Below, piece after piece: positions 1-64,000 of a stretch of 64,000 bases of DNA. The position numbers and the translations under genes are program-made. The DNA lies in IMG/VR virus record IMGVR_UViG_3300047095_000752, positions 124,001 to 188,000 of that record. One strand, given 5' to 3'. Within the stretch, counting starts at the first letter, position 1. The number at the start of each line of letters is the position of its first letter. This stretch comes from a virus. The notes under the pieces are model-generated. The model was not told the DNA's origin and ran no database searches. It worked only from the letters and a program-made list of their open reading frames with translations.

Positions 1-499
1 CGTCAATCTGAATTGGTCTATATTCGGGTGAAATTACAGGTAATTTATTTATAAAGAAAGTTCGATCATCAACTGCTTTGTAAAGTACATCGATAATCTT
101 ATTTCGGTCTCCACCCTCTTCACCGGTCGAAAAACGTATCTTATGGATGTTGTTTACAAATGCAGTCATACCATTAATATCACCCATATCATCTTCGACT
201 AAATTATTATTCGAATCCAGTGAAAATATGGCTTCCCCAGATAATAAGTCGGGGATGCGTCTAAAGATACGCTTCTCTAAAATATCATATAGAAATGGGT
301 GAACAACATTACAGTTTAGATCAATCCAAGAATAATTAGAACGTCTCTCTTTAGATCCTTCTACCCCGAAGATAGTTTCTGAATATAAACCTTGAGGGTG
401 GAAATTCATAGACTTATCGAAGTAGATTTGATGTGATGTTATAGCTTCTAGTGCCTTCTTTTCTTTTAAAAAGACATCTACGTGAATTGGTTCGATCAT
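1..499 (-). CDS. RNA polymerase beta'-like subunit, N-terminal part (runs off left edge)
   Basis: About 166 codons are visible from an ATG with a GAGG ribosome site. Around residues 30-60 the protein has GLYSETIFGVEGSKERR followed by VVHPFLYDIL, the pattern of the N-terminal zone of bacterial beta' (GL-F-ERIFGP ... KR--Y--I-L---V-HP). The last visible residues, KLPVISPEYRPIQID, match the beta' PVIPP-LRP segment that precedes the catalytic double-psi barrel. The NADFDGD loop would lie beyond the window, so activity cannot be judged. Multisubunit phage RNA polymerases are known in phiKZ-like and some other large phages, where beta' is often split into pieces; here it would transcribe middle or late genes. 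A diverged structural protein is less likely given two collinear motifs. Confidence 0.7.
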   Translation of the reverse strand, partial: MIEPIHVDVFLKEKKALEAITSHQIYFDKSMNFHPQGLYSETIFGVEGSKERRSNYSWIDLNCNVVHPFLYDILEKRIFRRIPDLLSGEAIFSLDSNNNLVEDDMGDINGMTAFVNNIHKIRFSTGEEGGDRNKIIDVLYKAVDDRTFFINKLPVISPEYRPIQID

Positions 500-547
500 A
501 AAAATACCTCTAAAAATTTGTCCAATTAATTAAATTTTATAAAAAAA

Positions 548-574
548 CATGGTGGAAATACATATTCCACCATG
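548..574 (-). terminator. Intrinsic terminator, minus strand
   Basis: Perfect 10-bp inverted repeat CATGGTGGAA / TTCCACCATG with a 7-nt loop, followed on the minus strand by a run of seven T. It lies just after the stop of the 120-aa gene and before the beta'-like gene, so it separates the two transcripts. Confidence 0.85.
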
Positions 575-592
575 CTTCTAATTTCTATTATA

Positions 593-955
593 TCACAGAT
601 CCTTATAGGATCCCTTAATAAAATGTTCGATTATGTTGTCTTTCATCTTGTCAAGGACTGGAAATGAGGATCGGTTCTTCTCAATCACAGTTTCCAATAT
701 CCCCAATATGACTTTATAGTCTATCTTATCTTTATCATCTTTAACATATTTATTATGGAATTCAACAAATTTTCTGATATCTTTTAAATTGTATTTTTTA
801 AGAATTTTGAAATGTCGTATGGATATGGGGTTGTGTTCTATATAAACGTCCTCATATACCGCGTATAATTCCTTCATATTTTTTATTGTTTTATATTTGA
901 CTTTGAATAGAATTAAGTCGATAAACACTTTGAGTTTATTATATTTTTCATCCAT
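593..955 (-). CDS. Hypothetical protein, 120 aa
   Basis: Not recognised. A lysine- and isoleucine-rich, probably all-helical soluble protein with no signal peptide or membrane segment. It begins 6 nt after the stop of the codon-biased upstream gene and is followed by a strong terminator, so it is the last gene of that transcript. Confidence 0.75.
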   Translation of the reverse strand: MDEKYNKLKVFIDLILFKVKYKTIKNMKELYAVYEDVYIEHNPISIRHFKILKKYNLKDIRKFVEFHNKYVKDDKDKIDYKVILGILETVIEKNRSSFPVLDKMKDNIIEHFIKGSYKDL

Positions 956-961
956 AATATA

Positions 962-1837
962 TCAGTCCGATTCGATCTTGGATTCAGGGGTGTGTCCAAT
1001 CTTGAAGAGCGAATCCATGTTGCCGCTCAGGGCGTCCAGATCAACTTTCGCGTTCTGGACATTGTCATGGATATAGTCGCCCCACGGGATTTTGCGTTTG
1101 TCGATGGACTTGAAGAAATCGATTTCGTATTCGCACCATTTCTGGTACATCGGGAAATCCGCCGCGTTGGCTTCTTCGTTCATCTGACCTTGGAAGTCCG
1201 CCATGTACAGTTCCCAAATCCGAAGGAGTTCCGTGTCCTTCAGCTTGACTATGAACAGGTCGGCTTCCTTGTCTGAGTTCATGGCGACAGCGTACAGGGA
1301 GAACAGAGTGTTCATCTGCGTGAAGGCGTACAGGAGAAGCTTGCACTGGTCCTTGGTGTACGGGAAGTGGGTCAGGTCGCCGTAACAGTCGTAGTTGGAG
1401 TCCTTGTGATCCTTCATGACATCGAAGACTTCATTCTTGAGGTTATCATAGTTCGGAAGCTTGGACAGGATCTTCCGGAAGGTGCCATCCGGATCGTCTT
1501 CAACGTCCTTGAGGAGTTCATCCATGTTGATATCGTTGACAAGGGTGTCGTGGATGTGCTGGACGAGGTTGTGATACAGACGCTGTTCAATGGTGAGTTG
1601 CTCACCACCATCTTCGGAGCATATGTTGGACATCATGGCTGTGGTGTAAAAGCGATTGATGTCAGCTTGACTGTTGAAGAATGCGATGGTGTTGACATTT
1701 CGGGCAACACGGTCGGGGGAGCCGAGTTCACCGTCGTAAAAGTCGATTCCCTTGATGTTGTGGAAGAAAACCATCCACGTCTCGGGGAGTTCAAGCGCGT
1801 CAATCCGCGCACGCATCTTCTTTGTGAGCTTTGCCAT
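962..1837 (-). CDS. Hypothetical, probably highly expressed protein, 291 aa
   Basis: Not recognised. The ATG three codons inside a longer TTG-started frame is preferred because AAAGGAA lies at a usable distance. The gene stands out: its codons end far more often in C or G (GTC, CTC, GAC, AAG) than those of its AT-rich neighbours, giving local GC well above the surroundings. In phages such bias commonly marks abundant proteins; recent transfer is the alternative. The protein is acidic, rich in D/E and aromatic residues, mostly helical, with no membrane segment. A promoter-like AT stretch (GTATATAAAC) lies just upstream on the minus strand. Confidence 0.85.
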   Translation of the reverse strand: MAKLTKKMRARIDALELPETWMVFFHNIKGIDFYDGELGSPDRVARNVNTIAFFNSQADINRFYTTAMMSNICSEDGGEQLTIEQRLYHNLVQHIHDTLVNDINMDELLKDVEDDPDGTFRKILSKLPNYDNLKNEVFDVMKDHKDSNYDCYGDLTHFPYTKDQCKLLLYAFTQMNTLFSLYAVAMNSDKEADLFIVKLKDTELLRIWELYMADFQGQMNEEANAADFPMYQKWCEYEIDFFKSIDKRKIPWGDYIHDNVQNAKVDLDALSGNMDSLFKIGHTPESKIESD

Positions 1838-1885
1838 TGTTTTCAAATTCCTTTATTCACACTACGGTTTAAGAGACACAACAGT

Positions 1886-2224
1886 TTATATACTATAATA
1901 ATATTTTGCCCGTGGAACCAATTGTCTTAACATAAGCATAATGTCGACATCGTACTTATGATTCATCCCGCGAGGCTTTAAATACTTATAGAATACTAAA
2001 GAGTGGACCATACAATAATAGTCCAAACCGAATATCGGTGGCTTGCGTGATATATCAGTTTTCCAATTTAGTGTTTTAAGAATTAAAGTATTTATGAATT
2101 TTAGAAATAGCTCGTTCAATAGATTTACTACGGTATAATTTATATAGTTTAATTCTTTTGGTATTCTATTTACACGGTATGTTTTAGGAACATCTAATTG
2201 TACATTGTAGCTGTTATAAAGCAT
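1886..2224 (-). CDS. Hypothetical protein, 112 aa
   Basis: Not recognised. The frame overlaps the upstream gene by 11 bp; the ATG chosen lies two codons inside a TTG-started frame. Rich in Y, L, N and basic residues (NWKTDISRKPP, then CMVHSLVFYKYLK). This Tyr/Leu/Arg-rich type recurs in other small minus-strand genes of the window (31985-33113 and 62570-63412). Confidence 0.6.
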   Translation of the reverse strand: MLYNSYNVQLDVPKTYRVNRIPKELNYINYTVVNLLNELFLKFINTLILKTLNWKTDISRKPPIFGLDYYCMVHSLVFYKYLKPRGMNHKYDVDIMLMLRQLVPRAKYYYSI

Positions 2225-2465
2225 CTTCAAATACTAAAAGTTCGGTTAATATACATTTGTTGTATAAAGTGATACTATCAGTCATAGATTGTTTTGTCTT
2301 TTGGCGTGCCCATACTGTAAGTACAAGCTTCTCATACATAGATTTTTTTGGGAGATCGTTTATGTTATATTTGAATATAATTGTGAATAAATTTCGGACT
2401 AATATTAATGTATTCTCATAGAATGTATTAGTCTTCCACTTTTTTCGCAAAATGTCGATGTACAA
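2214..2465 (-). CDS. Hypothetical protein, 83 aa, TTG start
   Basis: Not recognised. The start is TTG: AAAGGAT sits 7 nt upstream and there is no alternative ATG nearby in frame. Short helical protein with a basic N-terminus; its 3' end overlaps the next gene, suggesting translational coupling. Confidence 0.6.
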   Translation of the reverse strand: MYIDILRKKWKTNTFYENTLILVRNLFTIIFKYNINDLPKKSMYEKLVLTVWARQKTKQSMTDSITLYNKCILTELLVFEDAL

Positions 2466-2497
2466 TCGTTATATCCTTTCTAAGTTAAAACAAATAT

Positions 2498-3934
2498 CTA
2501 TGCTGACTGCTCATCGAATTCCTTCTGAAGAGTTAGGAATGTATTATTGAGTCCATTTGCGTATAGATTGGTATAAAACTTAATCACATCATCTTCTAAA
2601 TCGCTATATGTGATCTTGTTTATATACTGCCCATCTACAATATTAATAAGATTTTTCTTAGAGGCATTTAAAATACCACATATAGGACTGATGATATCAT
2701 ATTTTAATTTTTTCGAAGATATACCGAATATAGGAGTATTATCTTTTAATATGGTTGTTATGTCCCTCAATTTGTATGAGGACCGGGAGATGACAGTGTT
2801 ACTTTTAATAGGGCACAACAACAGAAATTCTGACAATACTGGATAATCCTTACAAAGTGTATTTTTACCCAGTATGTATAACAAAGCACCAATTAAAACA
2901 ATATGCTTTGGTGGCGCTGTTTTAAGTGTGTTGTAGGGTACGTTAAATACCTTGGATATGATTGGAAGTGTGAACAGTCTCAGGGCAGGATCTAGAGTTT
3001 TGATCCCGTCGAGACGTTCCTTCATATAAATAAATTCAATATCATTAATGTCGAATTCTTCTTCTAATAACTTCATTCCAAGCTTTGCTGCTTTTGAAAT
3101 TAAATCATTACAACAATAAACGTGGAATATATCTTTATGGATAAAGGATCCGTGTACACTTTCTGAGGAAGTGTATGACTCGTCGTATATCACTTTTTCG
3201 CGATACACTTCCTTCATCATCCACTTCAGATTATCATCAATTACCTTAACAAGAAAGAACACTGGATTCTGAGTTATATCCAAAAGTGACAGGAGATTCG
3301 TCATAATGAAATTAAAGGTACTCATGCACGTCGAAGATGGATCCTCCAGAGTCCGTAATTTGATCAATTCCCACATATAGCGGTCTGTTGTTGAGGATCT
3401 AAAATTTCGAGATCGGATCAACTGAAAGATCTTATCGGTCGTGCCGTACTGGACACAATCTCTTATAAAAGAATTATATATAGTCTTATTAATATTTTCT
3501 GGTACTTTTAATTGTGTGTCGTAGGAAAATATAGAAAAAATCTTTAAGCAAGTTGAGGTTAGCGCGATGTTATACATATCGGTCTCATCGAACAATATAC
3601 TCGTCGAAGATGCCTTCTTACGGTTTACGAATGAGGCAAAATCGATCTGTTTAAGTTCAATGTATTTTTTGACCAATGCTGTTAATTCATCCGTGGAATC
3701 TCGGATAAGCTCTGAGTTATATTTAGACTCAATATACTTAGCTAAAAGATCATAATACCAATCGGAGAATTCTGGAATTAACGCTACGATATCTTGAACT
3801 GTAGTGCTAACCGTCTCGAACCGATTTGATAGGGACGACTGACCAAGTTTGATATCTAGGTTGATATCCTCACAATCTTTTTTTGTTAAGATAATATTCC
3901 AGATCCGCTTTTCTAATTGATTGAAAAAAATCAT
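2498..3934 (-). CDS. Hypothetical protein, 478 aa
   Basis: Not recognised. A longer frame from an upstream ATG exists but has no ribosome site and overlaps a -10 region, so the ATG before IFFNQLEKRIW, preceded by GGGAAAA, is chosen. Large, mixed alpha/beta, soluble-looking protein with many S/T and I/L residues and no obvious catalytic motif. It is first in its transcript, behind both a TTGACA promoter and a copy of the AT-rich motif, so it may be expressed at more than one stage. A role in transcription or replication is possible by position only. Confidence 0.8.
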   Translation of the reverse strand: MIFFNQLEKRIWNIILTKKDCEDINLDIKLGQSSLSNRFETVSTTVQDIVALIPEFSDWYYDLLAKYIESKYNSELIRDSTDELTALVKKYIELKQIDFASFVNRKKASSTSILFDETDMYNIALTSTCLKIFSIFSYDTQLKVPENINKTIYNSFIRDCVQYGTTDKIFQLIRSRNFRSSTTDRYMWELIKLRTLEDPSSTCMSTFNFIMTNLLSLLDITQNPVFFLVKVIDDNLKWMMKEVYREKVIYDESYTSSESVHGSFIHKDIFHVYCCNDLISKAAKLGMKLLEEEFDINDIEFIYMKERLDGIKTLDPALRLFTLPIISKVFNVPYNTLKTAPPKHIVLIGALLYILGKNTLCKDYPVLSEFLLLCPIKSNTVISRSSYKLRDITTILKDNTPIFGISSKKLKYDIISPICGILNASKKNLINIVDGQYINKITYSDLEDDVIKFYTNLYANGLNNTFLTLQKEFDEQSA

Positions 3935-3963
3935 AGTATTTTCCCATAGTATAGTGTATAATA

Positions 3964-3993
3964 ATGGTACCATCATGGGCGGTGAAATGTCAA
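3964..3993 (-). promoter_or_regulatory. Sigma70-like promoter, minus strand
   Basis: TTGACA (3988-3993) with an 18-bp spacer and TACCAT (3964-3969), pointing into the 478-aa gene. Consensus -35, weak -10. Confidence 0.5.
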
Positions 3994-4016
3994 CAAAAAT
4001 ATAGATGAATTGTTTA

Positions 4017-4039
4017 ATTCAATAATTAATATATATAAT
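4017..4039 (-). promoter_or_regulatory. Recurrent AT-rich promoter-like motif, copy 1
   Basis: Read on the minus strand: ATTATATATATTAA then TTATTGAAT. The same 23 bp occurs identically at 41114-41136, with close copies at 6071, 28251 and 43720. Here it stands upstream of the 478-aa minus-strand gene and also 14 bp before an HNH gene on the plus strand, so the direction is inferred from the set of copies. Confidence 0.5.
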
Positions 4040-4053
4040 AAAAGGAAGTTATA

Positions 4054-4809
4054 ATGTCAAAAGCACACAGTCACGATTTTGTATTTAAGACATACGCAGC
4101 CGAGAACTACACGCTGGTTACTATGTATACCAATAGCCATAGTAAAGATGAATTACGTTGCCCCAAAGGGCATAAAGTAGATATGCTTTTTACAAATTTT
4201 TACAATAAAGGGTGTAGATGTCTAAAGTGTTCAGGATCTGAGAAATTTGATCATGAATTTGTATTTAATGAATATGCCAAAGAAGGGTATATTATGAAAA
4301 ATATTTATAAAAATTGTGATACACCTGATGAGTTACTTTGCCCTAGAAAACATGATGTACAAGCGCGTTTCTCGTATTTTCGGAGGGGTGACCGTTGTAG
4401 ATTTTGTAAATATGAAAATATACAGGGAGAAAATCATCCAAAATTTAATCCAGATCGAACTAGAGTGCGTAGATGTGCATATTTATCATTTAATTTAAAT
4501 AAAATTCAAATTTTACGGGATGATCCGAACTACGATCTGTATTTATCGTCGTATAATGAGGCGGAATTCCAAAGAAAACTTACTGGGAATAAATATATTA
4601 AATCCATCATGTCTGTAGATCATATATTACCACGAGTCGCTTTTATTGACAATAATTTAGATGAAATTTATGATAAAAAGGTAATTAAAAAAATCTGCAA
4701 CCTCCGTGAAAACTTACGAATAATACCAAAAGAAGAAAATGGCACTAAATCCGGCAAGTACAACCAAGATGAATTTATGAAATGGTTTATGTCTAAGATT
4801 AATACTTAA
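4054..4809 (+). CDS. HNH homing endonuclease with two zinc-ribbon repeats
   Basis: 251 aa. Two tandem units of about 65 residues, each of the form HxFVFxxYA..GY....Y, C-P-x-x-H, F..F, C-x-x-C, form probable zinc-binding DNA-recognition modules (residues ~5-125). The C-terminal HNH nuclease contains SVDHILPRVAFIDNN and ICNLRENLRIIPKEENG. Ribosome site AAGGAAG. It lies between two minus-strand operons, opposite in direction, and its 3' end overlaps a convergent gene by 11 bp, as expected of an invading mobile gene. Close sister of the copy at 5304. Confidence 0.9.
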   Translation: MSKAHSHDFVFKTYAAENYTLVTMYTNSHSKDELRCPKGHKVDMLFTNFYNKGCRCLKCSGSEKFDHEFVFNEYAKEGYIMKNIYKNCDTPDELLCPRKHDVQARFSYFRRGDRCRFCKYENIQGENHPKFNPDRTRVRRCAYLSFNLNKIQILRDDPNYDLYLSSYNEAEFQRKLTGNKYIKSIMSVDHILPRVAFIDNNLDEIYDKKVIKKICNLRENLRIIPKEENGTKSGKYNQDEFMKWFMSKINT

Positions 4810-5047
4810 ATTCAAACTCCAATTGTTCTTCTGTATTATATTTCATCGTATCTACACAATAATGGCAATATAAATATTTACCGATAGGCTTCCACCCAGC
4901 CCCCTCTAAAGTCTCAGTAGGATCTATTCGCTTTCCGTGTAGTTCTCCCCGGCACCCTCGGCATACAGCCCGCCATATGATTCCCCATTTCATATCAATA
5001 TCTCTATAAGTATTTAAGCATCTAACGCCTTGAATTTCGATTTGCAT
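4799..5047 (-). CDS. Small zinc-binding-like protein, 82 aa
   Basis: Not recognised. Contains CRGCRGE around residue 30 and CHYC near residue 61, a four-cysteine pattern that probably binds one zinc ion. The 3' end overlaps the convergent HNH gene by 11 bp. It lies 1 bp after the 63-aa gene and was probably co-transcribed with it. Confidence 0.65.
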   Translation of the reverse strand: MQIEIQGVRCLNTYRDIDMKWGIIWRAVCRGCRGELHGKRIDPTETLEGAGWKPIGKYLYCHYCVDTMKYNTEEQLEFEFKY

Positions 5048-5048
5048 A

Positions 5049-5240
5049 TTATATATCGATTCTTAATATTTCTATATTTTCACGATCTTTTAATGGAGGT
5101 AGTGGTATATACTGTTTTTTATTCCAACAAATACACCATTGACCTTGATGTCTATAATATACTCCGTATTCGTATTCTTTTGTATTTCGACATGCGTACA
5201 CACCGTCCTCAACTTCTTCATTAATCTTTTGCCATTTCAT
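5049..5240 (-). CDS. Hypothetical protein, 63 aa
   Basis: Not recognised. The ATG with AAAAGGA 8 nt upstream is chosen over a TTG nine codons earlier. Aromatic and charged: contains YACRNTKEYEYGVYYRHQG and a WCICWNK segment, which resembles small beta-rich phage proteins. Its own upstream region is occupied by a plus-strand HNH gene. Confidence 0.6.
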   Translation of the reverse strand: MKWQKINEEVEDGVYACRNTKEYEYGVYYRHQGQWCICWNKKQYIPLPPLKDRENIEILRIDI

Positions 5241-5274
5241 TCGAGTGTTCCTTTTCGTTTTGGACAAAATATGG

Positions 5275-5280
5275 TATAAT
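5275..5280 (+). promoter_or_regulatory. Extended -10 promoter for HNH gene
   Basis: TGGTATAAT: a perfect TATAAT with an upstream TG, no good -35. It stands 24 bp before the HNH start and points into it. Confidence 0.45.
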
Positions 5281-5303
5281 TATAGTTGAAAGAGGAATTT
5301 GAT

Positions 5304-6059
5304 ATGCCAGCAAAACTTAAACATGAATTCGTATTTAATGAATATGCTAAACGGGGATATACGTTACTCGACCTATATAAAAATAGTGATCATAAATCTA
5401 AAGTTATGTGCCCAAAAGGGTGTGTTACAGAAATGAGATATAATAATTTTAAATACGGTGCGGACTGCTTGTTATGTTCCGGGGTTGCCCCGTATACCCA
5501 CGAATTTATATTTAATGAATATGCCAAAGAGGGTTATGTATTAGATAGTATATATAAAAGAAATAAGCATAAAGATGACCTGATCTGCCCACGTGGACAT
5601 AAAATAAAAATGAAATATAATAATTTTCAACAAGGGGATCGGTGTAGAGATTGTAAGTATGAAGACATGAGTGGTGAAAATCATTATCGGTTTAATCATG
5701 ACCGTACACGCAAGCGCCGGACGGATTATCTTCGTTTTGATTTAAGAAGAATTAAAATTTTAAAAGATGATCCGAACTATGATACATACAAATCCGCAAA
5801 GATTAAATCCAAACTTGAAAGTAAACTTAATAATAACCCCCATGTGAAATGTAGTATGACTGTAGATCATATATTTCCACGTACAGCATTTATAGATAAT
5901 GATTTGGACTTAATTCACGATTCCAAAATTATACAAAAAATATGTAACTTACGTGAAAACTTAAGGATCTTACCAAGAGAAGAGAATGGATCCAAGGGTG
6001 GAAAATACGATCAAGAAGAGTTCATGAAATGGTTTAGTGAAATAATAAAAAAATATTGA
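5304..6059 (+). CDS. HNH homing endonuclease with two zinc-ribbon repeats
   Basis: 251 aa, same length and layout as the copy at 4054: two C-P-x-G-C/H ... C-x-x-C repeats (HEFVFNEYAKRGY, HEFIFNEYAKEGY) and an HNH core TVDHIFPRTAFIDND with ICNLRENLRILPREENG. The first repeat has CPKGC where the others have CP-GH. Start ATG with GAGGAA, preferred over an upstream TTG. It stands on the plus strand between a minus-strand late operon terminator and two small minus-strand genes, so it probably inserted into an existing minus-strand unit. Confidence 0.9.
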   Translation: MPAKLKHEFVFNEYAKRGYTLLDLYKNSDHKSKVMCPKGCVTEMRYNNFKYGADCLLCSGVAPYTHEFIFNEYAKEGYVLDSIYKRNKHKDDLICPRGHKIKMKYNNFQQGDRCRDCKYEDMSGENHYRFNHDRTRKRRTDYLRFDLRRIKILKDDPNYDTYKSAKIKSKLESKLNNNPHVKCSMTVDHIFPRTAFIDNDLDLIHDSKIIQKICNLRENLRILPREENGSKGGKYDQEEFMKWFSEIIKKY

Positions 6060-6080
6060 AACCATTATGATTTCAATATT
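6052..6080 (-). terminator. Terminator of the late virion operon
   Basis: 10-bp inverted repeat AATATTGAAA / TTTCAATATT with a 9-nt loop; on the minus strand it is followed by seven T. It lies 27 bp beyond the amidase stop and also overlaps the stop of the convergent HNH gene. Confidence 0.7.
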
Positions 6081-6093
6081 TAATATATATAAT
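6071..6093 (-). promoter_or_regulatory. Recurrent AT-rich promoter-like motif, copy 2
   Basis: Minus strand ATTATATATATTAA then ATATTGAAA. If it is a promoter in the same sense as the other copies, it reads through the antisense of the HNH gene toward the 63- and 82-aa minus-strand genes, implying that the HNH gene split promoter from operon. It partly overlaps the hairpin terminator, so this copy is ambiguous. Confidence 0.35.
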
Positions 6094-6106
6094 ATATACA
6101 AAAAAA

Positions 6107-6640
6107 TTAGCGGCGAGTTACAGATTTTTGTCTCATATTATTGTTGACCATCGATTTAAGTAAAGCCATATTGAAGAAAGCGCCGGGGCAAGCCATGTCT
6201 TTGAAAAATGAAACCTCGGAGTGGGTTACGATATTCTTTTCCGAAATTCGAAAGGCTTTCATCATAGGGATTATAACTTTGATTGCCATGACATTATATA
6301 ATTTTCGATCTGGTTGATCGGCATTCATATTCCCCATAACGGCTATATGGATCCCTTCTTGGTGCATATCTTCCATGTCGAGGAAGGGGGCTTTAGTGAG
6401 GAGTGGTGCACAAACTATCGGATGAAACTCGTCTCCAACTTTTTCTATAACGAAATTGTATGGTAAATACATTCGATCTAATTCGTAAATTGTCTTAGCC
6501 AGTTTATTTACTTGAAATGATGGACGATCAAATACAACTGCCGCATCCGTAGGCTTAAGATCTTCTGTATGATGGATTATGATCCAATTTGGCCAAGATC
6601 TCGCATATTTATACATGTCTTGTTTTAATGACATTGCCAT
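6107..6640 (-). CDS. N-acetylmuramoyl-L-alanine amidase-like peptidoglycan hydrolase
   Basis: 177 aa from the ATG that overlaps the spike gene stop (TAATG) behind GGGAGAA; a 16-codon upstream extension is rejected because it lies inside the spike gene. The fold is the amidase-2/PGRP type: WIIIHHTED with a zinc-ligand histidine near residue 23, YNFVIEK, GIHIAVMGN in the middle, and THSEV ... ACPG near residues 139-152 giving the second histidine and the cysteine ligand. It would cleave the bond between N-acetylmuramate and L-alanine. No signal peptide. Coupling to the baseplate spike suggests either a tail-associated hydrolase or the endolysin used with the holin/spanin genes near 52-54 kb. 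Confidence 0.85.
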   Translation of the reverse strand: MAMSLKQDMYKYARSWPNWIIIHHTEDLKPTDAAVVFDRPSFQVNKLAKTIYELDRMYLPYNFVIEKVGDEFHPIVCAPLLTKAPFLDMEDMHQEGIHIAVMGNMNADQPDRKLYNVMAIKVIIPMMKAFRISEKNIVTHSEVSFFKDMACPGAFFNMALLKSMVNNNMRQKSVTRR

Positions 6641-7578
6641 TATCGTTCTCCCGCTGGTTTCGCTGCTTGTGCTGCCTTTGCTGGGCAACTTAGTGGGGTC
6701 TGGATGAATGAACTCTGCCCCTTGATTAATACTTTACCGCCAGTTTTGATCCCGGCTGCTTGCTTTCCTTCAATAAATACAGATGCGGAACTGGATTTCA
6801 TATTCATGGATCCTTTTGACTCAAGTGCAGCCAACCCATCTGTTTTTATATCGACTCCACCTTTAGCTTTAACTTGGAATTTACCTTCCGTCTCAAACAT
6901 TATGTCGCCTTTAAATTTACATTCTAATGTTTGTTTTTCTATATCAAAATTAATATAATCGCCCTTATGTGTTTTTATAATTAATTTTTCACTACCTTCG
7001 CGCTCGTCGATTAGGATTACAGTCTGGTTTCCATCAACCTCGTACACAGATGCCGCGTTACCTGAAGGTCCTTCTGAGTCGTCCAGCTTTCTCTTCTTAC
7101 CTGTTATCTCTACTCTCTGTTGATCCGGGGAGTCGCAAACTACAACGGATCTACCCATCCCAGATGTAATTACAGTATAAACTTTATGGGGTTCGTCTAC
7201 ATTTCGGTTAACTGCAGGTAGTGGAACCGCTTTCTCTTGCCAAGGACCTAAATAGAAGGCTCTTTCCATGTCACTATCTTCAAATTGGACTCTCACATAT
7301 GAATTCAATAATGGGATAAAAACATTAGCTGCAGCAAAGTGTGAGGAACTTTCAGGGTCGTCTTCATTGTAGCCGCCCAGTCCCATATTTGAAGGATATG
7401 CTAAAATACCATCTTTGAATTCGTCCAGTTCTTCGTGGATTTCCTTGGACATTAATTCTGGTATGTAAACTCTAACAGCGCCGTATTTATTCTTTTCCCC
7501 GTCATCATCTACATCGACTTCCGTAACGCGGGCGCGGTAGATCTTATCATACTTCTTTTCTTGCTTGGCTGGAGGCAT
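6640..7578 (-). CDS. Baseplate hub spike protein, gp5/VgrG-like
   Basis: 312 aa. The N-terminal ~130 residues form an OB-fold-like domain (YRARVTEVDVDDDGEKNKYGAVRVYIPE ... VFIPLLNSYVRVQFEDSD, here given in two pieces, then FYLGPW), as in T4 gp5 and VgrG. The remainder is a repetitive beta stretch (KLIIKTHKGDYINFD, GDIMFETEGKFQVKAKGG, MNMKSSSASVFIEG) that should wind into a trimeric beta-helix needle. Unlike T4 gp5 it carries no internal lysozyme domain; a separate amidase follows in an overlapping frame. It punctures the outer membrane during tail contraction. Confidence 0.88.
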   Translation of the reverse strand: MPPAKQEKKYDKIYRARVTEVDVDDDGEKNKYGAVRVYIPELMSKEIHEELDEFKDGILAYPSNMGLGGYNEDDPESSSHFAAANVFIPLLNSYVRVQFEDSDMERAFYLGPWQEKAVPLPAVNRNVDEPHKVYTVITSGMGRSVVVCDSPDQQRVEITGKKRKLDDSEGPSGNAASVYEVDGNQTVILIDEREGSEKLIIKTHKGDYINFDIEKQTLECKFKGDIMFETEGKFQVKAKGGVDIKTDGLAALESKGSMNMKSSSASVFIEGKQAAGIKTGGKVLIKGQSSFIQTPLSCPAKAAQAAKPAGER

Positions 7579-7587
7579 TTTATATCC

Positions 7588-7962
7588 TTAATCGTCTTCA
7601 TGTTTTTGAGCAGCTATAACTCTATTTTGTGCAACTTGAATATTTCTTAAATATCCAAAACATACTCTACGTTCGTCAGGATCCATTATATCATCACAGC
7701 CGTGCTTGATCCATCTCTTACGCTTAACCTTATCTACAAGCTCTCTAGCAAGCATCCCACCCCCTGCAATAGCCGCTCCCATGGCAGCATACTTAATCCC
7801 AGTATTTAATTTACTTGAAACTTCTCTTGTAGCTTCTTTTGGATCTAAGTACCCAGCTTCCGCTAAATATTTATATTCTGCTACAGTTAAATTAGACATG
7901 GCTTCTTGGATTAAAGCATCTAATCTTTCTTGTAGTTTCAATAATCTTTGTATGTCATTCAT
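7588..7962 (-). CDS. Putative prohead-targeted cargo protein, MN-type leader, CX11C
   Basis: 124 aa. Leader MNDIQRLLKLQERLDALIQ continuing to LTVAEYKYLAEAG is homologous to those of six other genes in this operon and resembles a capsid-targeting sequence with a possible cleavage after YLAE. Then a Gly/Ala-rich helix (YAAMGAAIAGGGMLA, residues ~57-72), a basic segment WIKHG and a Cys pair CDDIMDPDERRVC with the DP-x-x-R signature. The 76-aa protein at 18766 and the two at 55.2-56.0 kb share this Cys module. Role inferred, not known: a virion-packaged, ejected, membrane-active protein. Confidence 0.85.
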   Translation of the reverse strand: MNDIQRLLKLQERLDALIQEAMSNLTVAEYKYLAEAGYLDPKEATREVSSKLNTGIKYAAMGAAIAGGGMLARELVDKVKRKRWIKHGCDDIMDPDERRVCFGYLRNIQVAQNRVIAAQKHEDD

Positions 7963-7977
7963 AATACAATTTCCTTA

Positions 7978-8247
7978 CTATCTTTTTAATAATGGAGGTC
8001 CGGTTGGTAACTGATTTTTAAGTCTTTGTTGATGTCTTTCTTCTACTGCTTTTTGTTTCTTTTCAATCTCTTTTTCAAATTGATATATAATTTGTTTACG
8101 TCTTAAATCTCTATCTCGAATAGCTTTACGTGTAGCAGCAATTGAAGCACCCGCCATAAGACCAGCACCAATTCCCGCTGCAGCTTTAAGTCCGGCTTTA
8201 ACTCCGGATTCAATTAATTTATTTTTAGCATTAGTTAAAATACTCAT
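7978..8247 (-). CDS. Putative prohead-targeted cargo protein, MSIL-type leader
   Basis: 89 aa. Leader MSILTNAKNKLIE, with a potential prohead-protease site after LIE, then a Gly/Ala helix (AGIGAGLMAGASIAATRKA) and a long, highly charged helix (YQFEKEIEKKQKAVEERHQQR) that could be a coiled coil. No Cys pair. Architecture as in the neighbours; function unknown. Confidence 0.8.
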   Translation of the reverse strand: MSILTNAKNKLIESGVKAGLKAAAGIGAGLMAGASIAATRKAIRDRDLRRKQIIYQFEKEIEKKQKAVEERHQQRLKNQLPTGPPLLKR

Positions 8248-8251
8248 TTAA

Positions 8252-8668
8252 TTAACCCTTATTCAGATATGAATCGACCATATCCTTACCACGATTTGCT
8301 AAGCCTTTAGCACGGTCGACCACATCTTGTGTAAAGGTTGTCTTTCTTGTACTCTTCATCCAGTTTATACACTGTTTATATTCCGGTGTATTTCTTCCAT
8401 ATTTTCTATGGCATGTATTGTATATACCGCTTAGGTCGGCATTTCGATTCATTAACTTTGTATCTTGTCTATCATCATACCTCCCCTTAGCCCACCCACC
8501 AGCCATTAAAGTAGGTACGACGGCTGCAGTGCCCTTCCAGAATTTTTTAGTTTTTGCTAAATCTATACCAGATCTGACCAGTTGTCCGGCGTGTCTACCA
8601 ATAGTTCCGGCTAGACCTTCATTTAAAAATTCTTCTAAATTTTTATTCGAATTATTTAAAATACTCAT
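8252..8668 (-). CDS. Putative prohead-targeted cargo protein, MSIL-type leader, CX13C
   Basis: 138 aa. Leader MSILNNSNKNLEEFLNE followed by GLAG: a textbook LxE-like site. Hydrophobic segment GTAAVVPTLMAGGWA near residue 50, then CHRKYGRNTPEYKQC, closely similar to the Cys modules of the genes at 9230 and 9622. Basic C-terminus. Between near-identical-type paralogs with 4-20 bp spacers. Confidence 0.85.
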   Translation of the reverse strand: MSILNNSNKNLEEFLNEGLAGTIGRHAGQLVRSGIDLAKTKKFWKGTAAVVPTLMAGGWAKGRYDDRQDTKLMNRNADLSGIYNTCHRKYGRNTPEYKQCINWMKSTRKTTFTQDVVDRAKGLANRGKDMVDSYLNKG

Positions 8669-8688
8669 ATTATCAATACCTTTATTTA

Positions 8689-9216
8689 TTACTTATTGTC
8701 ATAATACATAAAAGAGCTATCACTACCTAACGCAGCCGCCCCTACATTTAGAGCGCCATTTATAGTGGCTAATCTAGCGAACTTTTTTAGTTGTTGATTT
8801 CTGTACTGTCTCTTCGCTTCTTCCTTCTCTGCTTTCAGTCTTGCTAATTCTTTATCCTTAGCACCATTTCGGATTTTATCTTCAACTCTGTCGATCTTTC
8901 TCTTTAAATCTCCAGATCCTTTTTGAACATAGGCGGCGGCAACACATCGGTTATATGATCTAGTTCCCTTTTCACCAACTGCTAAACAGTCAATAATTGG
9001 ATTTCTAATTTTTCCATCTTTACCACCGGCTTTGTTTAGGCGCATTTTATCACCAATTTTATTTCTAGCTACATTACCAGCACCAAGTCCGGTAATGACA
9101 CCTGCTGTAAGTGCTTTATTATTTTTAACTGCGTTTAAAGCCGTACCAATTGATTTACTTAATACACTTTCTTTTAACAATTGTAGTTCATGATTAGATT
9201 TATTCAAAATGCTCAT
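8689..9216 (-). CDS. Putative prohead-targeted cargo protein, MSIL-type leader, CX13C
   Basis: 175 aa. Leader MSILNKSNHELQLLKE, potential cleavage after LLKE. Small-residue helix ALTAGVITGLGAGNVA, Cys pair CLAVGEKGTRSYNRC, then a long charged helical region (KRKIDRVEDKIRNGAKDKE ... KEEAKRQYRN) likely to be a coiled coil, and a second hydrophobic stretch LATINGALNVGAAALG near the C-terminus. This is one of the few members with two candidate membrane segments. Confidence 0.85.
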   Translation of the reverse strand: MSILNKSNHELQLLKESVLSKSIGTALNAVKNNKALTAGVITGLGAGNVARNKIGDKMRLNKAGGKDGKIRNPIIDCLAVGEKGTRSYNRCVAAAYVQKGSGDLKRKIDRVEDKIRNGAKDKELARLKAEKEEAKRQYRNQQLKKFARLATINGALNVGAAALGSDSSFMYYDNK

Positions 9217-9229
9217 AATATAGATCCCT

Positions 9230-9622
9230 TTATTTTTCGATTAAATTATTTATTTTTGATTTCAACTGATCTTTATACGCCAGACTTTTATTATAAGCAA
9301 ATCTACCTCGATCTGTTACGTCATTTGCGATATTGTATTTTGGGTTCAGTTTAAATTTATCAACACACGATTTGTACTTTGGTGTACCAGATCCATATCT
9401 ATTGGAACATGCTGTGTATATACCATTTGACTTAGCGTCCTTATTTAGTTTTCTTGTTTTTCGGGTTAAAATATGATTTGCAAGGATAGCGTCGATAGAT
9501 ATAGCTGATGCTAAATTTTTTCGTCTGTATTTATAGAAGGTTGCTGCGGCTTTTCTAGCCATAGATCCTTTAGATTCATAAAAGAAATTTAATTTTTTTA
9601 TAGATTCAGTTAAAATACTCAT
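9230..9622 (-). CDS. Putative prohead-targeted cargo protein, MSIL-type leader, CX13C
   Basis: 130 aa. Leader MSILTESIKKLNFFYE then SKGS. Basic region, hydrophobic stretch NLASAISIDAILANHIL, then CSNRYGSGTPKYKSC followed by DRGRFAYNKSLAYKDQLK. Start ATG overlaps the preceding stop as TAATG. Same Cys module as at 8252 (GTPKYKSC versus NTPEYKQC), so recent duplication within the operon is likely. Confidence 0.85.
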   Translation of the reverse strand: MSILTESIKKLNFFYESKGSMARKAAATFYKYRRKNLASAISIDAILANHILTRKTRKLNKDAKSNGIYTACSNRYGSGTPKYKSCVDKFKLNPKYNIANDVTDRGRFAYNKSLAYKDQLKSKINNLIEK

Positions 9623-10425
9623 TAGTCTAAACTCGGTTTATATAGCTTTTCATTTATTTTATCGCCTATTTTGTCTTTAAGGCTTCGTGCTCGATTTGCA
9701 ATTGAATTTGGATCTATACCATATCTCTTATTTAATTTATCGACACATTTTGAATGTGATTTGCTTCCATCTTTATACACTTTAGAGCAAGCTACTTTTG
9801 GGTCTTTACCGCCAAATCTTACTGTTAATGAGTTCATAGCCGCATTTGAGGCAAGACCTGCACCGGCAGCCCCACCCGTGAACACTGCTGTATCTCTTAA
9901 TTCCTTTATACCTCGATTGTTCTTATATTTTTTGGCAGCATTTATATGTTTATTGAATTGAATGTCATCCATGGTACCTCGGAGTCCATCTCTCAGACTA
10001 CCTATGTCTTTGTCTACTAAATCACGAAACGCCTGACGATCTGTCTTATTTTTAGGATCTAATTTTTTTAACTTTTCTATTTTTCCGATGGCCATGTCGC
10101 GGTCATATTTCATATCAAAATTTTTGACTTGTTCTGGGATTTTAGCTTTTCTTGAAACAACATTATAAAAATTAATTTTATTATTATATCGGCGAGAGGC
10201 ACGACTGGCACGCTTAACTTTTGCAGCATCTATTGCGACTTTATTAAATTTGGAGGAAAGAAAGCTATTAATTCTATTCTTGGCTCGGTTTAGAGTCAGA
10301 GGTTTTTTATTCTTCTTTACTATATTCCCTGCTGCCTTAGCTGCGTCAATAACATCAGTATAATCTACATCAACTAGGTTCGCCAATTGCTTACCTACAG
10401 CCGTTTTAAAAGTTTCATTAATCAT
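9622..10425 (-). CDS. Cargo-family protein with CX13C module, 267 aa
   Basis: The leader (MINETFKTAVGKQLANLVDV) is shorter and diverged, without a clear LxE site. The body is very basic (KNKKPLTLNRAKNRI, KRASRASRRYNNK), which may bind DNA. A Gly/Ala helix (TAVFTGGAAGAGLASNAAM) precedes CSKVYKDGSKSHSKC and a tail (YGIDPNSIANRARSLKDKI) like that of the neighbouring gene. Larger than its paralogs; could be an internal DNA-associated virion protein. Confidence 0.8.
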   Translation of the reverse strand: MINETFKTAVGKQLANLVDVDYTDVIDAAKAAGNIVKKNKKPLTLNRAKNRINSFLSSKFNKVAIDAAKVKRASRASRRYNNKINFYNVVSRKAKIPEQVKNFDMKYDRDMAIGKIEKLKKLDPKNKTDRQAFRDLVDKDIGSLRDGLRGTMDDIQFNKHINAAKKYKNNRGIKELRDTAVFTGGAAGAGLASNAAMNSLTVRFGGKDPKVACSKVYKDGSKSHSKCVDKLNKRYGIDPNSIANRARSLKDKIGDKINEKLYKPSLD

Positions 10426-10481
10426 TTTATTTTCCTTTTAGTAATTATATTCTATGATAAGATATATATTAATATTTAAGT

Positions 10482-11129
10482 CTACTGTATTCCTAATCTT
10501 TCTTTAAGCTTTTGTAGTCTGGTCTTCGGCGCTGGCTTTGGTTGGAGAGCACGATTTACGGCATATCCACCACCAGCGGCGGCTGCACCACCGGCTGCTA
10601 TACCAGCACCAATCTTAGCTTGTCTACGCGCTTGTGCTACGGCGGACTGTGATGCTGTAAGTGCGGGAGCGGCTTCGTCGGCAGCTTTTAAAGATAGAGC
10701 GGATCGTGCGTCTCTGGACTTATTTTTCCAATTACGTTTTGCCCACGGTCCAACTACTTCAGCATAAGTATTGGCACCACTGGCTTCACGTGAAGCCTTT
10801 TTAATATCTTTAAGCCTCATACCACCCGGCTTGGTACCGAATTGTTTTATCTTTTCACCTTTTTCAATTGCCGCCTTTAGGGTACTTTGATTCTTTTTAT
10901 CACCCATCACATTAACGCCGAATCGTCTTACAGCCTGTCCGGCGCGAGTACCAACAGCAGCCTTACCAAGTCCTACTATAGTATCATATCCGGTTTTAAA
11001 CTTATTTTCAGTTAAAATACCAGCTTCATGTAACTGTACAAATTCACTTACGGTCAATTCGTTCGTGGCTTCTTCAATTAAACTTGCTAACTGTTCTCTC
11101 ATTTCTAACATTTCTAATAATTCGTTCAT
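10482..11129 (-). CDS. Putative prohead-targeted cargo protein, MN-type leader
   Basis: 215 aa. Leader MNELLEMLEMREQLASLIEE followed by LTVSEFVQLHEAGILTE; two candidate LxE-like sites (QLHE, ILTE). Basic middle, then an extreme Gly/Ala run (AKIGAGIAAGGAAAAGGGYA) near the C-terminus that is long enough to cross a membrane, and a basic tail. No Cys pair. One of seven MN-type paralogs. Confidence 0.85.
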   Translation of the reverse strand: MNELLEMLEMREQLASLIEEATNELTVSEFVQLHEAGILTENKFKTGYDTIVGLGKAAVGTRAGQAVRRFGVNVMGDKKNQSTLKAAIEKGEKIKQFGTKPGGMRLKDIKKASREASGANTYAEVVGPWAKRNWKNKSRDARSALSLKAADEAAPALTASQSAVAQARRQAKIGAGIAAGGAAAAGGGYAVNRALQPKPAPKTRLQKLKERLGIQ

Positions 11130-11134
11130 TTTAT

Positions 11135-12010
11135 TTAACCTTTCTTAGCATTTTGTAATGCGATAAATACCATCTTCTCGTAAAGACCTTTATTGATCTT
11201 TCTAAAGAATGATGAAAAAACGGAACTACCCGACACTGATGATGCGACCAATGTTGCAAATAATCTCGATCCATCTTCATAAGCTGGTAGACTTGATAAC
11301 CCAGAGCTATTAATAATAGTCTGTGAAAATAAATTTTCGGAAATAGGAATAATATTATTTTTTCTAAGTGCTGTTAAAAATCCAATCATAGATGATAAAT
11401 CAAAATTCAAATTCAATTCTGATGCTGATTGTGCATAATATCTATTTGCAAGTTTATTTATAACACCTTGATTTATATCTCCGCCCATAATACCAGAATG
11501 AACATACAATCCAATTAACACTTGTAGGTTAGGAATCAAATATTTATACGAGCCTTGAAGACCATGTTTCTTAGAATAAAATTTCATGAATGCGGATATG
11601 TAGAAATTTGCGATATGAATGTCAATATCTTTTTCGAATGGCTTACGTTTAATATAAGATTGTAAAGTTATAGCGTAAAGGAACATGGAATAAATATCAG
11701 GAGAACTATAATCAGATACATACTGACTAGGTAATACAGATAGATTTACAACAGGTATAAAGTCACGAGTTACAAAGCCGGGTAGAGGATATTCGGGCAT
11801 TCTAACTACAAGGCATTTATCCATATTTTCGATCACATATGAACCACCACCATGTGCTCTAGCATAACCTTTGGTTAATACTTTAATATGGTGGTTATCA
11901 TCAGCATCTACTTCGAATGCCTTGATTGTATTAGCGGCTACCGGTGATATGTTATATACTTGGTGTCCACTTTTATCTTTGATTAATTCAAAAGATTCTT
12001 TAATTCTCAT
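11135..12010 (-). CDS. Probable virion protein, 291 aa
   Basis: Not recognised. Starts MRIKESFELIKDKSG; the KE followed by S could be a very short processing site but this is weak. Mixed alpha/beta protein with a Ser-rich C-terminal part (ATLVASSVSGSSVFSSFF). It lies 5 bp downstream in the transcript from the 163-aa cargo gene's region and is translated together with the cargo genes, so a structural or internal virion role is likely. Confidence 0.75.
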   Translation of the reverse strand: MRIKESFELIKDKSGHQVYNISPVAANTIKAFEVDADDNHHIKVLTKGYARAHGGGSYVIENMDKCLVVRMPEYPLPGFVTRDFIPVVNLSVLPSQYVSDYSSPDIYSMFLYAITLQSYIKRKPFEKDIDIHIANFYISAFMKFYSKKHGLQGSYKYLIPNLQVLIGLYVHSGIMGGDINQGVINKLANRYYAQSASELNLNFDLSSMIGFLTALRKNNIIPISENLFSQTIINSSGLSSLPAYEDGSRLFATLVASSVSGSSVFSSFFRKINKGLYEKMVFIALQNAKKG

Positions 12011-12070
12011 TTTATATGTTCCTTAGATCAAATTAATTCATAATAGAATTTTATAATATTACTAAATTAT

Positions 12071-12562
12071 TTATTCCCAATAGTCATCGGGAACGTTCTT
12101 TTTTGGTACTCTTCTCGACATGTGTCTATTTATATCATCTTGAAAACTACTGTATATATCCAACTTCTTTCGGGTGCTTCTGGGTTTCGTACTACGGGCA
12201 CCGTGTATCATATTATCATCAAGATTTTTATGAATTAGTCCTTGAATTTTTTCTTTTCTTAGATGTGCTGGTGTAGATCTTAATTCATCTTTCATATCTC
12301 TAAATTTATTGGCGGACATTCCCCACCGTTTATATGTTTTTACTACATCCTCAGCTTGCTCTTCCGGTGTCGTAAAGAAATTCGCAGCCAAACGCCGACT
12401 CGTCGCTTGAGGGGTACGTTTTAGCTGTTCCCGGTTTGAGGACTTTGCAAATTTAATAAGATCTGATGGCGTTCCAGATTTTGATGCCTTCTTTAAAATC
12501 TTTTTTAATATACCTTCTTTAAATAATTGAAGGGTATTTTCGGATTCTGTTAATATACTCAT
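12071..12562 (-). CDS. Putative prohead-targeted cargo protein, MSIL-type leader
   Basis: 163 aa. Leader MSILTESENTLQLFKE then GILKK, nearly superposable on the leader at 9230. The rest is basic and polar (FFTTPEEQAEDVVKTYKRWG, then DELRSTPAHLRKEKI), without a membrane helix or Cys pair, which makes it the exception among MSIL-type proteins and a candidate soluble effector if it is ejected. Confidence 0.8.
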   Translation of the reverse strand: MSILTESENTLQLFKEGILKKILKKASKSGTPSDLIKFAKSSNREQLKRTPQATSRRLAANFFTTPEEQAEDVVKTYKRWGMSANKFRDMKDELRSTPAHLRKEKIQGLIHKNLDDNMIHGARSTKPRSTRKKLDIYSSFQDDINRHMSRRVPKKNVPDDYWE

Positions 12563-12566
12563 TATA

Positions 12567-13220
12567 CTATCCTTTAGATGTAATAGATTTAATCTTAGCT
12601 TTAATTCTGTTAATTGGCTTTGCAGCTTCTGCGGCTTTAGCCATCATTTGTTGGTTGCGTTCATTACGATTTTGATTGGACTTCTTAACGCCAGCCCCTA
12701 CAACTGTACCACCAACTGCTGTCGCTCCCGCGTGTGTAGCTAATGTTTTTCTAGATTGATTTACATTCTTTTTAATTCTACGTAGTTTACCGGCCGCGAT
12801 ATATTTATCGGCTTCAGGTCCGGACATCTGAGAAAAATGTTTAGTTTCACTCTGGTCAATACCAGCAGCCTTCATGCTACGATCTGCTTTAGCGATTTTA
12901 CGCTTCAACTGGGCTTGCTTGAGTTTATCTCCACCCATTACATTTTTTGCGAATTTGGTGGTGACTCTTTTTGTATCTTTACCAAACCCAATAGCTTTTT
13001 GACCTGTCTTTGAGGCGGCAACTTTTTGACCAAAACTAGAACCAGCAATACGCTTGCTTAATTTTGATAAAGCTCCAATACCATTCTTAATATTAAGTTC
13101 GTTTAGTACACCACTTTCGGTTAACATTTGAACTTCATTCATAGTAAGATTATCAACGGATTCTTCAATCAATTGATCTAATTTCTTCTTCATTTCTAAC
13201 ATTTCTAATAAGTCGTTCAT
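12567..13220 (-). CDS. Putative prohead-targeted cargo protein, MN-type leader
   Basis: 217 aa. Leader MNDLLEMLEMKKKLDQLIEE, then LTMNEVQMLTESGVLNE (two candidate sites, MLTE and VLNE). The region SKTGQKAIGFGKDTKRVTTK and NVMGGDKLKQAQLKRKI aligns with the gene at 10482 (NVMGDKKNQSTLKAAI), showing homology beyond the leader. Gly/Ala helix HAGATAVGGTVVGAGV near residue 170. Very basic. Confidence 0.85.
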   Translation of the reverse strand: MNDLLEMLEMKKKLDQLIEESVDNLTMNEVQMLTESGVLNELNIKNGIGALSKLSKRIAGSSFGQKVAASKTGQKAIGFGKDTKRVTTKFAKNVMGGDKLKQAQLKRKIAKADRSMKAAGIDQSETKHFSQMSGPEADKYIAAGKLRRIKKNVNQSRKTLATHAGATAVGGTVVGAGVKKSNQNRNERNQQMMAKAAEAAKPINRIKAKIKSITSKG

Positions 13221-13265
13221 AGTATAAATTCTCCTTGTTATTTATTATATATTTGTCGAAACTTT

Positions 13266-13367
13266 TTATAGAGCGAATGAATTAACAAACGCAATAATTA
13301 AAGTTACTACATCATTAATAAAACTATTTAACAGTACTTCTAATTGGCTTAATAATAAATCAAACAT
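13266..13367 (-). CDS. Small hydrophobic peptide, 33 aa
   Basis: ATG behind AAGGAT with an 8-nt spacer; sequence begins MFDLLLSQLEVLLNSF and ends VTLIIAFVNSFAL. Nearly the whole peptide is one amphipathic to hydrophobic helix. It sits in a 310-bp gap of the late operon that would otherwise be empty. Could be a small membrane peptide or minor virion protein; no family recognised. Confidence 0.55.
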   Translation of the reverse strand: MFDLLLSQLEVLLNSFINDVVTLIIAFVNSFAL

Positions 13368-13427
13368 GTTTTTTATCCTTTTTGGGTTGGGTTTGGTTGA
13401 GTTTAAGTGAGTATTTTATATTTAATC

Positions 13428-13517
13428 TTATAAACCTAATAAATTATTACGTTTATATGACATTTTAGATTTGCGACTTCCTTCTTGTTCGTATTTGATA
13501 TATGTTACTTTGTCGAT
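13428..13517 (-). CDS. Possible 29-aa peptide with ATC start
   Basis: Directly after the stop of the 169-aa gene, GGGGAGG is followed 4 nt later by ATC and an open frame IDKVTYIKYEQEGSRKSK... of 29 codons. The ribosome site is the strongest in the region, but ATC is a very rare start; an internal ATG would leave only 11 residues. The frame may be a decayed gene or a sequencing difference. Confidence 0.25.
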   Translation of the reverse strand: MDKVTYIKYEQEGSRKSKMSYKRNNLLGL

Positions 13518-13533
13518 GGTACCTCCCCGTCAG

Positions 13534-14043
13534 CTAGACCTGTGGTACGCCGGGTTCCAGCGGTGCTCCGTTCCCATCTTCCGGCGCACCTTCCGACGGT
13601 TCGTTGTACTGACTTTCGTCAATCGCTTGGTTAAGTTCACCTGTGGTGTACCGCATCTTGAGTCCATCGATGATGTAGCGCAACGACTTAGGCGTCGGTT
13701 TCACCACCGGATCCACGGCGGGGGGTGCGGTATAATATAATCCATTGATCTCCCACTGCTGCTTGCTCGGATTCCAGACTTCCTCTTCCCTCCGACCATA
13801 GAACCAGCGGGTCGGTATACCCCACTTGCCACCACTGGATGATCGGTATGCGCCATCCCAGTACCAGACGATGAGAGGACCATTTTTATATTCTGCCCAA
13901 ATCGGCCACTTTTTCTCGGCTAGACTATCGGGTCTGTCTGGAGTGTTCGTTCGCCAGTCGTAACCACCCACATTGAGGTAAGGAGCGACTGTTCCATATT
14001 GGTCCTGAGCGCCGCCGACGCTATATCTTAATCGTGTTATCAT
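13534..14043 (-). CDS. Codon-biased probable virion protein, 169 aa
   Basis: Not recognised. The ATG behind AGAAGGA is preferred over one ten codons earlier. GC is clearly higher than the neighbours, as for the gene at 962. The protein is rich in W, Y, G and P (YDWRTNTPDRPDS, WYWDGAYRSSSGGKWG, RWFYGRREEEVW) and ends in a low-complexity acidic/proline tail (EPSEGAPEDGNGAPLEPG). Beta-rich surface or decoration protein would fit; this is inference from composition and position. Confidence 0.8.
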   Translation of the reverse strand: MITRLRYSVGGAQDQYGTVAPYLNVGGYDWRTNTPDRPDSLAEKKWPIWAEYKNGPLIVWYWDGAYRSSSGGKWGIPTRWFYGRREEEVWNPSKQQWEINGLYYTAPPAVDPVVKPTPKSLRYIIDGLKMRYTTGELNQAIDESQYNEPSEGAPEDGNGAPLEPGVPQV

Positions 14044-14099
14044 TTTATTCCTTCTACACCGATGGAACACCATCTTATATTAAATATATACTATTATAA

Positions 14100-14438
14100 T
14101 TAATATTTGCCGCGCCGGGTCGATGGAGATGATAACGTATCACCTTTCGGTCCAGCCCACAAATCTTTACAAGCCCAATATGCGGCAGAAAATCTATCTT
14201 TCTGCTGATCACATTTATGTCTTGCTCTAAATGACTTTCTTGCTACGTCACTGTAGTTGTGACCATATCCCGTAGCGCCATAATGAATTAACTTCTCACG
14301 ACCACCTTCACAGACCTTGACCATTTTCTTCTTACCGGGTCTGGTTGAATTCATTGGTTTATTACAGGGCATTTTACTTTTATCGCTATTTTCTTTTAAT
14401 ATTGATTCTAAAAATAATTTACAGTCGCGTATTAACAT
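14100..14438 (-). CDS. Conserved virion protein with capsid-type leader, 112 aa
   Basis: Leader MLIRDCKLFLE then SILKEN gives two LxE-like sites. The body (KMVKVCEGGREKLIHYGATG, SFRARHKCD, DRFSAAYWACKDLWAG) belongs to a small basic family seen in many large phages and some eukaryotic viruses, marked by F-R-A-R-H-x-C and S-A-x-Y-W-x-C-K. Two conserved cysteines there may bind metal. The function of that family is not established; presence of a cleavable leader here suggests packaging inside the capsid. Confidence 0.8.
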   Translation of the reverse strand: MLIRDCKLFLESILKENSDKSKMPCNKPMNSTRPGKKKMVKVCEGGREKLIHYGATGYGHNYSDVARKSFRARHKCDQQKDRFSAAYWACKDLWAGPKGDTLSSPSTRRGKY

Positions 14439-14449
14439 TTTTATATTCC

Positions 14450-15325
14450 TTACACCGAAGGTATTCCATCAGCGATTCGGTATGTGATTGATACCGGATA
14501 AGTTATTGTAAGTCTAGATCCAACCCTGAGTTGTGTCGCCATATTTGATAGTAATGATGAATTTTCAGAATTTGCTATAATATCAGATGTCTTCCAACTA
14601 ATTCTTTGATGCTTAGCTTGACTATTATAAACTAAAGTATAGTCGTAATTGTATTTTTGTTGAATTGAGAAATTATTAAGTTTAATTGATATACCAGACG
14701 GATTTGAAGGTTCTCTTAGTAAGTCTACGTATTTATTGGCTAGATCGGTAGATGTTAATATTTTAATTTCAGTCTTCTCGGTATTGTATATCCCGAGTAT
14801 CTGGGGTTGACCGAATCCTAACAATTGTTTCTCAGCGTCCAGTCTTTCCATTTCCATTTTATCTAATGGGTATTTTTTATAATATTGATTTATTTTAGTA
14901 TCTGATAATACAGTTTCTTTTAGTGGGATTATATTTTTATCAACTTGTCTATCACTAAATAATTGAAATATTGATGTATACGGCGGCACTAAAATAGTTT
15001 CAAAATCAACAAAATCTTCTCTCGAACTAACATTGTTGACATATAAGATTAAAGGCCAATATATGGTAGTATTATAATAATCAAAACTAACATAGTCTGG
15101 TCTCATATACCAACGTGAACGAAACGCAACTTCTTCACTTGAGTTTAGTAAGATGAAGAAGTTGCGATCAAAAGTTAATATATCAAAAGCTGGGAATTTA
15201 ACTTCAATATTGTTTTCAGTATCAACATCTATATATCTATTTCTAAAATTATCAATATCTGTTGCTAATTTTGAATTTCTAGATGCTTCTGTTCTAATTG
15301 AAGATTCTATTGGTTTAAGGGACAT
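14450..15325 (-). CDS. Baseplate wedge protein, gp53-like
   Basis: 291 aa. Residues ~45-110 carry FPAFDILTFDRNFFILLNS, then RPDYVSFDYYNTTIYWPL and ILYVNNVSSREDFVDF; this RPD-x-(I/V)-S-x-x-x-Y-x-x-x-x-Y-x-x-L-I-L-x-x-N-N pattern is that of T4 gp53-type wedge subunits. The C-terminus (RVGSRLTITYPVSITYRI) is beta-rich. Placed among internal virion genes and upstream of the spike in the same transcript, consistent with a baseplate role. Moderately sure of the family. Confidence 0.6.
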   Translation of the reverse strand: MSLKPIESSIRTEASRNSKLATDIDNFRNRYIDVDTENNIEVKFPAFDILTFDRNFFILLNSSEEVAFRSRWYMRPDYVSFDYYNTTIYWPLILYVNNVSSREDFVDFETILVPPYTSIFQLFSDRQVDKNIIPLKETVLSDTKINQYYKKYPLDKMEMERLDAEKQLLGFGQPQILGIYNTEKTEIKILTSTDLANKYVDLLREPSNPSGISIKLNNFSIQQKYNYDYTLVYNSQAKHQRISWKTSDIIANSENSSLLSNMATQLRVGSRLTITYPVSITYRIADGIPSV

Positions 15326-15356
15326 TATACGTTACCTTATATATTATACTTCCTTA

Positions 15357-15671
15357 TTATACGTTGGAAATTTTTGACTTACAATAATTAAGCATTTTAG
15401 GATCATTCTTGTATCTAAAATTGCACAACGCCAATTTACCTTTATTTACTATACTTGATATCCCCGTAGGTTGTACATTTAACATTTTTGTAGTTTTAAC
15501 CGGAGTTGCTTTTGGGTTGTATGGCATTTTTGTATATTTTGGAGTTGCTTCGCCTCGTTTACCTAACATATTAGTTATAAAGGATTCTGATAAACCTAAT
15601 TTATTTATTTTCTTGTTTATTAGATTGTCTAATTCTTGCTTAGCTTCTAATAATTCTAATATATCATTCAT
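15357..15671 (-). CDS. Putative prohead-targeted cargo protein, MN-type leader, CX13C
   Basis: 104 aa, the smallest MN-type member. Leader MNDILELLEAKQELDNLINK with LGLSE then SF as the candidate site. A proline/lysine-rich linker (YTKMPYNPKATPVKTTK) leads to CNFRYKNDPKMLNYC at the very C-terminus. It lacks the Gly/Ala helix. Confidence 0.8.
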   Translation of the reverse strand: MNDILELLEAKQELDNLINKKINKLGLSESFITNMLGKRGEATPKYTKMPYNPKATPVKTTKMLNVQPTGISSIVNKGKLALCNFRYKNDPKMLNYCKSKISNV

Positions 15672-15691
15672 TTATAGGATCCTTTAAGTTT

Positions 15692-16234
15692 CTAACTATA
15701 TATAATATCATCGACTTTAGTTTTGATTTTTTCTCTAATTTTTTGTAGTTCTGGTTTATTTGCTTCAGCTTTTGCGGCGGCAGAATCTCTTCTTTTATTT
15801 TGAATTGATTTTCCTGCAATGGCTGCGGGCACGGAAGATGTACCGATTACCTTGGCTGCTCGTTCGAGTCCAATATCTTTACGAACCGCTTTTTTATTCC
15901 AATTTAACATAGCACGCATATAATCTAGATTTTTCATCCCCTCAAACCCCTCTTCGGGATCTAAGTCTATTCCATACCCATCTAAAGTTTTGACTCTTTT
16001 ATTTAATTTTTGAGCTAATTCAGCGGGTTTTGGTTTTAGAAATCCGGTTGAAACTCCAATTTTACGAATTAATTTTTTAGTATTAATTATATTATCTTTA
16101 GTTATCTTAATTTCGGTTAAAATACCATTTTCTTGTAAATAATTAAATTCGTTTACCGTAAGATCCCGAACAGCTTCTTGAATTAATTCATCGAGTTTTT
16201 CTTTGGTTTGCAACATTTCTAATAGATCATTCAT
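15692..16234 (-). CDS. Putative prohead-targeted cargo protein, MN-type leader
   Basis: 180 aa. Leader MNDLLEMLQTKEKLDELIQE and LTVNEFNYLQENGILTE, with sites YLQE and ILTE. Downstream RKIGVSTGFLKPKPAELAQ aligns with RRVGTATGILKMTPAERVQ in the gene at 16316, so these two are sister genes. Small hydrophobic patch GTSSVPAAIAG. Basic C-terminus. Confidence 0.85.
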   Translation of the reverse strand: MNDLLEMLQTKEKLDELIQEAVRDLTVNEFNYLQENGILTEIKITKDNIINTKKLIRKIGVSTGFLKPKPAELAQKLNKRVKTLDGYGIDLDPEEGFEGMKNLDYMRAMLNWNKKAVRKDIGLERAAKVIGTSSVPAAIAGKSIQNKRRDSAAAKAEANKPELQKIREKIKTKVDDIIYS

Positions 16235-16315
16235 ATTATAGTCCTTTAAATTCTAAACTAAAGTGTATGATAACACATTTTATAAATATTAGTTACGTTA
16301 AAGTTTTTTATGAAA

Positions 16316-16909
16316 TTACATTCTATCTTTTACAATATCTTTTAGCTTGGTTAATTTTCCGGCTTTTGCGGCAGCATAAAGTTTTTGAGCGCATGCCTTT
16401 ACTTCTTCAGGCTTTGAATATCTAGATTTACACGCAGTTACAGCATTACCGGTTTCTTTGTACACAGATAGCATACTACGATTTTTAACCTTATTGTTTG
16501 CGAATTGACCGGTCTTATACGCGGCGGTACCAGCCGCTGCAGTAGTTGCTAGTCTAACGGGGCGTTCAGTTGCTTTAACTATGCCCTTCTGATTTTTATA
16601 TGCATTTCTAAACATATCTTTCATTACGGCAGGCGCAATTACCTTTCCGAGTGCGTCCTTTTGTGAACGCGCCGCCTGTTTAGCGACTCTATTTACCATT
16701 TGAACTCGTTCTGCTGGAGTCATTTTTAAAATTCCAGTTGCAGTCCCAACACGCCGTAAAATTTTTGATAAAGGTTTCGTCGCAGCTTCATTCAGTACGC
16801 CAGATTCTTGAAGTGTCTGGAATTCACCTACAGTAAGTTCACCTACAGCTTCTTGGATCAGATTGTCAAGATCCTGCTGCATCTCTAAAAGTTCGATTAA
16901 TTCATTCAT
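16316..16909 (-). CDS. Putative prohead-targeted cargo protein, MN-type leader, CX12C
   Basis: 197 aa. Leader MNELIELLEMQQDLDNLIQE, LTVGEFQTLQESGVLNE (sites TLQE, VLNE). Basic middle, Ala-rich helix LATTAAAGTAAYKTG, then CKSRYSKPEEVKAC followed by QKLYAAAKAGK. The Cys module matches that of the gene at 19003 (CKQSYNSPEDIKKC, then QNRLYAKYK), although their leaders belong to different classes: modules have been shuffled. Confidence 0.85.
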   Translation of the reverse strand: MNELIELLEMQQDLDNLIQEAVGELTVGEFQTLQESGVLNEAATKPLSKILRRVGTATGILKMTPAERVQMVNRVAKQAARSQKDALGKVIAPAVMKDMFRNAYKNQKGIVKATERPVRLATTAAAGTAAYKTGQFANNKVKNRSMLSVYKETGNAVTACKSRYSKPEEVKACAQKLYAAAKAGKLTKLKDIVKDRM

Positions 16910-16978
16910 TGTAATATCCTTTCAATGTTATTAGAATTAAATGGTTTACGTAAAATTCTTTACATATATTTGTCCGGT

Positions 16979-17515
16979 TTACCCTATATATCTATTAGCT
17001 TTATCTTTGGCTTTATCAAATATAGATTTATTTTTTAAAATCTCAGCTTCTTTTTTCTTTTTCAATTGATCGTGCTTAAGTTTACCATAAACTCCAAGAG
17101 TCACACCAACCCCAGCCGTTGTATAAGGGCGAGCTTTCATATTCTTGGGTAAATCTTTTATATTTTTCTTACCAGTTTTAATAGAATCTATAACTTCAGC
17201 TTTAATATCACCTTTAAATTTAGCTATATCAGCGGCATCTTTACCTTTTAATAAGGTATGTCTTTTGTCAATAGCATCATCAATGGCGTTAATAACAAAT
17301 CGGGTGGCTTTAGTTCCGGTCTGTAATACCTTCTTAGATACATTTCGGTTCGCGGATTTAGCATATGTACCGGCGAGCTTAAGTCCGGTCATTCCAAACT
17401 TAGCTAAATTTTCATTTAATATATTGAATTCATTGACAGTTAAATTGTTGATATGATTCTCGATTAACATATCAACTTCTTGTTTTGCTTCTAATAATTC
17501 TAATAAGTTATTCAT
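16979..17515 (-). CDS. Putative prohead-targeted cargo protein, MN-type leader
   Basis: 178 aa from the ATG of MNNLLELLEAKQEVDMLIE; a ten-codon upstream extension is rejected because it lies in the HNH gene and AAAAGGAT favours this start. Leader ends LTVNEFNILNEN (site ILNE). Helix PYTTAGVGVTLGVYG near residue 140, then a charged tail. No Cys pair. Preceded in the transcript by an HNH gene. Confidence 0.85.
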   Translation of the reverse strand: MNNLLELLEAKQEVDMLIENHINNLTVNEFNILNENLAKFGMTGLKLAGTYAKSANRNVSKKVLQTGTKATRFVINAIDDAIDKRHTLLKGKDAADIAKFKGDIKAEVIDSIKTGKKNIKDLPKNMKARPYTTAGVGVTLGVYGKLKHDQLKKKKEAEILKNKSIFDKAKDKANRYIG

Positions 17516-17531
17516 TATGTTATAATCCTTT

Positions 17532-18062
17532 TTATATATGGACATGTTTCCATGATTTATTTAATATTATATTTGATATACTTCTTGTATTTACATTAAA
17601 CATTTTTGAAAGATCAGACTGATTAAAAATTTGGTTTTTACCGTAAAATCTAATTTTCTTAACTTGTATTTCAGTTAATTTAGATCTGGCGTTATTTTCA
17701 CCTTTACTTGTTCTTAATTCATTGTCATATGCGTGTTGTATATTTTCGCTTCTAGTGCACCACTCTAAATTGTCTATATGGTTATTTTCTTTATTACCAT
17801 CTATATGATTAACTTCATCATAATAACTTTTCACATCCAATTTAAATGTAAGCATTACTAGTCGGTGATTTGTATATGATTTTCCTTTTTTATTTTTACT
17901 TAAATCTACTTGATGATATCCGTATCGATTTTTAAATGATTTCAGTATAAGTTCTCTATTTCTTTGAAAACTTTTAACTCTACCTAAATTGCTTATTTGG
18001 TAAAGCCCTTCATATTCTGGTATATCTTTCCAAACTTCTGTAGTCAATGTAACTAACTCCAT
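17532..18062 (-). CDS. NUMOD4/HNH homing endonuclease
   Basis: 176 aa. N-terminal NUMOD4 motif (WKDIPEYEGLYQISNLGRVK), HNH-3 core (YYDEVNHIDGNKENNHIDNL then EWCTRSENIQHA), and a C-terminal helix-turn-helix (QSDLSKMFNVNTRSISNII). This is the I-HmuI-like freestanding type, a different lineage from the zinc-ribbon HNH genes of the window. It sits flush (no gap) after the 231-aa gene in the late operon. Confidence 0.9.
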   Translation of the reverse strand: MELVTLTTEVWKDIPEYEGLYQISNLGRVKSFQRNRELILKSFKNRYGYHQVDLSKNKKGKSYTNHRLVMLTFKLDVKSYYDEVNHIDGNKENNHIDNLEWCTRSENIQHAYDNELRTSKGENNARSKLTEIQVKKIRFYGKNQIFNQSDLSKMFNVNTRSISNIILNKSWKHVHI

Positions 18063-18758
18063 TTACAGTTCAGGTTTATCCGAACCTTCTTTTTTCCAAC
18101 TGTATTTAAATTTATCATAACCGCAGTTAGACCAGTTGATCTTTAGCTTTTCCAATATAGGATCCAAATCGTCCGCTTCTAAATAATGACCATATGTTTG
18201 AACGAAGTATCCCATATCACCTTGACATAATTCAATGGGTAAGTTAATTGCCGCATTGTGGTACATCTCGTGGATCGACTTCAGCAGAACAATAAAGGGA
18301 ACTCTCATCTTATAGTGCATTTCCATCACTTCATCGATGATATCAATTGAAGAGAATTCTTTCTTACTTATGACGTGTTTCATTATAACCGCTTTAACTA
18401 TAACGTACAATGCGGCAGGGTGGTGGTGGATATCGCTCTTAGCGTTAACGTGACTCTCCCCCGTGATCTGGCATTCCGTCATTTCCATCACATTACGAAT
18501 GTAGTCCGTCCACTCCCCATACTCCGGGCACATCCGGATCATACTTTCACATTTCTTTATAAACTTATTTAATTCTTTATCGTCTGAAATTTCATCCCGT
18601 TTATATCTTAATGTATATTCGGAATTCTCGGAATGAAGTTTATTATTATCTTCGTCATAAGTTACGATATTAACTTCCGTTTTAACGGTGGATGCTTCTT
18701 CGAATAATGAATTTATCCGAGCATCAATATCATCGTCTGCTACAGCCATGAAACCCAT
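18063..18758 (-). CDS. HNH-like/zinc-site protein of unknown role, 231 aa
   Basis: Residues ~75-120 contain CPEYGEWTDYIRN, CQITGESHVNAK and DIHHHPAALYVIV, a C ... C-x-x-T-G ... H-H-H-P layout reminiscent of HNH nucleases. It has no leader and no homing-type flanks, and it is embedded between virion genes, so a packaged or morphogenetic nuclease-like protein is possible; I do not recognise a characterised family. Alpha-helical C-terminal half (HEMYHNAAINLPIELC). Start chosen for AAAAGGTAGG at good spacing. Confidence 0.75.
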   Translation of the reverse strand: MGFMAVADDDIDARINSLFEEASTVKTEVNIVTYDEDNNKLHSENSEYTLRYKRDEISDDKELNKFIKKCESMIRMCPEYGEWTDYIRNVMEMTECQITGESHVNAKSDIHHHPAALYVIVKAVIMKHVISKKEFSSIDIIDEVMEMHYKMRVPFIVLLKSIHEMYHNAAINLPIELCQGDMGYFVQTYGHYLEADDLDPILEKLKINWSNCGYDKFKYSWKKEGSDKPEL

Positions 18759-18765
18759 CTGATAC

Positions 18766-18996
18766 CTACCTTTTCTTCTTTCTTAACTTTTCTTTCATTT
18801 TGTACATATACATGTCGCATTTAAAGCGTTCATTTGGATCGTCGATGCTAGTACAACCATTCTTAATCCAACCGGCTCTCTTCTTACTACGAGTGAGATA
18901 TTCAATACCACCAATAGCAGATATAGTGGCAAGACCAATACTAACTAGGGCTTGATCGCTAATTTCTTTTAAAAATTGTTTATGTAAATAATTCAT
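18766..18996 (-). CDS. Putative prohead-targeted cargo protein, MNY-type leader, CX11C
   Basis: 76 aa, a minimal version of the design: leader MNYLHKQFLKE (site FLKE), hydrophobic helix ALVSIGLATISAIGGIEYL, then WIKNG and CTSIDDPNERFKC, and a basic tail (KMKEKLRKKKR). The W-I-K-[HN]-G-C ... DP-x-E-R-x-x-C module is shared with the gene at 7588. Confidence 0.85.
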   Translation of the reverse strand: MNYLHKQFLKEISDQALVSIGLATISAIGGIEYLTRSKKRAGWIKNGCTSIDDPNERFKCDMYMYKMKEKLRKKKR

Positions 18997-19002
18997 AATT
19001 CG

Positions 19003-19788
19003 TTATCCAGTAATCGAATCGATTGTTTGTCTTATCTTAGAAGTCTTATACTTAGCATATAATCTATTTTGACACTTTTTAATGTCTTCTGGTGAATTAT
19101 ATGATTGTTTACATGCCTTTACAGCATTTTGTAGTTTCTCATATGTGTATTCACTTTGTTTCGTCTTTAGTGCTTTGTTTGCGGTGATTGCCGTAGCTCC
19201 GGCACCGGTTGCTAATCCACCACTAACAACATTGTCAATCATATCAATTTTTCGTAATTTCTTTGCACGTTCGGCTGCGGTGCCACGTAAATTATTAAGC
19301 TTATCACCTACACCCTTTGTAGATGTATTAAAATTATTTACAATCGTATCCATACCTGCCTGACGGCGTTTTAATAGATCTTCTGCGTCTTTAGCCTTAC
19401 TTAATATGGCAGCTTCGGTCTCTTTCCACTTGGCTTTTTGCTGAGCGGATGCATTAGGCTTGCGAGCAGGGGACTTTGCCCATCTACGTTCAAGTTCGTC
19501 TTGTACGGCTTTAATATCCTGTTGTGGACCTACGCTGCGCTTCTGAATAGCGTCGAGTGCGCTTTCAACCTTAGCTTTTTTAGCAACTTGAGTTTTACGA
19601 ATACCAATAGAGGGCTTGAGTAAATCACCATATCTATCTTTAAGTTTAGTAAAGTCGATGTGTCCCTTTTTCATAGATGCTAGTTTATTTGGTACGTATC
19701 TTATTACTTTACCTAAATTTTCTAATGTCTTAGATTTAGCACCCTCTTCGAGGATAGCTTCAATTAACGCTTTGTGTTGGTAATTCAT
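19003..19788 (-). CDS. Putative prohead-targeted cargo protein, MNY-type leader, CX12C
   Basis: 261 aa. Leader MNYQHKALIEAILEE then GAK. A long charged helical body (residues ~60-160, with ESALDAIQKRSV, QQKAKWKETEAAILSK) suggests coiled coil. Then NVVSGGLATGAGATAITA and CKQSYNSPEDIKKC with QNRLYAKYK. Possibly a longer ejected protein spanning the periplasm. Confidence 0.85.
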   Translation of the reverse strand: MNYQHKALIEAILEEGAKSKTLENLGKVIRYVPNKLASMKKGHIDFTKLKDRYGDLLKPSIGIRKTQVAKKAKVESALDAIQKRSVGPQQDIKAVQDELERRWAKSPARKPNASAQQKAKWKETEAAILSKAKDAEDLLKRRQAGMDTIVNNFNTSTKGVGDKLNNLRGTAAERAKKLRKIDMIDNVVSGGLATGAGATAITANKALKTKQSEYTYEKLQNAVKACKQSYNSPEDIKKCQNRLYAKYKTSKIRQTIDSITG

Positions 19789-19791
19789 ATC

Positions 19792-21276
19792 TTAAGACCT
19801 CGTTAATAAATCGTTAACTTTATGATATACGGATGCATAATTACTAGATTCGACAACCGCAGATCTGATATTTGACTGCTTAGCGGCAGTTTCTTTAGAC
19901 CACGCACTTGCACGTGAGGCTTCACTGTAATCCAGTACGTCTTTAAGATTTAATACCTTCTTAAGATAATCAAATGGAATTTCTTGACAGTGATTTAAAC
20001 GAGGAGTACAAAAATAAGCAGACTCTTTAGTTTCATTTGTAATAACTAAATCACCAAAAACATATTTTGTAAGCTTACGATAGTTATTGACGATATCCAT
20101 TAAAGCTTCGTTACGATCTAAGTCATAAGAAGATAAAATAATCATTGTGCTCCAAGAGCTTGAATCTTTACTTGTGAACTTCTTGGCGAGAGTTGTGGTA
20201 TTTGTAAGTTCGTCTCTGGTTGGTGAAAACATGATTGCTTCAGAGGCTTCATTTGGATCGATGTAATCACCTTTATTAATAGCTCTGCGCTTAGTAAACC
20301 AAATTTTAGTATTAACTTTACGGAAAGCATTTTTAAATTGACGTTCAAACCAATTCATATTTTTGGCTTCATTTAGAAGTTTAATAATAGAAGTAACATC
20401 ATCAATAATATAAGGTACGCACTTGACCCCTACTCTTATCATCTTTTGTTCGGAGTTTTCAATACCACTATAAAGAGGAATTTCAAGGATCGTAGGTTCT
20501 AATGAAATTTGATTGAAGAATTGAATACCAGTAGGTTGTTCAACTGAATCTAAACTTCCAAATGAACTTGGCCTGTGTGTATCTAACTCAGCGGAGTGGG
20601 CGCGACGACCCTTTTTAATAGCAGTTTTACGATCTTTGAGTTCAGCAGATATCTTCTTGGTAGTAACATCGCTCTGTCGAGCAGCGCCGAAGTTCTTTGC
20701 TATATTTGATTTATCTAGTCTACTCAGAGCTTCCGTGGCATCTTTATTAGCTTTACTACCGGCGGGTGCATTGATTCCCGCTATTATTTGTGCGGGGGTT
20801 ATACCAAGCGTATGTAGTTGGGGTGCGATGCCAGATACGATTTTAGCAGACTGTGCCTGTGTTCTTGGGTCTAAATTTGGGTGTGACATTTTTGGGTTAT
20901 TTGGATCTTTACCCTGAGACACTGAAGAGTGATATCTGAATAAATTTTTCAAATCTTCCACATCTTCGGAACTGTTATTGGACCACATATCTTCTTTGTC
21001 AGCACCATTCGCTTCGCTTATAAATCTACCAATATTACACATTGAAGAAATTTGTTCGTTGATTACACTATCAGAAATAATAGTTACGGGAATATCAACG
21101 CCCTCTTTATTTACAGACCAAGAACCGATACGACTGTATTTCTTCATGGCTGCATTTTTGAACAAGGCGGCGTTGTTTAAAAGAATGTTTCTTTCAATAA
21201 GTTTTGAAAGTGCGGGAATTAGTTTCTCGTTCACTTGAGGTGAAACCATCGCAGGTACTATGAATAAAGCTTCCAT
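19792..21276 (-). CDS. Probable virion structural protein, 494 aa
   Basis: Not recognised. Largest gene of the late operon in this window. Begins MEALFIVPAMVSPQVNEKLI. An Ala/Lys-rich, low-complexity middle (residues ~110-240, including RTQAQSAKIVSGIAPQL and KKGRRAHSAE) separates two ordered halves; the C-terminal half has beta-type strands (IPLYSGIENSEQKMIRVGVK). Four bp ahead of a cargo gene. A portal- or tube-associated or head-completion role is possible, but no motif decides it. Confidence 0.75.
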   Translation of the reverse strand: MEALFIVPAMVSPQVNEKLIPALSKLIERNILLNNAALFKNAAMKKYSRIGSWSVNKEGVDIPVTIISDSVINEQISSMCNIGRFISEANGADKEDMWSNNSSEDVEDLKNLFRYHSSVSQGKDPNNPKMSHPNLDPRTQAQSAKIVSGIAPQLHTLGITPAQIIAGINAPAGSKANKDATEALSRLDKSNIAKNFGAARQSDVTTKKISAELKDRKTAIKKGRRAHSAELDTHRPSSFGSLDSVEQPTGIQFFNQISLEPTILEIPLYSGIENSEQKMIRVGVKCVPYIIDDVTSIIKLLNEAKNMNWFERQFKNAFRKVNTKIWFTKRRAINKGDYIDPNEASEAIMFSPTRDELTNTTTLAKKFTSKDSSSWSTMIILSSYDLDRNEALMDIVNNYRKLTKYVFGDLVITNETKESAYFCTPRLNHCQEIPFDYLKKVLNLKDVLDYSEASRASAWSKETAAKQSNIRSAVVESSNYASVYHKVNDLLTRS

Positions 21277-21295
21277 TGTAGATTAATACTCCTAT

Positions 21296-21529
21296 CTAAA
21301 TTATCCAAGGTATATCATCACCCGCATATTTAAATACGAAATCCTTTTCAGTTCTGAATCTGCTAGGTTTCATTTCAGGTTTTGGGGTTAGATCTTCAGT
21401 TATTGTTATTTTATCTTGTTTTGGTGTTGTATTTACAATATTTATGGTTTCTTTTTTTGTTGGAGTTTTTTCACCGTTTAAGTTTATAACATCACCAACA
21501 TCAAAGAATTTTGGGGCTTGTCTAAACAT
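21296..21529 (-). CDS. Hypothetical protein, 77 aa
   Basis: Not recognised. Polar, Thr/Lys/Pro-rich, probably disordered (NTTPKQDKITITEDLTPKP), ending DDIPWII. Its start overlaps the stop of the preceding gene by 1 bp; translationally coupled. Confidence 0.65.
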   Translation of the reverse strand: MFRQAPKFFDVGDVINLNGEKTPTKKETINIVNTTPKQDKITITEDLTPKPEMKPSRFRTEKDFVFKYAGDDIPWII

Positions 21530-22065
21530 TACCCTAAAGCTAGAGTGATTAAATCATTTCTAAATGAACGGTGAGCATTTAGAAGAATTTCGCCATGTTG
21601 ACTTTTAAACAGCTTTTGATCTGCGTTTGAAAGTGCGGTTTCTAACATGAGCATGTCAAGAGCGGTCTCTAAAAAGGTCTTAATTACAACCTTCTTGGCG
21701 ACTTCACGACGGTCCATCTTAGTATTTTCAGATAAGATAGAATCCACTTCGTAGTTGATTTCAGTCAGAACTTCAGCATTCTTGAGTACGTTCTGGGTCT
21801 CAACAAACACATCAAGTCCAAGTTGGTAAGAGTGCTTATTGATCTCAGGTACTCCACCTTTGTATGTATTTTCGGATATATGCTCTGCCATTTTATATAC
21901 TTCATAAAGATTTAATAGCATAGCATTTTTGATCTTTTTATATTGGTTTAGGTTGGTTTCAGACAGGCACGTAGAGGGTCTTGAACCGGGAAATAAAATT
22001 ACATCTATAGCAACAATATTCTCTAACATAGCGATTTTACGCTGCTTGCAAATGGGACAACTCAT
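21529..22065 (-). CDS. Hypothetical protein with N-terminal CPIC, 178 aa
   Basis: Not recognised. Starts MSCPICKQRK, a C-x-x-C knuckle with a further Cys at CLSETN; rest helical (YEVYKMAEHISENTYKG, TFLETALDMLMLETALSN). First gene after a strong terminator with its ribosome site at AAAGGAGA, so it probably opens the virion transcript unit that runs to 6.1 kb. Confidence 0.75.
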   Translation of the reverse strand: MSCPICKQRKIAMLENIVAIDVILFPGSRPSTCLSETNLNQYKKIKNAMLLNLYEVYKMAEHISENTYKGGVPEINKHSYQLGLDVFVETQNVLKNAEVLTEINYEVDSILSENTKMDRREVAKKVVIKTFLETALDMLMLETALSNADQKLFKSQHGEILLNAHRSFRNDLITLALG

Positions 22066-22134
22066 TTCAAATCTCCTTTATTTTTTAGTAATTTGAATTA
22101 TAACAATTTGTCCCGATAAATATTATACAAAAAA

Positions 22135-22160
22135 ATAACCCCAGCAAATACCGGGGTTAT
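22135..22160 (-). terminator. Intrinsic terminator, minus strand
   Basis: 8-bp stem ATAACCCC / GGGGTTAT with a 10-nt loop; minus strand continues into a run of seven T. Separates the 22-27 kb gene cluster from the virion operon. Confidence 0.9.
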
Positions 22161-22172
22161 AAATATACGTAT

Positions 22173-22586
22173 TCAGAATATTTTATAAAATGTTCGGGAT
22201 GAATAACAGGGTCGTGTACCAATCCAGCCGGGACCTGCTTGCCCTTTATATAAATACCAAAATTTATTATCGAAAAACCTACATAAAATTTCAAGTCGAT
22301 CTGTAAACATTTTTGGGCTTATTCTTGGTGGTTGTTCATCTGTAACCCCAGTGTCAAATGCTATCACCGATGTGTCATGTATTATCATCGGAGTGCTCAT
22401 CTGTATACCTCCCCAATCCACAAATGGTATCATGATTGGTATGTCTATAATTATAGTAGGTTTATTAAATTTATTTTTTAATTTTTTAAACAATCTGAAT
22501 ATATCAAATATTATATCTATAAATCTACACGTCATCCTCAACGTTACACGTATATAATCTATTAATCCGGAATAGCTAGAAGTCAT
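22173..22586 (-). CDS. Hypothetical protein, 137 aa
   Basis: Not recognised. N-terminal half is a hydrophobic/basic helix (FIDIIFDIFRLFKKLKNKF); then TIIIDIPIMIPFVDWGG. Start codon shares ATGA with the preceding stop. Last gene before the terminator. Confidence 0.65.
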   Translation of the reverse strand: MTSSYSGLIDYIRVTLRMTCRFIDIIFDIFRLFKKLKNKFNKPTIIIDIPIMIPFVDWGGIQMSTPMIIHDTSVIAFDTGVTDEQPPRISPKMFTDRLEILCRFFDNKFWYLYKGQAGPGWIGTRPCYSSRTFYKIF

Positions 22587-22987
22587 ATATACTCGTAAAC
22601 ATTGGTATCGTGATCTATTGTAATACGATCAATGGATGTTATTTTTTTGTAGATTTTTATTAATTTATTTGTAAATCGACTTGTATTATAAAAGTTTTGT
22701 TCTCGGTGGGTATCGTACGTCTTAATGATACCGCCGTCCCTATATGTCTGCCTTGGATCTATGGTTATTTTAGACAGATTGAATGTATTGATGGTATACC
22801 CCCAACCGCTAGTTTCGAAATTTATAAAAATTCGAAATGTTGATAAATATTTGTATTGTTTTATAAAGCCCTCGGCGTAGTCTTCTGGTAAAAACAATAG
22901 ATTTAATCGGGTGATTAATTTAGTGATAATAGTTAAAGAATTTACTGCTTGACGACCTGCATCGTTTAGATTGAGTATAGAATTCAT
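22583..22987 (-). CDS. Hypothetical protein, 134 aa
   Basis: Not recognised. The ATG of MNSILNLNDAGRQ is chosen because it makes an ATGA overlap with the upstream gene and has AAAAGG nearby. Rich in I, T, R, Y; beta-type strands likely (YLSTFRIFINFETSGWGYTI). Confidence 0.65.
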   Translation of the reverse strand: MNSILNLNDAGRQAVNSLTIITKLITRLNLLFLPEDYAEGFIKQYKYLSTFRIFINFETSGWGYTINTFNLSKITIDPRQTYRDGGIIKTYDTHREQNFYNTSRFTNKLIKIYKKITSIDRITIDHDTNVYEYI

Positions 22988-23316
22988 ACTACAGTTAGAC
23001 CTTTTATATAACACGTTGAATCCTTATTTACTTCTTGAAGGAATCCTGTGTACTTATATAAAAATACCCGGATAAGCCCGCTACCATACGCCCATATAAG
23101 TGGTATAAATATAATGGCGACCGTATGACACCTCCGTGGGACTGGTCTATATTCTGGTAATTCATAAACAATCTTAAAATCAGATCTAGATCGTCGTTCT
23201 AGTTCGTTATATGCTTTATAGAATATACAATTAAAAAAGTGTAAAATTGTATCTTTAAGTTTAACTAAAAGCTCATATGTACCCCTCGAACTCCACTTCC
23301 CAATTTCGAATTTCAT
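22984..23316 (-). CDS. Hypothetical protein, 110 aa, one hydrophobic segment
   Basis: Not recognised. MKFEIGKWSSRGTYELL start; a hydrophobic stretch (HTVAIIFIPLIWAYGSGLI) near residue 65 could be a membrane segment. Overlaps both neighbours by 4 bp. Confidence 0.65.
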   Translation of the reverse strand: MKFEIGKWSSRGTYELLVKLKDTILHFFNCIFYKAYNELERRSRSDFKIVYELPEYRPVPRRCHTVAIIFIPLIWAYGSGLIRVFLYKYTGFLQEVNKDSTCYIKGLTVV

Positions 23317-24167
23317 ATTTTATATTTTTCAAGTACTTTATCTATTTCATTTATGATCTGGTTTGACAGTTTTGATTTCTTCATAGTACCATAATGCTCC
23401 TCTAAACAATTTTTCAATAGTTTTCGTATAGCTTTATGTTTCACATCTGAATTGATTTTAATATCACTTGGGCACATCGTTTCAACTCGTTGCTTCAATG
23501 TTTCGAAGTGAGATTGTAGTTCGGCGAAGTTGATTTCACCTTTGATTATATCCATATGCAACTCGTTGTCCGACAATAAATCGATGGAATGATATGTACA
23601 CCATTCTACAGCTTGATTCATAAGCCGAACACTATTTACCGCTAATTCAGGATCGAAGTTATGATTTTGAAGTTTTATTGTTTTCTTATTTCTTTTTCGA
23701 GTAGGCATAGTCACATTGTATGAATTGGAGGGTTCACGAAATGTTAATAACTTGTTGAATAGTTTTATCGAATGTTCATAGTACGCATGGTAAATAGTTG
23801 GTCCTACAAACAAATCCCGGTTTTCTATAATTAAATCAAATATTTTAGATCTGTTTTCAATTAATGAATCTTCGGTATACAACGAATCTATAGCATTTGT
23901 ATTTCTGTTTTTACACATAACCATAAAATTAATAAAATTGTGTAGGATTGTAGTGCTCGTGTCGTCCGTCTCGGTTATACAATCCGTTGTCCTCGGACTT
24001 GGGTCGTAACCGTGGATGTAAGCTAAGTTGTTGGTTAAATATATGTCTTCATACTGAGGCATATAAAATCCGAATTTTTGTATTTTTATAGCTTTATGTG
24101 TAATTCCGTATGCGATTGGCCATAACTGTGTTTTAAATCCGACTTCCAATTCAATTTTCTTTTGCAT
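23313..24167 (-). CDS. Diverged nucleotidyltransferase-family (RlaP-like) protein
   Basis: 284 aa. The C-terminal part (LAVNSVRLMNQAVEWCTYH, KGEINFAELQSHFETLKQRV, KLLKNCLEEHYG) matches in order the C-terminal half of the better-conserved gene at 63409 (FAYHIVRLIDYAEQL, AGEWNLDQVENHFYEKE, LLLNCLEAHYG). That family is a minimal nucleotidyltransferase often found in phages. The N-terminal catalytic G-S ... D-x-D signature is not evident here, so this copy may have lost activity or changed role. Starts behind AAAGGG and overlaps the upstream gene. Confidence 0.65.
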   Translation of the reverse strand: MQKKIELEVGFKTQLWPIAYGITHKAIKIQKFGFYMPQYEDIYLTNNLAYIHGYDPSPRTTDCITETDDTSTTILHNFINFMVMCKNRNTNAIDSLYTEDSLIENRSKIFDLIIENRDLFVGPTIYHAYYEHSIKLFNKLLTFREPSNSYNVTMPTRKRNKKTIKLQNHNFDPELAVNSVRLMNQAVEWCTYHSIDLLSDNELHMDIIKGEINFAELQSHFETLKQRVETMCPSDIKINSDVKHKAIRKLLKNCLEEHYGTMKKSKLSNQIINEIDKVLEKYKI

Positions 24168-24450
24168 TAAAACCCTTTCTGAAGCTTACATGTGGCGCGA
24201 ATTTCATTCTATACTGGAATGTTATTATTCTTATATCTTTACATCCTTCGTAATACCCCAGTCCCATCATAGATGCGACTACATAGGGGACAGATTCAAG
24301 TTTACCATCTTCGAATATAATAATGTCTGCTCGCAATATTTTGTTAGATTTTGTATTCTGTTGTTTAACCATAGAACTTAATAGTTTTAGATATAACCTT
24401 CTCATACACGTTATAATATCAAGTGTCATTGATTCTAATTTGTATCTCAT
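24151..24450 (-). CDS. Hypothetical protein, 99 aa
   Basis: Not recognised. MRYKLESMTLDIITCMRR start, ATGA overlap with the preceding stop. Contains IIFEDGKLESVPYVVASMMG; compact alpha/beta. Confidence 0.6.
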   Translation of the reverse strand: MRYKLESMTLDIITCMRRLYLKLLSSMVKQQNTKSNKILRADIIIFEDGKLESVPYVVASMMGLGYYEGCKDIRIITFQYRMKFAPHVSFRKGFNAKEN

Positions 24451-24692
24451 ATTATATAACCATATGTCTTACATAAAGGCGAAACATTCCGATGTAGATT
24501 TAAAGCGTTGTCAATATAAGAAACCATATTATCAATCGTTATTAACTTTTTATCGTGTATATACAATAGTCTTGTTGGTGAGAATTCTCTGCGCGGATGA
24601 TGTTGTTTTAATATACGGTCATATAGTTTAGTTATAAGTCCTTTAATTTCTATGAAGTTATATATAAGTTTGCCTCTAAGATAATAAATCAC
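24447..24692 (-). CDS. Hypothetical protein, 81 aa, GTG start
   Basis: Not recognised. Start is GTG overlapping the preceding stop as GTGA, which argues for coupling. Basic, Tyr/Ile-rich (KQHHPRREFSPTRLLYIHDK). Confidence 0.55.
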   Translation of the reverse strand: MIYYLRGKLIYNFIEIKGLITKLYDRILKQHHPRREFSPTRLLYIHDKKLITIDNMVSYIDNALNLHRNVSPLCKTYGYII

Positions 24693-25189
24693 GACCCATG
24701 TAGATATGTTGATACAATAGCGTCCAACATCTCAACTAATAGTTTTCCTTTCATTTCAATCGATTTAGCGGACTTAAAATTAGGATCGATATTTTCAATA
24801 TGGTTGCTATTCATGATGGAATTCAATACGTGTAATACTCTGGCTTGTTCTTTGATGTTGTGATGATTTCCAACAACTGGATTTGAGTATACATTATATT
24901 CGGTTACGGTGCGGGCGTCTATATCAACTACTTCATATACATAAAGTTTATTCATAACATTTTTATAAAATGTATTTTCTTTTTCGGAATATGCTCGCAG
25001 GAGTCGGATAGATTGCTCAATTAGCTTAACATTAGTTTTTACAATCTTATGGAATTTTTTGAATTCTTGCTTTTCATCATCGGTGAAATATTTAGACTTA
25101 TTGATTTTAGTACGATCTTTACTTGTACTGTAAAGGTAATGGGTGATGTACGACTTAATCTTGTTTTTACTTTCGGGGGTACCGGGCAT
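24689..25189 (-). CDS. Hypothetical protein, 166 aa
   Basis: Not recognised. Helical, Lys/Ser-rich soluble protein starting MPGTPESKNKIKSYI, behind AAAGGAACC. Contains YVYEVVDIDARTVTEYNVY in its middle and a helical C-terminus. Confidence 0.7.
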   Translation of the reverse strand: MPGTPESKNKIKSYITHYLYSTSKDRTKINKSKYFTDDEKQEFKKFHKIVKTNVKLIEQSIRLLRAYSEKENTFYKNVMNKLYVYEVVDIDARTVTEYNVYSNPVVGNHHNIKEQARVLHVLNSIMNSNHIENIDPNFKSAKSIEMKGKLLVEMLDAIVSTYLHGS

Positions 25190-25203
25190 GGCAGAAGGTT
25201 CCT

Positions 25204-25560
25204 TTAAAAAAGAAAGATGACGTAAAGTATAGAAATCAAGAGTGGGATTAGTATTATTAATTTTAACATTTCTACCTTAAATTTATATTTAGATGCATTA
25301 GACTCATTTACATTTCTTTCTATTCTTTCGTCTATCTTTTTGATTGCTTTATTTCGTATATCAATAGATATCCGGATATAGTAGTTGGACCCTTCGCTTA
25401 GATTTGAAGCTATGACTTTTATTTTATCGAGTGTTTCTGAGAATTCCTCATGTAGCATAGAGGGATCATCTAAAGAATCTAATAAATTATTACACACATT
25501 TAGTTGTATTCTTAAATCTAACTCCCGAATCTTGCTAAAATCATCTCCTATAATTTCCAT
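25204..25560 (-). CDS. Tail-anchored membrane protein, 118 aa
   Basis: Not recognised. Amphipathic helical body with likely coiled coil (LDLRIQLNVCNNLLDSL; DIRNKAIKKIDERIERNV) and a single C-terminal membrane anchor (MLKLIILIPLLISILYVIF). It overlaps the N-terminally anchored protein encoded upstream by 13 bp; the two may form a membrane pair. Confidence 0.7.
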   Translation of the reverse strand: MEIIGDDFSKIRELDLRIQLNVCNNLLDSLDDPSMLHEEFSETLDKIKVIASNLSEGSNYYIRISIDIRNKAIKKIDERIERNVNESNASKYKFKVEMLKLIILIPLLISILYVIFLF

Positions 25561-25967
25561 ATATAATTCTTATATTGTTTTATTTCTTCGACTAGAAGCG
25601 GTTCGTCCTTACAATGAAATGTTACATTTGTATGTTTATTGATTATATCTTTAAATGCTATACGTAAGAAAGAACTGTTATAACCAATTAAGCCGTCCAA
25701 ATCTATACAAACACAACGAGATGGATTATCAAGAAATATTATTTTTGTTAAAAAATAATTGAATGTTTTTGCGTCTTGATCGTTTAATATAACTGTTTCG
25801 ACATCATTGTATATATCTTCGAAGAATTCTTTAACACTTATGGTAATTTTATCTTGTGTCATGTAATCTATTTGTTTTAATACTCGATCTAAACTTCTAG
25901 AGGTGGATATATAACCCACCCCTAGAAGCAAGATCAAACCGGTGAATAAACACCCAATAATTAACAT
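25548..25967 (-). CDS. Membrane-anchored STAS-like protein (tentative), 139 aa
   Basis: An N-terminal membrane segment (IIGCLFTGLILLLGVGYI) precedes a small alpha/beta domain with ITISVKEFFEDIYND, NYFLTKIIFLDN and CVCIDLDGLIGYNSSFLR, the last resembling the strand-loop of STAS-type or DUF4325-type domains (hhhDhxGhxxhxSSFhR). Such domains bind partner proteins or nucleotides in regulation. The assignment rests on one motif and is weak. Confidence 0.6.
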   Translation of the reverse strand: MLIIGCLFTGLILLLGVGYISTSRSLDRVLKQIDYMTQDKITISVKEFFEDIYNDVETVILNDQDAKTFNYFLTKIIFLDNPSRCVCIDLDGLIGYNSSFLRIAFKDIINKHTNVTFHCKDEPLLVEEIKQYKNYIWKL

Positions 25968-25974
25968 TATATGA

Positions 25975-26208
25975 TTAGTCTTTCATGCGAGCCTCTTTAG
26001 CGATAGCTTCGGAGACCTCCACGCTTTTCTGGATTCCAATCTTGGTGGCGGAATCAATTGCGATGAACATGAATTCACGGGGATTGTAGTCAGGGTGTTC
26101 TGCGATGAGTTCGGAGAACATGGTGTCCAACTGGAGTGAGAGTTTAGCTCCGTCTTCGTTGTGAGCGGAGGTGGCGGGGTTGAACAGGGGCTTAAGCTTC
26201 GTAGCCAT
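25975..26208 (-). CDS. Codon-biased small protein, 77 aa
   Basis: Not recognised. Like the genes at 962 and 13534 it uses GC-ending codons far more than neighbours, with a consensus-type ribosome site (AAAGGAAAC), so it is probably abundant. Soluble, helical (LSLQLDTMFSELIAEH; SVEVSEAIAKEARMKD). Could be a small host-takeover or structural protein; nothing decides. Confidence 0.8.
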   Translation of the reverse strand: MATKLKPLFNPATSAHNEDGAKLSLQLDTMFSELIAEHPDYNPREFMFIAIDSATKIGIQKSVEVSEAIAKEARMKD

Positions 26209-26223
26209 TCTTAGTTTCCTTTG

Positions 26224-26550
26224 TTAGATGGGGTTTATTTTAACGCCGTACTTTTTGGCAAGGTCTTGACACTTGGGGCAGGGGTCTATGGGTAATAGAC
26301 CGCCTTTCTTATTGACTCTTATAATATAAATCGCATATAGGGCAGGTCCCGCCTTCTTTATGACTTCTTCTTCCGCGTGTACACCACCTGATTTTCGTAC
26401 AAATCGGGGCTTATTGTGTGATATGTATATTACTTCCCCTTTTCGATTAATTCCTATTGCTGATATTTTAAATCTACATACCGACTTATTTGCTTTTTTT
26501 ATAGCTTTAAATAGCTGTTGATTTTTTTTAAATTTCATATGTTGGATCAT
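26224..26550 (-). CDS. Deaminase-fold protein (CDA-like)
   Basis: 108 aa. Zinc-deaminase signature: GGVHAEEEVI (H-A-E with the catalytic glutamate) near residue 60 and DPCPKCQDL (P-C-x-x-C) near residue 90, on a short core with ISAIGINRKGEVIYIS as the first strands. This is the cytidine-deaminase superfamily layout at close to minimal length. dCMP/dCTP deaminases feed dUMP to thymidylate synthase, and ThyX is encoded at 60 kb, but the very short core also resembles small phage deaminases of unknown substrate. Confidence 0.75.
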   Translation of the reverse strand: MIQHMKFKKNQQLFKAIKKANKSVCRFKISAIGINRKGEVIYISHNKPRFVRKSGGVHAEEEVIKKAGPALYAIYIIRVNKKGGLLPIDPCPKCQDLAKKYGVKINPI

Positions 26551-27199
26551 TTATATTAGTAATTCGGTTCTTAGCTAATTCTATAATGTAATCCATTGGA
26601 TCGAAGTCTATTCGGTTTGTCGCGTTGTGGTACGTGTACGTCGGATCTATCTTGTACAATGGAGTGCCGCGCAGTAGACAATATAAAATATGATGTTGTC
26701 TGTACATTAACTTATATTCGTATATATGATCATAACATGATAACAAAGATCTATTGTATTTTGATATATAGTCGTCCGGTTTATTGTACCACAACGATTG
26801 ATATTCAGATGCGTTGTAATCGTTTGAGTTTGTATTATGAGTTTTACTGAAATTAGTTTTAAATGTTATCGCCGGTTTAAACACTCTATTCTCATATAAA
26901 TCCGCTGTGTAAGAATTATATAAAGAATAGTGCACGTTGGTTTCGTCAAAGTAATTGTCTCTAACGGTTGTCTTTATTTTATTATATTTTTTCCTGAATA
27001 TACGAATTATATATAGATCATATTTTAATACCCTATAAAGATTATCTACCAAAACCGCTTGGAAAGGATCTGTCATGAAATCCCTCCGTAAAACCCCCGG
27101 CTCACCCGGTTTAAGATTATAGTGGTATTTTATATAGTCTAATATCTGATTGTCATCTAAATTGAATTCAACTTCTTTATCTACATTTACAACTTCCAC
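26528..27199 (-). CDS. Hypothetical protein, 223 aa, GTG start
   Basis: Not recognised. GTG start with AAAGGAA seven nt upstream. Tyr/Asn-rich mixed protein (YNSYTADLYENRVFK; QSLWYNKPDDYISKY). No motifs. Overlaps the deaminase gene by 23 bp. Confidence 0.7.
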   Translation of the reverse strand: MEVVNVDKEVEFNLDDNQILDYIKYHYNLKPGEPGVLRRDFMTDPFQAVLVDNLYRVLKYDLYIIRIFRKKYNKIKTTVRDNYFDETNVHYSLYNSYTADLYENRVFKPAITFKTNFSKTHNTNSNDYNASEYQSLWYNKPDDYISKYNRSLLSCYDHIYEYKLMYRQHHILYCLLRGTPLYKIDPTYTYHNATNRIDFDPMDYIIELAKNRITNINDPTYEI

Positions 27200-27259
27200 T
27201 AGCGATTCCTTTGGTCTATGATCTTAAATAATTCCATGATAGGAATATAAGTAATTATG

Positions 27260-27706
27260 TTATTTAACTTCAATTTTTATAGTATTGTCTTTGATTTCTT
27301 TTTGGCTGAATCCTAAGTATAGAATACCGTTATCCAGACTGTTTAACGACGGCTTATCAGCAACGTAGTTCGAGTTAATTTTAACTGTATAGTAATACTC
27401 TTTTGGTTTTGTCGATTCTTTAGAGTTGTAGTGTGGATTCGATACTATACCACGTACACTCAATTGATGATTCGATTTATTATATTGTACCGAGATGTCT
27501 TCTTTACGCACACCGGGTAACTCAAATGCGTACATGAGTTGTTTAGTGCCTTCACAAAAAGCCGTGGTGACGCCGTCTGGGTTGTAAACGTCTCCGTTTA
27601 ACACCGACTCTGGATTTGTGAACCACGCATCGAAACGGTCTAATTGGTTGAACATATCCTTTACTGGATTTAAATTTTTATGACGATTGTAAATATCTAC
27701 CCACAT
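27260..27706 (-). CDS. hsp20: Small heat-shock protein Hsp20
   Basis: 148 aa. Alpha-crystallin domain from about residue 55: LMYAFELPGVRKEDISVQY, HQLSVRGI, and the terminal strand LGFSQKEIKDNTIKIEVK, typical of phage and cyanophage Hsp20. ATP-independent holdase, likely protecting phage or host proteins or assisting assembly. Strong ribosome site AAGGAGAT. It has its own sigma70 promoter with a perfect -10 and a 5'-leader hairpin, and it is a single-gene unit. Confidence 0.92.
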   Translation of the reverse strand: MWVDIYNRHKNLNPVKDMFNQLDRFDAWFTNPESVLNGDVYNPDGVTTAFCEGTKQLMYAFELPGVRKEDISVQYNKSNHQLSVRGIVSNPHYNSKESTKPKEYYYTVKINSNYVADKPSLNSLDNGILYLGFSQKEIKDNTIKIEVK

Positions 27707-27751
27707 GATTATATCTCCTTTTTGGTTGGGTTTTAAAGTTAAACTAAAATT

Positions 27752-27776
27752 ACAGCTTCCAGATGTTGGAAGCTGT
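27752..27776 (-). promoter_or_regulatory. Hairpin in hsp20 leader
   Basis: Perfect 9-bp stem ACAGCTTCC / GGAAGCTGT with a 7-nt loop, positioned about at the predicted transcript start of hsp20 and 45 nt before the start codon. No T-run follows on either side, so it is more likely a 5'-end mRNA stabiliser or regulator than a terminator. Confidence 0.55.
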
Positions 27777-27780
27777 ATAC

Positions 27781-27809
27781 ATTATAGCATTTGCCGTGCC
27801 AAAATGCAA
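27781..27809 (-). promoter_or_regulatory. Sigma70-type promoter of hsp20
   Basis: TTGCAT (27804-27809), 17-bp spacer, TATAAT (27781-27786) with an upstream TG giving an extended -10 (TGCTATAAT), minus strand. The best sigma70 match in the window. Confidence 0.85.
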
Positions 27810-27915
27810 ATTTAGTTGTAACATGTTGATATAATTAGACTTATGATTTTTCTATATATTTGTGGATATAATATTCGCTCTATATTGAAACGGCAACTGT
27901 TTCAAGGTGAAACGG

Positions 27916-28209
27916 TTAGTTTTTAAATTCTTTTACAATCTTATTGAATTTTCGGTTTATGGATCTTTGGTTTTCAGATTTAAATAATACTATCTCTTTT
28001 ATCTTTTTTACTACGGTTTTATCTACATGCTTTTGTTTTTTGTTTTTTACTTTTATATTAAAATTCCCAATAAAAGAATTTATTTTAGACTGTTTGTTGA
28101 GGGTGCAGACTGATATTGATACTGAGTACTTAAACTCTGAATCCGCCACACATTCGGGTAATTCCGTTATACTTAATATCTCATACTCTACATTAATTTG
28201 CTCTCTCAT
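27916..28209 (-). CDS. Hypothetical protein, 97 aa
   Basis: Not recognised. Start MREQINVEYEIL chosen for TGAGGAT at good spacing. Beta-type N-terminal half (FKYSVSISVCTLNKQ), basic C-terminus. Monocistronic-looking, downstream of motif copy 3. Confidence 0.65.
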   Translation of the reverse strand: MREQINVEYEILSITELPECVADSEFKYSVSISVCTLNKQSKINSFIGNFNIKVKNKKQKHVDKTVVKKIKEIVLFKSENQRSINRKFNKIVKEFKN

Positions 28210-28250
28210 AGTACAAATCCTCATATTAAAAAAATAAATATATTTCTATA

Positions 28251-28272
28251 CTCAATATTTAATATATATAAT
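28251..28272 (-). promoter_or_regulatory. Recurrent AT-rich promoter-like motif, copy 3
   Basis: Minus strand ATTATATATATTAA then ATATTGAG, 42 bp before the start of the 97-aa gene and pointing at it. Here the plus-strand reading leads to no gene start, which helps fix the direction of the motif. Confidence 0.5.
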
Positions 28273-28291
28273 GTCTTTATATAAATTTGTC

Positions 28292-28678
28292 CTACGATTT
28301 GGCTTTGTAGTACTTTATACCAAGTTTGTCTAGCTCCGATTTTAACAATTGAATTCGCTCTTCGGAACTACTACAACAATCATTCTTTGTAATTGTATTT
28401 GAAACTCGGGTTGAATTCCAACCATATACTTTTCGCATTATACTAAGTGTGGTCATCTTTTGCTTTGAATTTTTATTTTCACACAGATTATATGTTATAC
28501 CATCGTCACCCTTTGGTTCCGAGTTTCTCAATATTGACTTTGATATTCCAGCTTTATTTATTAAAAACCCAACTAGACATTGACAGTCATCTTTATCGCA
28601 GAAGCTGCCTTTTATAAGCTTATCAGGTAACTGAACACGGGACGGCTTCTTGAGTGTGGGGGCTTTGACTGTTTTCAT
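28292..28678 (-). CDS. Hypothetical cysteine-containing protein, 128 aa
   Basis: Not recognised. N-terminal basic tail (KTVKAPTLKKPSRVQ), then GSFCDKDDCQCLVGFLINK and YNLCENKN, later NDCCSSSEERI. The start, behind AAAGGAA, lies 56 bp inside the 3' end of the upstream HNH gene, so the HNH frame has grown into this gene. Confidence 0.7.
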   Translation of the reverse strand: MKTVKAPTLKKPSRVQLPDKLIKGSFCDKDDCQCLVGFLINKAGISKSILRNSEPKGDDGITYNLCENKNSKQKMTTLSIMRKVYGWNSTRVSNTITKNDCCSSSEERIQLLKSELDKLGIKYYKAKS

Positions 28679-29624
28679 TTTCGTATTCCTTTAGTCTAAG
28701 GTTAAACCAAGTGAGAAATTCATCTTGGTTGTATTTGGCTCTCTTGTCTGAGTTCTCGGTTCTTGTGATTATTCTTAAGTTTTCTCTTAAGTTGCAAATG
28801 GATTTGATTATGGCTTTATCATATTTTATGTCAAAATCGTTATCAACGAAAGCCGCTCGCGGAAATATATGATCCACTTCGTAAATATTTCTGAGATCGT
28901 GACGATGCTTTCTATTGTGTTTTGCTAGATATTTATTATTTAAAAAATCATTGTAGTTTGGATCATCTGATAGAATGTGAATTTGACTGTGGTGAAATGA
29001 TAAAAATTTTCGGCGAATATCTCTGGTCCGATCTATATTCCATCTCGTGTGGTTTTCACCTGATATACTTTTATAAAAACATTCTCTACATTTATAACCA
29101 TATTGAAAATCCCCAAATGTACGTTCAGATTTATGACCAGCCGGGCATTTCATTTCAAGTTTTGTATTAGCGTTTTTATATTCAGTGCTTAATAGAATAT
29201 AACCTGTAGATTCGATTGTTGATTTAACGTGTTCATATGAATGTTTTACTAAACCTGCGCATATCTTACATCTATTATTGTTATCTTTAAAACTATTAAA
29301 TATAACATCGTATGTATGATCTTTTGGGCATTTAACTGTTAATTTACTACAATTATTTTCATACACTCCCGATATATATTTATAACCTTTTGACTCTATA
29401 TAATTTATAACATCGTTTATATCTAATTTTCGTTTATTTAAACTGCATTGTTTACATCTACGTCCCGCTTTAAAATTGTTGTATATGGAGTAAAATATAT
29501 GATCATCGGGACATTTAATCTTTAGTTTATCACTATTTTTGGTATATGTTTTACTTAGTAGTTTATACCCGCTTTCTTTTTCAATTTCATTTTTAACATA
29601 TTCGTATTCTAATTTCTTAGGCAT
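28623..29624 (-). CDS. HNH homing endonuclease with three zinc-ribbon repeats
   Basis: 333 aa. Three C-P-x-x-H ... C-x-x-C repeats (LKIKCPDDHIFYSIYNNF, LTVKCPKDHTYDVIFNSF, LEMKCPAGHKSERTFGDF) followed by the HNH core EVDHIFPRAAFVDND and ICNLRENLRIITRTENS. Its ATG is immediately adjacent to the stop of the DNA polymerase N-terminal gene (TAA then ATG), exactly at the polymerase truncation point, implying that the element caused or moved the split. Confidence 0.92.
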   Translation of the reverse strand: MPKKLEYEYVKNEIEKESGYKLLSKTYTKNSDKLKIKCPDDHIFYSIYNNFKAGRRCKQCSLNKRKLDINDVINYIESKGYKYISGVYENNCSKLTVKCPKDHTYDVIFNSFKDNNNRCKICAGLVKHSYEHVKSTIESTGYILLSTEYKNANTKLEMKCPAGHKSERTFGDFQYGYKCRECFYKSISGENHTRWNIDRTRDIRRKFLSFHHSQIHILSDDPNYNDFLNNKYLAKHNRKHRHDLRNIYEVDHIFPRAAFVDNDFDIKYDKAIIKSICNLRENLRIITRTENSDKRAKYNQDEFLTWFNLRLKEYENENSQSPHTQEAVPCSVT

Positions 29625-31967
29625 TTATATCACTCCGTTGTCACTCAGATAATCTCCGATCAAGATGAACATACTGTCAGTATCGCCGTATGCAACATAT
29701 GGTAGATCGGAATTCTCAAAGTGTTCGATGTAGGATGTTTTAATAGTTGAATCATCCGTCTGTAAATAATTTGAAAGATGATATACGGAAAATTTAAGGG
29801 CTTCTTGACCTGTGCTGGTGATCGCTTTCGCCATATCTAGATTGTACATACGGAAAAATGGCAACCCCAGGATCCCATAAATGCTATTGCTGACAATTTT
29901 ATAACTGCTCTGTTTATTATCAAATTGCTTTAATTCTACCTTCATCCGCTCCTTAGTCACAGGATCCAGATCCGTATTTGTATTAATTTCTTGTCTAAGA
30001 TCGCCTAATTTCTTTTTATAAAGATCGCGCTGATCGCCCAAGTGAGTTAACACTTCGTGGAAGAATGATAGCTCAACTTCATGTTGAACAAAAAGGCATC
30101 CATTAATCGTTATAATATAATCATTCTTTACTATGAATTCTTCAAACTCAGCCGGAGTTAAATATATATCTTCGCTGGATCTAAGGATCGGATTAAGTGT
30201 AACCTTAATTTGATCCGGTAGTTGTGATTTTTTATATAGATATGAATATGCGTCTTTTTCTGACACTTTACCTTTGTATGTATTAGGTCCTATATTCATA
30301 GATTGAATTATTGATGGATACAGTGATTTAAAGTCAAAATCGACAACCCACTGGTGAACACCTACCTTTGGTTCCAGTACATATGCCCCTGAGAATGTCG
30401 CGTGATTTTGTTTTATTGAATTTCTGCATACTAAATTCTTATCCTTAGCGAACTTCAATAGAATTGGATCAACAAGACCAGATGTGGTCTCAGCCCGTCT
30501 CCAAGTACTACTACAAGTCTTTATAAGTTCAAATCGCAAATCTATATGGTGGAGAGCGTCTTCAAGTTCAGATAGCAGTACAGTATCAACCCCAGAATAT
30601 AATATAAACTTAACAAGATCACTTTCGTACATAGTATTAATGGTACCTTCAAAAGCGACTTTACCTTCACCCAGTACCTTCTGTGATATATTATTTAATT
30701 TATAACTTTCTTCTACATTTTGCGTAAGTTTTTTATATATTGCTAATTGGTCTACCATATATAGACCATATACTGTCGTCCCATAATATTCACTTATGTC
30801 AACATCAGCAAGTCCGATTGGAGACAATGAATCTACATCCAATCCCAATTTATGCATGCGATTTACTGTATAGGGCACATCGAATAGCTCTGAATTCCAC
30901 CCCGCCCAAACATCAGGATCGAGTTCTTTTGCTTTTTCTATAAATGCCGTTATAAGATCAGCTTCTGAGTCAAAAATCTTTATAATATATTCATTAATCT
31001 CTGGGAACACGCTTAAATTATCATATAAGCTCTTATGCCCTTTATTGTATGATGTTGTGTCCATTTCAGGTAGTTGTAGAATATAGACGTGTGTAGCCCC
31101 ATCACTGTCCAGTTTAAAAGATATCGAGTTAATCGGGAACTCAGCTTCAAGAGCGAATGGAAATGCTTTATGTTGTCCGGTATACACTTCAATATCCCAG
31201 TATAGTATCTTTAATTTATACTGGCATTCCGGTTCAGTTCTATTGTAATAATAGTCAATAGAATGTTTAATATCCGGTTTAACATCTTCTTCGTACATCG
31301 CTGTAGTTGGGAGAAGTCCAACTTTGGTTGTATGTAACTGTACGTCGGATACCTTCTTTATTATATCACTGTCTCTAATGTCCATAGGTACTGAATAGAA
31401 ATAAGTATCTTTTGAATTTACTGTGTGGTATTTTTTAGTTCCATTTGCATCTCTAAACACATATAGAATCTTACTTTTAAACTTATTGTATTGTATGTCA
31501 ATTAATATGTGATTTGAATCGTAACACCAATCGGGTAGTTTAAACGAGTGACATTTTGCTTCTTCATTTGTAACGACTGTGTTTATACTCTTTTCTCTAT
31601 TTTTAAAGTATAATTTAGATATGGTAGTAAATTGCTCTTCTACGAACGAATAGAAAAAGTCCAATTCACTACATACCTCGTCTAGATCATAAGTGATCAT
31701 CAACTTTATATCTTTATATTTAATACCTTTACCTACAACAGACTCAAACTTATCACCCAACTCGTCGTTAAACGTTTTCGTCACACCCTCCCCCATAATT
31801 ACAGTGAGTGTAGCATCTGTAGCTTTGATGTGATCTTCGGTTAGCTTACTTGTTGGATATATTTTATGATCTATCTTATCGAAGTTGTTAGTCTTCAAGA
31901 TCTTTTTGAATAACTTATTTTTTATAGTTTCTTGATTTGCATAAATTGCAATTGGAATTGAAGCCAC
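29625..31967 (-). CDS. Family-B DNA polymerase, N-terminal part (exonuclease and palm to motif C)
   Basis: 780 aa. 3'-5' exonuclease motifs: YWDIEVYTG near residue 258 (D-x-E), ELFDVPYTVNRM, and YSGVDTVLL. Polymerase motif A DFDFKSLYPSII near 545, motif B KIVSNSIYG near 690, motif C YGDTDS at about 760-765. The frame ends 15 residues after motif C, so the rest of the palm and the thumb (about 250 residues in T4 gp43) are missing. That missing part is the separate gene at 34430, upstream on the same strand. The two chains must associate to give a working replicative polymerase. An HNH gene follows without a gap. Confidence 0.95.
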   Translation of the reverse strand: MASIPIAIYANQETIKNKLFKKILKTNNFDKIDHKIYPTSKLTEDHIKATDATLTVIMGEGVTKTFNDELGDKFESVVGKGIKYKDIKLMITYDLDEVCSELDFFYSFVEEQFTTISKLYFKNREKSINTVVTNEEAKCHSFKLPDWCYDSNHILIDIQYNKFKSKILYVFRDANGTKKYHTVNSKDTYFYSVPMDIRDSDIIKKVSDVQLHTTKVGLLPTTAMYEEDVKPDIKHSIDYYYNRTEPECQYKLKILYWDIEVYTGQHKAFPFALEAEFPINSISFKLDSDGATHVYILQLPEMDTTSYNKGHKSLYDNLSVFPEINEYIIKIFDSEADLITAFIEKAKELDPDVWAGWNSELFDVPYTVNRMHKLGLDVDSLSPIGLADVDISEYYGTTVYGLYMVDQLAIYKKLTQNVEESYKLNNISQKVLGEGKVAFEGTINTMYESDLVKFILYSGVDTVLLSELEDALHHIDLRFELIKTCSSTWRRAETTSGLVDPILLKFAKDKNLVCRNSIKQNHATFSGAYVLEPKVGVHQWVVDFDFKSLYPSIIQSMNIGPNTYKGKVSEKDAYSYLYKKSQLPDQIKVTLNPILRSSEDIYLTPAEFEEFIVKNDYIITINGCLFVQHEVELSFFHEVLTHLGDQRDLYKKKLGDLRQEINTNTDLDPVTKERMKVELKQFDNKQSSYKIVSNSIYGILGLPFFRMYNLDMAKAITSTGQEALKFSVYHLSNYLQTDDSTIKTSYIEHFENSDLPYVAYGDTDSMFILIGDYLSDNGVI

Positions 31968-31984
31968 GTGAAGTACCTTTTGGT

Positions 31985-32347
31985 TTATCTTTTAAATGCA
32001 GTTCTACGAATCAATCGAGTTGTATTTTTTCTGCTTACAAAATCATTTTCTGGAATCATATGATATAAATCTAAAAGAGACATACTCGCAAATTTACTAA
32101 ATAAAACTTTAAACATAGAATTTAAAATATAATCAAATCCATCGAGTCTTTCATAGGGTCTCTTTATGAATTTTGTTTTTTTATTATCATTTTTACAAAT
32201 AATAAATACGAATGAGAAAAAGTCAACTAATACACTATGTATAGCATCATGAATTAATAATGTAGTATAATATTCTATGTTTAGGTGATATCTAAATTTA
32301 GGCATAATTAAATACATGGGGTTGTAATAGTTTTCTTTTTTGTTCAC
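31985..32347 (-). CDS. Hypothetical protein, 120 aa, GTG start
   Basis: Not recognised. GTG start overlapping the preceding stop (GTGA). Hydrophobic stretch VDFFSFVFIICKN, Tyr/Lys-rich. One of three small overlapping genes placed between the two polymerase halves. Confidence 0.6.
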   Translation of the reverse strand: MNKKENYYNPMYLIMPKFRYHLNIEYYTTLLIHDAIHSVLVDFFSFVFIICKNDNKKTKFIKRPYERLDGFDYILNSMFKVLFSKFASMSLLDLYHMIPENDFVSRKNTTRLIRRTAFKR

Positions 32348-32658
32348 TTTATAACCCTTACATTTTCATGATAGCGGTTGAATAGTTCTGAGTTACTACA
32401 GTAGTTGTGGTTATAATTTATTGTGAAGGATCTTCGGAAATTAGATCTGATCCCTAAGTCTAAAATTTTAACCGTGAACTTGAATTTCAGTCTGTTGAAA
32501 TCCAGATGTACGGTATAATAATCATTTCCTAATATTATAGCTATAAGTTTGGATAATTTTTTAACTTCTATTTGTTCCAACATATATGATATATAATATA
32601 TATTACTCCCGATATATCGAATTGATATTGGTGGTATAACTATTACACCGTGTGCCAT
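32344..32658 (-). CDS. Hypothetical protein, 104 aa
   Basis: Not recognised. Beta-rich look (YYTVHLDFNRLKFKFTVKIL), basic. Overlaps the upstream gene by 16 bp and the downstream by 4. Confidence 0.6.
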   Translation of the reverse strand: MAHGVIVIPPISIRYIGSNIYYISYMLEQIEVKKLSKLIAIILGNDYYTVHLDFNRLKFKFTVKILDLGIRSNFRRSFTINYNHNYCSNSELFNRYHENVRVIK

Positions 32659-33113
32659 AAATGCTCGTACTGATAATGGGTATATGACATTTGCTTAAAT
32701 TCAGTTCTTCTAAATTTATTTGAAGTTTTATCTTGTACAAGTATAGAACCATAAAACCAACATATCGCACGTAGATTGGCTGCGATTGGATAATGTATAT
32801 ATAAGGATAACTGAGTCAGGCATCCATAATATATATGCTTATCACTTTCGTTTCGGATACCATTTATTTTAAGTGTATTTTCGTTTTTCTTTCTGCGATA
32901 TCTTGGGATTATTATATTTGCATTCTTTCTTAGTGTAACCGACAACAATCCTTGAATGACACACATGGTCCTACCAAGTCCTTGTTGAAGTGTTTTTATT
33001 TTACCTTTATTCCCATATGAGATATCTTGATGTTGGTCGTGGATTTTATAATGATCTATATTTGGAAAGAATAAAAATAAAAATGGACTTTTACTTCTCT
33101 TTCTTATACTCAT
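32643..33113 (-). CDS. Hypothetical basic protein, 156 aa
   Basis: Not recognised. MSIRKRSKSPFLFLFF start; strongly basic with Tyr/His (YKIHDQHQDISYGNKGK; YRRKKNENTLK). ATGA overlap with the metallopeptidase-like gene. Confidence 0.6.
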   Translation of the reverse strand: MSIRKRSKSPFLFLFFPNIDHYKIHDQHQDISYGNKGKIKTLQQGLGRTMCVIQGLLSVTLRKNANIIIPRYRRKKNENTLKINGIRNESDKHIYYGCLTQLSLYIHYPIAANLRAICWFYGSILVQDKTSNKFRRTEFKQMSYTHYQYEHLWHTV

Positions 33114-33445
33114 AGCAGTTTTATAAAGTTGGGGTTATTTTTTATTAGGGCGAGTAACGAATGTGATAATACTTCGATCATTTGCTCATAGAAGGAGTCG
33201 TCATCCTCGTCTAGGTTTAGACCGGCTTGAATCAGTATAGCGTGAAGGATCTCGTGTAAAATTGTAACTTCCATTTTACCTTTAGCTAAGGAACGTTTTA
33301 TAACGAGTTTTAAATTCTCATTATCTGTGTACGCAGAATAGTCGCCATCCGGGGTCATTTTTGGCTCATCTTCAAATACAATCTGATAGGTTAATGGTGA
33401 TATATATATTTCTTTTAGATCTGTTATTTTTTTGGCATCGGACAC
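33110..33445 (-). CDS. HEXXH metallopeptidase-like protein
   Basis: 111 aa. VTILHEILHAILIQAGL near residue 65 gives the H-E-x-x-H zinc motif on a helix, with acidic residues following (DEDDDSFYEQMIEVL) that include a possible third ligand. Small phage and bacterial HEXXH proteins of this size are known; the substrate is not. GTG start with AGAGG at good spacing, lying inside the 3' end of the HNH gene. Confidence 0.7.
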   Translation of the reverse strand: MSDAKKITDLKEIYISPLTYQIVFEDEPKMTPDGDYSAYTDNENLKLVIKRSLAKGKMEVTILHEILHAILIQAGLNLDEDDDSFYEQMIEVLSHSLLALIKNNPNFIKLL

Positions 33446-34404
33446 TGTGTTGACCTCTCGGTTGTATCGGTTGTATTATATTCATTTATCTTTTCATTAA
33501 ACCAAGCCATAAATTCTTCTTGGTTGTATTTACCACCTTTAGTGTTGTTATCTTTTTCGTGTATTATTCTTAAGTTTTCTCGTAGGTTGCAGATCTCTTT
33601 TATTATAGCCGGATCGTATATATTATCTAAGTTGTTATCAATAAATGCTATTCTCGGTTGAATGTGATCTACCGTATAATCAGATCTGTCCCATATATTA
33701 CTTGATGTCTTGGCGAGTTTTTGAGATTGGACGTGATTGTTGTAATTCGGATCATCATTTAATATATGTATTTTTTTATAATCAAACGATAAATATTTAG
33801 TTCTAGTTTGTCGGGTCCGGTCAGTCATCCAACGAACGTTATTTTCACCAGACTTATTTTCATAGGAACATTCCCTACACCTAACATCATTATTTTTAAA
33901 ATTATCAAAGATCATTTCTATTTTATGATTTTTAGGGCACAGTAGTTCGTCTTTATTTTTACAGCCTTTATATTCGGAAATTAACGTATAGCCATGATCT
34001 TTATAATAATTAAATACAAAATCATGACTATATTGCATTTTTATCTTATGACATTCTATACATCTACGTCGAGTCCTAAAATGGCTAAAACTCATTTCTA
34101 TTTTATGACCTTTCGGACATATCAATTCATCTTTTGTCATACACCCTTTATATTTAGAATTTAATGTATACCCACGTTTTTTATAATAATTTTCTACATA
34201 ACTTTCATCAGTTCTTTTATTTATATTTGAACATTCTCTACACTTGTGTCCGTTTTTAAAACTATTGAATAGCATTTCTATTTTATGATTTTTAGGACAT
34301 AATAATGTATTTTTTGTACGGGTATTAACATATTGTGTAAGTAATGTGTATCCACGTTCTGCATAATAATTAAATACGAATTCATGTGTTAATTTGTTTG
34401 GCAT
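33424..34404 (-). CDS. HNH homing endonuclease with three zinc-ribbon repeats
   Basis: 326 aa. Three repeats (HEFVFNYYAERGY, ESYVENYYKKRGY, HDFVFNYYKDHGY, each followed by C-P-K-x-H and C-x-E-C) and HNH core TVDHIQPRIAFIDNN with ICNLRENLRIIHEKDN. It follows the DNA polymerase C-terminal gene by 25 bp and precedes the metallopeptidase gene, overlapping it. Confidence 0.92.
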   Translation of the reverse strand: MPNKLTHEFVFNYYAERGYTLLTQYVNTRTKNTLLCPKNHKIEMLFNSFKNGHKCRECSNINKRTDESYVENYYKKRGYTLNSKYKGCMTKDELICPKGHKIEMSFSHFRTRRRCIECHKIKMQYSHDFVFNYYKDHGYTLISEYKGCKNKDELLCPKNHKIEMIFDNFKNNDVRCRECSYENKSGENNVRWMTDRTRQTRTKYLSFDYKKIHILNDDPNYNNHVQSQKLAKTSSNIWDRSDYTVDHIQPRIAFIDNNLDNIYDPAIIKEICNLRENLRIIHEKDNNTKGGKYNQEEFMAWFNEKINEYNTTDTTERSTQCPMPKK

Positions 34405-34429
34405 AACTTTTCCTACATTATAGTTTAGT

Positions 34430-35206
34430 TTATTGAAATACTTGATCCATAGAATTTATGTTGTTTTGAATAAGAGCAAGAAGTACTTCCTTTACTCTGT
34501 CCGTCCATACGAATCGCAATTGTTCTGCCACGTTACATACATAATAGTCGGGTAACGATTCCTCTTCTGCGGGTAGGACCATATATTTCTGCTTAGATCC
34601 AATTAAATGCATGTTATCCAGAATACGCTGAGGTGCTTTCATTGGGTCGATCCCATTTATCCGGAAAAGATAACCTTTTGTACCGGGCGCAAAAGTTCGA
34701 TACTCTAGCATATTCCATAAGATCATCGCTTGTACCTGATACGGTGGCTTTCCCTTATATTCAGAAAGTGGCTTCGAAAAGTTCACGGATCCAGCAATCA
34801 ACTTAGAATTTTGATTACATAATTGTATAACTTCTTTTTCCGTGTCGACAATAAATTGCTTAATTTCATTTATGTTGATCTTCTCTACTTTCAAGATCAT
34901 ATCTAAGAGAGCTTGTACCTTTTCTTTGGTGTAAACCGGAAAGTTAGAGCGACGAATCACAAGTCCTTTTAGGTCGAATTCGGATACAGTTTTACCTTCT
35001 TTATTTTTTATAAAAAGACCATATTTCTTTTTTGTAAAGAATACCGCATTACTTGCCAATACTTCTTGTTTCAATTTTAGAGCATTATATTTGGGATTGG
35101 CTCGGTGCATCCTTATGAATTCGGGTAGTAGATCTTTATTTAAAATGTCTTCTAGCTTATGACACTCTTTTAAAACAATCTGTATAAGTTCTTCTTCGGT
35201 TTTCAT
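34430..35206 (-). CDS. Family-B DNA polymerase, C-terminal part (palm end and thumb)
   Basis: 258 aa. Collinear with T4 gp43 downstream of motif C: FFTKKKYGLFIKNKEG corresponds to the KKRYALN (KxY) motif, FDLKGLVIRRSNFPVYTK to the GLE-x-x-(K/R)SSTPK segment, EYKGKPPYQVQAMILWN to the YNRAI region of the thumb, and IGSKQKYMVLPAEEES to KVYVLPL. It begins exactly where the N-terminal gene stops and has its own ATG overlapping the gp62-like stop (ATGA). The natural T4 order is gp62 then polymerase, so this piece holds the ancestral site while the N-terminal piece lies 2.5 kb downstream. Confidence 0.85.
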   Translation of the reverse strand: MKTEEELIQIVLKECHKLEDILNKDLLPEFIRMHRANPKYNALKLKQEVLASNAVFFTKKKYGLFIKNKEGKTVSEFDLKGLVIRRSNFPVYTKEKVQALLDMILKVEKININEIKQFIVDTEKEVIQLCNQNSKLIAGSVNFSKPLSEYKGKPPYQVQAMILWNMLEYRTFAPGTKGYLFRINGIDPMKAPQRILDNMHLIGSKQKYMVLPAEEESLPDYYVCNVAEQLRFVWTDRVKEVLLALIQNNINSMDQVFQ

Positions 35207-35670
35207 CTAAAAAGTTTCTTTTCAGCGATTGTTATTTTCTTTTTGGTTGGTTTTTTATTAGTCAACATATCTATAAGAGCTTTATTCTTTTCTTTTTCTG
35301 CAATCTTCATTAAAAGATCTATTTCATATTTTTTAAGTAGTGGGAATTTATCTTGAAGATCCTTGTATTCATATTTCTCTTTTTTCATATTTACATAGGA
35401 TAAAGTCCAAGGCGTTAATCTATTCTTTGTAGCTAGTTGTTTCAATTCTTTAAAGAAGCTCATTTTATATGGTTGTAAATTTTTATCATACAAATTATAT
35501 TTATTATATAGATCATTTAAGTATATAGTTATATCCGAGTTGATACAAGTAAACATTGCCAAAGCACTTACAATGTAAATAGCCTTGGTAATGTCTGGAT
35601 CTAATTCGGATTTCATATCACCGTCGCATAACCACTGTTTAAAAGTGTTATACGGACTTACTGGTGCCAT
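35203..35670 (-). CDS. Clamp-loader small subunit, gp62-like
   Basis: 155 aa. Pattern of the phage clamp-loader A family: a short N-terminal domain (YNTFKQWLCDG), DPDITKAIYIVSALAMF, YLNDLYNKYNLYDKNLQPY, FFKELKQLATKNRLTPW, and a helical C-terminus (FPLLKKYEIDLLMKIAEK). It would join four gp44-type ATPases to load the sliding clamp. The position directly upstream of polymerase sequence (62-43 order) supports this. Similarity is by pattern only. Confidence 0.65.
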   Translation of the reverse strand: MAPVSPYNTFKQWLCDGDMKSELDPDITKAIYIVSALAMFTCINSDITIYLNDLYNKYNLYDKNLQPYKMSFFKELKQLATKNRLTPWTLSYVNMKKEKYEYKDLQDKFPLLKKYEIDLLMKIAEKEKNKALIDMLTNKKPTKKKITIAEKKLFR

Positions 35671-36020
35671 TACGATACCTCTCGTCGTTGATTTTCAATT
35701 CGTTTATTATTCTGAGCGTTAAGAAATTTTTCGTGATTCAGTGAGTCTTTTCTAAAATTCAATAATACCTGTCTTAAATAAATCGATTGCTTTCTTACGC
35801 TTAGGGGTAATCGGTTCTTATTAGTAGTTGAAGCTTTCTCTGCTAAGTTTATTAATTTCCCGAATTCTTTCTTAAGATTTTCGAGAGAGTCTCTATAAAG
35901 CCGGTTTGTTTCAATATTGTTATTTATATCATTATAACAAACTTCGCACAAGGCTACACTTTTATCATCAAACATATACGACGTTTTTGATGGTTTAAAA
36001 CAATGAATACATTGATTCAT
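35670..36020 (-). CDS. Small zinc-finger protein, 116 aa
   Basis: Not recognised. N-terminal CIHCFKPS ... ALCEVCYND, two C-x-x-C pairs forming a probable treble-clef or ribbon, then a long basic helix (SLENLKKEFGKLINLAEK; RQVLLNFRKDSLNHEKF). TAATG overlap with the gp62-like gene. In T4 small regulators (regA, gp33-like) sit near here; no direct match. Confidence 0.7.
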   Translation of the reverse strand: MNQCIHCFKPSKTSYMFDDKSVALCEVCYNDINNNIETNRLYRDSLENLKKEFGKLINLAEKASTTNKNRLPLSVRKQSIYLRQVLLNFRKDSLNHEKFLNAQNNKRIENQRREVS

Positions 36021-36031
36021 AATTTTAGCCT

Positions 36032-36892
36032 TTATGTTGGTGTTGGGGGGTGGGTATAGATTTCGGATTGTGATATTATCATACCTTTAGATCTATAAAA
36101 CATAGTTATATCATCCGGCATTTTATTGTTCGTGAATATATTCCACTGCTTATGTTTTTCATTAGAGTTCGTTACATCTATACATGTGTAGGTTCTATCT
36201 TTCAACCCTAATTTCATAGTTTTAAATTTGTAAATAACAGTTTCGGAATCATGTTCTATATAACCAACCACTGCACAGTTTCTATATTTTGATGTGGACT
36301 TCATATAATAATTTGAAATGTTATTATCATCAGATGCATAACTTTGATCTCGACTTCGAGACCCACACTCTACATATGCCCAAATAGGTTTATCTAATTT
36401 AAATATCCCATTTATAGATTTGTTATTTAATTCAAAATACAAAACACAGTGTAAATATACATGATTTGACTCCATGTTGTATACATATGGGGTCAATCTT
36501 AAATTTATCTTTATATCACCCTCTCGCATTTGTTCAGATGTCGAGGCTTGTCTATGTGGAGGGTAAACCTGACTCGCCAAATCATACGGTGTACTTGAAA
36601 TTTCAATACCTGCATTTTTTTGATCTGATGTAAATGCTGGGATTCGGCATCGTAAAAAGTATAATACTTTTCTTGAAAGTTGAACGGACTGATACATTGT
36701 GATATTGATGATTTTATGATATAAAGAATACGCTAAATCAAATTTTACGATACATGGTAGTATCGTTTTGTTGATTGCATATATTAACTTTAAATTATTT
36801 TTTATTCGATTGGATACAACAGCTTCTGACCCGAGTGAATATGAATATTCATCGTTGTTGTAGGAATCTTCTCTTGACCTCATATACGACAT
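36032..36892 (-). CDS. Hypothetical protein, 286 aa
   Basis: Not recognised. Beta-rich C-terminal part (INLRLTPYVYNMESNHVYLH; WAYVECGSRSRDQ). Starts inside the 3' end of the upstream 77-aa gene, with an in-frame second ATG three codons later. Confidence 0.65.
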   Translation of the reverse strand: MSYMRSREDSYNNDEYSYSLGSEAVVSNRIKNNLKLIYAINKTILPCIVKFDLAYSLYHKIINITMYQSVQLSRKVLYFLRCRIPAFTSDQKNAGIEISSTPYDLASQVYPPHRQASTSEQMREGDIKINLRLTPYVYNMESNHVYLHCVLYFELNNKSINGIFKLDKPIWAYVECGSRSRDQSYASDDNNISNYYMKSTSKYRNCAVVGYIEHDSETVIYKFKTMKLGLKDRTYTCIDVTNSNEKHKQWNIFTNNKMPDDITMFYRSKGMIISQSEIYTHPPTPT

Positions 36893-37082
36893 GGCGCAAT
36901 ACTTTTCCTTTTTCGAAGTTGTTCTGAGCGGGTGGTAGAAAGCGATAATACTTAATCAATTGTTCATCAGTTGCATTTCGTACCTCATCGATTGTAGGAA
37001 AAGTTGCCTTCCAATCGAATCGCCCATAGTTAAACTTCTTGTAGGTGGAATTTGTATTGTCGGTTGATGTTTGCTCTGTCAT
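36849..37082 (-). CDS. Hypothetical protein, 77 aa
   Basis: Not recognised. The ATG of MTEQTSTDN behind GGAG is preferred over one five codons upstream. Disordered N-terminus, then helical FPTIDEVRNATDEQLIKYYR and a basic C-terminal helix. Confidence 0.65.
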   Translation of the reverse strand: MTEQTSTDNTNSTYKKFNYGRFDWKATFPTIDEVRNATDEQLIKYYRFLPPAQNNFEKGKVLRHVVYEVKRRFLQQR

Positions 37083-37137
37083 TTTTGTGTTCTCCATCGC
37101 TGAAGTTAAGGTTTAAGGTTATATCTACATTATACTG

Positions 37138-38490
37138 TTAATTTGTTGTTTTGTCAACCTTTTTAATCTGTTCTTCGAATGTATTGACTACGGATTCGGG
37201 ACTTATATGCTGTGTGCAACCGGGTAGTAAATTACTAACTCGGAATGGACATCTATGTTCCTTACTATTCAAATAACAGGGGTAAAAGCCACACTCATTG
37301 TTCCATGTATCGTCTGGATTCAGCCCCTGTACGGTTTCGTATCCACCAACCACATTGTATGCTGGGTAGGGTCCACAAATCGTCACAGCGGGCTTCCCGA
37401 GCGCCCCGGAAATATGGGCAAAGGAAGAGTCAATCGTAATCCCACCAACGCACGCGGAATAGATTGCAATTGCTTTTGTGATTGTATCGGACACGGCAGC
37501 AAGATTGAGTATATTATCACGATTTTCGATAAATGACTTATTTGACAACTGTGGGCTTAATATTGCGTTTGTACCTTTATTTTTAATATCAATATAATTT
37601 AAAGTATTAACGATAAAATTATTAACTTCAGGTTGCCTCTTAATATTATCAATAATACCAACCTTATATCCCCGCCCAATCAGAAGGCGACAAATCTCAG
37701 CCCATTTTTCATCTGGGTAGGCACGTAGATTTGATGTCGATGTCATATGTAGCAACACTGTATTATTTGGAATCAGTAACTTCATAGATTTCATTAAAAT
37801 GTGATTTGGAATTAATTTTGAAATGTAATCTTTTGAATCATATGTGAATTTACAAACGTCTCGATAAACATCATAATAATTCTGCTTCTGAGCAGCTTCA
37901 CAATTTTCAATGGCACCAATAAATGTAAGGTGATAATCATGAGCCATCATAAGCTTGGCGTCTAGAGGGAAGGGTACGACATTGTCAACGATACCCGGAG
38001 GGAAGTTGCTAAACAGTTCCATAAAGGCTGGCTTCGTAGAATATGTAATTTTACAGGAAGGCCATCGGTCTTTAATATGCTTGAGTACACTCTGGGATAC
38101 AATCAAGTCACCCAACCCACCCATACGCATTACAAGTAGAGATTTGTTGGTTAGGTCTTGACCCATATATCGGTTACATATATCTTCGAACTTAAGCTTA
38201 GATGGTTTTAAACATTTCTTTGTATCACCCTTTGTCTTATATCCATCCATAAAAATTGAAAGTGGGAGAACGTAATTATTTCCCGACTTCATTTGATATA
38301 CGTCGTCGAATGTAAAATCGCGAGTCACTCTTGCGATTGTCATTGCCGTGGGTGCTTCAAGAAGTTCTTGTATATTTTTAAACTTACGATCCGTCACATA
38401 ATTTTCAAGTCCAAATTTCTTAACCACATCTTTTGTTAACTTGAATTTCTTATGTGCATCTTTATATGAATTTAGATTTTTCTTCGCCAT
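37138..38490 (-). CDS. Glycosyltransferase family 9 (heptosyltransferase-like)
   Basis: 450 aa from the ATG of MAKKNLNSYKDA behind AGAGGA; the longer GTG-started frame begins inside the promoter and is rejected. GT9 features: LLVMRMGGLGDLIVSQSVL around residue 125 (the nucleotide-sugar-binding G-x-G-D-(L/A)-(I/V)), VLLHMTSTSNLRAYPDEKW (H-x-x-S---R-WP--(R/K)W acceptor region), and ITIDSSFAHISGALGKPAV (D-(S/T)-x-x-x-H-x-(A/S)-A-x-x-x-x-P). A cysteine-containing CGFYPCYLN segment near the end is like those of sugar-modifying phage or bacterial GT9. It may modify host LPS or a phage component or DNA base. Confidence 0.9.
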   Translation of the reverse strand: MAKKNLNSYKDAHKKFKLTKDVVKKFGLENYVTDRKFKNIQELLEAPTAMTIARVTRDFTFDDVYQMKSGNNYVLPLSIFMDGYKTKGDTKKCLKPSKLKFEDICNRYMGQDLTNKSLLVMRMGGLGDLIVSQSVLKHIKDRWPSCKITYSTKPAFMELFSNFPPGIVDNVVPFPLDAKLMMAHDYHLTFIGAIENCEAAQKQNYYDVYRDVCKFTYDSKDYISKLIPNHILMKSMKLLIPNNTVLLHMTSTSNLRAYPDEKWAEICRLLIGRGYKVGIIDNIKRQPEVNNFIVNTLNYIDIKNKGTNAILSPQLSNKSFIENRDNILNLAAVSDTITKAIAIYSACVGGITIDSSFAHISGALGKPAVTICGPYPAYNVVGGYETVQGLNPDDTWNNECGFYPCYLNSKEHRCPFRVSNLLPGCTQHISPESVVNTFEEQIKKVDKTTN

Positions 38491-38531
38491 GCCTTTAGTC
38501 CTCTGCGGTGATTGTTTCGGTTTGTGAGTGT

Positions 38532-38560
38532 ATGATATCACACAAAACTTTTTTTTTCAA
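38532..38560 (-). promoter_or_regulatory. Sigma70-type promoter of the GT9 gene
   Basis: TTGAAA (38555-38560), 17-bp spacer containing an A-tract, TATCAT (38532-38537), minus strand. The same -10 (TATCAT) is used by the promoter at 41142. Confidence 0.75.
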
Positions 38561-38587
38561 TACCGGACAGATTTATGTAAACCACTC

Positions 38588-38634
38588 GGGGGAGGAACGA
38601 AGAGGGGGGTTAGGGGGGTGATGAAAGGAGGGGG
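38588..38634 (+). other. Guanine-run cluster, potential G-quadruplex
   Basis: Runs of 5, 6, 6 and 5 G at 38588, 38604, 38613 and 38630 within 47 bp, in an otherwise AT-rich genome. Loops of 11, 3 and 11 nt allow an intramolecular quadruplex on the plus strand. Confidence 0.6.
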
Positions 38635-38685
38635 CAAAACTAATTGAAATCGGAAGAATAGGAAATTGTAATTTATGGAACGAAG

Positions 38686-38910
38686 TGGAATAAATTAGAA
38701 TTTCTGTAGAAAGATCATGAAAATATAAAAACAGAAAGATCAAAAATAAAATTGTAATAAATAGAGAAATATATTGAATATGTGAAACTACTAAAATATA
38801 AAGAAATAGATCTAAGTAAAAATTAAAAGTGAAACTTTAAAATTTACTTGCTAAAAAGTTTAGATCGAAATTAATAAAAAAGATCAAGTAAATGGAATAA
38901 ATTAAAACTT
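38686..38910 (+). repeat. Pair of 18-bp direct repeats
   Basis: TGGAATAAATTAGAATTT at 38686-38703 and TGGAATAAATTAAAACTT at 38893-38910, 16 of 18 identical; several AAAGATCA words lie between them. Confidence 0.5.
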
Positions 38911-39125
38911 CAATATTATTTTCAAGTGGGAACTCCTTTTTTGGATTTCCCATCTTTTAATTAATATTTCCGAATTTCAATATGAAATAATTTTACAATA
39001 TTGTTTTCAAGCGTAAGCTTTTAAATAATATTGTTTTTTATTTTTAATAAAATTTATTTATTGAGATTTTATTTTAAAGATCAGATATAAGATCAGGAAT
39101 ACTGTTTACGAATATTAATTTAAAA

Positions 39126-39166
39126 TCCAGAGTCATACTCCCATTTCATTCCCGTATGACTCTGGA
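39126..39166. repeat. 13-bp perfect inverted repeat
   Basis: TCCAGAGTCATAC (39126-39138) and GTATGACTCTGGA (39154-39166) around a 15-nt pyrimidine-rich loop. No T-run follows, so it is not a plain terminator; it is followed by the heptamer cluster. Confidence 0.8.
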
Positions 39167-39328
39167 CATATTGAGATATAATATACAATCTTCTTATAAT
39201 ATGTACTATATAATATTATATCTATAACTTTTTTGTAAAATATCTCAATTATCTCAATTTAGTATATAAAGTATTGATATTGAAAGAGTTACAAAACTTG
39301 AGATAAGGTTGAGTAGTTGAGATGTAGC

Positions 39329-39356
39329 GGAAAAATTCAGGGACTGTAATTTTTCC
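39329..39356 (-). terminator. Probable terminator after the helicase-like gene
   Basis: 9-bp stem GGAAAAATT / AATTTTTCC with a 10-nt loop, 39 bp beyond the helicase-like stop. T-rich on either strand because of the A/T tracts in the stem. Confidence 0.55.
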
Positions 39357-39394
39357 ATAGCTTAAATTATAATAAAACTTGAATTTTGACCTAT

Positions 39395-40930
39395 TTAAAT
39401 TACAAGTGGACTCAAATCCGCTTGAGATGATGTGTGGAGGTTAGGATCCAATTTAAACTTTGTGGTGTGTCCGAATTTTGAGAAAGAAACAGTCCACCCA
39501 TTCATTTCCAGTACATCAGTGTTTTCTTTTAATCTTCTGGCGAATACTCTTGGTTTTAATTTATTTGAATATGCTGTATTGGACTCCAATATTTTGATAA
39601 TTTCAGTCGGAGTACCTTCAATATAATTATATCCAATTTTATTAAAATCAAATTCTATAATCGATTGTATCAGTGGATCTAGATCCGTAAGGTTTTGCAG
39701 TTGAGAATTTACAATTGTTTTAATTATAGTAGAAATGTTAAATGTAGAATCAGTCGGTATTAAATGTTGAAGTAATTCACCAAATCTTGTAAATCTATAT
39801 TTCTCGGTAAATTTAATATTATTTGTATTCTTTAAAAATGATTGTGCTTCGTAAGCTAATTCCGATAATATATTACTTCTATTATCTAATATAAATTTTA
39901 TTAATAATTCTTCAGGTATTGAATAATCTATTCTATCTTCAAAGAATATTGGGAGGACTCTATCCTTGATATCCTCCCGCTTAGCGAAGTTCGCATTCCT
40001 CGTAGTTATAATCATAGATGATACAATTTGTTTTTTATGAGTTTTAGAATCTGAGAATAAAATTCGCTCACCAAGTTCACCACCAGTTGCAGCCAATGTC
40101 ATTGTGTCTGGAAACCAACTCGGCGGTTTTGAATCTAAGTTATCTATAGCGTAAACAAAATTCTCAGTTATACAAGCCATCAGACTTCTTTTATTATCTG
40201 GAAAAATTGAAACATTACTTCTCTCGCCCATGAATAATTTTATGATAGCTTTTGAAGTTAATGTCTTACCCGAACTTTTATTTCCGTAAAATAATAAAAT
40301 TGGTAGTGGTTTTATTTTTAATAGAGTACCTACAATCCAAGACTTCAACACATATTTTTGAATCTCTCCGGTGTAGATATAAGTACCATCTGGAATAAGG
40401 ACATTTATATTAAAAGCGTCGGTACATGAATATACAGAATTACAATTAGAAGGTTCCCAATCGGGAAGTGTATAGTCGCCATCAAAATATATATCGCTGT
40501 ATCCATTTTTAACTTTAATTAGATTATCATGTTCGTCGAAAGTCACTATATGTTTATCGCCACAACTTACATATAATTTATTATTAAAGATACAAGTGAA
40601 TTTATGTAAAGTTATAATTCGGTCACTTAGTAGTATCTTGTCTTTTATATAATTGAATAATTCTTTTGAAAATTTGTTTTGAAAAAAATCAACTCCGAAG
40701 GTTACATTAAACAGAGATTGAATTTCCTGATATGATGCGTCGAACTGGACGACTTCCCCGGATGGTAGGTGTATATATGGCACATACTTTTCTTTTTCGT
40801 TTATAACTTTAAATACATGATTACCTTCATATAGTATGTTAAATATAGTTTCTTTTATTTTTATTAGAGCCTTTGGATTTTTCTTTCTTTTATTTAGAAA
40901 CGAAAAAATCAACTTTTGAATTGAGTCCAT
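39395..40930 (-). CDS. AAA+/SF3-type helicase-like ATPase
   Basis: 511 aa. Walker A FYGNKSSGKTLTSKAI near residue 215, Walker B NFVYAIDNLDS near 250, ATGGELGERILFSDS (a loop seen in this family), sensor-1 SSMIITTRNANF and an arginine-finger region REDIKDRVLPIF near 320. The N-terminal 180 residues lack a primase motif. Related ATPases occur in bacteria and phages as putative replication initiation helicases. T4-type gp41 is not seen here, so this may be the replicative or origin-specific helicase. Its gene lies directly beside the repeat-rich non-coding region. Confidence 0.8.
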   Translation of the reverse strand: MDSIQKLIFSFLNKRKKNPKALIKIKETIFNILYEGNHVFKVINEKEKYVPYIHLPSGEVVQFDASYQEIQSLFNVTFGVDFFQNKFSKELFNYIKDKILLSDRIITLHKFTCIFNNKLYVSCGDKHIVTFDEHDNLIKVKNGYSDIYFDGDYTLPDWEPSNCNSVYSCTDAFNINVLIPDGTYIYTGEIQKYVLKSWIVGTLLKIKPLPILLFYGNKSSGKTLTSKAIIKLFMGERSNVSIFPDNKRSLMACITENFVYAIDNLDSKPPSWFPDTMTLAATGGELGERILFSDSKTHKKQIVSSMIITTRNANFAKREDIKDRVLPIFFEDRIDYSIPEELLIKFILDNRSNILSELAYEAQSFLKNTNNIKFTEKYRFTRFGELLQHLIPTDSTFNISTIIKTIVNSQLQNLTDLDPLIQSIIEFDFNKIGYNYIEGTPTEIIKILESNTAYSNKLKPRVFARRLKENTDVLEMNGWTVSFSKFGHTTKFKLDPNLHTSSQADLSPLVI

Positions 40931-40953
40931 AAAAGGTTTCCTTGTTTGAAAAT

Positions 40954-40977
40954 GCCGCCCGGTAAGTTCCGGGCGGC
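40954..40977 (-). terminator. GC-rich hairpin between the 31-aa gene and the helicase-like gene
   Basis: Perfect 9-bp stem GCCGCCCGG / CCGGGCGGC, 6-nt loop, followed on the minus strand by ATTTTC. It is the most GC-rich hairpin in the window. Leaky termination is possible because the next gene begins 24 bp further on. Confidence 0.75.
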
Positions 40978-40991
40978 GATTAATTCGTTTA

Positions 40992-41087
40992 TCAGTCGTC
41001 TGTGTAGTCGTCTCCTATGGAACGAGCTACTGTTATAAGGAGGACCACAAAAATGAAAAACGCAAATAAAACATTAACCAATTCCAT
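40992..41087 (-). CDS. Small single-span membrane peptide, 31 aa
   Basis: ATG behind GGGAG (7-nt spacer). Sequence MELVNVLFAFFIFVVLLITV is one membrane helix; the tail ARSIGDDYTDD is short and acidic. It lies alone between motif copy 4 and the GC-rich hairpin, so it forms its own small transcript. No family recognised; could be an inhibitor or membrane modulator of host processes. Confidence 0.65.
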   Translation of the reverse strand: MELVNVLFAFFIFVVLLITVARSIGDDYTDD

Positions 41088-41113
41088 TACTTCACTCCCG
41101 AGTTAAAGTTTAG

Positions 41114-41136
41114 ATTCAATAATTAATATATATAAT
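41114..41136 (-). promoter_or_regulatory. Recurrent AT-rich promoter-like motif, copy 4
   Basis: Identical over 23 bp to copy 1. On the minus strand it points at the 31-aa peptide gene, 27 bp away; on the plus strand it would lie just upstream of a separate sigma70 promoter. Confidence 0.5.
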
Positions 41137-41141
41137 CGGGT

Positions 41142-41170
41142 TTGACTTTAGACCAAAAGGGTGGTATCAT
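41142..41170 (+). promoter_or_regulatory. Sigma70-type promoter of the 648-aa gene
   Basis: TTGACT (41142-41147), 17-bp spacer, TATCAT (41165-41170), plus strand, 30 bp before the start codon. Confidence 0.8.
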
Positions 41171-41200
41171 TTAGATACAAACCACAACGGAGTTTCTTTT

Positions 41201-43147
41201 ATGAAAATCGAACAAGAGTTCAATTGGTATTCCAACACGGTATATGAATATTTCGATAATGTTCAAAATTCAAAACTATCATTTCATCTAGAATCTGGAT
41301 TATCTAAAAATGACACTGGAATGATGAATTATACAAATACAAGACTATCCGTTAAAATTAAAGATAATCAGATTAATCAAAAGGTTGAGTTTGAGCTTAG
41401 CTTTGATGACGTATACATATTAAATACAATTATAGGGTCCATATCCAAAACCCCCGGTAAACCACCAATTCCAATTAATTCATACACGAAAAATAAACAA
41501 AGACAATTAGTCGTGTATGAACCGTCTCCCGGCTTATTTAATTTAAGCATAACAGATAATAGTACAATCGCTAAGACATTGGTAGTCGCTTTTAAAAAGG
41601 TGACCCTTGCGGCTATGAATGATGTAATCTCCCAGTTAAAATCCAATTGGCTTATACTGTCATCAAATGCACAATCAATTGTAACTACCCATAGCGTCCT
41701 TAATCATCTAGAAGCTATTGATAAACATATAACAGAATCTAATGTAATTGCTTTACATAATACAAATAACGTAAAACAACCTACAGCCATCCGCCGTGTA
41801 GATCCGGTTACATCGGTGGTTGCCCCTCCTGTAGTACATATAGATAATGAATTTGAACCAGACCTTGAAATGGAGACTTCCGAATATGAAGACATAGACT
41901 CAACTCCCGTATTTGATATCGATACCAGTGGGGCGAGTGAAGCTGAAACTGATCCACCGGTCGGGTTTGTACTTGATGATAATGTCCTTAGTTCAGTGTC
42001 CCTGACCGCTGCTGGGGAGTCTGGTACAACAGACTACACTAAACGACCAAAGCAAGTCATAACCCCTCGTCCGTTTATCAATAATTTTATCGAATGGAAT
42101 TTGGATAATATTTATCAATGGGTTACCGGATTTGTATATTGTGATCAGAATTCAGATCAACTGACATTAACGCCACTGGACCTTATATTAACTAAATCTA
42201 TTGGAAAACATAAATATGAATTTTTAACTAACAATCCCCATCATTATGAATTTGAATATCACATTTTAGATGTCATTAAAAAGGCTATGAAGTCTTATGT
42301 GGAAACTGGTAAGACTAAGACAACCGTAAATTATTATGTAGATACTAATACAATTGATAAAAATAATGATATAGATTTATGGAATTTCACGGTAGATCTA
42401 ACAGTATTAATTAATGTCTTCAAAATATTCTTGATAAATGTAAATCAACTTAATCTTAAGTCTGAAGAAAGTCTTGAAAAGACATTCAATGTAAAGATGG
42501 CATATATATTCTTAGACACCATCGCATGTACATTTTTATCAAAAATAAACCATGAAGATACAGAACAATTTACGTCAGACTCAATTAATGTATTCCAGCA
42601 GATGTCAGATCGTGGTTCGTTTGATTCTATATTGAATACATACTCAGCATTATCAATGGGTGGAAAACTCCAACTGAACATAAGCATGTTCAAGGCTTGC
42701 GCGGACAAATTCTTAGAAATACAGTCTAATAAAGACAAAGTATGTATAGACACTTTAAATATTGGTATAAATGGTATAGAACATATACGTGAAAAATTAG
42801 AGACAGTTATACAAAAGCCGAAGAAAGTAAAATCACCTCAAGTTAAATTATTCTGTAAGTATTTGAAAAATAATGACTTAGACGACTCTAACTATAAAGA
42901 TTGCTACGAATTATTAGAATTCGACATGACGGAAGAAACCAACACTGATATTATAAAGGTATACGGTATTCTACGTATGAACCCAAATATAACTAAAATG
43001 ATCCAGTTAGAAAATCACATTGATTCTAAAGAACAAGTAGAAGAAACCCCCACAGTTCCTGAACCAACTCAAAAGTCTGAGCATGAAGTATTCGATATCT
43101 GGGATATTGACGACTCCGACGAATCCCTTTTCAACTTGGAAGATTAA
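41201..43147 (+). CDS. Large acidic-tailed protein next to replication genes, 648 aa
   Basis: Not recognised. N-terminal ordered domain (residues ~1-180, beta-rich: NTRLSVKIKDN, RQLVVYEPSPGLFNLSI), an acidic low-complexity linker (~215-270: EPDLEMETSEYEDIDS), a helical C-terminal domain (~285-590), and a strongly acidic C-terminal tail (FDIWDIDDSDESLFNLED). An acidic tail of this kind is used by single-strand DNA-binding proteins such as T4 gp32 and SSB to recruit partners. An ssDNA-binding or scaffold role is possible but the fold is not shown. Expressed from a host-type promoter. Confidence 0.8.
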   Translation: MKIEQEFNWYSNTVYEYFDNVQNSKLSFHLESGLSKNDTGMMNYTNTRLSVKIKDNQINQKVEFELSFDDVYILNTIIGSISKTPGKPPIPINSYTKNKQRQLVVYEPSPGLFNLSITDNSTIAKTLVVAFKKVTLAAMNDVISQLKSNWLILSSNAQSIVTTHSVLNHLEAIDKHITESNVIALHNTNNVKQPTAIRRVDPVTSVVAPPVVHIDNEFEPDLEMETSEYEDIDSTPVFDIDTSGASEAETDPPVGFVLDDNVLSSVSLTAAGESGTTDYTKRPKQVITPRPFINNFIEWNLDNIYQWVTGFVYCDQNSDQLTLTPLDLILTKSIGKHKYEFLTNNPHHYEFEYHILDVIKKAMKSYVETGKTKTTVNYYVDTNTIDKNNDIDLWNFTVDLTVLINVFKIFLINVNQLNLKSEESLEKTFNVKMAYIFLDTIACTFLSKINHEDTEQFTSDSINVFQQMSDRGSFDSILNTYSALSMGGKLQLNISMFKACADKFLEIQSNKDKVCIDTLNIGINGIEHIREKLETVIQKPKKVKSPQVKLFCKYLKNNDLDDSNYKDCYELLEFDMTEETNTDIIKVYGILRMNPNITKMIQLENHIDSKEQVEETPTVPEPTQKSEHEVFDIWDIDDSDESLFNLED

Positions 43148-43152
43148 CTTTT

Positions 43153-43719
43153 ATGACAAACCAGCACACAACAACTGAAAATCCAATCGTAGTAAAAAAT
43201 CAAGACAACAACTATTATAACCGAACTGTAACACTTGGATTTCAATGTGTTCCAAATAGTTCACACTATTATATTGACATTTTTTTAAATAAGAATAATA
43301 ATCTATTTAATTTCAATTATGACCTCTTACCGGGGTATCAAATCAATGTCATCCGAAATCTTGACAATAGTTTTTTTGTAAAAAAATATTTGACTACACA
43401 ATCCGTTCTCGACTCACACACTACGATCCGAGTTGGTCCTGATAAGGGAACAAAGATTAAACTAGATGGGCGTTGTATCTTGAACGGCAATGGCGATCCA
43501 AAGCTTGATACATGCTACAAATTTATGTCAGAAAAATTAACATTTGGTAAAGATAATAACCTATCATATATTGGATATGGTATTAAAGACTACAAAGACG
43601 ACTATTCATTCATATATGTAACCCGCACTAAATTTTATAAAAATACAAATACCCGTAAGTTCCGCACTGCAGGTATTGAAATTCGGAGAATCGATTCTTC
43701 GTTACAACTAGGCGACTAG
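43153..43719 (+). CDS. Hypothetical protein, 188 aa
   Basis: Not recognised. Five bp after the 648-aa gene, so co-expressed. Asn/Tyr-rich, probably beta-sandwich-like (YYIDIFLNKNNNLFNFNYD; TKIKLDGRCILNGNGDPKL). No motif. Confidence 0.75.
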   Translation: MTNQHTTTENPIVVKNQDNNYYNRTVTLGFQCVPNSSHYYIDIFLNKNNNLFNFNYDLLPGYQINVIRNLDNSFFVKKYLTTQSVLDSHTTIRVGPDKGTKIKLDGRCILNGNGDPKLDTCYKFMSEKLTFGKDNNLSYIGYGIKDYKDDYSFIYVTRTKFYKNTNTRKFRTAGIEIRRIDSSLQLGD

Positions 43720-43739
43720 ATTATATATATTAAATAGTG
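43720..43739 (+). promoter_or_regulatory. Recurrent AT-rich promoter-like motif, copy 5
   Basis: ATTATATATATTAA then ATAGTG on the plus strand, upstream of the 404-aa virion-like gene. It is the only copy oriented to the plus strand and it precedes a plus-strand late-type gene. Confidence 0.5.
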
Positions 43740-43750
43740 TACCAATTAAT

Positions 43751-43785
43751 AGTTGGATCTTTTTTTAAAGGTCCAATTATTTTTT
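43751..43785 (+). terminator. Terminator-like hairpin before the 404-aa gene
   Basis: 9-bp stem AGTTGGATC / GGTCCAATT (two G-U pairs), 10-nt loop, then a run of six T. Ends the transcript of the 648- and 188-aa genes; it lies downstream of motif copy 5, so transcripts from that motif would carry it in their leader. Confidence 0.65.
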
Positions 43786-43804
43786 ATAAGAGGATATAAA
43801 ATAA

Positions 43805-45019
43805 ATGGCAAACATGCAACCACTGGTTCAAACGTCCCCACACCATGTAACTTACCTCAATTCTATTTTTAGTAGTTTTATTTCAGGGCTTGGTGATTAT
43901 GTTCGATCCGATCTATTTCCACGAGCGAAAGATACCATCATCTCAACACACACCAAAGCCGTTGAGATGGTCCGTACGAGAAAGAATTTAGCCAATGAGA
44001 ACTGGAGTCCTAAGTTCCCATTCTTGGTCGTACAACCCAATATGGATATAAAGCCTGAGCCGCTATTAGGGCGGTTATACCACTCATATCCAAACTACTA
44101 TTCAAGATTCGCTTCTAAATTATATGCGCCCCGCATGTACGAAGATGACGATGTGTACATAGCACCTGTACTTAATAGATATGTCGGTAGTATGGATTGT
44201 ATTGCATGGTGCTCATCTATTTACGAAGCTATTGATTTGAGACTCGGTGTGTTCCAGATGTTCGGCGGCGAGGGCGTTTATATCCAACCTCGAAATTTAG
44301 ACTGCCTTTTAATTATTCCGGAATTCTTAGAAAATTATACATATGAGAATAAATACACCGAAGAGACCAAAGTATTAGACTGGTCATCATCACAGTCATC
44401 TCAGGTATTAATTAGAAATATTAATAAGAATCAATTATGTGCCCCCATTACACTCAGACCAATTATCAAGTTACTGTCAATAGATGACAGTTACGACTCT
44501 TATGGTGGTAGTGGAGATACAATTACAGACCACCGAGTGTCTATTCAAATAGAGTGGGAATGTAATATTCCAACTCACCTTGTTATGATCGAAAAGAAAA
44601 TGCCCAGACCAAGCATACCGATTTCTTTTGAAACTAGTTATAAATATAAATTTGTAAGAGATCCATTGACCGATGAACTGTTGAAATTACCCGATGAAAT
44701 GTTTAATACATCGGTGGTGGATTTAGATAGTACCTCAGTTGAAAAGAAATTTCTTGAGTACAATAAACTTGAAAATTATATTATAACCGACGAGGACATC
44801 GTTAAATTCGCAAATAATGAAAACGTATACGTCACACCAAATACTGTAATAACAGACTCTAGATTCCTACGAGTACATGGTAAGTATGGATTCTTACGTG
44901 AACCGATTCACTATGATGTAAAGTCCGACGGGCGCATTGTACTTTTTGGTCAGAATATGAAATCCTTACTTGAAGATGATATATTAACTTTTGTGTTTTA
45001 TCTCGCCAATGAAATTTAA
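43805..45019 (+). CDS. Probable virion structural protein, 404 aa
   Basis: Not recognised. Ribosome site GAGGAT. Mixed alpha/beta with a conserved-looking core (PKFPFLVVQPNMDIKPEPLL, DDDVYIAPVLNRYVGSMD, RVSIQIEWECNIPTHLVMIE). Isolated as a single gene between two terminator/promoter units. The codons are somewhat more GC-ending than the neighbours. Size and composition suit a neck, sheath-terminator or baseplate protein; no motif settles it. Confidence 0.75.
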   Translation: MANMQPLVQTSPHHVTYLNSIFSSFISGLGDYVRSDLFPRAKDTIISTHTKAVEMVRTRKNLANENWSPKFPFLVVQPNMDIKPEPLLGRLYHSYPNYYSRFASKLYAPRMYEDDDVYIAPVLNRYVGSMDCIAWCSSIYEAIDLRLGVFQMFGGEGVYIQPRNLDCLLIIPEFLENYTYENKYTEETKVLDWSSSQSSQVLIRNINKNQLCAPITLRPIIKLLSIDDSYDSYGGSGDTITDHRVSIQIEWECNIPTHLVMIEKKMPRPSIPISFETSYKYKFVRDPLTDELLKLPDEMFNTSVVDLDSTSVEKKFLEYNKLENYIITDEDIVKFANNENVYVTPNTVITDSRFLRVHGKYGFLREPIHYDVKSDGRIVLFGQNMKSLLEDDILTFVFYLANEI

Positions 45020-45027
45020 CTTACCAG

Positions 45028-45057
45028 TTGACAAACTACACAGCTATCATGTACAAT
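45028..45057 (+). promoter_or_regulatory. Sigma70-type promoter of the clamp-loader/primase operon
   Basis: Perfect TTGACA (45028-45033), 18-bp spacer, TACAAT (45052-45057), plus strand, 40 bp before the clamp-loader start. Confidence 0.8.
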
Positions 45058-45097
45058 ACCTTTGCTAGCAACAAACCTTTAACCAAAAGGAAACTAA

Positions 45098-46087
45098 ATG
45101 CCTGACCTTATTCGGGATAAAATGTGGGTCGAGAAATATCGACCACGCGACCTGAAGGACTTAATCCTTCCGGATAATATGAAATCATTTTTTGAAAATT
45201 GTATAGCAAATAAATCGATACCAAATTTAATATTACATGGTCGCCCCGGAACGGGTAAGACTACATTAGCTCAAATATTAATTGATAATATAGTTGGTAC
45301 ATCCAGCGAAGACAGAGAATATAATTTACTACAATTGAATGGAAGTTTAAATACCGGTGTAGATACTGCCAGAAATCTTATAACCGGATTCATTAAGATT
45401 CCCGCCCTTAATGAATCACAATTGAAAATTATACATATTGACGAGGCAGACTACACATCCAGCGCGTTGCAAGCTGCCTTAAGAAATATAATTGAAGAGA
45501 GTGCATCTTCATGTCGATTTATTTTTACACTAAATTCTAAACATAAGATTATGGAAGCCTTATTTTCTCGTTGCCAATCGTTCGAATTTAAGAAAACCAT
45601 ATCTAAAGAATATATCCTAAAACATATAGCAAATATACTAAAAATTGAAACTGGTCTTGAAAATAAAGATAGTATTATCTCAGAACATATTAAAAGATCA
45701 TACCCAGATATTAGACGAATTATAAACGATGTCCAACAGACTGTTGTAGACAATGTAATATCAGAAGAAATAGTAATACAACATACATTTGAAGATGACA
45801 TTATAAATAATATTAAAGAATTTGGTAAATATGTAAAATTGAATGATAAAGTTGGATTGACATCCAAAATAAAAGAAATTGAAAAACTATTAAATGATAA
45901 TGATATAGATTATATTAATATATACGAAAAATTGTTCGAAGATGAGGGGATAAGCTTCGCATCAAAGATATTAGTAAGCGAACATTGTAATAAACATCAA
46001 GATACATTAGTACCTAATATGAACTTTATAGCAATGCTTTATAAAATAATCGAAACTATGTATAAAAAATTAAAACTGATATCATAA
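45098..46087 (+). CDS. Sliding-clamp loader large subunit, gp44/RFC-like AAA+ ATPase
   Basis: 329 aa. RFC-box start (WVEKYRPRDLKDLILPD), Walker A LHGRPGTGKTTLAQ near residue 47, Walker B IIHIDEAD near 112, RFC SRC motif LFSRCQSFEFK near 155, and a helical C-terminal collar. With the gp62-like protein it would load the sliding clamp at primer ends. First gene of an early operon, its ATGs coupled to the primase gene (overlap at ATAATGA). The sliding clamp (gp45) is not in the window. Confidence 0.93.
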   Translation: MPDLIRDKMWVEKYRPRDLKDLILPDNMKSFFENCIANKSIPNLILHGRPGTGKTTLAQILIDNIVGTSSEDREYNLLQLNGSLNTGVDTARNLITGFIKIPALNESQLKIIHIDEADYTSSALQAALRNIIEESASSCRFIFTLNSKHKIMEALFSRCQSFEFKKTISKEYILKHIANILKIETGLENKDSIISEHIKRSYPDIRRIINDVQQTVVDNVISEEIVIQHTFEDDIINNIKEFGKYVKLNDKVGLTSKIKEIEKLLNDNDIDYINIYEKLFEDEGISFASKILVSEHCNKHQDTLVPNMNFIAMLYKIIETMYKKLKLIS

Positions 46088-47070
46088 TGAAAGATAAAGA
46101 AATATTACGGCAAGACCTGACTGCAAAGACGGGTCTTGCCTATTTTAACTCTATGGAGTTGATTACATTCTGCCCCCGATGTGAAAAAGATAGATTCCAC
46201 GGCGGACGTAGTCACGGTCACCTGTATATAAGTATAAACGACCCAATATTCAAATGTTTCCGGTGTGACTTTAAAGGCTTTATATATAAGTTATTTAAAG
46301 AACTTCAGTTAGATATAAACAAATATTATGATTTAGATACATTAAAGATCAACTGGTCTAAGACAGACTCAGACCGATTTGTCGATAAAGAGTATAATAC
46401 AGGAGTATTAGTACCGGTAATTAATAAAGATTTCTATACCGATAAGCTGAATTATATAAAGAGCCGAATTCCAAATTACGATGAAGAAATATTATCAAAC
46501 AACATTGTGTTTAATATAAAAGAATTCATAAGCTTAAATAAAATCAATATTGATAAAGAACAATCATTTATAGATTTCTTAGAGTCTAACTTCGTGGGAT
46601 TCCTATCAGCTAGAAAATCTCAGCTTATATGTCGTAATATAGATACAACCTCACAGTTCAGATACTTTAAAATCAAACTGTTAGATATATACTTTAAAGA
46701 TTTTTACGCTAAGCCGCTTGATTTATACAGTAATAAGGTTGTATTATGTGAAGGTGTATTTGATTTACATAACATTATAGCAAATGACAGAACTAAACCT
46801 ATAATCAAGAATTCGGCTATAATAGCGACAGCCTTAAACAATGATTATAAAAATACATTGATATCCGTACTAGATTATGTTAAAATTCCATTTGCAGATG
46901 TTATAATCTTTAGTGACGCCGACTTAAAAGAAGCGGACTATATGCCCATATACTTCAATAATGCTGCAAAGTCTGTTACCCTCTACTACAATTCTTTAAA
47001 TAAGGATTTTGGTACTCACTTAATAGACCCAGTTAAAATACCGATTACAAAATATATAAAAAGGAAATAA
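46087..47070 (+). CDS. DNA primase, gp61/DnaG-like
   Basis: 327 aa. N-terminal zinc-binding domain with FCPRCEKDR and KCFRCDFKG (residues ~25-60), then a TOPRIM-type catalytic region with KVVLCEGVFDLHNI (the glutamate) near 222 and VIIFSDADLKEAD (the D-x-D) near 277. Length matches T4 gp61 (about 340). Synthesises lagging-strand primers. Overlaps the clamp-loader stop by one base. Confidence 0.88.
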   Translation: MKDKEILRQDLTAKTGLAYFNSMELITFCPRCEKDRFHGGRSHGHLYISINDPIFKCFRCDFKGFIYKLFKELQLDINKYYDLDTLKINWSKTDSDRFVDKEYNTGVLVPVINKDFYTDKLNYIKSRIPNYDEEILSNNIVFNIKEFISLNKINIDKEQSFIDFLESNFVGFLSARKSQLICRNIDTTSQFRYFKIKLLDIYFKDFYAKPLDLYSNKVVLCEGVFDLHNIIANDRTKPIIKNSAIIATALNNDYKNTLISVLDYVKIPFADVIIFSDADLKEADYMPIYFNNAAKSVTLYYNSLNKDFGTHLIDPVKIPITKYIKRK

Positions 47071-47076
47071 TACATC

Positions 47077-47490
47077 ATGGCTAAACCAAAGAAGGTATTA
47101 AAATGTAAGAAATCCAAGATTAAGTCCATTGTGGATGAAATGACGGTATCAGATACATTAGATGTAGCCCGTGATGAATTCGATATGTATTCCAATGTGA
47201 TTAAGGGAAAGAAGACCAAATCCTTTAAGCACATTGGAAATTTTTATTTTTTTCATACAATAAAAAATGAAACTCCGAAATTAATGTTATTTTGTGTCTT
47301 GGAATTTCCTATGGATAAAAAAGACTCAATTGAACTTAATGAGAAGGTTATAAGCGTAATAGACTTCTTGGAAAAGATTTTTATTGAAGTCACTGTAGAG
47401 AATATAGTAAAATACAATAAGTATGAAACTGAACAACATCTGGTGTTCTTGAAAATTTTAGTTGACCCATCACATTTAAACGAGGATTAA
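47077..47490 (+). CDS. Hypothetical protein, 137 aa
   Basis: Not recognised. Lys-rich N-terminus (KPKKVLKCKKSKIKS), then an alpha/beta domain (FYFFHTIKNETPKLMLFCVL; VISVIDFLEKIFIEVTVE). In the clamp-loader/primase operon, 6 bp after the primase, so a replication accessory role is possible. Confidence 0.75.
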   Translation: MAKPKKVLKCKKSKIKSIVDEMTVSDTLDVARDEFDMYSNVIKGKKTKSFKHIGNFYFFHTIKNETPKLMLFCVLEFPMDKKDSIELNEKVISVIDFLEKIFIEVTVENIVKYNKYETEQHLVFLKILVDPSHLNED

Positions 47491-47493
47491 GAA

Positions 47494-48030
47494 ATGAAAA
47501 AAGAAAAAGTATATTTGATTCAAATTTGGTACGCAAATCAGGTTCTAAATAAGATCTCAACAAGCGATATGAGTATTGCTGCTGGATTTAATGTCCTTAA
47601 GTTGAAGGAAACTATTTCCCGCGAGTTCGCACTGGTTGAACAACAGCGAGTAGCTCTACTGAAGAAGTACGGTGCCGGAGACGGTGTACCTCTTCCAGAA
47701 GAATTTATTAATGAGTTTACTTCTAAATTTAATGATTTCCTAGTCTCAAATCAAACTGAAATTTATGTCAATAAGATTAAGCTTAGTGCTATTATTAATG
47801 AAAATATTAGACTTACACCGGACGAACTGGCTACGGCTGGCTTTATTATTGATAATGATATCGATCAAGCCGAACCAGAAGAAGAACCCGAAACCCCAGT
47901 CGATGAAGTCACTCCCGAAGTCGTAGACGATGAAGGTAGGTCCCCGGCAATTAAGTCTAAAACTAAGATTAAAGCAAATCTAACGGTCGTAAACACGGAT
48001 GATGTCAAAGATCAAGTATTACTCGAATAA
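47494..48030 (+). CDS. Hypothetical protein with acidic linker, 178 aa
   Basis: Not recognised. Helical first 125 residues (EFALVEQQRVALLKKYG), an acidic proline-rich linker (AEPEEEPETPVDEVTPE) and a short basic end. Three bp after the previous gene. Could be an adaptor. Confidence 0.75.
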   Translation: MKKEKVYLIQIWYANQVLNKISTSDMSIAAGFNVLKLKETISREFALVEQQRVALLKKYGAGDGVPLPEEFINEFTSKFNDFLVSNQTEIYVNKIKLSAIINENIRLTPDELATAGFIIDNDIDQAEPEEEPETPVDEVTPEVVDDEGRSPAIKSKTKIKANLTVVNTDDVKDQVLLE

Positions 48031-48070
48031 AGAAATGGGGGACAAATGATTGTAACATAAGGAATTTTTT

Positions 48071-48784
48071 ATGCCCTGCGATCACACATCCCAAATAGAT
48101 AGATTCTTAGTAAGAAGAAAAGTCTCCGGACCAATGGATAGCTCCTCGTTATTAAACGGGGAGTTTGCTTTTGGGAATACGGAAAAATGTTTATACGTTA
48201 AAGATGCCACTTCATCTACCGTATATCAATTTGGAAAAATAAGCGACTCTCTTACTGTAAATGCAAACTCAGTTTGGTCAAGCACTTATACAAAAGATTA
48301 CATCGATGCCGCCGTTTCAAAGCCAAAAACAATACTACTAACGGCGGGCGGGTTAAACCCTACCCAAACTAGCGGATGTACCGTCCCATACGTAGCAACT
48401 GATAATACAATTCCTAAAGTTTTTGTAGATTTCACATCTGGTACATATGGGTTTTGGAACATCTCTATCCCTACCGATTACACCGGTTCTCTGTCTAAAA
48501 TTTCGATTATATACAGCGGACCCGCATCGGCGTGTACTTGGGAAGTTCAAGCCCGAATATTGACAGACAACGACGCTATCAACTCAGGTGGATCGTGGAG
48601 TACAGCACAGTCTATAAGCGACACTCCGGCTAACGCAGATCGATTAGAGATTGCGGACTTGGCAGGGAATATCAATATGCTCGGGTCTGCAGCAAATGCA
48701 AATAAATTTGTATGTATTCGACTTAATTTGGCATCGGGTACTGGTACTTATAAATTACTACAATTGAAATTAGAATATTATTAA
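48071..48784 (+). CDS. Tail-fibre or virion surface protein, 237 aa
   Basis: N-terminal segment SSLLNGEFAFGNTEKCLYVK is the typical phage-fibre attachment pattern (L-x-x-G-E-(L/F)-A-x-x-x-x-x--L-Y-(V/I)); then YTKDYIDAAVSKPKT and a beta-sandwich-like C-terminal domain (residues ~95-237, GTYGFWNISIPTDYTG; FVCIRLNLASGTGTYKLL). Likely part of a receptor-binding or decoration fibre. An HNH gene follows directly. Confidence 0.75.
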   Translation: MPCDHTSQIDRFLVRRKVSGPMDSSSLLNGEFAFGNTEKCLYVKDATSSTVYQFGKISDSLTVNANSVWSSTYTKDYIDAAVSKPKTILLTAGGLNPTQTSGCTVPYVATDNTIPKVFVDFTSGTYGFWNISIPTDYTGSLSKISIIYSGPASACTWEVQARILTDNDAINSGGSWSTAQSISDTPANADRLEIADLAGNINMLGSAANANKFVCIRLNLASGTGTYKLLQLKLEYY

Positions 48785-48793
48785 AAGGTTTAT

Positions 48794-49798
48794 ATGAGTA
48801 ATACAAGATATAACATACAAACAGCAACCGAAGTGTTTAAACAATATGGTTTAGAATTACTCGAAACTGAATATAAAAATTTAGACGTACGAATGAAGTA
48901 TAAATGCTTAACATGTCATTATGTGGGGGATAAGCCTTTATATGATGTTTTAAGATTTAAATCTGGATGTAAAAGTTGTAATTTAAATAAATTATACGAA
49001 TCAAAGAAATATACCATAGATTTTGCGAGAGACAGTTTTTTAAAAAATGGGTTGATTCTATTAGATGATGTATATATAAATAATCAGACTCCTATGAAAT
49101 TTGAATGTGCAACGTGTTGTAATTCAGGTCAAAATAATTTAGCAAATATATTAAATCAAGGTCAAGGGTGTAAAAAATGTAAAGATGAGGCGTCAGCCTC
49201 CAAAAAACGATTCAATATAGAATATGCTAAAACTGTATATTTAGAAAAAAATTTAGAACTCCTTGAAAATGTTTATATAAATAGTAACACAAAAATGAAA
49301 TATCGGTGTTTGATTTGTAATTATATAGGACAAAATAGTTTAGGTAGTATGGATGATAAAAGCCGTGGGTGTAGAGAATGTCATTATAGAAATATGTGCG
49401 GTAAAAATCATTGGGCGTGGAATCCCAAAAAAACTGAATTGAATGAAATGATTAGAGTAAAAAGATCTAAACATTGGGTTATAAAACATATGACTGATGA
49501 TCCGTTGTATAATGAATGGTTATTAGGGTATGACACTTATGAAATTCACCACACTCCTCAAATTAATGACTGGAGTTCGTATTTAATTGAAAATAACCTA
49601 ACTGATAATAATGAAATTATAATGTATGTAAGAGAGACTGCAAATACTAGAGAAAGACTTAGTATAGTTCCGACTAAAATTCATAAATCCATGCATAAAA
49701 ATAGAAGTTATAAGTTCAATAAAGAAAAATTCGAAAAATTTTTAGAAGAAAATGATATAGGAGTATTAGATTATGCCAATCGAAGTCCCATACAATGA
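48794..49798 (+). CDS. HNH homing endonuclease, diverged, three zinc-ribbon repeats
   Basis: 334 aa. Three C-x-x-C(H) ... C-x-x-C repeats (MKYKCLTCHYVGDK, MKFECATCCNSGQN, MKYRCLICNYIGQN), using C-x-x-C in place of the C-P-x-x-H seen in the sisters. The nuclease core is different: YEIHHTPQINDWSSY and TRERLSIVPTKIHKSMH, an HNH variant. It separates two tail-fibre genes and overlaps the next by 26 bp. Confidence 0.85.
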   Translation: MSNTRYNIQTATEVFKQYGLELLETEYKNLDVRMKYKCLTCHYVGDKPLYDVLRFKSGCKSCNLNKLYESKKYTIDFARDSFLKNGLILLDDVYINNQTPMKFECATCCNSGQNNLANILNQGQGCKKCKDEASASKKRFNIEYAKTVYLEKNLELLENVYINSNTKMKYRCLICNYIGQNSLGSMDDKSRGCRECHYRNMCGKNHWAWNPKKTELNEMIRVKRSKHWVIKHMTDDPLYNEWLLGYDTYEIHHTPQINDWSSYLIENNLTDNNEIIMYVRETANTRERLSIVPTKIHKSMHKNRSYKFNKEKFEKFLEENDIGVLDYANRSPIQ

Positions 49799-49976
49799 AT
49801 TTGTATATTCAAAAGACGAGATCGATGCCCTACTAGGAGTCAAGGCGGATAAGGTACCGGGTGCAGTAGGTAATAACATCGCCGGTTTAACTGCATCGCA
49901 AGGGAACCTTCTCGATACAGGATTCGACATATGTGATCTATCAATCGGGGCGGTTATAGACGCAGGTACATTCTAA
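49773..49976 (+). CDS. Short tail-fibre segment protein, 67 aa
   Basis: VYSKDEIDALLGVKADKVPG then NIAGLTASQGNLLDTGF: the K-A-D-K-V-x-G-A ... N-(I/L)-A-x-L-x-x-x-G-x-L-x-D-(S/T)-G module of phage fibre proteins. Shares its last ~30 residues (LLDTGFDICDLSIGAVIDAG) with the next gene. Likely a broken or modular fibre shaft piece. Start overlaps the HNH 3' end. Confidence 0.7.
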   Translation: MPIEVPYNEFVYSKDEIDALLGVKADKVPGAVGNNIAGLTASQGNLLDTGFDICDLSIGAVIDAGTF

Positions 49977-50281
49977 TGGCTAACCGAACCGATATAACCC
50001 GTAATCATAAAGGTTATGGAGTTAATATAAGATCAAATAAACCTTGGCAACATAATGATGTATATTCATACGATCCGTTACCAATAACAATACCAGATCG
50101 AACAATGATTACATACAGGGTCGAAGAATTCGATCCATTAGTAATAAATAAAGCGACTAAAACAGGTGAGACCACTCAAGGTAATATAGCACTATTATCG
50201 GATAATGAGGGGGATCTCGTAGACTCGGGTGTGCACCCTAGCGATTTGGTCGTATGTGTAATAGACTGTGGAGAATTTTAA
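49976..50281 (+). CDS. Short tail-fibre segment protein, 101 aa
   Basis: N-terminal 65 residues unique (HKGYGVNIRSNKPWQHND; TMITYRVEEFDPLVINKA), C-terminal GNIALLSDNEGDLVDSG then VVCVIDCGEF, paralogous to the end of the preceding protein. Abuts both neighbours with no gap. Probably a fibre or baseplate appendage subunit. Confidence 0.7.
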   Translation: MANRTDITRNHKGYGVNIRSNKPWQHNDVYSYDPLPITIPDRTMITYRVEEFDPLVINKATKTGETTQGNIALLSDNEGDLVDSGVHPSDLVVCVIDCGEF

Positions 50282-51058
50282 ATGCATATTAAAAAGGGAA
50301 TCGAATTATATAATAAAAATAAGAATTACTATTTATCACTTACAGACGTAAATAATAAAGAAGAAATATTAGCCAGCGGACCTTTAGATTTAAAAAAAGG
50401 AATCAAGCTCCATCAAGATATGACAATAGAAGGCGTATTGAGCGTACAATACGAGTTAGAAGTAGGTAACAGAAATAATAGAGTAACTGAAGATGGAAAA
50501 TTATTAACATCTCAGTTGTCAAACAAAAACTTTTCGGATGGTACTTTAGTCGGATTTAACAATTCTCTAAGTCAAGCTATACAGCCCCGTGAACACATGT
50601 ACATACAGTCGTCTGGAAATTCCCGTATAAAACATAATGACATTGTATATCAAGCAGACGAATTCCCACCAGAAGATATGGGTATTAATTATACGTTTAC
50701 CTTACCTTCTTTTTTTATAAATAATATTTTGGACATAACGTTTTATTTTATAAATCCCTCTGAACATAGCTTAGACACTGTGGAATTTACATATAATATA
50801 GTATCACCAGAACACGGGATACAAACAGACTTTAGTAAAATTGTATTTAAGAAAAAAGGTTTTGTGTCTACACCTAGCTTTAGAAATAAAGTTGCAAACA
50901 ATGATTCGGTAGATTTAAGTAATTCACTTTTAAGTCTACAATTAAAACGAAACAAAGGAGTTGGTAGTTCGGACTCTGTTGATCGATCAGTTTATTTCAT
51001 AGGGATGAATATCGAACATCATATCAATTATTATAAAGGAATTAGATATAATGAATAA
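50282..51058 (+). CDS. Probable tail-fibre-associated protein, 258 aa
   Basis: Beta-rich, MHIKKGIELYNKNKNYYL start; residues ~40-60 LKKGIKLHQDMTIEGVLSV suggest fibre-type repeats. C-terminal part beta-sandwich-like (ITFYFINPSEHSLDTVEFTY). Location between fibre pieces and lysis-type membrane proteins. Function otherwise unknown. Confidence 0.65.
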   Translation: MHIKKGIELYNKNKNYYLSLTDVNNKEEILASGPLDLKKGIKLHQDMTIEGVLSVQYELEVGNRNNRVTEDGKLLTSQLSNKNFSDGTLVGFNNSLSQAIQPREHMYIQSSGNSRIKHNDIVYQADEFPPEDMGINYTFTLPSFFINNILDITFYFINPSEHSLDTVEFTYNIVSPEHGIQTDFSKIVFKKKGFVSTPSFRNKVANNDSVDLSNSLLSLQLKRNKGVGSSDSVDRSVYFIGMNIEHHINYYKGIRYNE

Positions 51059-51365
51059 TAATAAGGGTATGCCGAAGGATACAGATTCCGATTGGAATAC
51101 GTATAGATTGTATGTATTAGATTACATAAAGAAATTAGTAACATCAATGGAAGACTGTGAAAAGAAAATTGGGAATATTCAACTAGAAAACGTAACGAAG
51201 ATATACGAGACTAAAGAAGAATTCCAAGCTCAACTTCAAGAATTAGCAACAACCGTTCTAAAGCTACAAATTCGGGTAGGACTAATACTAACCGGATTGA
51301 CCGTAATTATCACCTTACTGTTCAATGTGGTTTCAAAATATTTATTAGCATATATAGAAAAATAA
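51051..51365 (+). CDS. C-terminally anchored membrane protein, 104 aa
   Basis: Coiled-coil-like body (EDCEKKIGNIQLENVTKIYE; FQAQLQELATTVLKLQ) and one hydrophobic segment near the C-terminus (VGLILTGLTVIITLLFNVV). Resembles small phage membrane proteins of lysis cassettes, such as holin partners. Overlaps the preceding gene by 8 bp. Confidence 0.7.
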   Translation: MNNNKGMPKDTDSDWNTYRLYVLDYIKKLVTSMEDCEKKIGNIQLENVTKIYETKEEFQAQLQELATTVLKLQIRVGLILTGLTVIITLLFNVVSKYLLAYIEK

Positions 51366-51376
51366 AGGAGACGGTA

Positions 51377-51940
51377 ATGATGTTGCTCACATTAGAAAGG
51401 ATTGCAACCAATATATTCATAGGGAGTGTAGCGGACCCAATTCTAACAAAACTTGAAAACCCTGTAAATAACTATGAAAAAGAAAAAAGTGAGATTATAG
51501 AAAAAATTCGATCCAGCCAAAGGGTGACCGAGTCTCAGTTTAGTAGAAATCGTAAATTCCTCCAAAAATTGGAGGACATGGCAATGGATTTGAAAAAACG
51601 AATTGGACCGATAGACGACAGTTTAGAAGCATTTAAAGACTCAGATAATATGGTTGTGTTATACGATCATAAATTTAACATTTTGAAATATAATAATTCG
51701 TTTAAAGATGAATTTTGGGTGGATGACATAAAGAATTCGGGGATATTTAAATCATTTATTAGAAAGGGGTCTAAAGAAAACATATTATACGAGACAATAA
51801 CTATTTATAAAAAACAAATTAAATATGAAGCCGAATTTGAAACAACTATAAATAATAATAAATATCACGTCATTACAAAACCTATTTATGATGAATTTCA
51901 CCACTTCGACTTCTTCTTAAGGATATATACAAAACTATAA
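51377..51940 (+). CDS. PAS-like domain protein, 187 aa
   Basis: N-terminal ~75 residues are helical, probably coiled coil (NYEKEKSEIIEKIRSSQ; NRKFLQKLEDMAMDLKKRI). From about residue 85 the sequence DNMVVLYDHKFNILKYNNSF then KDEFW, with GSKENILYETITIYKKQI and EFETTINNNKYHVITKPIYD, follows the strand and helix order of a PAS domain (D-xx-h-x-h-h-x-x-N-x-x-F ... final beta strands). PAS domains sense small ligands or redox state; in a phage structural/lysis region this is unusual. The call rests on pattern only. Confidence 0.55.
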   Translation: MMLLTLERIATNIFIGSVADPILTKLENPVNNYEKEKSEIIEKIRSSQRVTESQFSRNRKFLQKLEDMAMDLKKRIGPIDDSLEAFKDSDNMVVLYDHKFNILKYNNSFKDEFWVDDIKNSGIFKSFIRKGSKENILYETITIYKKQIKYEAEFETTINNNKYHVITKPIYDEFHHFDFFLRIYTKL

Positions 51941-51952
51941 GGAGATGGTATA

Positions 51953-52339
51953 ATGTTAACAGAATCTCAGATTACAATGCTTAAAAAGCAAAAAGAATTT
52001 TCTATATTCAACACTCCAATCCTCAATTCTTTTTTTGGATTTTGGTTATATATTATTAAAAAGATTATATTCGCGTGCACTTCAGTAAAAGTATGGGCAT
52101 TAGTAGGATTCAGTTGGATCAACGCATGGCTCTTGGTACAGGGGTATCTCGAATCATCCGGTTTCGCTGCGATCCAGATCTCCTTAATTACAACCACATT
52201 AGTTGCCCGCGAATTTTCTAAAAGTGCAAATAATTCTATAGTTGAAAAAATTCAAAATATGCCTATTGTAGAAAAGTTGACCGAAGCTGCAGGATTTGGA
52301 ACTCAAGATAAAACTCTAGGGACTGAACTGGAAGATTAA
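51953..52339 (+). CDS. Holin-like membrane protein, 128 aa
   Basis: Two or three hydrophobic segments: FNTPILNSFFGFWLYIIKK, IIFACTSVKVWALVGFSWI, and FAAIQISLITTTLVA, followed by a charged soluble C-terminus ending LGTELED. Size and topology suit a class I/II holin, and it lies in a block with other membrane proteins and a u-spanin-like lipoprotein. No sequence family recognised; a virion inner-membrane protein is the alternative. Confidence 0.6.
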   Translation: MLTESQITMLKKQKEFSIFNTPILNSFFGFWLYIIKKIIFACTSVKVWALVGFSWINAWLLVQGYLESSGFAAIQISLITTTLVAREFSKSANNSIVEKIQNMPIVEKLTEAAGFGTQDKTLGTELED

Positions 52340-52343
52340 GTCT

Positions 52344-53267
52344 ATGCCTAAAATAATAACACATAACGAAGTGTTTGAATATTACAAAAAAGAAGGTTAT
52401 GTTTTAGAATCTATATATAGAGGCTGTAAGTATAAAGACGAACTTATTTGCCCAGAAGGTCATAAGATTGAAATGACTTTTAATAACTTTAAAAGTTATG
52501 GTAAAAAGACGGGTAAAAGATGTGGTGAATGTTTCGGAACTGAAAAATATTCGCAAGAATATGTATTCAATTATTATAAAAAATATGGATATACACTAAG
52601 ATCTATCTATAAAAACAATCACACTAAAGACGAGTTAACATGCCCGGATAATCACAAAGTTGACATGTTATTTGATAATTTCAAAAATAAAGGCAGTCGT
52701 TGTGTAAAATGTTCCGGTGTTGAAAAATTTACTCAAGAATATGTATTTAATTATTATAAGAATGAAGGATATACATTAACAAGCATTTATAATGGGTGCG
52801 AGTCTAAAGATGAATTGATATGCCCCGAAGGTCACAAGATAGATATGCTTTTCAATAACTTCAAAAATAAAGATAGTAGATGTAAAGAATGTTATATAGA
52901 AAATAATAGGGGTGAAAACCATCCAAACTTTAACCCAAATAGAGAAGAACTTTTATTAAATCATAGATTAAGAACAAGTAAAAAGAATCCATGGATTAAA
53001 AAACATATGAAAGATGACCCAAATTATAACAATTGGATATTAGACTCAAAGCAATTTGTAGTAGATCATATAATACCGGTAAAGTTATTTTGTAAATTAT
53101 ATAATGAATATAATTTAGATGAATATAAACTTAGAAAAGCAATTAATAAAATAGACAATCTACAATTATTAACAATAGAACAAAATTCAAATAAACACGC
53201 CAAAGGTTGTATAAATGAAGCCAAGGAATATTTAATTAAAAACAATATACAATTAATCAACACATAA
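52344..53267 (+). CDS. HNH homing endonuclease with three zinc-ribbon repeats
   Basis: 307 aa. Three C-P-E/D-x-H ... C-x-x-C repeats (ELICPEGHKIEMTFNNF, ELTCPDNHKVDMLFDNF, ELICPEGHKIDMLFNNF) joined to a nuclease with FVVDHIIPVKLF and NLQLLTIEQNSNKHAKG, a different HNH subtype from most sisters (no LRENLRI). It interrupts a run of lysis-type genes with only 4 bp on its left. Confidence 0.9.
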   Translation: MPKIITHNEVFEYYKKEGYVLESIYRGCKYKDELICPEGHKIEMTFNNFKSYGKKTGKRCGECFGTEKYSQEYVFNYYKKYGYTLRSIYKNNHTKDELTCPDNHKVDMLFDNFKNKGSRCVKCSGVEKFTQEYVFNYYKNEGYTLTSIYNGCESKDELICPEGHKIDMLFNNFKNKDSRCKECYIENNRGENHPNFNPNREELLLNHRLRTSKKNPWIKKHMKDDPNYNNWILDSKQFVVDHIIPVKLFCKLYNEYNLDEYKLRKAINKIDNLQLLTIEQNSNKHAKGCINEAKEYLIKNNIQLINT

Positions 53268-53278
53268 GGAGAAATACC

Positions 53279-53749
53279 ATGGATGAATTAGAACAAATCC
53301 CCGTAGATGAAGTAGTCCAACAAGGAGTAGATGGTGGTGCAAGCTTTGACGGTATATTTGATGGTATAATGGGATTAGCTGGCAGTAGCGGTATGGTCGG
53401 CGTTGTAATTGTAGCCGTACTCGGACTTATAGCTTTCCTAAAATTTGGTAAAAAGACTAAACAATTAAATAAGATTCAAAAAGAAGATGTTAAAGTATAT
53501 AAAGAAAATAAAAAAGAGTCTTTAAAAGAAATTAAACAAATAGATAAAAAAGCAGAAGATATTATAAACAAAATTGTAAAGAATAGCGAAGAAGAAGATG
53601 ACATTGAAATGGAAATTGCAACGGGTATAATTGACGTTGTAGATGAAATTGAAGAGATAAAGAAAGATCCAACCCGCCGGACCATACCTTCCGCTAATGA
53701 ACGACTGAGAATCGCCCTACAAAAGGCGAAAGAACGTAGAGGACACTAA
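53279..53749 (+). CDS. Single-span membrane protein with coiled coil, 156 aa
   Basis: Gly-rich N-terminal region and one membrane helix (GMVGVVIVAVLGLIAFLKF, residues ~36-54), then a long Lys/Glu coiled-coil region (KTKQLNKIQKEDVKVYKE to KKDPTR). Typical of a holin-like or i-spanin-like inner-membrane protein. Consensus ribosome site AAGGAGA. Confidence 0.65.
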   Translation: MDELEQIPVDEVVQQGVDGGASFDGIFDGIMGLAGSSGMVGVVIVAVLGLIAFLKFGKKTKQLNKIQKEDVKVYKENKKESLKEIKQIDKKAEDIINKIVKNSEEEDDIEMEIATGIIDVVDEIEEIKKDPTRRTIPSANERLRIALQKAKERRGH

Positions 53750-53751
53750 TT

Positions 53752-54306
53752 ATGTACAAGCACACAATACTTTTAATTACAATTATGGTTGCACTTATGG
53801 GTTGTGCTTCCGATGGACAGGATGCTTTAGAAACGTACAAGTCACCTGAGATTACCTTTGAACCCACTTTAGAATATTCTCTAGACACTTCAAAGCTAGA
53901 CGATCTACATGAAGAGACTTTGAGTGGTTTACTCGATGCTCCTATTTATGCGAATATCACCGATGATGGTACTATGAGTTTAACTTTTGATGATACTGAG
54001 GCGAACGCCGTCTTACTTTACAGTGAAGATTATAGTAAGATCGCTGATCTTGCAGAAATCACCGAAGGTTATAGAAATATTGTTATGAGTCAAGTCGAAC
54101 TAATTAAGGTTAAGGATTCTACGATTCAAGCTTTACAACAATTAGTATTACTCCAGCAAAGTTCGAAAGAGATCTACAAGGAAAATTTCGTATTGGCGGA
54201 CAAGCTGTATAGGGCTGAACATAAGCTTAGGATGCGAGAAAAGGTATACGGAGAGATCAGGTTTTTTAGCACAATACTTGGCATTATAGCTGTTGGTGTT
54301 ATTTAA
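53752..54306 (+). CDS. Unimolecular spanin-like lipoprotein, 184 aa
   Basis: N-terminal lipoprotein signal (ITIMVALMGC, lipobox L-M-G-C with Cys18), a periplasmic helical body (residues ~60-165, GLLDAPIYANITDDG; LQQLVLLQQSSKEIYKE coiled coil) and a C-terminal hydrophobic segment (FFSTILGIIAVGVI). An outer-membrane lipid anchor plus inner-membrane C-terminal span is the u-spanin plan (as in T1 gp11), which fuses the two membranes in lysis of Gram-negative hosts. The C-terminal span is short (about 16 residues) and ends at an HNH gene (TAATG), so it may have been clipped by the insertion. Confidence 0.7.
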   Translation: MYKHTILLITIMVALMGCASDGQDALETYKSPEITFEPTLEYSLDTSKLDDLHEETLSGLLDAPIYANITDDGTMSLTFDDTEANAVLLYSEDYSKIADLAEITEGYRNIVMSQVELIKVKDSTIQALQQLVLLQQSSKEIYKENFVLADKLYRAEHKLRMREKVYGEIRFFSTILGIIAVGVI

Positions 54307-55073
54307 TGTCTCATAATAAATTACCATATGAAGAAGTTTATAAGGTCTTTAAAGATCAAGGCTGCGAATTATTAGGAAGAGAATACATTAATAAAAAAAC
54401 TTTAATGAAATATAGATGTAAGTGTGGTATTGAAGGTAAGATACGATTAAATAATTTTAAAGATGGTCAACGATGTCAAACGTGCCGATGTGATAGAAAA
54501 TCTAAATATGAAGACGCCTATAAGTGTTTCAAAGATCAAGGTTGCGAATTATTAGAAAATGAATATACATATATATCATCTAAATCTAAACTTAAATACA
54601 AATGTGAATGTGGTTTTCCCAGTATAATACGATTAGATGCTTTTAAGGGCGGGTCTCGATGTAAAGAATGTCAAAGATCAAATAGGATAGGTGAAAAAAA
54701 TTCAAATTATAAAACAGATAGGACACGAAAGCGGCGCGGAGATTTATTAAAATTTGACTACAAACATGAAATTATATTAAGTGATGATCCAATGTATAAC
54801 TTATATATAGCATCTAAACAAATATTCACACAAACAAAAAAATCTAAATATGGAGCTAAGCCTAAATATTCTATCGATCATATACAACCAAGAATTGCCT
54901 TTATCGATAATGATCTAGATAATATTCATGGTACAAAAATAATTAAGAAGATCTGTAACCTTCGTGAAAATCTTAGAATAATCCCAAAAGAAGAAAATGG
55001 ATCTAAAGGCGGCAAATACATCCAAGAAGAATTCATGGCTTGGTTCAATGATAAAATAAAGGAGTATGAATAA
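54306..55073 (+). CDS. HNH homing endonuclease with two zinc-ribbon repeats
   Basis: 255 aa. Two repeats in which the zinc ligands are C-x-C-G and C-x-x-C (MKYRCKCGIEGKIRLNNF, LKYKCECGFPSIIRLDAF), then HNH core SIDHIQPRIAFIDND and ICNLRENLRIIPKEENG, nearly identical to the genes at 4054 and 5304. Shares TAATG with both neighbours. Confidence 0.9.
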   Translation: MSHNKLPYEEVYKVFKDQGCELLGREYINKKTLMKYRCKCGIEGKIRLNNFKDGQRCQTCRCDRKSKYEDAYKCFKDQGCELLENEYTYISSKSKLKYKCECGFPSIIRLDAFKGGSRCKECQRSNRIGEKNSNYKTDRTRKRRGDLLKFDYKHEIILSDDPMYNLYIASKQIFTQTKKSKYGAKPKYSIDHIQPRIAFIDNDLDNIHGTKIIKKICNLRENLRIIPKEENGSKGGKYIQEEFMAWFNDKIKEYE

Positions 55074-55207
55074 TGGGTAGCATTGAAGTTCTAAAGAATA
55101 TAGTCTCAAAACAAGCAAATATAGATAATGAGGTTGATCCTAAACTTCTACCCAAAGAAAAAGGGTGTGGATGTCAGCATAAGAAGCTTATAATGACAGA
55201 AAAGTAA
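55073..55207 (+). CDS. Small protein with CGC-QH, 44 aa
   Basis: ATG overlaps the HNH stop (TAATG) behind AAGGAG. MGSIEVLKNIVSKQA start, GCGCQHKK near the end gives a possible metal site. Too short to classify; the strong ribosome site suggests it is translated. Confidence 0.5.
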   Translation: MGSIEVLKNIVSKQANIDNEVDPKLLPKEKGCGCQHKKLIMTEK

Positions 55208-55239
55208 GGGACAAATTTAAAATAAATAGGAATTATATT

Positions 55240-55647
55240 ATGAACTCTGTGTGTAAGAAAGTTATATACGAAAAATATATTGTGAATGAATTTAGTCTGA
55301 CCGGTGCTATGCAAGGCGCAGAAAATTTCATTTCGAAGAATAGTAATGTCATCGGTCTTGGAATGCCAGCCGTTGGTGCGGGACTCTCCATGGCAATTTC
55401 GGCAAAAGACGCTATACAGCGTAAGATGATGGAACACAAGTGGAAGCGTAAAGGATGTGACCAAGAGATCAACCCTCAGCTAAAACAGCAATGCGAAGTT
55501 CGCCAAAGAAATATGCTTATAGCATCAATCGGAAAAGAAAAGGGTCGCTGCAGAGGAGCCAAAGATCCACAAGCATGTATGGCTCAAATTGATCAAAGAA
55601 TCAGTACCCTACGTGGACAGAACGCTCAAGAGTACTCAGGAGAATAA
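55240..55647 (+). CDS. Putative prohead-targeted cargo protein, CX11C and CX8C
   Basis: 135 aa. Leader MNSVCKKVIYEKYIVNE then FSL (site IVNE). Small-residue helix VIGLGMPAVGAGLSMAISA, then KWKRKG with CDQEINPQLKQQC and a second pair CRGAKDPQAC. Same design as the cargo genes of the 6-22 kb operon but encoded 40 kb away on the other strand. Ribosome site AGGAATT. Confidence 0.85.
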   Translation: MNSVCKKVIYEKYIVNEFSLTGAMQGAENFISKNSNVIGLGMPAVGAGLSMAISAKDAIQRKMMEHKWKRKGCDQEINPQLKQQCEVRQRNMLIASIGKEKGRCRGAKDPQACMAQIDQRISTLRGQNAQEYSGE

Positions 55648-55648
55648 T

Positions 55649-56008
55649 ATGCTTCATCATCACAAACAACGTATCTCGGAGAGTCTTGCCGTTGTCGGTG
55701 GAATGGCTGCAGCGGCTGCTATGGGTGCTTTAGCCGCTAAGGGTCTCTCGTCCTTCCGTAGCCGTTACATGTCCTGTAAATCGATTGAGGACCCCTACCA
55801 GAGAGATATGTGTACTGTTCGTATCCTTGACTCAATGATTGAGAATATGATGGAACTTCGTGGTAGTTGTGATAATACAGCAGACCCCGCCGCCTGTAAA
55901 TTAGAATTAGCTTATAAGATCGATAAGTTAACCGCGAAGAAAGCCAGACTCCAACAGGGTGTAAACCGTAAGCACCGCGCAAGAATAATTGATAGAGAAA
56001 CGAGTTAA
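55649..56008 (+). CDS. Putative prohead-targeted cargo protein, CX11C and CX8C
   Basis: 119 aa; the ATG of MLHHHKQRISE behind CAGGAGAA, one base after the preceding stop, is preferred to a start inside the previous gene. Possible site RISE then SL. Ala-rich helix AVVGGMAAAAAMGALAA, CKSIEDPYQRDMC, then CDNTADPAAC: the same two Cys pairs in the same order as the preceding gene, so these two are tandem duplicates. Confidence 0.85.
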   Translation: MLHHHKQRISESLAVVGGMAAAAAMGALAAKGLSSFRSRYMSCKSIEDPYQRDMCTVRILDSMIENMMELRGSCDNTADPAACKLELAYKIDKLTAKKARLQQGVNRKHRARIIDRETS

Positions 56009-56033
56009 ATTATAAAATCATTTATAAAAAAAT

Positions 56034-56068
56034 AAATCCCGATCCATTAAGTTGGATCGGGATTTTTT
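56034..56068. terminator. Bidirectional intrinsic terminator
   Basis: 12-bp perfect stem AAATCCCGATCC / GGATCGGGATTT, 8-nt loop, followed by a T-run on the plus strand and an A-run before it (T-run on the minus strand). It lies between convergent operons. Confidence 0.95.
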
Positions 56069-56101
56069 CATGTTATTAATATTTAGTCGCTATAATATAG
56101 G

Positions 56102-56476
56102 CTAACGCATTTCCTTCATGTGTACATGGTCGTCGTTGGGACCAAAGTGCTTAAGGGGGTGATCTCCGCATACGTACTCGGCTAGAGAAATTGCTGCCGC
56201 ATCGACTAAGTGTTCTGTGTTACCATCTTCAAGATACATTTGAAGGCGGTCTATTATACTACTCACACGTTTATATGAAGGTCGATCTGAATCTTTTAGA
56301 AGCCCGTAACGAAAACTACCGACAATAAGCCTGTTACGCATTAGTTGTTCAAATGTATCATCCCATTCAGATTTCTTTAATTCATCTAATGGTGGTAGAG
56401 TTTTAATCTTATTTTCTTTATATTTTTTACCGGCGAGTTCAAACCAAAGCTCTTTCAAAAATGGACAGTTAGACAT
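56102..56476 (-). CDS. Conserved phage protein of unknown function, 124 aa
   Basis: The ATG of MSNCPFLKELW behind GAGAG is preferred to one twelve codons upstream, which lies only a few bases after the predicted transcript start. The pattern NRLIVGSFRYG, RLQMYLEDGNTEHLVDAAA and CGDHPLKHFGPNDD is that of a small soluble helical family common in phages and bacteria; its function is not known. It has its own promoter and is followed by a bidirectional terminator, so it is monocistronic. Confidence 0.8.
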   Translation of the reverse strand: MSNCPFLKELWFELAGKKYKENKIKTLPPLDELKKSEWDDTFEQLMRNRLIVGSFRYGLLKDSDRPSYKRVSSIIDRLQMYLEDGNTEHLVDAAAISLAEYVCGDHPLKHFGPNDDHVHMKEMR

Positions 56477-56516
56477 AAGGTTCTCTCGTAGTTGACTAAT
56501 AGTTGATATCATCCTA

Positions 56517-56545
56517 ATTGTATCATACTTAAGCTATATTGGCAA
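56517..56545 (-). promoter_or_regulatory. Sigma70-type promoter, minus strand
   Basis: TTGCCA (56540-56545), 17-bp spacer, TACAAT (56517-56522), pointing into the 124-aa conserved gene. Confidence 0.7.
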
Positions 56546-56547
56546 AC

Positions 56548-56943
56548 TCATTTAACCTGTTTCATATATTGGTTCAAAGTCCGGATTAACACATCTTCTA
56601 AAATATATGGGTCTAATCCGTTAAAATTATATCCTTCGGACTTACACATACAATCATACTTATCGTTATAATAAGTGAATACAATTGGTTTGTTATATAT
56701 GTTTAATTCTTCTTGTAAAATTTTACCCAAACATTGTTTCAATATTGTTATATCAAGTTCACATCGTCTATTGAATAGGTATTTAAGTTCACCATTCTCA
56801 TACCGTATCATAATCGCATTATTAAATCGTTCTAAAAATTTAGTACACACCCCATCAATATGCTCGACCAGCGTATCAAATCCTCGTTTTTCTATTTCTA
56901 AACGATTGGATTTTTGATATAAACCATCTAGTGGATTATCCAT
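56548..56943 (-). CDS. Hypothetical protein, 131 aa
   Basis: Not recognised. Contains DGVCTKFLERFNNAIMIRYEN and ETIVFTYYND-like strands. Its general form (helix, F-N-N/K, strand) resembles the two genes upstream, suggesting a set of three diverged paralogs. Overlaps the upstream gene by 8 bp. Confidence 0.65.
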   Translation of the reverse strand: MDNPLDGLYQKSNRLEIEKRGFDTLVEHIDGVCTKFLERFNNAIMIRYENGELKYLFNRRCELDITILKQCLGKILQEELNIYNKPIVFTYYNDKYDCMCKSEGYNFNGLDPYILEDVLIRTLNQYMKQVK

Positions 56944-57385
56944 ATTCAGTTTCCTTTTCTAAAAAACTATTTAATATATCTGCTAATTCTAAATAATATC
57001 GGTTTGAAATCTGATATTTATTGTAATTATCATAATAAACAATATTTGGTCCGAGTGGATCTATTCTGAAGTTACTGTTAGACATTAAATACTCACCAAG
57101 TCTTCTACTTGTACCTTCGTATAAAGGGCTTAATGACAACAATACAGAAAAATGATGGGGCATAGTTAAAGCTATATAATGTGTGTATTTTTTATTAAAG
57201 TTATCTACGGCGGATACTAAACATTCAATGGCGTTTAGATCTGCCTTTAAACTCGATATATAAGATTCTACAGTTAAATTAAATGCATATGGAGTTTCAG
57301 TCTTAGATTCAATAAGTCGATCTAGAGTCGAGGGCTGGTTTATTATTGGCTTAGGGTTTTTATTTATTACTATCGTGGTTGACAT
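56936..57385 (-). CDS. Hypothetical protein, 149 aa
   Basis: Not recognised. VDNFNKKYTHYIALTMPHHF aligns with LDKFNKKFPRFILSCRNYD of the upstream neighbour, both followed by a short beta region, so these are diverged tandem paralogs. Overlaps it by 16 bp. Confidence 0.65.
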   Translation of the reverse strand: MSTTIVINKNPKPIINQPSTLDRLIESKTETPYAFNLTVESYISSLKADLNAIECLVSAVDNFNKKYTHYIALTMPHHFSVLLSLSPLYEGTSRRLGEYLMSNSNFRIDPLGPNIVYYDNYNKYQISNRYYLELADILNSFLEKETEYG

Positions 57386-57840
57386 TGTTTAGACTTTTTA
57401 GTTTTCATATCATAAAAAATATTTAAGCACTTTATTAAGTTGTCATACATATCAGTATAAACATGTGGTATCTCATATGCCATCCCGGATGTAATACCCT
57501 TTTCTTTAGTTATGATATGTCCGTATTCACCATATCTTAAATCTATATAATGATATTTATTATTATTTTTATTTTCTCTAAAAATTTTATTTAATAATTT
57601 GATATTTTCATTTTCGGCGGATTTATGTAAATAAAAAACAATTGGACAACAATGAAAATCTTCGGGATCGTTATAGTCATAATTTCGGCAAGATAATATA
57701 AATCTGGGAAATTTTTTATTAAATTTATCTAAATCTTTTATAATATTTTCTAAGATTCTTTTATTTTCAGATAACTCTTTTATTTCATCTTCGAATTCTT
57801 GTATTACATCTATTATTTCTTTAATGGACTTACTTGGCAT
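57370..57840 (-). CDS. Hypothetical protein, 156 aa
   Basis: Not recognised. N-terminal coiled coil (QEFEDEIKELSENKRILEN), the shared DKFNKKFPRFIL segment, then YHYIDLRYGEYGHII. Ends KKSKQCQPR. Confidence 0.65.
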   Translation of the reverse strand: MPSKSIKEIIDVIQEFEDEIKELSENKRILENIIKDLDKFNKKFPRFILSCRNYDYNDPEDFHCCPIVFYLHKSAENENIKLLNKIFRENKNNNKYHYIDLRYGEYGHIITKEKGITSGMAYEIPHVYTDMYDNLIKCLNIFYDMKTKKSKQCQPR

Positions 57841-58081
57841 ATATTAGTTCTTTCGGTTTTCCGTGAATACAACCAAAATCTGGACCTGTCTTAAAATGTG
57901 CGCTATATCCATCCGAATCACAATACATCAACGAATCTGGTTTAGATTCTTCGATGTTTGGATCATATAGGAATTTATCACCATCTAATAAACAATCGTA
58001 ATAATAATCCGATCTATATCCTTCTAGGTGGCTGTTATCATCATCGGAATACCAATATTTACATTCTTTACAAGTTATCAT
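57830..58081 (-). CDS. Small CxxC protein, 83 aa
   Basis: The ATG of MITCKECKYWYSDDDN behind AAGGATG is chosen; an upstream ATG lies in a terminator hairpin. MITCKECKYWY is a common zinc-knuckle-like start of small phage proteins; further cysteines at YYDCLLDG, YCDSD and FGCIHGK. Function unknown. Confidence 0.7.
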   Translation of the reverse strand: MITCKECKYWYSDDDNSHLEGYRSDYYYDCLLDGDKFLYDPNIEESKPDSLMYCDSDGYSAHFKTGPDFGCIHGKPKELIYAK

Positions 58082-58106
58082 TTTAACATCCTTTCTAAGT
58101 AAAAAA

Positions 58107-58133
58107 AGACCCACCATATATTTTGGTGGGTCT
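58107..58133 (-). terminator. Intrinsic terminator, minus strand
   Basis: 9-bp stem AGACCCACC / GGTGGGTCT with a 9-nt loop; T-run follows on the minus strand. Ends the transcript of the 142-aa gene. Confidence 0.9.
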
Positions 58134-58143
58134 ACTAAATATA

Positions 58144-58572
58144 CTACGCACGATAGGTTTTTCTTTTATTAAATGAAAATCTTGGTATGAAATTTTTAAA
58201 AGTAAATTGTCTACCAATCCAGTTTAAATTACATATTGAAAATATCAATGATCCAAGTATAGTAACAAGAGATTGAACAACACGAAGTCGGTATGGGTAT
58301 ACAACCCATTTTAGGGCGGCTAGGTGGGGTAGACCATAAGACATGACCCACCCTCTTCTCCAGTCTTTACAATTGAATTCTCTATTATAATGATTCCAAC
58401 CATTTGCTATTGATATATCGGGAGACTGATAATCCATCCAAACCGCGTCCCTGTGAACTCCACCCTTACGATGAACAGAGTGCAGACCGCGCCGACAATA
58501 TAAATAACCACGAAATGGATAGAATAGCACATGTGTTCTGAGTTTTGTTGTCAATTTTATATTGAACTCCAA
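58144..58572 (-). CDS. Hypothetical protein, 142 aa, one hydrophobic segment
   Basis: Not recognised. Arg/Trp/Tyr-rich (YLYCRRGLHSVHRKGGVHR; NCKDWRRGWVMSYG) with a C-terminal hydrophobic stretch VVQSLVTILGSLIFSICNL. Possibly membrane-associated. Confidence 0.65.
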   Translation of the reverse strand: MEFNIKLTTKLRTHVLFYPFRGYLYCRRGLHSVHRKGGVHRDAVWMDYQSPDISIANGWNHYNREFNCKDWRRGWVMSYGLPHLAALKWVVYPYRLRVVQSLVTILGSLIFSICNLNWIGRQFTFKNFIPRFSFNKRKTYRA

Positions 58573-58585
58573 ATAAGGGTTTGAT

Positions 58586-60187
58586 TTATAATGTTTGGTT
58601 TATAAGGTAGCGACCACAATCCCATATTTTAACGGTATATTCTTTTGAGTACTTACTATATCTATTGCTAAAATTGTCATCTATATAATAAAAGTCTGGT
58701 TCAATGCTTGTAGAAATTTCGCATTGAGAATCTAATTTAAAATATCGCTTATTTATTAAAACTGGCATTCCAATACCCCAAATATAATCTATAACAGAAT
58801 GGTCTAGTTTAGTTCCACACCTCATGACAATATTATCCTTTATCAGTACCACAAATACAAGTTCATCATTATAATAATATCCAACATTAGTATCAGACTT
58901 AGTATATCCTTCTATGTGATTTTTATTTAAGAATTTTCGGGATATTCTTTTATTAATATATCTCATGTCACACTCATTGAAATCTATAATTTTGTTTAGA
59001 TTTAATTTTTCTTTTATTATTGACTGGATGATGTCGGATTTATATATCCATTCATCCTCAAATATATGTAATAAGTCAATACCTTTATTAAGACATAGAT
59101 TCGTTTTGTTTAAGTGGTATTGAGAGTCTTTACCTTGGAGTTCAGAATGCCAATACAATCCGTTAAATTCTATAGCTAAGTTATAGTCGGGTAAATAGAT
59201 ATCAAGTTCGAGAGGTGATATTATAGATCGATTTGAAGTTGATATGTTATAATCTATAGGTAAAATGGATTTAATAAAATCAACAATTTCGTTTTCATAT
59301 TTTGATGTATATGGTAGTGGATCGCATACATAGCATCTTGGTATTCGACCATTATCTAAATGATCTTCGAAGGTTGTGTTACAATCGTTACATTGAAATC
59401 TATATTTCTCATTTTTGACTCCATTGTAATTATATAAATTAAATAATGGAGTCAAAGATTTAAACTTATGTGAATTTAATATTTTATTGAATTTACGAGC
59501 TAATGATTTTTTTCTAAGTTTAGTCTTTCCTAAATCCGTTTTTAAATAATGTATTTCACCATAACGTTTTATGTTTGTTTCCTTTATTTTTTGTTTTACC
59601 GTATCACTTTGAAAAGTATATTTTACACCATACTTCTCTAAATTTGTTTTTTTGATATTATTTTGTATGGTTGGATTATTAAATGGGTTTTCAAATCCAT
59701 GTTGCTTTAAATTGGTTTGTTTAATTTGTTCTAAAATAATATCGGATTTGAGTGGGTTATCCACGCCATATTTTTTAAAGCACGTAGTTTTAATTTTCTC
59801 TCTACACTCATTATTTTCTTTCGAAAGAAATTCTTCAACCCCATATCTTTCTAAATTAGTTTTCTTTATTTTATCTCGTATTTGTTTAATTTGTGTTATA
59901 TACTCAACTCCGTATTTTTCTAAATTAGTTTTCTTTGTTTTTTCAGTTCTTTTTTGTATAAATTCTGGATCTTTAAACTTACACTTCGTCGAACAATAAA
60001 TATAAAACCCCTTAGCTAGATTTTTAAATTTTAATTTGTTATTACAAACCCTACAGTTAAGTTTTACATTAGGATTTATATATTTTATATAGAATTCTTC
60101 TTTAGAAGCTTCAGGATGAATTTTTGATAAGTGTGTCGATAATTGATTTATATTTGAATACTTTTTATCACATAGGCTGCAATCCAT
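58586..60187 (-). CDS. Vsr-like (EDxHD-type) homing endonuclease with DNA-binding repeats
   Basis: 533 aa. Order: a C2H2-like finger (CSLCDKKYSNINQLSTHLSK), a treble-clef segment (CRVCNNKLKF ... YCSTKC), about six repeats of the K-T-N-L-E-K-Y-G-V type (residues ~95-215, e.g. KKTNLEKYGVEYI, KKTNLERYGVEEF), a second zinc ribbon (CNDCNTTFEDH), and a nuclease domain with LELDIYLPDYNLAIEFNG, LYWHSE and LLHIFEDEW. The last are the E, D, H and D landmarks of the Vsr-related I-Bth0305I type. The repeats probably contact DNA. Mobile gene located between thyX and small unknowns. Confidence 0.85.
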   Translation of the reverse strand: MDCSLCDKKYSNINQLSTHLSKIHPEASKEEFYIKYINPNVKLNCRVCNNKLKFKNLAKGFYIYCSTKCKFKDPEFIQKRTEKTKKTNLEKYGVEYITQIKQIRDKIKKTNLERYGVEEFLSKENNECREKIKTTCFKKYGVDNPLKSDIILEQIKQTNLKQHGFENPFNNPTIQNNIKKTNLEKYGVKYTFQSDTVKQKIKETNIKRYGEIHYLKTDLGKTKLRKKSLARKFNKILNSHKFKSLTPLFNLYNYNGVKNEKYRFQCNDCNTTFEDHLDNGRIPRCYVCDPLPYTSKYENEIVDFIKSILPIDYNISTSNRSIISPLELDIYLPDYNLAIEFNGLYWHSELQGKDSQYHLNKTNLCLNKGIDLLHIFEDEWIYKSDIIQSIIKEKLNLNKIIDFNECDMRYINKRISRKFLNKNHIEGYTKSDTNVGYYYNDELVFVVLIKDNIVMRCGTKLDHSVIDYIWGIGMPVLINKRYFKLDSQCEISTSIEPDFYYIDDNFSNRYSKYSKEYTVKIWDCGRYLINQTL

Positions 60188-60200
60188 TTATAATCCTAAA

Positions 60201-60238
60201 AATAATTCGTTATATTAAAATTAATATAACGAATTATT
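60201..60238 (-). terminator. 18-bp inverted repeat between thyX and the homing endonuclease
   Basis: AATAATTCGTTATATTAA / TTAATATAACGAATTATT around 2 nt, perfect; on the minus strand followed by TTTTTAGG. Probably terminates thyX; the same TAGGATT then serves as ribosome site of the next gene. Confidence 0.75.
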
Positions 60239-60255
60239 ACGTTGTTGGTTTCATA

Positions 60256-61035
60256 TTAGATCTTGTGGTTCTCGAAGGTCCATTCCCCGTCTTCATTCCG
60301 ACTCATATCTTGATAAATGTTTGGAAACTCTTCCTTAAGTAAAGTAGCAATTTTATCAAATACAACTCGAATTTCTATCTCAGCGTGTTTGGATGTACGA
60401 AGCTCGATGACATGTCGTAGAGTCCGGTGATTGGCGGTGAAGACCATCTTACACATCTTACCTGTAGGGGCAATGCGTCGGAATGCGGAAGTTAAAATCT
60501 TCTTAGTATCAAAGTCTTTAATATTATCAATGTCATATATTTTTTCGAGTTCTTTAATTGATTTTTCAACACTTAGAACCGCATCTTGAAATACTTTATA
60601 TGCTTCTTCGTTATCTTTAATAATATCTGGAGCATACATAGAAATATCGTCGCAACGAATGTATCGATCTGATGACTGTGCATAGGCGGTTCCTGCCCTA
60701 TGCCGGACTAACTCATGAGTAGCTACACGAGATAGCTCCAACAGAAATCCGACGTTACAATGCTCTAGAACTGAACCGTGCCCGGATTTAAGAATGTTAT
60801 TGATATAGATATCATTACCTTCTCTTACACGAGAAATATTCTTATTTTCAAATGTACCATCTTCTTTAGACCACGATTCATAGCAATTTCTACCGGCAAA
60901 TTCAATTAATGATTCGGCACAGGTAACACCAAGTGCTGGTTTCCATGCGATTTCATTGTCGCTAAGATAATCCCACAGTCCTGATGTAATTTGAGTCTTT
61001 GAAATGATATACACTTTGGGGTCTGTAATTCTCAT
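60256..61035 (-). CDS. thyX: FAD-dependent thymidylate synthase
   Basis: 259 aa. ThyX signature RHRAGTAYAQSSDRY (R-H-R-x7-S-x-R-Y) near residue 97, GHGSVLEHCNV near residue 78, and the second substrate region NHRTLRHVIELR with KHAEIEIR. Converts dUMP to dTMP using methylene-tetrahydrofolate and FAD. Own sigma70 promoter and terminator make it monocistronic; the deaminase-like gene at 26 kb may feed it dUMP. Usual length. Confidence 0.96.
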   Translation of the reverse strand: MRITDPKVYIISKTQITSGLWDYLSDNEIAWKPALGVTCAESLIEFAGRNCYESWSKEDGTFENKNISRVREGNDIYINNILKSGHGSVLEHCNVGFLLELSRVATHELVRHRAGTAYAQSSDRYIRCDDISMYAPDIIKDNEEAYKVFQDAVLSVEKSIKELEKIYDIDNIKDFDTKKILTSAFRRIAPTGKMCKMVFTANHRTLRHVIELRTSKHAEIEIRVVFDKIATLLKEEFPNIYQDMSRNEDGEWTFENHKI

Positions 61036-61067
61036 TGAAATTCCTTTGTTGCGGTTTCGGTTGGATT

Positions 61068-61096
61068 ATTATATCATACGAATTTCAAGGCATCAA
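61068..61096 (-). promoter_or_regulatory. Sigma70-type promoter of thyX
   Basis: TTGATG (61091-61096), 17-bp spacer, TATAAT (61068-61073), minus strand. It overlaps the last codons of the upstream gene. Confidence 0.8.
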
Positions 61097-61515
61097 TACT
61101 TCTTACCATAATATATAGACTGTTCACGTTCATGCCGAATTTTAAAATCTATTAGAATGTTACTTATTATATTCCACATCATACTATGCAGATTTAAATC
61201 CTCTAATTCTTCATTCACAATATTACCATCACTGACGCTTAGAAGATCTGTACCATCCAATGTAAACCTCACTGCTAGACCTAATAGTGTTGGAATACCA
61301 TAAAATTTAATATGTTTAGTGGGAGCTTGAATATACACGTCCCCTAATTTCATGTTCATCTTATCATTTGGGCTGGTGTTATGTATTGGTACCGTCGCTG
61401 TATAAATATTAGGATAAACTTGAACCTCATTAAAAGTACAATTTACAAATATATCACCTTCTTTATAATTTAATATATCATCATTTGTTAATATTTTATT
61501 CGTGGTTATATACAT
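61093..61515 (-). CDS. Hypothetical protein, 140 aa
   Basis: Not recognised. Beta-rich (YITTNKILTNDDILNYKEG; MNMKLGDVYIQAPTKHIKF), ending HEREQSIYYGKKY. Good ribosome site GGAGG. It reads directly into the thyX promoter. Confidence 0.7.
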   Translation of the reverse strand: MYITTNKILTNDDILNYKEGDIFVNCTFNEVQVYPNIYTATVPIHNTSPNDKMNMKLGDVYIQAPTKHIKFYGIPTLLGLAVRFTLDGTDLLSVSDGNIVNEELEDLNLHSMMWNIISNILIDFKIRHEREQSIYYGKKY

Positions 61516-61528
61516 AACAAACCTCCAG

Positions 61529-61906
61529 TTAGGTGAAAGAGTAACTAAACTTTATAAGGTTTTTATCAAATTCTTCAGATCTATACAAATAAGCGAAGTT
61601 ATCTAATTCATTCTTAAACTTATCAAATCCCATATCATCCAATATATAATCGAGTCTAGTACATATATCATACATATTTTGATTATATTTAACATTACCA
61701 TCCCTTGGTTTATCTCTTGGTGATAGACCTCTCGGACCTAAAGTCATACGATAGGTTTGATCTTTAAATACATTTATAATATGACCGAGATTATCATCCT
61801 TTGTAATTTGGGAGGTTACCGAAACCATTTCGATAGAATAATACCACGTGTATTCTAATTGGGTATATCCTAAATCATGTAAATTTTTTGGTTGAGCGCC
61901 TTGCAT
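61529..61906 (-). CDS. Hypothetical protein, 125 aa
   Basis: Not recognised. Contains YSIEMVSVTSQITKDD and MTLGPRGLSPRDKPRDG; ribosome site AAAGGAC. Starts inside the 3' end of the AEP-like gene (32-bp overlap). Confidence 0.65.
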   Translation of the reverse strand: MQGAQPKNLHDLGYTQLEYTWYYSIEMVSVTSQITKDDNLGHIINVFKDQTYRMTLGPRGLSPRDKPRDGNVKYNQNMYDICTRLDYILDDMGFDKFKNELDNFAYLYRSEEFDKNLIKFSYSFT

Positions 61907-62561
61907 TATTCAAGTCCTTTAGTTGTATATATCGACATACTGTTAGATTCCTGTTGAGAGCATAGGGTACAGTTAAACTACCCCTAGACTGCATAGCAAC
62001 TAAATCTAAATTAATCATACCAGCATTTCGAGTTGACGGCTTTTCATTTATAGCATATATACCTTGAAATTTAGATGTCAACTCACTCTTAGTTATAGCT
62101 AATGCTTGTTTATAAGACTGAGAGTTTATATCAACTCTAAAGTGATATCCAGTAGAACTAATTGTAACATAGCACTTATATCTATTATATAATTGAAATA
62201 GATCCGTTACACATTTCTTTAAATCTTTTTCTGTAATCTTATTAGATCTACTGTCTATGTCAATTATTTTTTGTCGGAGAGTCTGACCGGGATATTCACT
62301 TTCGACAGATATGGAAACTGTGTAGCCAGTTATAATATCTTCATAGTTATCTTTATTTAATATTATAGCCGAATCTTTATATTTACGAACTACGGTGAAG
62401 GAATCGTGTGTATCGTATTTATTAAACAGTAAAACTTTTCTGTAATTACACTCCTTAAGTATTTTGTCTTTGTTTGAAATGTAATACTCGTACAACTCAC
62501 CTGTAGTCGTACGAGTATTACCAACTGTTATTGTCTTGTCTGGTTCCGATGGTTGCGGCAT
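61875..62561 (-). CDS. Possible archaeo-eukaryotic primase (PrimPol)-like protein, 228 aa
   Basis: Residues ~95-215 show in order KIIDIDSRSN (D-x-D, motif I), CYVTISSTGYHFRVDINS (S-x-G-x-H, motif II) and INLDLVAMQSRGSLTVPYAL (h-D ... R-x-x-L-x-x-P-x-(S/A)-L, motif III region), which is the AEP/PriS order and spacing. The family makes primers or acts as a primase-polymerase. A DnaG-type primase is already present at 46 kb, so this would be a second, unrelated priming or repair enzyme. Motifs are loose; not certain. Ribosome site GGAGATA. Confidence 0.5.
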   Translation of the reverse strand: MPQPSEPDKTITVGNTRTTTGELYEYYISNKDKILKECNYRKVLLFNKYDTHDSFTVVRKYKDSAIILNKDNYEDIITGYTVSISVESEYPGQTLRQKIIDIDSRSNKITEKDLKKCVTDLFQLYNRYKCYVTISSTGYHFRVDINSQSYKQALAITKSELTSKFQGIYAINEKPSTRNAGMINLDLVAMQSRGSLTVPYALNRNLTVCRYIQLKDLNNARRSTKKFT

Positions 62562-62569
62562 AATATCTC

Positions 62570-62989
62570 CTAGCCTCTATAACGATGATAATGCATTTCT
62601 ATATATTTACCGTTTTTCAATTCTCGTCTTGTTGATTGATGTAGAACACGAAGAGTATTCCCATTCAAGTTAGACTTTGTATGTAGTTTATGGTTTATTT
62701 TATTTTTAAACCCTATATTATACATAAGTTTTTTAGACATGAATCTATTTTTAGTTTCTAAAAATCTTTTAATAACATAGGGGCTTATGGAATACATCCA
62801 CTGGTCGGACATTGGTAGATACTCACATGCACACCAATTATAAAGATTATCGTAAAAATATGACTTTAAACTTTTATTACATTTTATATATTGTAACATA
62901 TTTAGACGTGGTCGATATAAGATTAAATTTGTAAGCAGAGAGTAATTTATCATAGATTTTACTAAATACATTCTGGTTAAGTCGGACAT
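62570..62989 (-). CDS. Hypothetical basic protein, 139 aa
   Basis: Not recognised. Tyr/Leu/Asn/Lys-rich helical protein (LVKSMINYSLLTNLILYRPR; NWCACEYLPMSDQWMYSI), of the same composition as the small genes at 1886 and 31985-33113. Confidence 0.6.
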   Translation of the reverse strand: MSDLTRMYLVKSMINYSLLTNLILYRPRLNMLQYIKCNKSLKSYFYDNLYNWCACEYLPMSDQWMYSISPYVIKRFLETKNRFMSKKLMYNIGFKNKINHKLHTKSNLNGNTLRVLHQSTRRELKNGKYIEMHYHRYRG

Positions 62990-62991
62990 AT

Positions 62992-63198
62992 CTAAGGTTC
63001 AACCATCAAGAATTTTTTGAAATATTTATTACCTCGATATAAGTCGAACCAATGCCCATTAACAAAGCCAAATATAGAAATGTATAGTAAATTAGTATAA
63101 AATGCGAATGTATTATATGTATCGTATTCAAATATGAAAATTCTAAATATACGCCTAATGCCGGACCAACAACGTGTAATTTTATCTATAATCATGAC
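62992..63198 (-). CDS. Hypothetical protein, 68 aa, tandem paralog (copy 2)
   Basis: Start at the internal ATG of MIIDKITRCWSGIRRIFRI, chosen because from here it aligns with the neighbour at 63182: RRIF, FYTNLLYISIFGFVNGHW / VYANMTFITLYGFINDQW, LY ... YFKKF. One hydrophobic segment. Unknown function. Confidence 0.65.
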   Translation of the reverse strand, partial: VMIIDKITRCWSGIRRIFRIFIFEYDTYNTFAFYTNLLYISIFGFVNGHWFDLYRGNKYFKKFLMVEP

Positions 63199-63412
63199 AT
63201 TTAACCCAATCGTCTGAAAAGAATTTTTTGAAATACACAGTACTATCGTATAACTCTTTCCATTGGTCATTAATGAAACCATACAATGTGATGAAGGTCA
63301 TATTTGCATATACTGTAAATGTATAAAATGAATTACGAATCTGGTTTCCTATAAAACATGTAAATATGCGTCTAATTATACCCATACATATTCGGATGTT
63401 CGTTTCAATCAT
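63182..63412 (-). CDS. Hypothetical protein, 76 aa, tandem paralog (copy 1)
   Basis: MIETNIRICMGIIRRIFTCF start overlapping the nucleotidyltransferase stop (ATGA). Paralog of the next gene (see its alignment landmarks). A central hydrophobic stretch (YANMTFITLYGFIN) may associate with the membrane. Confidence 0.65.
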   Translation of the reverse strand: MIETNIRICMGIIRRIFTCFIGNQIRNSFYTFTVYANMTFITLYGFINDQWKELYDSTVYFKKFFSDDWVKCHDYR

Positions 63413-64000
63413 ACATTGAACCTATCTATAACTTTTTGCATTTCAGATAATATGGATTCTGCTTTGGTGTTGCGAGGTACCATTTTATCTAAAGATCCAT
63501 AGTGGGCTTCAAGGCAATTCAATAGAAGTTCCTTAATTGGTTCATACTGTATGTCGTGAGGGAGAGAAGTAGTTTCATATAGTGTCTGGAGTGTCTTTTC
63601 TTTTTCATAAAAATGATTTTCAACTTGATCTAAGTTCCACTCTCCCGCGCGTATTGACTTCCACCGTTCTCGATCCCGTTGCATGTCCATATCACCAAAT
63701 TGTAATAATTGTTCAGCATAATCTATTAGTCGAACGATGTGATATGCGAATTTAGTATCAAATCCGTATTTATCTATTAATTCTTTTCTTTTACCGGAAT
63801 TTGGATCTTTATTTTTCAATTTTCGTAATTGAGAATACGCATAGCCTTTGTAAGTGTGCCAGAGCTTAGAACATAAGAACTTATGTCTATTATTACGAAC
63901 CATCTCACCGATCTTGGTCATATGGCATATACAATTATCAGGAACAAATAAACTGTCGATCATATTTGGATTATTATTTACACATAAATCAAAATACTTT
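63409..64000 (-). CDS. Nucleotidyltransferase (RlaP-like), C-terminal part, 5' end outside window
   Basis: The frame is open to the right edge; visible start NNNPNMIDSLFVPDN matches the NP-x-x-x-E/D-x-L-F segment of the family, so the true start lies beyond 64000. Then CSKLWHTYKGYAYSQLRKLK, GKRKELIDKYGFDTKFAYH and AGEWNLDQVENHFYEKE, LLLNCLEAHYG. A catalytic G-S/D-x-D head should precede. Phage members of this family are thought to be small nucleotidyltransferases; substrate unknown. It has a diverged paralog at 23313. Confidence 0.85.
   Translation of the reverse strand, partial: KYFDLCVNNNPNMIDSLFVPDNCICHMTKIGEMVRNNRHKFLCSKLWHTYKGYAYSQLRKLKNKDPNSGKRKELIDKYGFDTKFAYHIVRLIDYAEQLLQFGDMDMQRDRERWKSIRAGEWNLDQVENHFYEKEKTLQTLYETTSLPHDIQYEPIKELLLNCLEAHYGSLDKMVPRNTKAESILSEMQKVIDRFNV

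Follow-up and report, generated by a model that had tools for sequence, protein, structure and literature searches.

Short-leader proteins predicted to be packaged and cleaved in the head of a jumbo phage

A jumbo phage known from metagenomic DNA alone encodes a set of 20 proteins, most with short N-terminal leaders that, judged from sequence, are probably capsid-targeting propeptides of the T4 style; the cargo behind them would be packaged in the prohead and cleaved there. Ejection of this cargo with the DNA at infection is a reasonable expectation, and action at the recipient envelope by a subset with a helix and a cysteine hairpin is a tentative one. The phage is represented by a 245,225-base linear IMG/VR virus record, of which positions 124001-188000 form the window (64,000 nucleotides). 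Positions refer to the window unless given as record positions, and genes are named by their lower coordinate.

Leader genes interleaved with a tail-gene backbone

The minus-strand operon consists of a tail-gene backbone with 16 small genes interleaved, 15 of which carry short leaders (Table 1). The original prediction counted about 17 leader genes across 6107-22065; they do lie within that span, but 9622-10425 has no convincing leader, and 6107-7578, 11135-12010, 14450-15325, 18063-18758 and 19792-22065 hold amidase-like, baseplate and other conserved genes. The pair at 55240-56008 belongs to the set, as first proposed, and two further genes, at record 89834-90781 (predicted cut VINE/A) and 210298-211170 (VLSE/S), fall beyond the window. 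Together, the 16 operon genes, this pair and the two outside genes form the 20-member set analysed below.

Table 1 Predicted cargo genes and conserved neighbours in the window. A slash marks the predicted cut.
Position	Strand	Assignment	Leader	Predicted cut sites	Body and remarks
6107-6688	minus	conserved neighbour, amidase-like, not cargo
6640-7578	minus	conserved neighbour, baseplate spike-like, not cargo			anchor for finding related loci
7588-7962	minus	predicted cargo	MND	LIQE/A, YLAE/A; last site degenerate	Gly/Ala helix; C-x11-C
7978-8247	minus	predicted cargo	MSIL	KLIE/S	Gly/Ala hydrophobic helix
8252-8668	minus	predicted cargo	MSIL	FLNE/G	C-x13-C; homologous to 9230 (E 4e-14)
8689-9216	minus	predicted cargo	MSIL	LLKE/S	Gly/Ala helix; C-x13-C
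9230-9622	minus	predicted cargo	MSIL	FFYE/S	C-x13-C
9622-10425	minus	cargo-like body	none convincing		Gly/Ala helix; C-x13-C; homologous to 9230 (E 1e-6)
10482-11129	minus	predicted cargo	MND	LIEE/A, QLHE/A, ILTE/N in tandem	Gly/Ala helix
11135-12010	minus	conserved operon gene, not leader gene
12071-12562	minus	predicted cargo	MSIL	LFKE/G
12567-13220	minus	predicted cargo	MND	LIEE/S, MLTE/S, VLNE/L	Gly/Ala helix
14100-14438	minus	predicted cargo	MLIRD type	MLIRDCKLFLESILKE/N	matches part of PHROG 220
14450-15325	minus	conserved neighbour, baseplate wedge-like, not cargo
15357-15671	minus	predicted cargo	MND, truncated	GLSE/S; last MND site lost	C-x13-C
15692-16234	minus	predicted cargo	MND	LIQE/A, YLQE/N, ILTE/I
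16316-16909	minus	predicted cargo	MND	LIQE/A, TLQE/S, VLNE/A	C-x12-C; homologous to 19003
16979-17515	minus	predicted cargo	MND	ILNE/N	start at internal ATG rather than 17545
18063-18758	minus	conserved operon gene, not leader gene
18766-18996	minus	predicted cargo	MNY	FLKE/I	hydrophobic helix; C-x11-C; homologous to 7588
19003-19788	minus	predicted cargo	MNY	ALIE/A, ILEE/G	Gly/Ala helix; C-x12-C
19792-21276	minus	conserved operon gene, not leader gene
55240-55647	plus	predicted cargo		IVNE/F, weak	hydrophobic helix; twin Cys hairpin, C-x11-C...C-x8-C
55649-56008	plus	predicted cargo	MLHHHK	MLHHHKQRISE/S	hydrophobic helix; twin Cys hairpin (C43/C55, C74/C83); modelled

Two other gene groups of the record caught our attention. 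A cysteine-rich family of a dozen or so genes, with a pattern like GxxLLxxxYxNxxxKMxYxCxCGN, occurs in the window at 4054-4809, 5286-6059, 28623-29624, 33424-34404, 48794-49798, 52344-53267 and 54306-55073 and at record positions 50336, 54326, 80427, 93513 and 225339; the three that were compared (record 50336, 54326 and 176344) are clear paralogues, and the family probably represents spreading endonuclease-like genes. Runs of similar-looking proteins of about 100 amino acids, possibly a second large paralogue family, lie at record 20993-23753, 113003-117727, 146173-147316 (window 22173-23316), 202100-203785 and 207635-208562.

Leaders end at a gp21-like motif

The leaders are 11-41 amino acids long and fall into several classes. 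Leave-one-out HMMs run against 331 proteins recovered each of the seven MN(D/E/N) leaders (MND for short: 7588, 10482, 12567, 15357, 15692, 16316 and 16979) when built from its six fellows (E 3e-10 to 3e-20; no outsider scored better than about 0.05), and each of the five MSIL leaders (7978, 8252, 8689, 9230 and 12071) at E 4e-3 to 7e-7, bearing out the two classes at their predicted sizes. The expected trio of MNY or MLHHHK type also held (18766 and 19003 as MNY, 55649 as MLHHHK), and gene 14100 alone begins with MLIRD. MND leaders hold up to three candidate sites and carry a charge of -2 to -10, and the predicted mature cargo is basic (pI 9.0-11.1).

Within residues 8-50, the motif [LIVF]xE[GASN] is found in 17 of 20 members against 5.0 ± 1.9 in shuffles, although membership was itself partly selected by leader, and a more independent test was therefore made with a profile of the C-terminal module (below). 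The 237 other genes of 70-330 amino acids show no excess (34 against 32.6 expected); tallies of non-member genes are approximate throughout because genes came from a simple ORF picker. The proposal that leaders end at LxE before a small residue describes most of the set, with exceptions: the residue after the last site is large in 55240, 18766, 12567 and 15692, gene 7588 has only a degenerate form of that site, and 15357 has lost it. Separately, we rejected Sec signal peptides by inspection, as the leaders are mostly polar or acidic with no hydrophobic core ahead of the site.

Bodies recur behind unrelated leaders

Many bodies combine a Gly/Ala-rich helix with a cysteine pair. C-x11-13-C is present in 13 of 20 members versus 18 of 237 other genes, and a Gly/Ala-rich helix stretch in 12 of 20 versus 3 of 237; because it was the cysteine pattern that led us to the gene at record 89834, the counts free of this bias are 12/19 and 11/19, respectively. 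One body type can stand behind unrelated leaders, and one leader can precede different bodies. Genes 16316 (MND) and 19003 (MNY) have homologous bodies (E 1e-11) and unlike leaders, as do 18766 (MNY) and 7588 (MND; E 4e-7), and the body at record 89834 is homologous to that of 7588 (E 1e-9). The bodies had been described as differing, which is true in part, but many are homologous across leader classes and the helix/cysteine module is common among them. Several tandem paralogues, 10482, 12567 and 15692 among them, are homologous in leader and body alike. Paralogue pairs within the record align poorly near the cut and are uninformative on the boundary.

For 55649, AlphaFold (mean pLDDT 75.9, pTM 0.59, low confidence up to residue 28) predicts helices at residues 23-44, 49-76 and 80-118, with its two cysteine pairs flanking both turns. 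Solved-structure, fold and sequence searches returned no significant relative. With a best 19-residue Kyte-Doolittle mean of 0 to 1.8, the helices are only modestly hydrophobic, and some may be amphipathic instead of membrane-spanning.

For the more independent test, the cysteine-hairpin proteins were made into a profile (A7), which was searched in 18 records and matched in 11. The sixteen further proteins examined matched from profile position 19 onward, with the leader part excluded, and 15 of them carry the cut motif against 4.2 expected; none of 1,000 shuffles reached 15. One of these 15, L126 (G011:91878-92021, minus strand), starts like a conserved baseplate-operon gene (MLSKESKIRVLENFY) and ends in the cysteine-hairpin module, and could reflect either a fusion or a misassigned start. 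Leaving it out gives 14 of 15.

A prohead protease is encoded in the same genome

The original prediction had staked itself on a gp21-like protease elsewhere in the genome, and one is present: a Peptidase_S77 gene (PF03420, E 6.7e-19) at record 240325-241083, which matches the PHROG 207 head maturation protease at E 1.4e-32. It lies two genes past the portal, near two acidic proteins, and three relatives conserve its ELDHP and GxSxRG blocks. Its C-terminal region holds RISE/G, MIFE/S and TITE/N, the same motif as the leaders; such sites would be expected if the enzyme trims its own tail, as the proteases phiKZ gp175 and SPN3US gp245 do (PMC9026906, PMC10052503). Among 18 related and reference records, 11 have a protease match, and of the 12 longer than 180 kb only G004 has none.

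The acidic proteins are candidates for core or scaffold. One, of 296 amino acids, lies upstream of the portal (34% D/E, pI 4.05, fifteen [LIVF]xE[GASND] sites); the other, of 434 amino acids (pI 4.05), lies between portal and protease. A PF07068 search found no major capsid protein in the record, probably a contig-end effect because the record ends inside a fibre-like gene: in relative G007, a probable capsid gene follows a similar long fibre-like gene past the protease. The probable major capsid proteins of G007, G012 and G013 have LLAE or QLAE near residue 60.

Predicted cut sites align between related phages

An alignment search with the spike protein identified a relative of it in at least 36 viral contigs, the majority of which keep the same baseplate neighbours. 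Some leader genes are retained in the baseplate operon of these loci, and sporadic small basic genes have other leaders, such as MIDKYLDHIQE/G and MSKLIDIYLESLNE/G in G013, MKLLNEYLTYLQE/A in G012 and MYISEEY...ELNE/G in G004. For comparison, we hand-picked seven pairs of proteins from different phages that are homologous in body and unlike in leader (lengths 19/32, 28/11, 20/11 and 12/17, for example). An [LIVF]xE site falls in a common alignment column in 6 of these 7 pairs, against 0.6 expected if equally many sites were placed at random, and a strict site does so in 5 of 7 against 0.2, one of the five within the body. Because the pairs were hand-picked, these aligned sites are support and not proof; related sequences can have residues in common for other reasons.

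M48-like peptidases (PF01435, E 1e-22 and 8e-15, one borderline) are found among the relatives' bodies, as is a weak P-loop match. Membrane-anchored M48-like metallopeptidases were seen at L029:248-1048, L055:8867-9964, L039:9185-9958, G004:190150-191061 and G004:204187-205002, some behind leader-like N-termini (HLERIQE/D, YLNQIQE/K). A second leader class of about 48 amino acids, IVxES-LSxxAKxQLLNFIxEAxxxQIKxL, recurs in several relatives (L119, L121, L123, L127, L128, L135 and L136); its homology to the MND leader was considered and is unsupported (hhalign probability 1.5).

More distantly, the jumbo phages AR9/PBS1 (by portal), phiR1-37 and S6 are related and have a conserved baseplate-operon gene in common with this phage. 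Each of phiR1-37, AR9 and S6 has a Peptidase_S77 match, as here; the A7 profile found no cysteine-hairpin module in these three. A DNA-level search of phage records gave no match, nor did tblastn of 50,697 phage records with cargo proteins 16316, 55649 and record 89834. Scans for close relatives with 16316, the spike alone or the portal found nothing, and alignment A2 yielded no sufficiently conserved stretch.

Discussion

The genome combines a short N-terminal leader common to otherwise different proteins, an [LI]-x-E gp21-like motif at the leader's end and a gp21-family protease. With the aligned sites in relatives, these features support the T4-like capsid-targeting reading first proposed. 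T4 has three internal proteins and Alt, with internal-protein leaders of 10-19 amino acids and L/I-x-E sites (PMC9026906); at least ten internal proteins are reported in T-even phages, where Ip1-3 are type IV restriction inhibitors (PMC12373910). As with IPI, IPII, IPIII and Alt, the leaders here precede small basic proteins, and the cargo varies between relatives. Unlike T4, with its three or four genes, this phage has about 20, in several leader classes, some leaders reaching about 41 amino acids with up to three sites, and a hydrophobic helix with a cysteine hairpin is frequent in the bodies, in contrast to the anti-restriction Ip1-3. No T4-like internal-protein or Alt PHROG appeared among cargo matches at E ≤ 0.1.

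A set this large is not exceptional, contrary to the original prediction, since phiKZ and 201phi2-1 process 19 head proteins each (PMC10052503). Our phage resembles these and SPN3US as a jumbo phage with many (here predicted) processed head proteins and redundant sites per propeptide; C-terminal protease processing, known from phiKZ and SPN3US, is likewise predicted here from motif sites. The phiKZ-type hallmarks, an S/A-x-E motif and an often long propeptide, are not seen: those phages use S/A-x-E or A-x-E (PMC10052503, PMC9026906), with SPN3US propeptides at A-x-E and mostly longer than 100 amino acids (PMC10052503), whereas here the motif is [LIVF]-x-E and the leaders are short. In T7 and P22, ejection (pilot) proteins are packaged with DNA and act in the envelope (PMC8954989); unlike the cargo here, they are few and have no common leader. 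The cargo gave no sign of homology to such proteins except in the 14100-14438 body, one domain of which matches a portion of PHROG 220 at E 1e-19, a group named minor head protein and DNA pilot. What is distinctive is that a single genome has several short-leader classes and recombines them with a family of helix/cysteine bodies. We know of no precedent for this leader-body shuffling or for the module among the open-licence papers that our literature search covered.

We propose that the leaders would dock basic cargo to an acidic prohead core during head assembly and that the gp21-family protease would then cut after [LIVF]-x-E, usually ahead of G, A, S or N and often at several sites per leader. 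The mature basic proteins would remain in the head with the DNA and be expelled along with it at infection. Because many bodies have a Gly/Ala-rich hydrophobic helix followed by a cysteine helical hairpin, the recipient's envelope is a plausible place for that subset to act, perhaps as a conduit or in membrane remodelling or exclusion; other bodies, such as the relatives' M48-like metallopeptidases and the weak P-loop match, may act as injected enzymes. Some observations weigh against this reading: the genes lie in a baseplate operon and not beside head genes, several members lack a leader or have a degenerate last site or a large residue after it, no major capsid gene was found in the record, and the [LIVF]xE motif is short.

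A less probable reading, compatible with ours as far as ejection, has the cargo targeted and cleaved alike but retained as inner-body or DNA-organising protein. The strongly basic mature proteins would suit that role, and phiKZ and SPN3US contain large masses of internal protein, with many of their head proteins processed (PMC10052503, PMC9026906), but a hydrophobic helix with a cysteine hairpin would be odd for DNA condensation, as would the M48-peptidase bodies behind leader-like N-termini in relatives. It is improbable that the leaders serve to dock proteins at the baseplate hub or in the tail-tube lumen, with the cargo tail-loaded and possibly uncleaved. The interleaving with spike, wedge and other baseplate genes, partly retained in related loci, invites this idea; set against it, the motif and aligned cut sites match prohead-protease logic, the protease has the same motif, known prohead proteases work in the prohead (PMC9026906), some members sit away from the operon (55 kb in the window, 89.8 and 210 kb in the record), and one body matches a PHROG of minor head and DNA pilot proteins. 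Plain paralogue expansion, with leaders as inherited N-terminal domains that have no role in targeting or cleavage, would account for the tandem paralogues alike in leader and body but is most improbable of all given the same body behind unrelated leaders and the converse, the motif in 15 of 16 further relatives and its lack of enrichment in the rest of the genome.

Returning to packaging and ejection, we offer as speculation, for this uncultured jumbo-phage clade, a modular tag-and-cargo system in which each phage's own leaders, matched to its own core, are recombined with a pool of bodies and mainly deliver disulfide-stapled hairpins. Membrane-inserting hairpins and some enzymes (M48 peptidases) would then enter the host envelope at infection, where they might build a conduit for the DNA or enclose the arriving genome in an early membrane compartment.

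These results predict, from sequence, a large head-loaded protein set of a jumbo phage together with its candidate cut sites, giving a route by which injected phage proteins may be sought across uncultured jumbo phages. They also offer leaders that may serve as portable packaging tags, together with a helix/cysteine-hairpin protein family that is new and can be tested for its part in infection.

What the first reader, a model, noticed from the sequence alone, without database searches (positions are those of the whole stretch)
29625..35206. Replicative DNA polymerase split just after motif C, with the C-terminal half encoded upstream
The N-terminal gene (exonuclease, motifs A, B, C) stops about 15 residues past YGDTDS. 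The remainder (KKKYG, GL-x-x-RRSNFP, thumb) is a separate gene 2.5 kb upstream on the same strand, so the coding order is C-half then N-half. The C-half sits directly after the gp62-like gene, the T4 position. Split gp43 genes are known in T4-like phages through homing-endonuclease insertion, but reversed order is not something I know of. It implies relocation of the N-terminal half after the split, or a duplication and complementary loss.
Basis: partly seen in the sequence, partly recalled or inferred. Interest (0 to 1): 0.9.

Follow-up and report, generated by a model that had tools for sequence, protein, structure and literature searches.

The report
Phage DNA polymerase halves, order reversed
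A giant phage makes its replicative DNA polymerase as two separate proteins whose genes lie in the opposite order to the protein, and a distant sister phage has the same swapped arrangement, so the swap is real, old and evidently tolerated by an essential enzyme.

Summary
The window lies in a 245-kb phage record whose only family-B DNA polymerase is in two same-strand genes. The C-terminal half (34430-35206) is upstream of the N-terminal half (29625-31967). The halves meet at one profile position with nothing missing or repeated, and neither has a second copy. I found a sister phage (G008, 223 kb; 38% and 43% identity to the two halves) with the same break to within a residue or two and the same C-then-N order. 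There the halves are 8 bp apart, with no endonuclease. Some 25 other relatives have an intact 1024-1127 aa polymerase, usually downstream of the gene that precedes the window's C-half. In G008 the pair occupies that ancestral slot. So the swap happened once, in place, before homing endonucleases and four small genes came between the halves in the window. Tandem duplication with complementary loss fits best; endonuclease splitting followed by relocation fits poorly. The halves most likely assemble without splicing into one gp43-type enzyme. Split phage and archaeal family-B polymerases are known. A reversed, conserved order I could not find described, and it was unique among 25 multi-ORF polymerase loci surveyed. 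Activity and the duplication step are inferred, not shown.

The parts
29625..31967 (-). N-terminal half of family-B DNA polymerase (780 aa): degenerate UDG-like extension, 3'-5' exonuclease, palm motifs A, B and C; ends 15 residues past YGDTDS
   Evidence: AlphaFold2 pLDDT 80, best PDB match RB69 gp43 E 1e-34
34430..35206 (-). C-terminal half of the same polymerase (258 aa): rest of palm with KKxY, thumb, C-terminal tail
   Evidence: AlphaFold2 pLDDT 87, best PDB match RB69 gp43 E 2e-9
31528..31967 (-). Part of the N-half that aligns with the UDG (uracil-DNA glycosylase-like) domain of relatives; motifs degenerate in the window
   Evidence: relatives match PF03167 at E 1e-17 to 1e-19; window N-terminus has no hit; alignment
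35203..35670 (-). Conserved gene upstream of polymerase in the lineage (clamp-loader small-subunit candidate by position only); its stop overlaps the C-half start (ATGA)
33424..34404 (-). CapR/HNH homing-endonuclease-type ORF (HNH1) directly after the C-half
31985..33445 (-). Four small genes between the halves (33110-33445 M78-peptidase-like; 32643-33113, 32344-32658, 31985-32347 no function); no match in the sister phage
28623..29624 (-). CapR/HNH homing-endonuclease-type ORF (HNH2) starting at the base after the N-half stop
45098..46087 (+). gp44-type clamp loader subunit, partner replisome gene
   Evidence: PHROG 168 E 1e-58

Best explanation
An ancestral fused UDG-PolB gene sat downstream of the clamp-loader-like gene. 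In the common ancestor of this phage and phage G008 it was broken in the variable loop just after motif C, and the two parts ended up in swapped order in the same slot. The most likely route is tandem duplication of the gene, then loss of the N-part from the first copy and of the C-part from the second. Both halves are translated from one mRNA and assemble without splicing into one gp43-type replicative polymerase: exonuclease, fingers and catalytic palm from the N-half, the rest of the palm and the thumb from the C-half. In the window lineage, CapR/HNH endonuclease genes and four small genes later inserted between and after the halves. Shown: the split, the order, the complementarity, conservation in two genomes and the intact state in relatives. 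Inferred: co-transcription, assembly, activity and the duplication step.
For: Exact complementarity with no remnant (window; G008, profile 4-822 and 818-1067). Same break to within a residue or two in both genomes. G008 has C then N, 8 bp apart. The window and G008 are sisters in the N-half tree (93/90) and C-half tree (99/95). Intact relatives have the clamp-loader-like gene upstream. G008 keeps both ancestral flanks: the clamp-loader-like gene upstream and the 264, 461 and 498 aa genes downstream, which match 31, 28 and 21 entries of the lineage loci (copies of the same record included). All catalytic residues are retained, and identity of 38% and 43% between the two genomes with open frames kept implies long-term selection on both halves. 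The record has no other DNA polymerase of family A, B or C.
Against: No intermediate with two polymerase copies was seen. The duplication is inferred from outcome, and the 8-bp C-N junction would need trimming. Six genes lie between the clamp-loader-like gene and the C-half in G008. No structure of the complex was modelled. The window and G008 are long branches, so the sister grouping rests partly on the shared break and order. Both records are metagenomic.
Confidence: 0.7

Rival explanations
1. Homing endonuclease insertion split the gene in N-to-C order, and the N-half with HNH2 was later moved downstream of the C-half.
For: HNH2 starts directly after the N-half stop and HNH1 follows the C-half. 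The record holds about 14 paralogues. RNAP beta in the same genome is split with an HNH at each edge while intact in G008. Such splits are known in T4-like phages (PMC2988022).
Against: G008 has the same reversed split without a detectable paralogue of HNH1 and with adjacent halves. HNH1 and HNH2 are not sisters among the paralogues. The reversed pair in G008 sits in the ancestral slot.
Confidence: 0.15
2. The order is an assembly artefact or chimera.
For: Both records are metagenome assemblies and no raw reads were available.
Against: Two contigs of different phages show the same order and break. Junctions are tight, with an ATGA overlap, a Shine-Dalgarno-like sequence and a zero-gap stop/start pair.
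Confidence: 0.02
3. The halves are joined by trans-splicing (split intein or split intron) into one chain.
For: Split-intein PolB exists in phage MIJ3 (PMC6892783) and, by inspection of the ORFs, in LR756508.
Against: Neither half carries extra intein sequence at the break; both end within the loop. No intron family was found.
Confidence: 0.04
4. The halves are decaying relics and another enzyme replicates the phage.
For: The UDG-like extension is degenerate in the window.
Against: Catalytic residues are intact, the open frames are conserved in two diverged genomes, and no other polymerase family was found.
Confidence: 0.05

Closest known systems
Split gp43A/gp43B of Aeromonas phages 25 and 44RR
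   Same: T4-type PolB in two chains; homing endonuclease gene next to the break in phage 25; 43A and 43B co-purify and have polymerase activity (PMC2988022)
   Different: Order is N then C, after gp62-regA; 43A is 498 aa, so the break is at a different site; the endonuclease lies between the halves
Split PolB of Methanothermobacter thermautotrophicus (Kelman et al. 1999)
   Same: Family-B polymerase in two polypeptides, broken between catalytic palm and thumb (my recollection; the paper is cited in PMC3984812)
   Different: Archaeal; genes unlinked (from memory); no swapped pair in one slot
Split-intein PolB of Pseudomonas jumbo phage MIJ3 and of uncultured phage LR756508
   Same: PolB in two genes with one or more genes between; in LR756508 the break is at motif C
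   Different: N-to-C order in LR756508 (order in MIJ3 not checked), with intein parts that would rejoin the chains
Multi-piece RNA polymerases of group 1 jumbo phages
   Same: Essential polymerase built from several separately encoded pieces (PMC7824862)
   Different: RNA polymerase; pieces regarded there as possibly ancient, whereas here intact relatives show the split is derived

Membership tests
T4 gp43-type family-B replicative DNA polymerase | Exonuclease acidic residues and polymerase motifs A, B, C and KKxY | tested here: met
   All present across the two chains
T4 gp43-type family-B replicative DNA polymerase | gp43 fold | tested here: met
   Both predicted halves match RB69 gp43 first
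T4 gp43-type family-B replicative DNA polymerase | Polymerase activity of the assembled enzyme | not testable with these tools
   Needs biochemistry
Endonuclease-split gp43 (Aeromonas phage 25 kind) | N-half upstream of C-half | tested here: not met
   C-half is upstream in the window and in G008
Endonuclease-split gp43 (Aeromonas phage 25 kind) | Endonuclease gene between the halves at the break | tested here: inconclusive
   One follows each half in the window; no match to HNH1 in G008
Split-intein polymerase | Intein sequence at the ends facing the break | tested here: not met
   Halves end in the native loop
UDG-PolB lineage of uncultured phages | N-terminal UDG-like domain fused to PolB; clamp-loader-like gene upstream | tested here: met
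   the window's UDG-like domain is degenerate and has no library hit of its own

The most novel reading that the evidence does not exclude
A replicative DNA polymerase gene was split and its halves swapped in place by tandem duplication and complementary loss, giving a gene-level circular permutation that has been kept through deep divergence in at least two giant phage lineages. It would be the first such case known for a replicative polymerase.
Probability: 0.55. Interest if true: 0.7.

Novelty: new variant of a known kind. Interest (0 to 1): 0.62.

Why it matters
It shows that an essential polymerase can be broken right beside its active-site motif and, by inference, reassembled from two chains over long evolutionary time. 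The adjacent pair in G008 and the intact relatives mark the steps: intact gene, swapped pair, swapped pair invaded by endonucleases. That makes it testable whether endonucleases cause gene splits or colonise genes already split. The natural break is also a ready design for a two-part polymerase.

Tried and rejected
Single-protein searches of viral contigs with either half, and of genome contigs with the N-half, found no relatives; only the pattern and lineage-alignment scans did. A terminase search of viral contigs found none. Intron or RNA elements near the break: none. Recombination between HNH1 and HNH2 as the mover: they are not sisters. gp62 identity of the upstream gene: not supported by profile comparison, kept only as a positional candidate. 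More reversed loci: among 238 loci, 207 intact, 6 one-sided and 25 multi-ORF; the only reversed entries were L154 and L246, which are the same record. The last scan, with the two C-halves, found no third case. dN/dS was not attempted at this divergence.

Full report
What is there. The window is bases 124001-188000 of a 245,225-bp viral record. On the minus strand, in transcription order, lie a small zinc-finger-like gene, a 155-aa conserved gene, the polymerase C-half (34430-35206), HNH1 (33424-34404), four small genes, the polymerase N-half (29625-31967), HNH2 (28623-29624) and a 128-aa ORF. Gaps from the zinc-finger-like gene to HNH2 are 25 bp or less and many genes overlap. The N-half GTG has AAGG a few bases upstream, HNH2's ATG follows the N-half stop with no gap, and the C-half ATG overlaps the preceding stop. 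This looks like one polycistronic unit, which is an inference.

The halves are complementary. Pfam, PHROG and a profile from intact relatives all place the N-half up to, and the C-half from, nearly the same position. The break maps to about T4 gp43 residue 636/637. From recalled RB69 domain limits that is inside the palm, after motif C and before KKxY and the thumb. No residue of the core is lost or doubled. All catalytic residues are present. AlphaFold2 models of each half match RB69 gp43 best. No other PolB, PolA or PolIII alpha match exists in the record.

Relatives. The best-matching named phages are only about 30% identical in the N-half. A pattern scan and an alignment scan of viral contigs found a lineage of uncultured phages with a fused UDG-PolB of 1024-1127 aa. 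In 23 of 33 loci a relative of the 155-aa gene is in the locus, usually just upstream of polymerase. It is not recognisable as gp62 by profile.

The key finding is G008, a 223,370-bp contig (L154). Its polymerase is split at the same place, and the C-half (261 aa) lies 8 bp upstream of the N-half (842 aa) on the same strand. Identity to the window halves is 43% and 38%. The genomes share several dozen proteins, including the zinc-finger-like gene and the clamp-loader-like gene upstream of the polymerase pair. Downstream, G008 keeps 264, 461 and 498 aa genes whose relatives lie downstream of intact polymerase elsewhere. So the pair sits in the ancestral slot. Trees of each half group the window with G008, though both branches are long. 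G008 has no match to the HNH1 protein and none to the window's four intervening genes.

Interpretation. One event in the shared ancestor swapped the halves in place. A single insertion cannot do this. Tandem duplication followed by loss of the first N-part and the second C-part does it without moving anything, and is the route by which circular permutations are usually explained (established knowledge). Endonucleases came later in the window lineage: HNH1 and HNH2 belong to a family of about 14 paralogues in the record and are not each other's closest kin. That family can accompany real splits: RNAP beta is one 1350-aa gene in G008 but two genes with an HNH at each edge here, in N-to-C order.

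Function. The simplest mechanism is two chains translated from one message that assemble without splicing. The precedent is gp43A/43B of Aeromonas phage 25, which co-purify and are active (PMC2988022). That pair is in N-to-C order and breaks elsewhere. No intein or intron was found at the break. Assembly and activity here are not shown.

Novelty. Split PolB is known in phages and archaea (Kelman et al. 1999, cited in PMC3984812). In a survey of 238 polymerase loci, 207 were intact and 25 multi-ORF; the only reversed entries were the two copies of G008. Literature searches in an open-access library found no reversed case, which is weak evidence of absence because most subscription papers are not held.

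Noticed in passing
[quoted passage not shown] the sister phage has it intact (1350 aa).
   Followed up: partly
window 4054-4809, 5286-6059, 28623-29624, 33424-34404, 48794-49798, 52344-53267, 54306-55073, and elsewhere in the record: About 14 paralogues of a CapR/HNH homing-endonuclease-type family are spread through the record, next to terminase and RNA polymerase genes among others.
   Followed up: partly
L010, L011, L014 and window start: The record combines T4-like polymerase, clamp loader and terminase with what look like two sets of multisubunit RNA polymerase genes.
   Followed up: partly
L235:11617-16461 (-): RNA polymerase beta-prime of G008 (1614 aa) has LAGLIDADG and weak intein-splicing matches, with a roughly 500-residue insertion next to the NADFDGD region: probable intein.
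   Followed up: no
L004:856-3909 and 6915-8780: In the 484-kb phage LR756508 the PolB gene appears split by a split intein at motif C with several genes between the halves.
   Followed up: no
window 31528-31967: The UDG-like domain fused to the polymerase is recognisable in relatives but degenerate in the window.
   Followed up: partly
L156:8791-9672: A CapR/HNH ORF sits between the clamp-loader-like gene and an intact polymerase in another relative, so this endonuclease family visits the polymerase locus independently.
   Followed up: no
G004 and G006 (L152, L153): Divergent PolB-like ORFs of 665 and 724 aa about 17 kb apart if circular, suggesting a different split between exonuclease and polymerase parts.
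   Followed up: no
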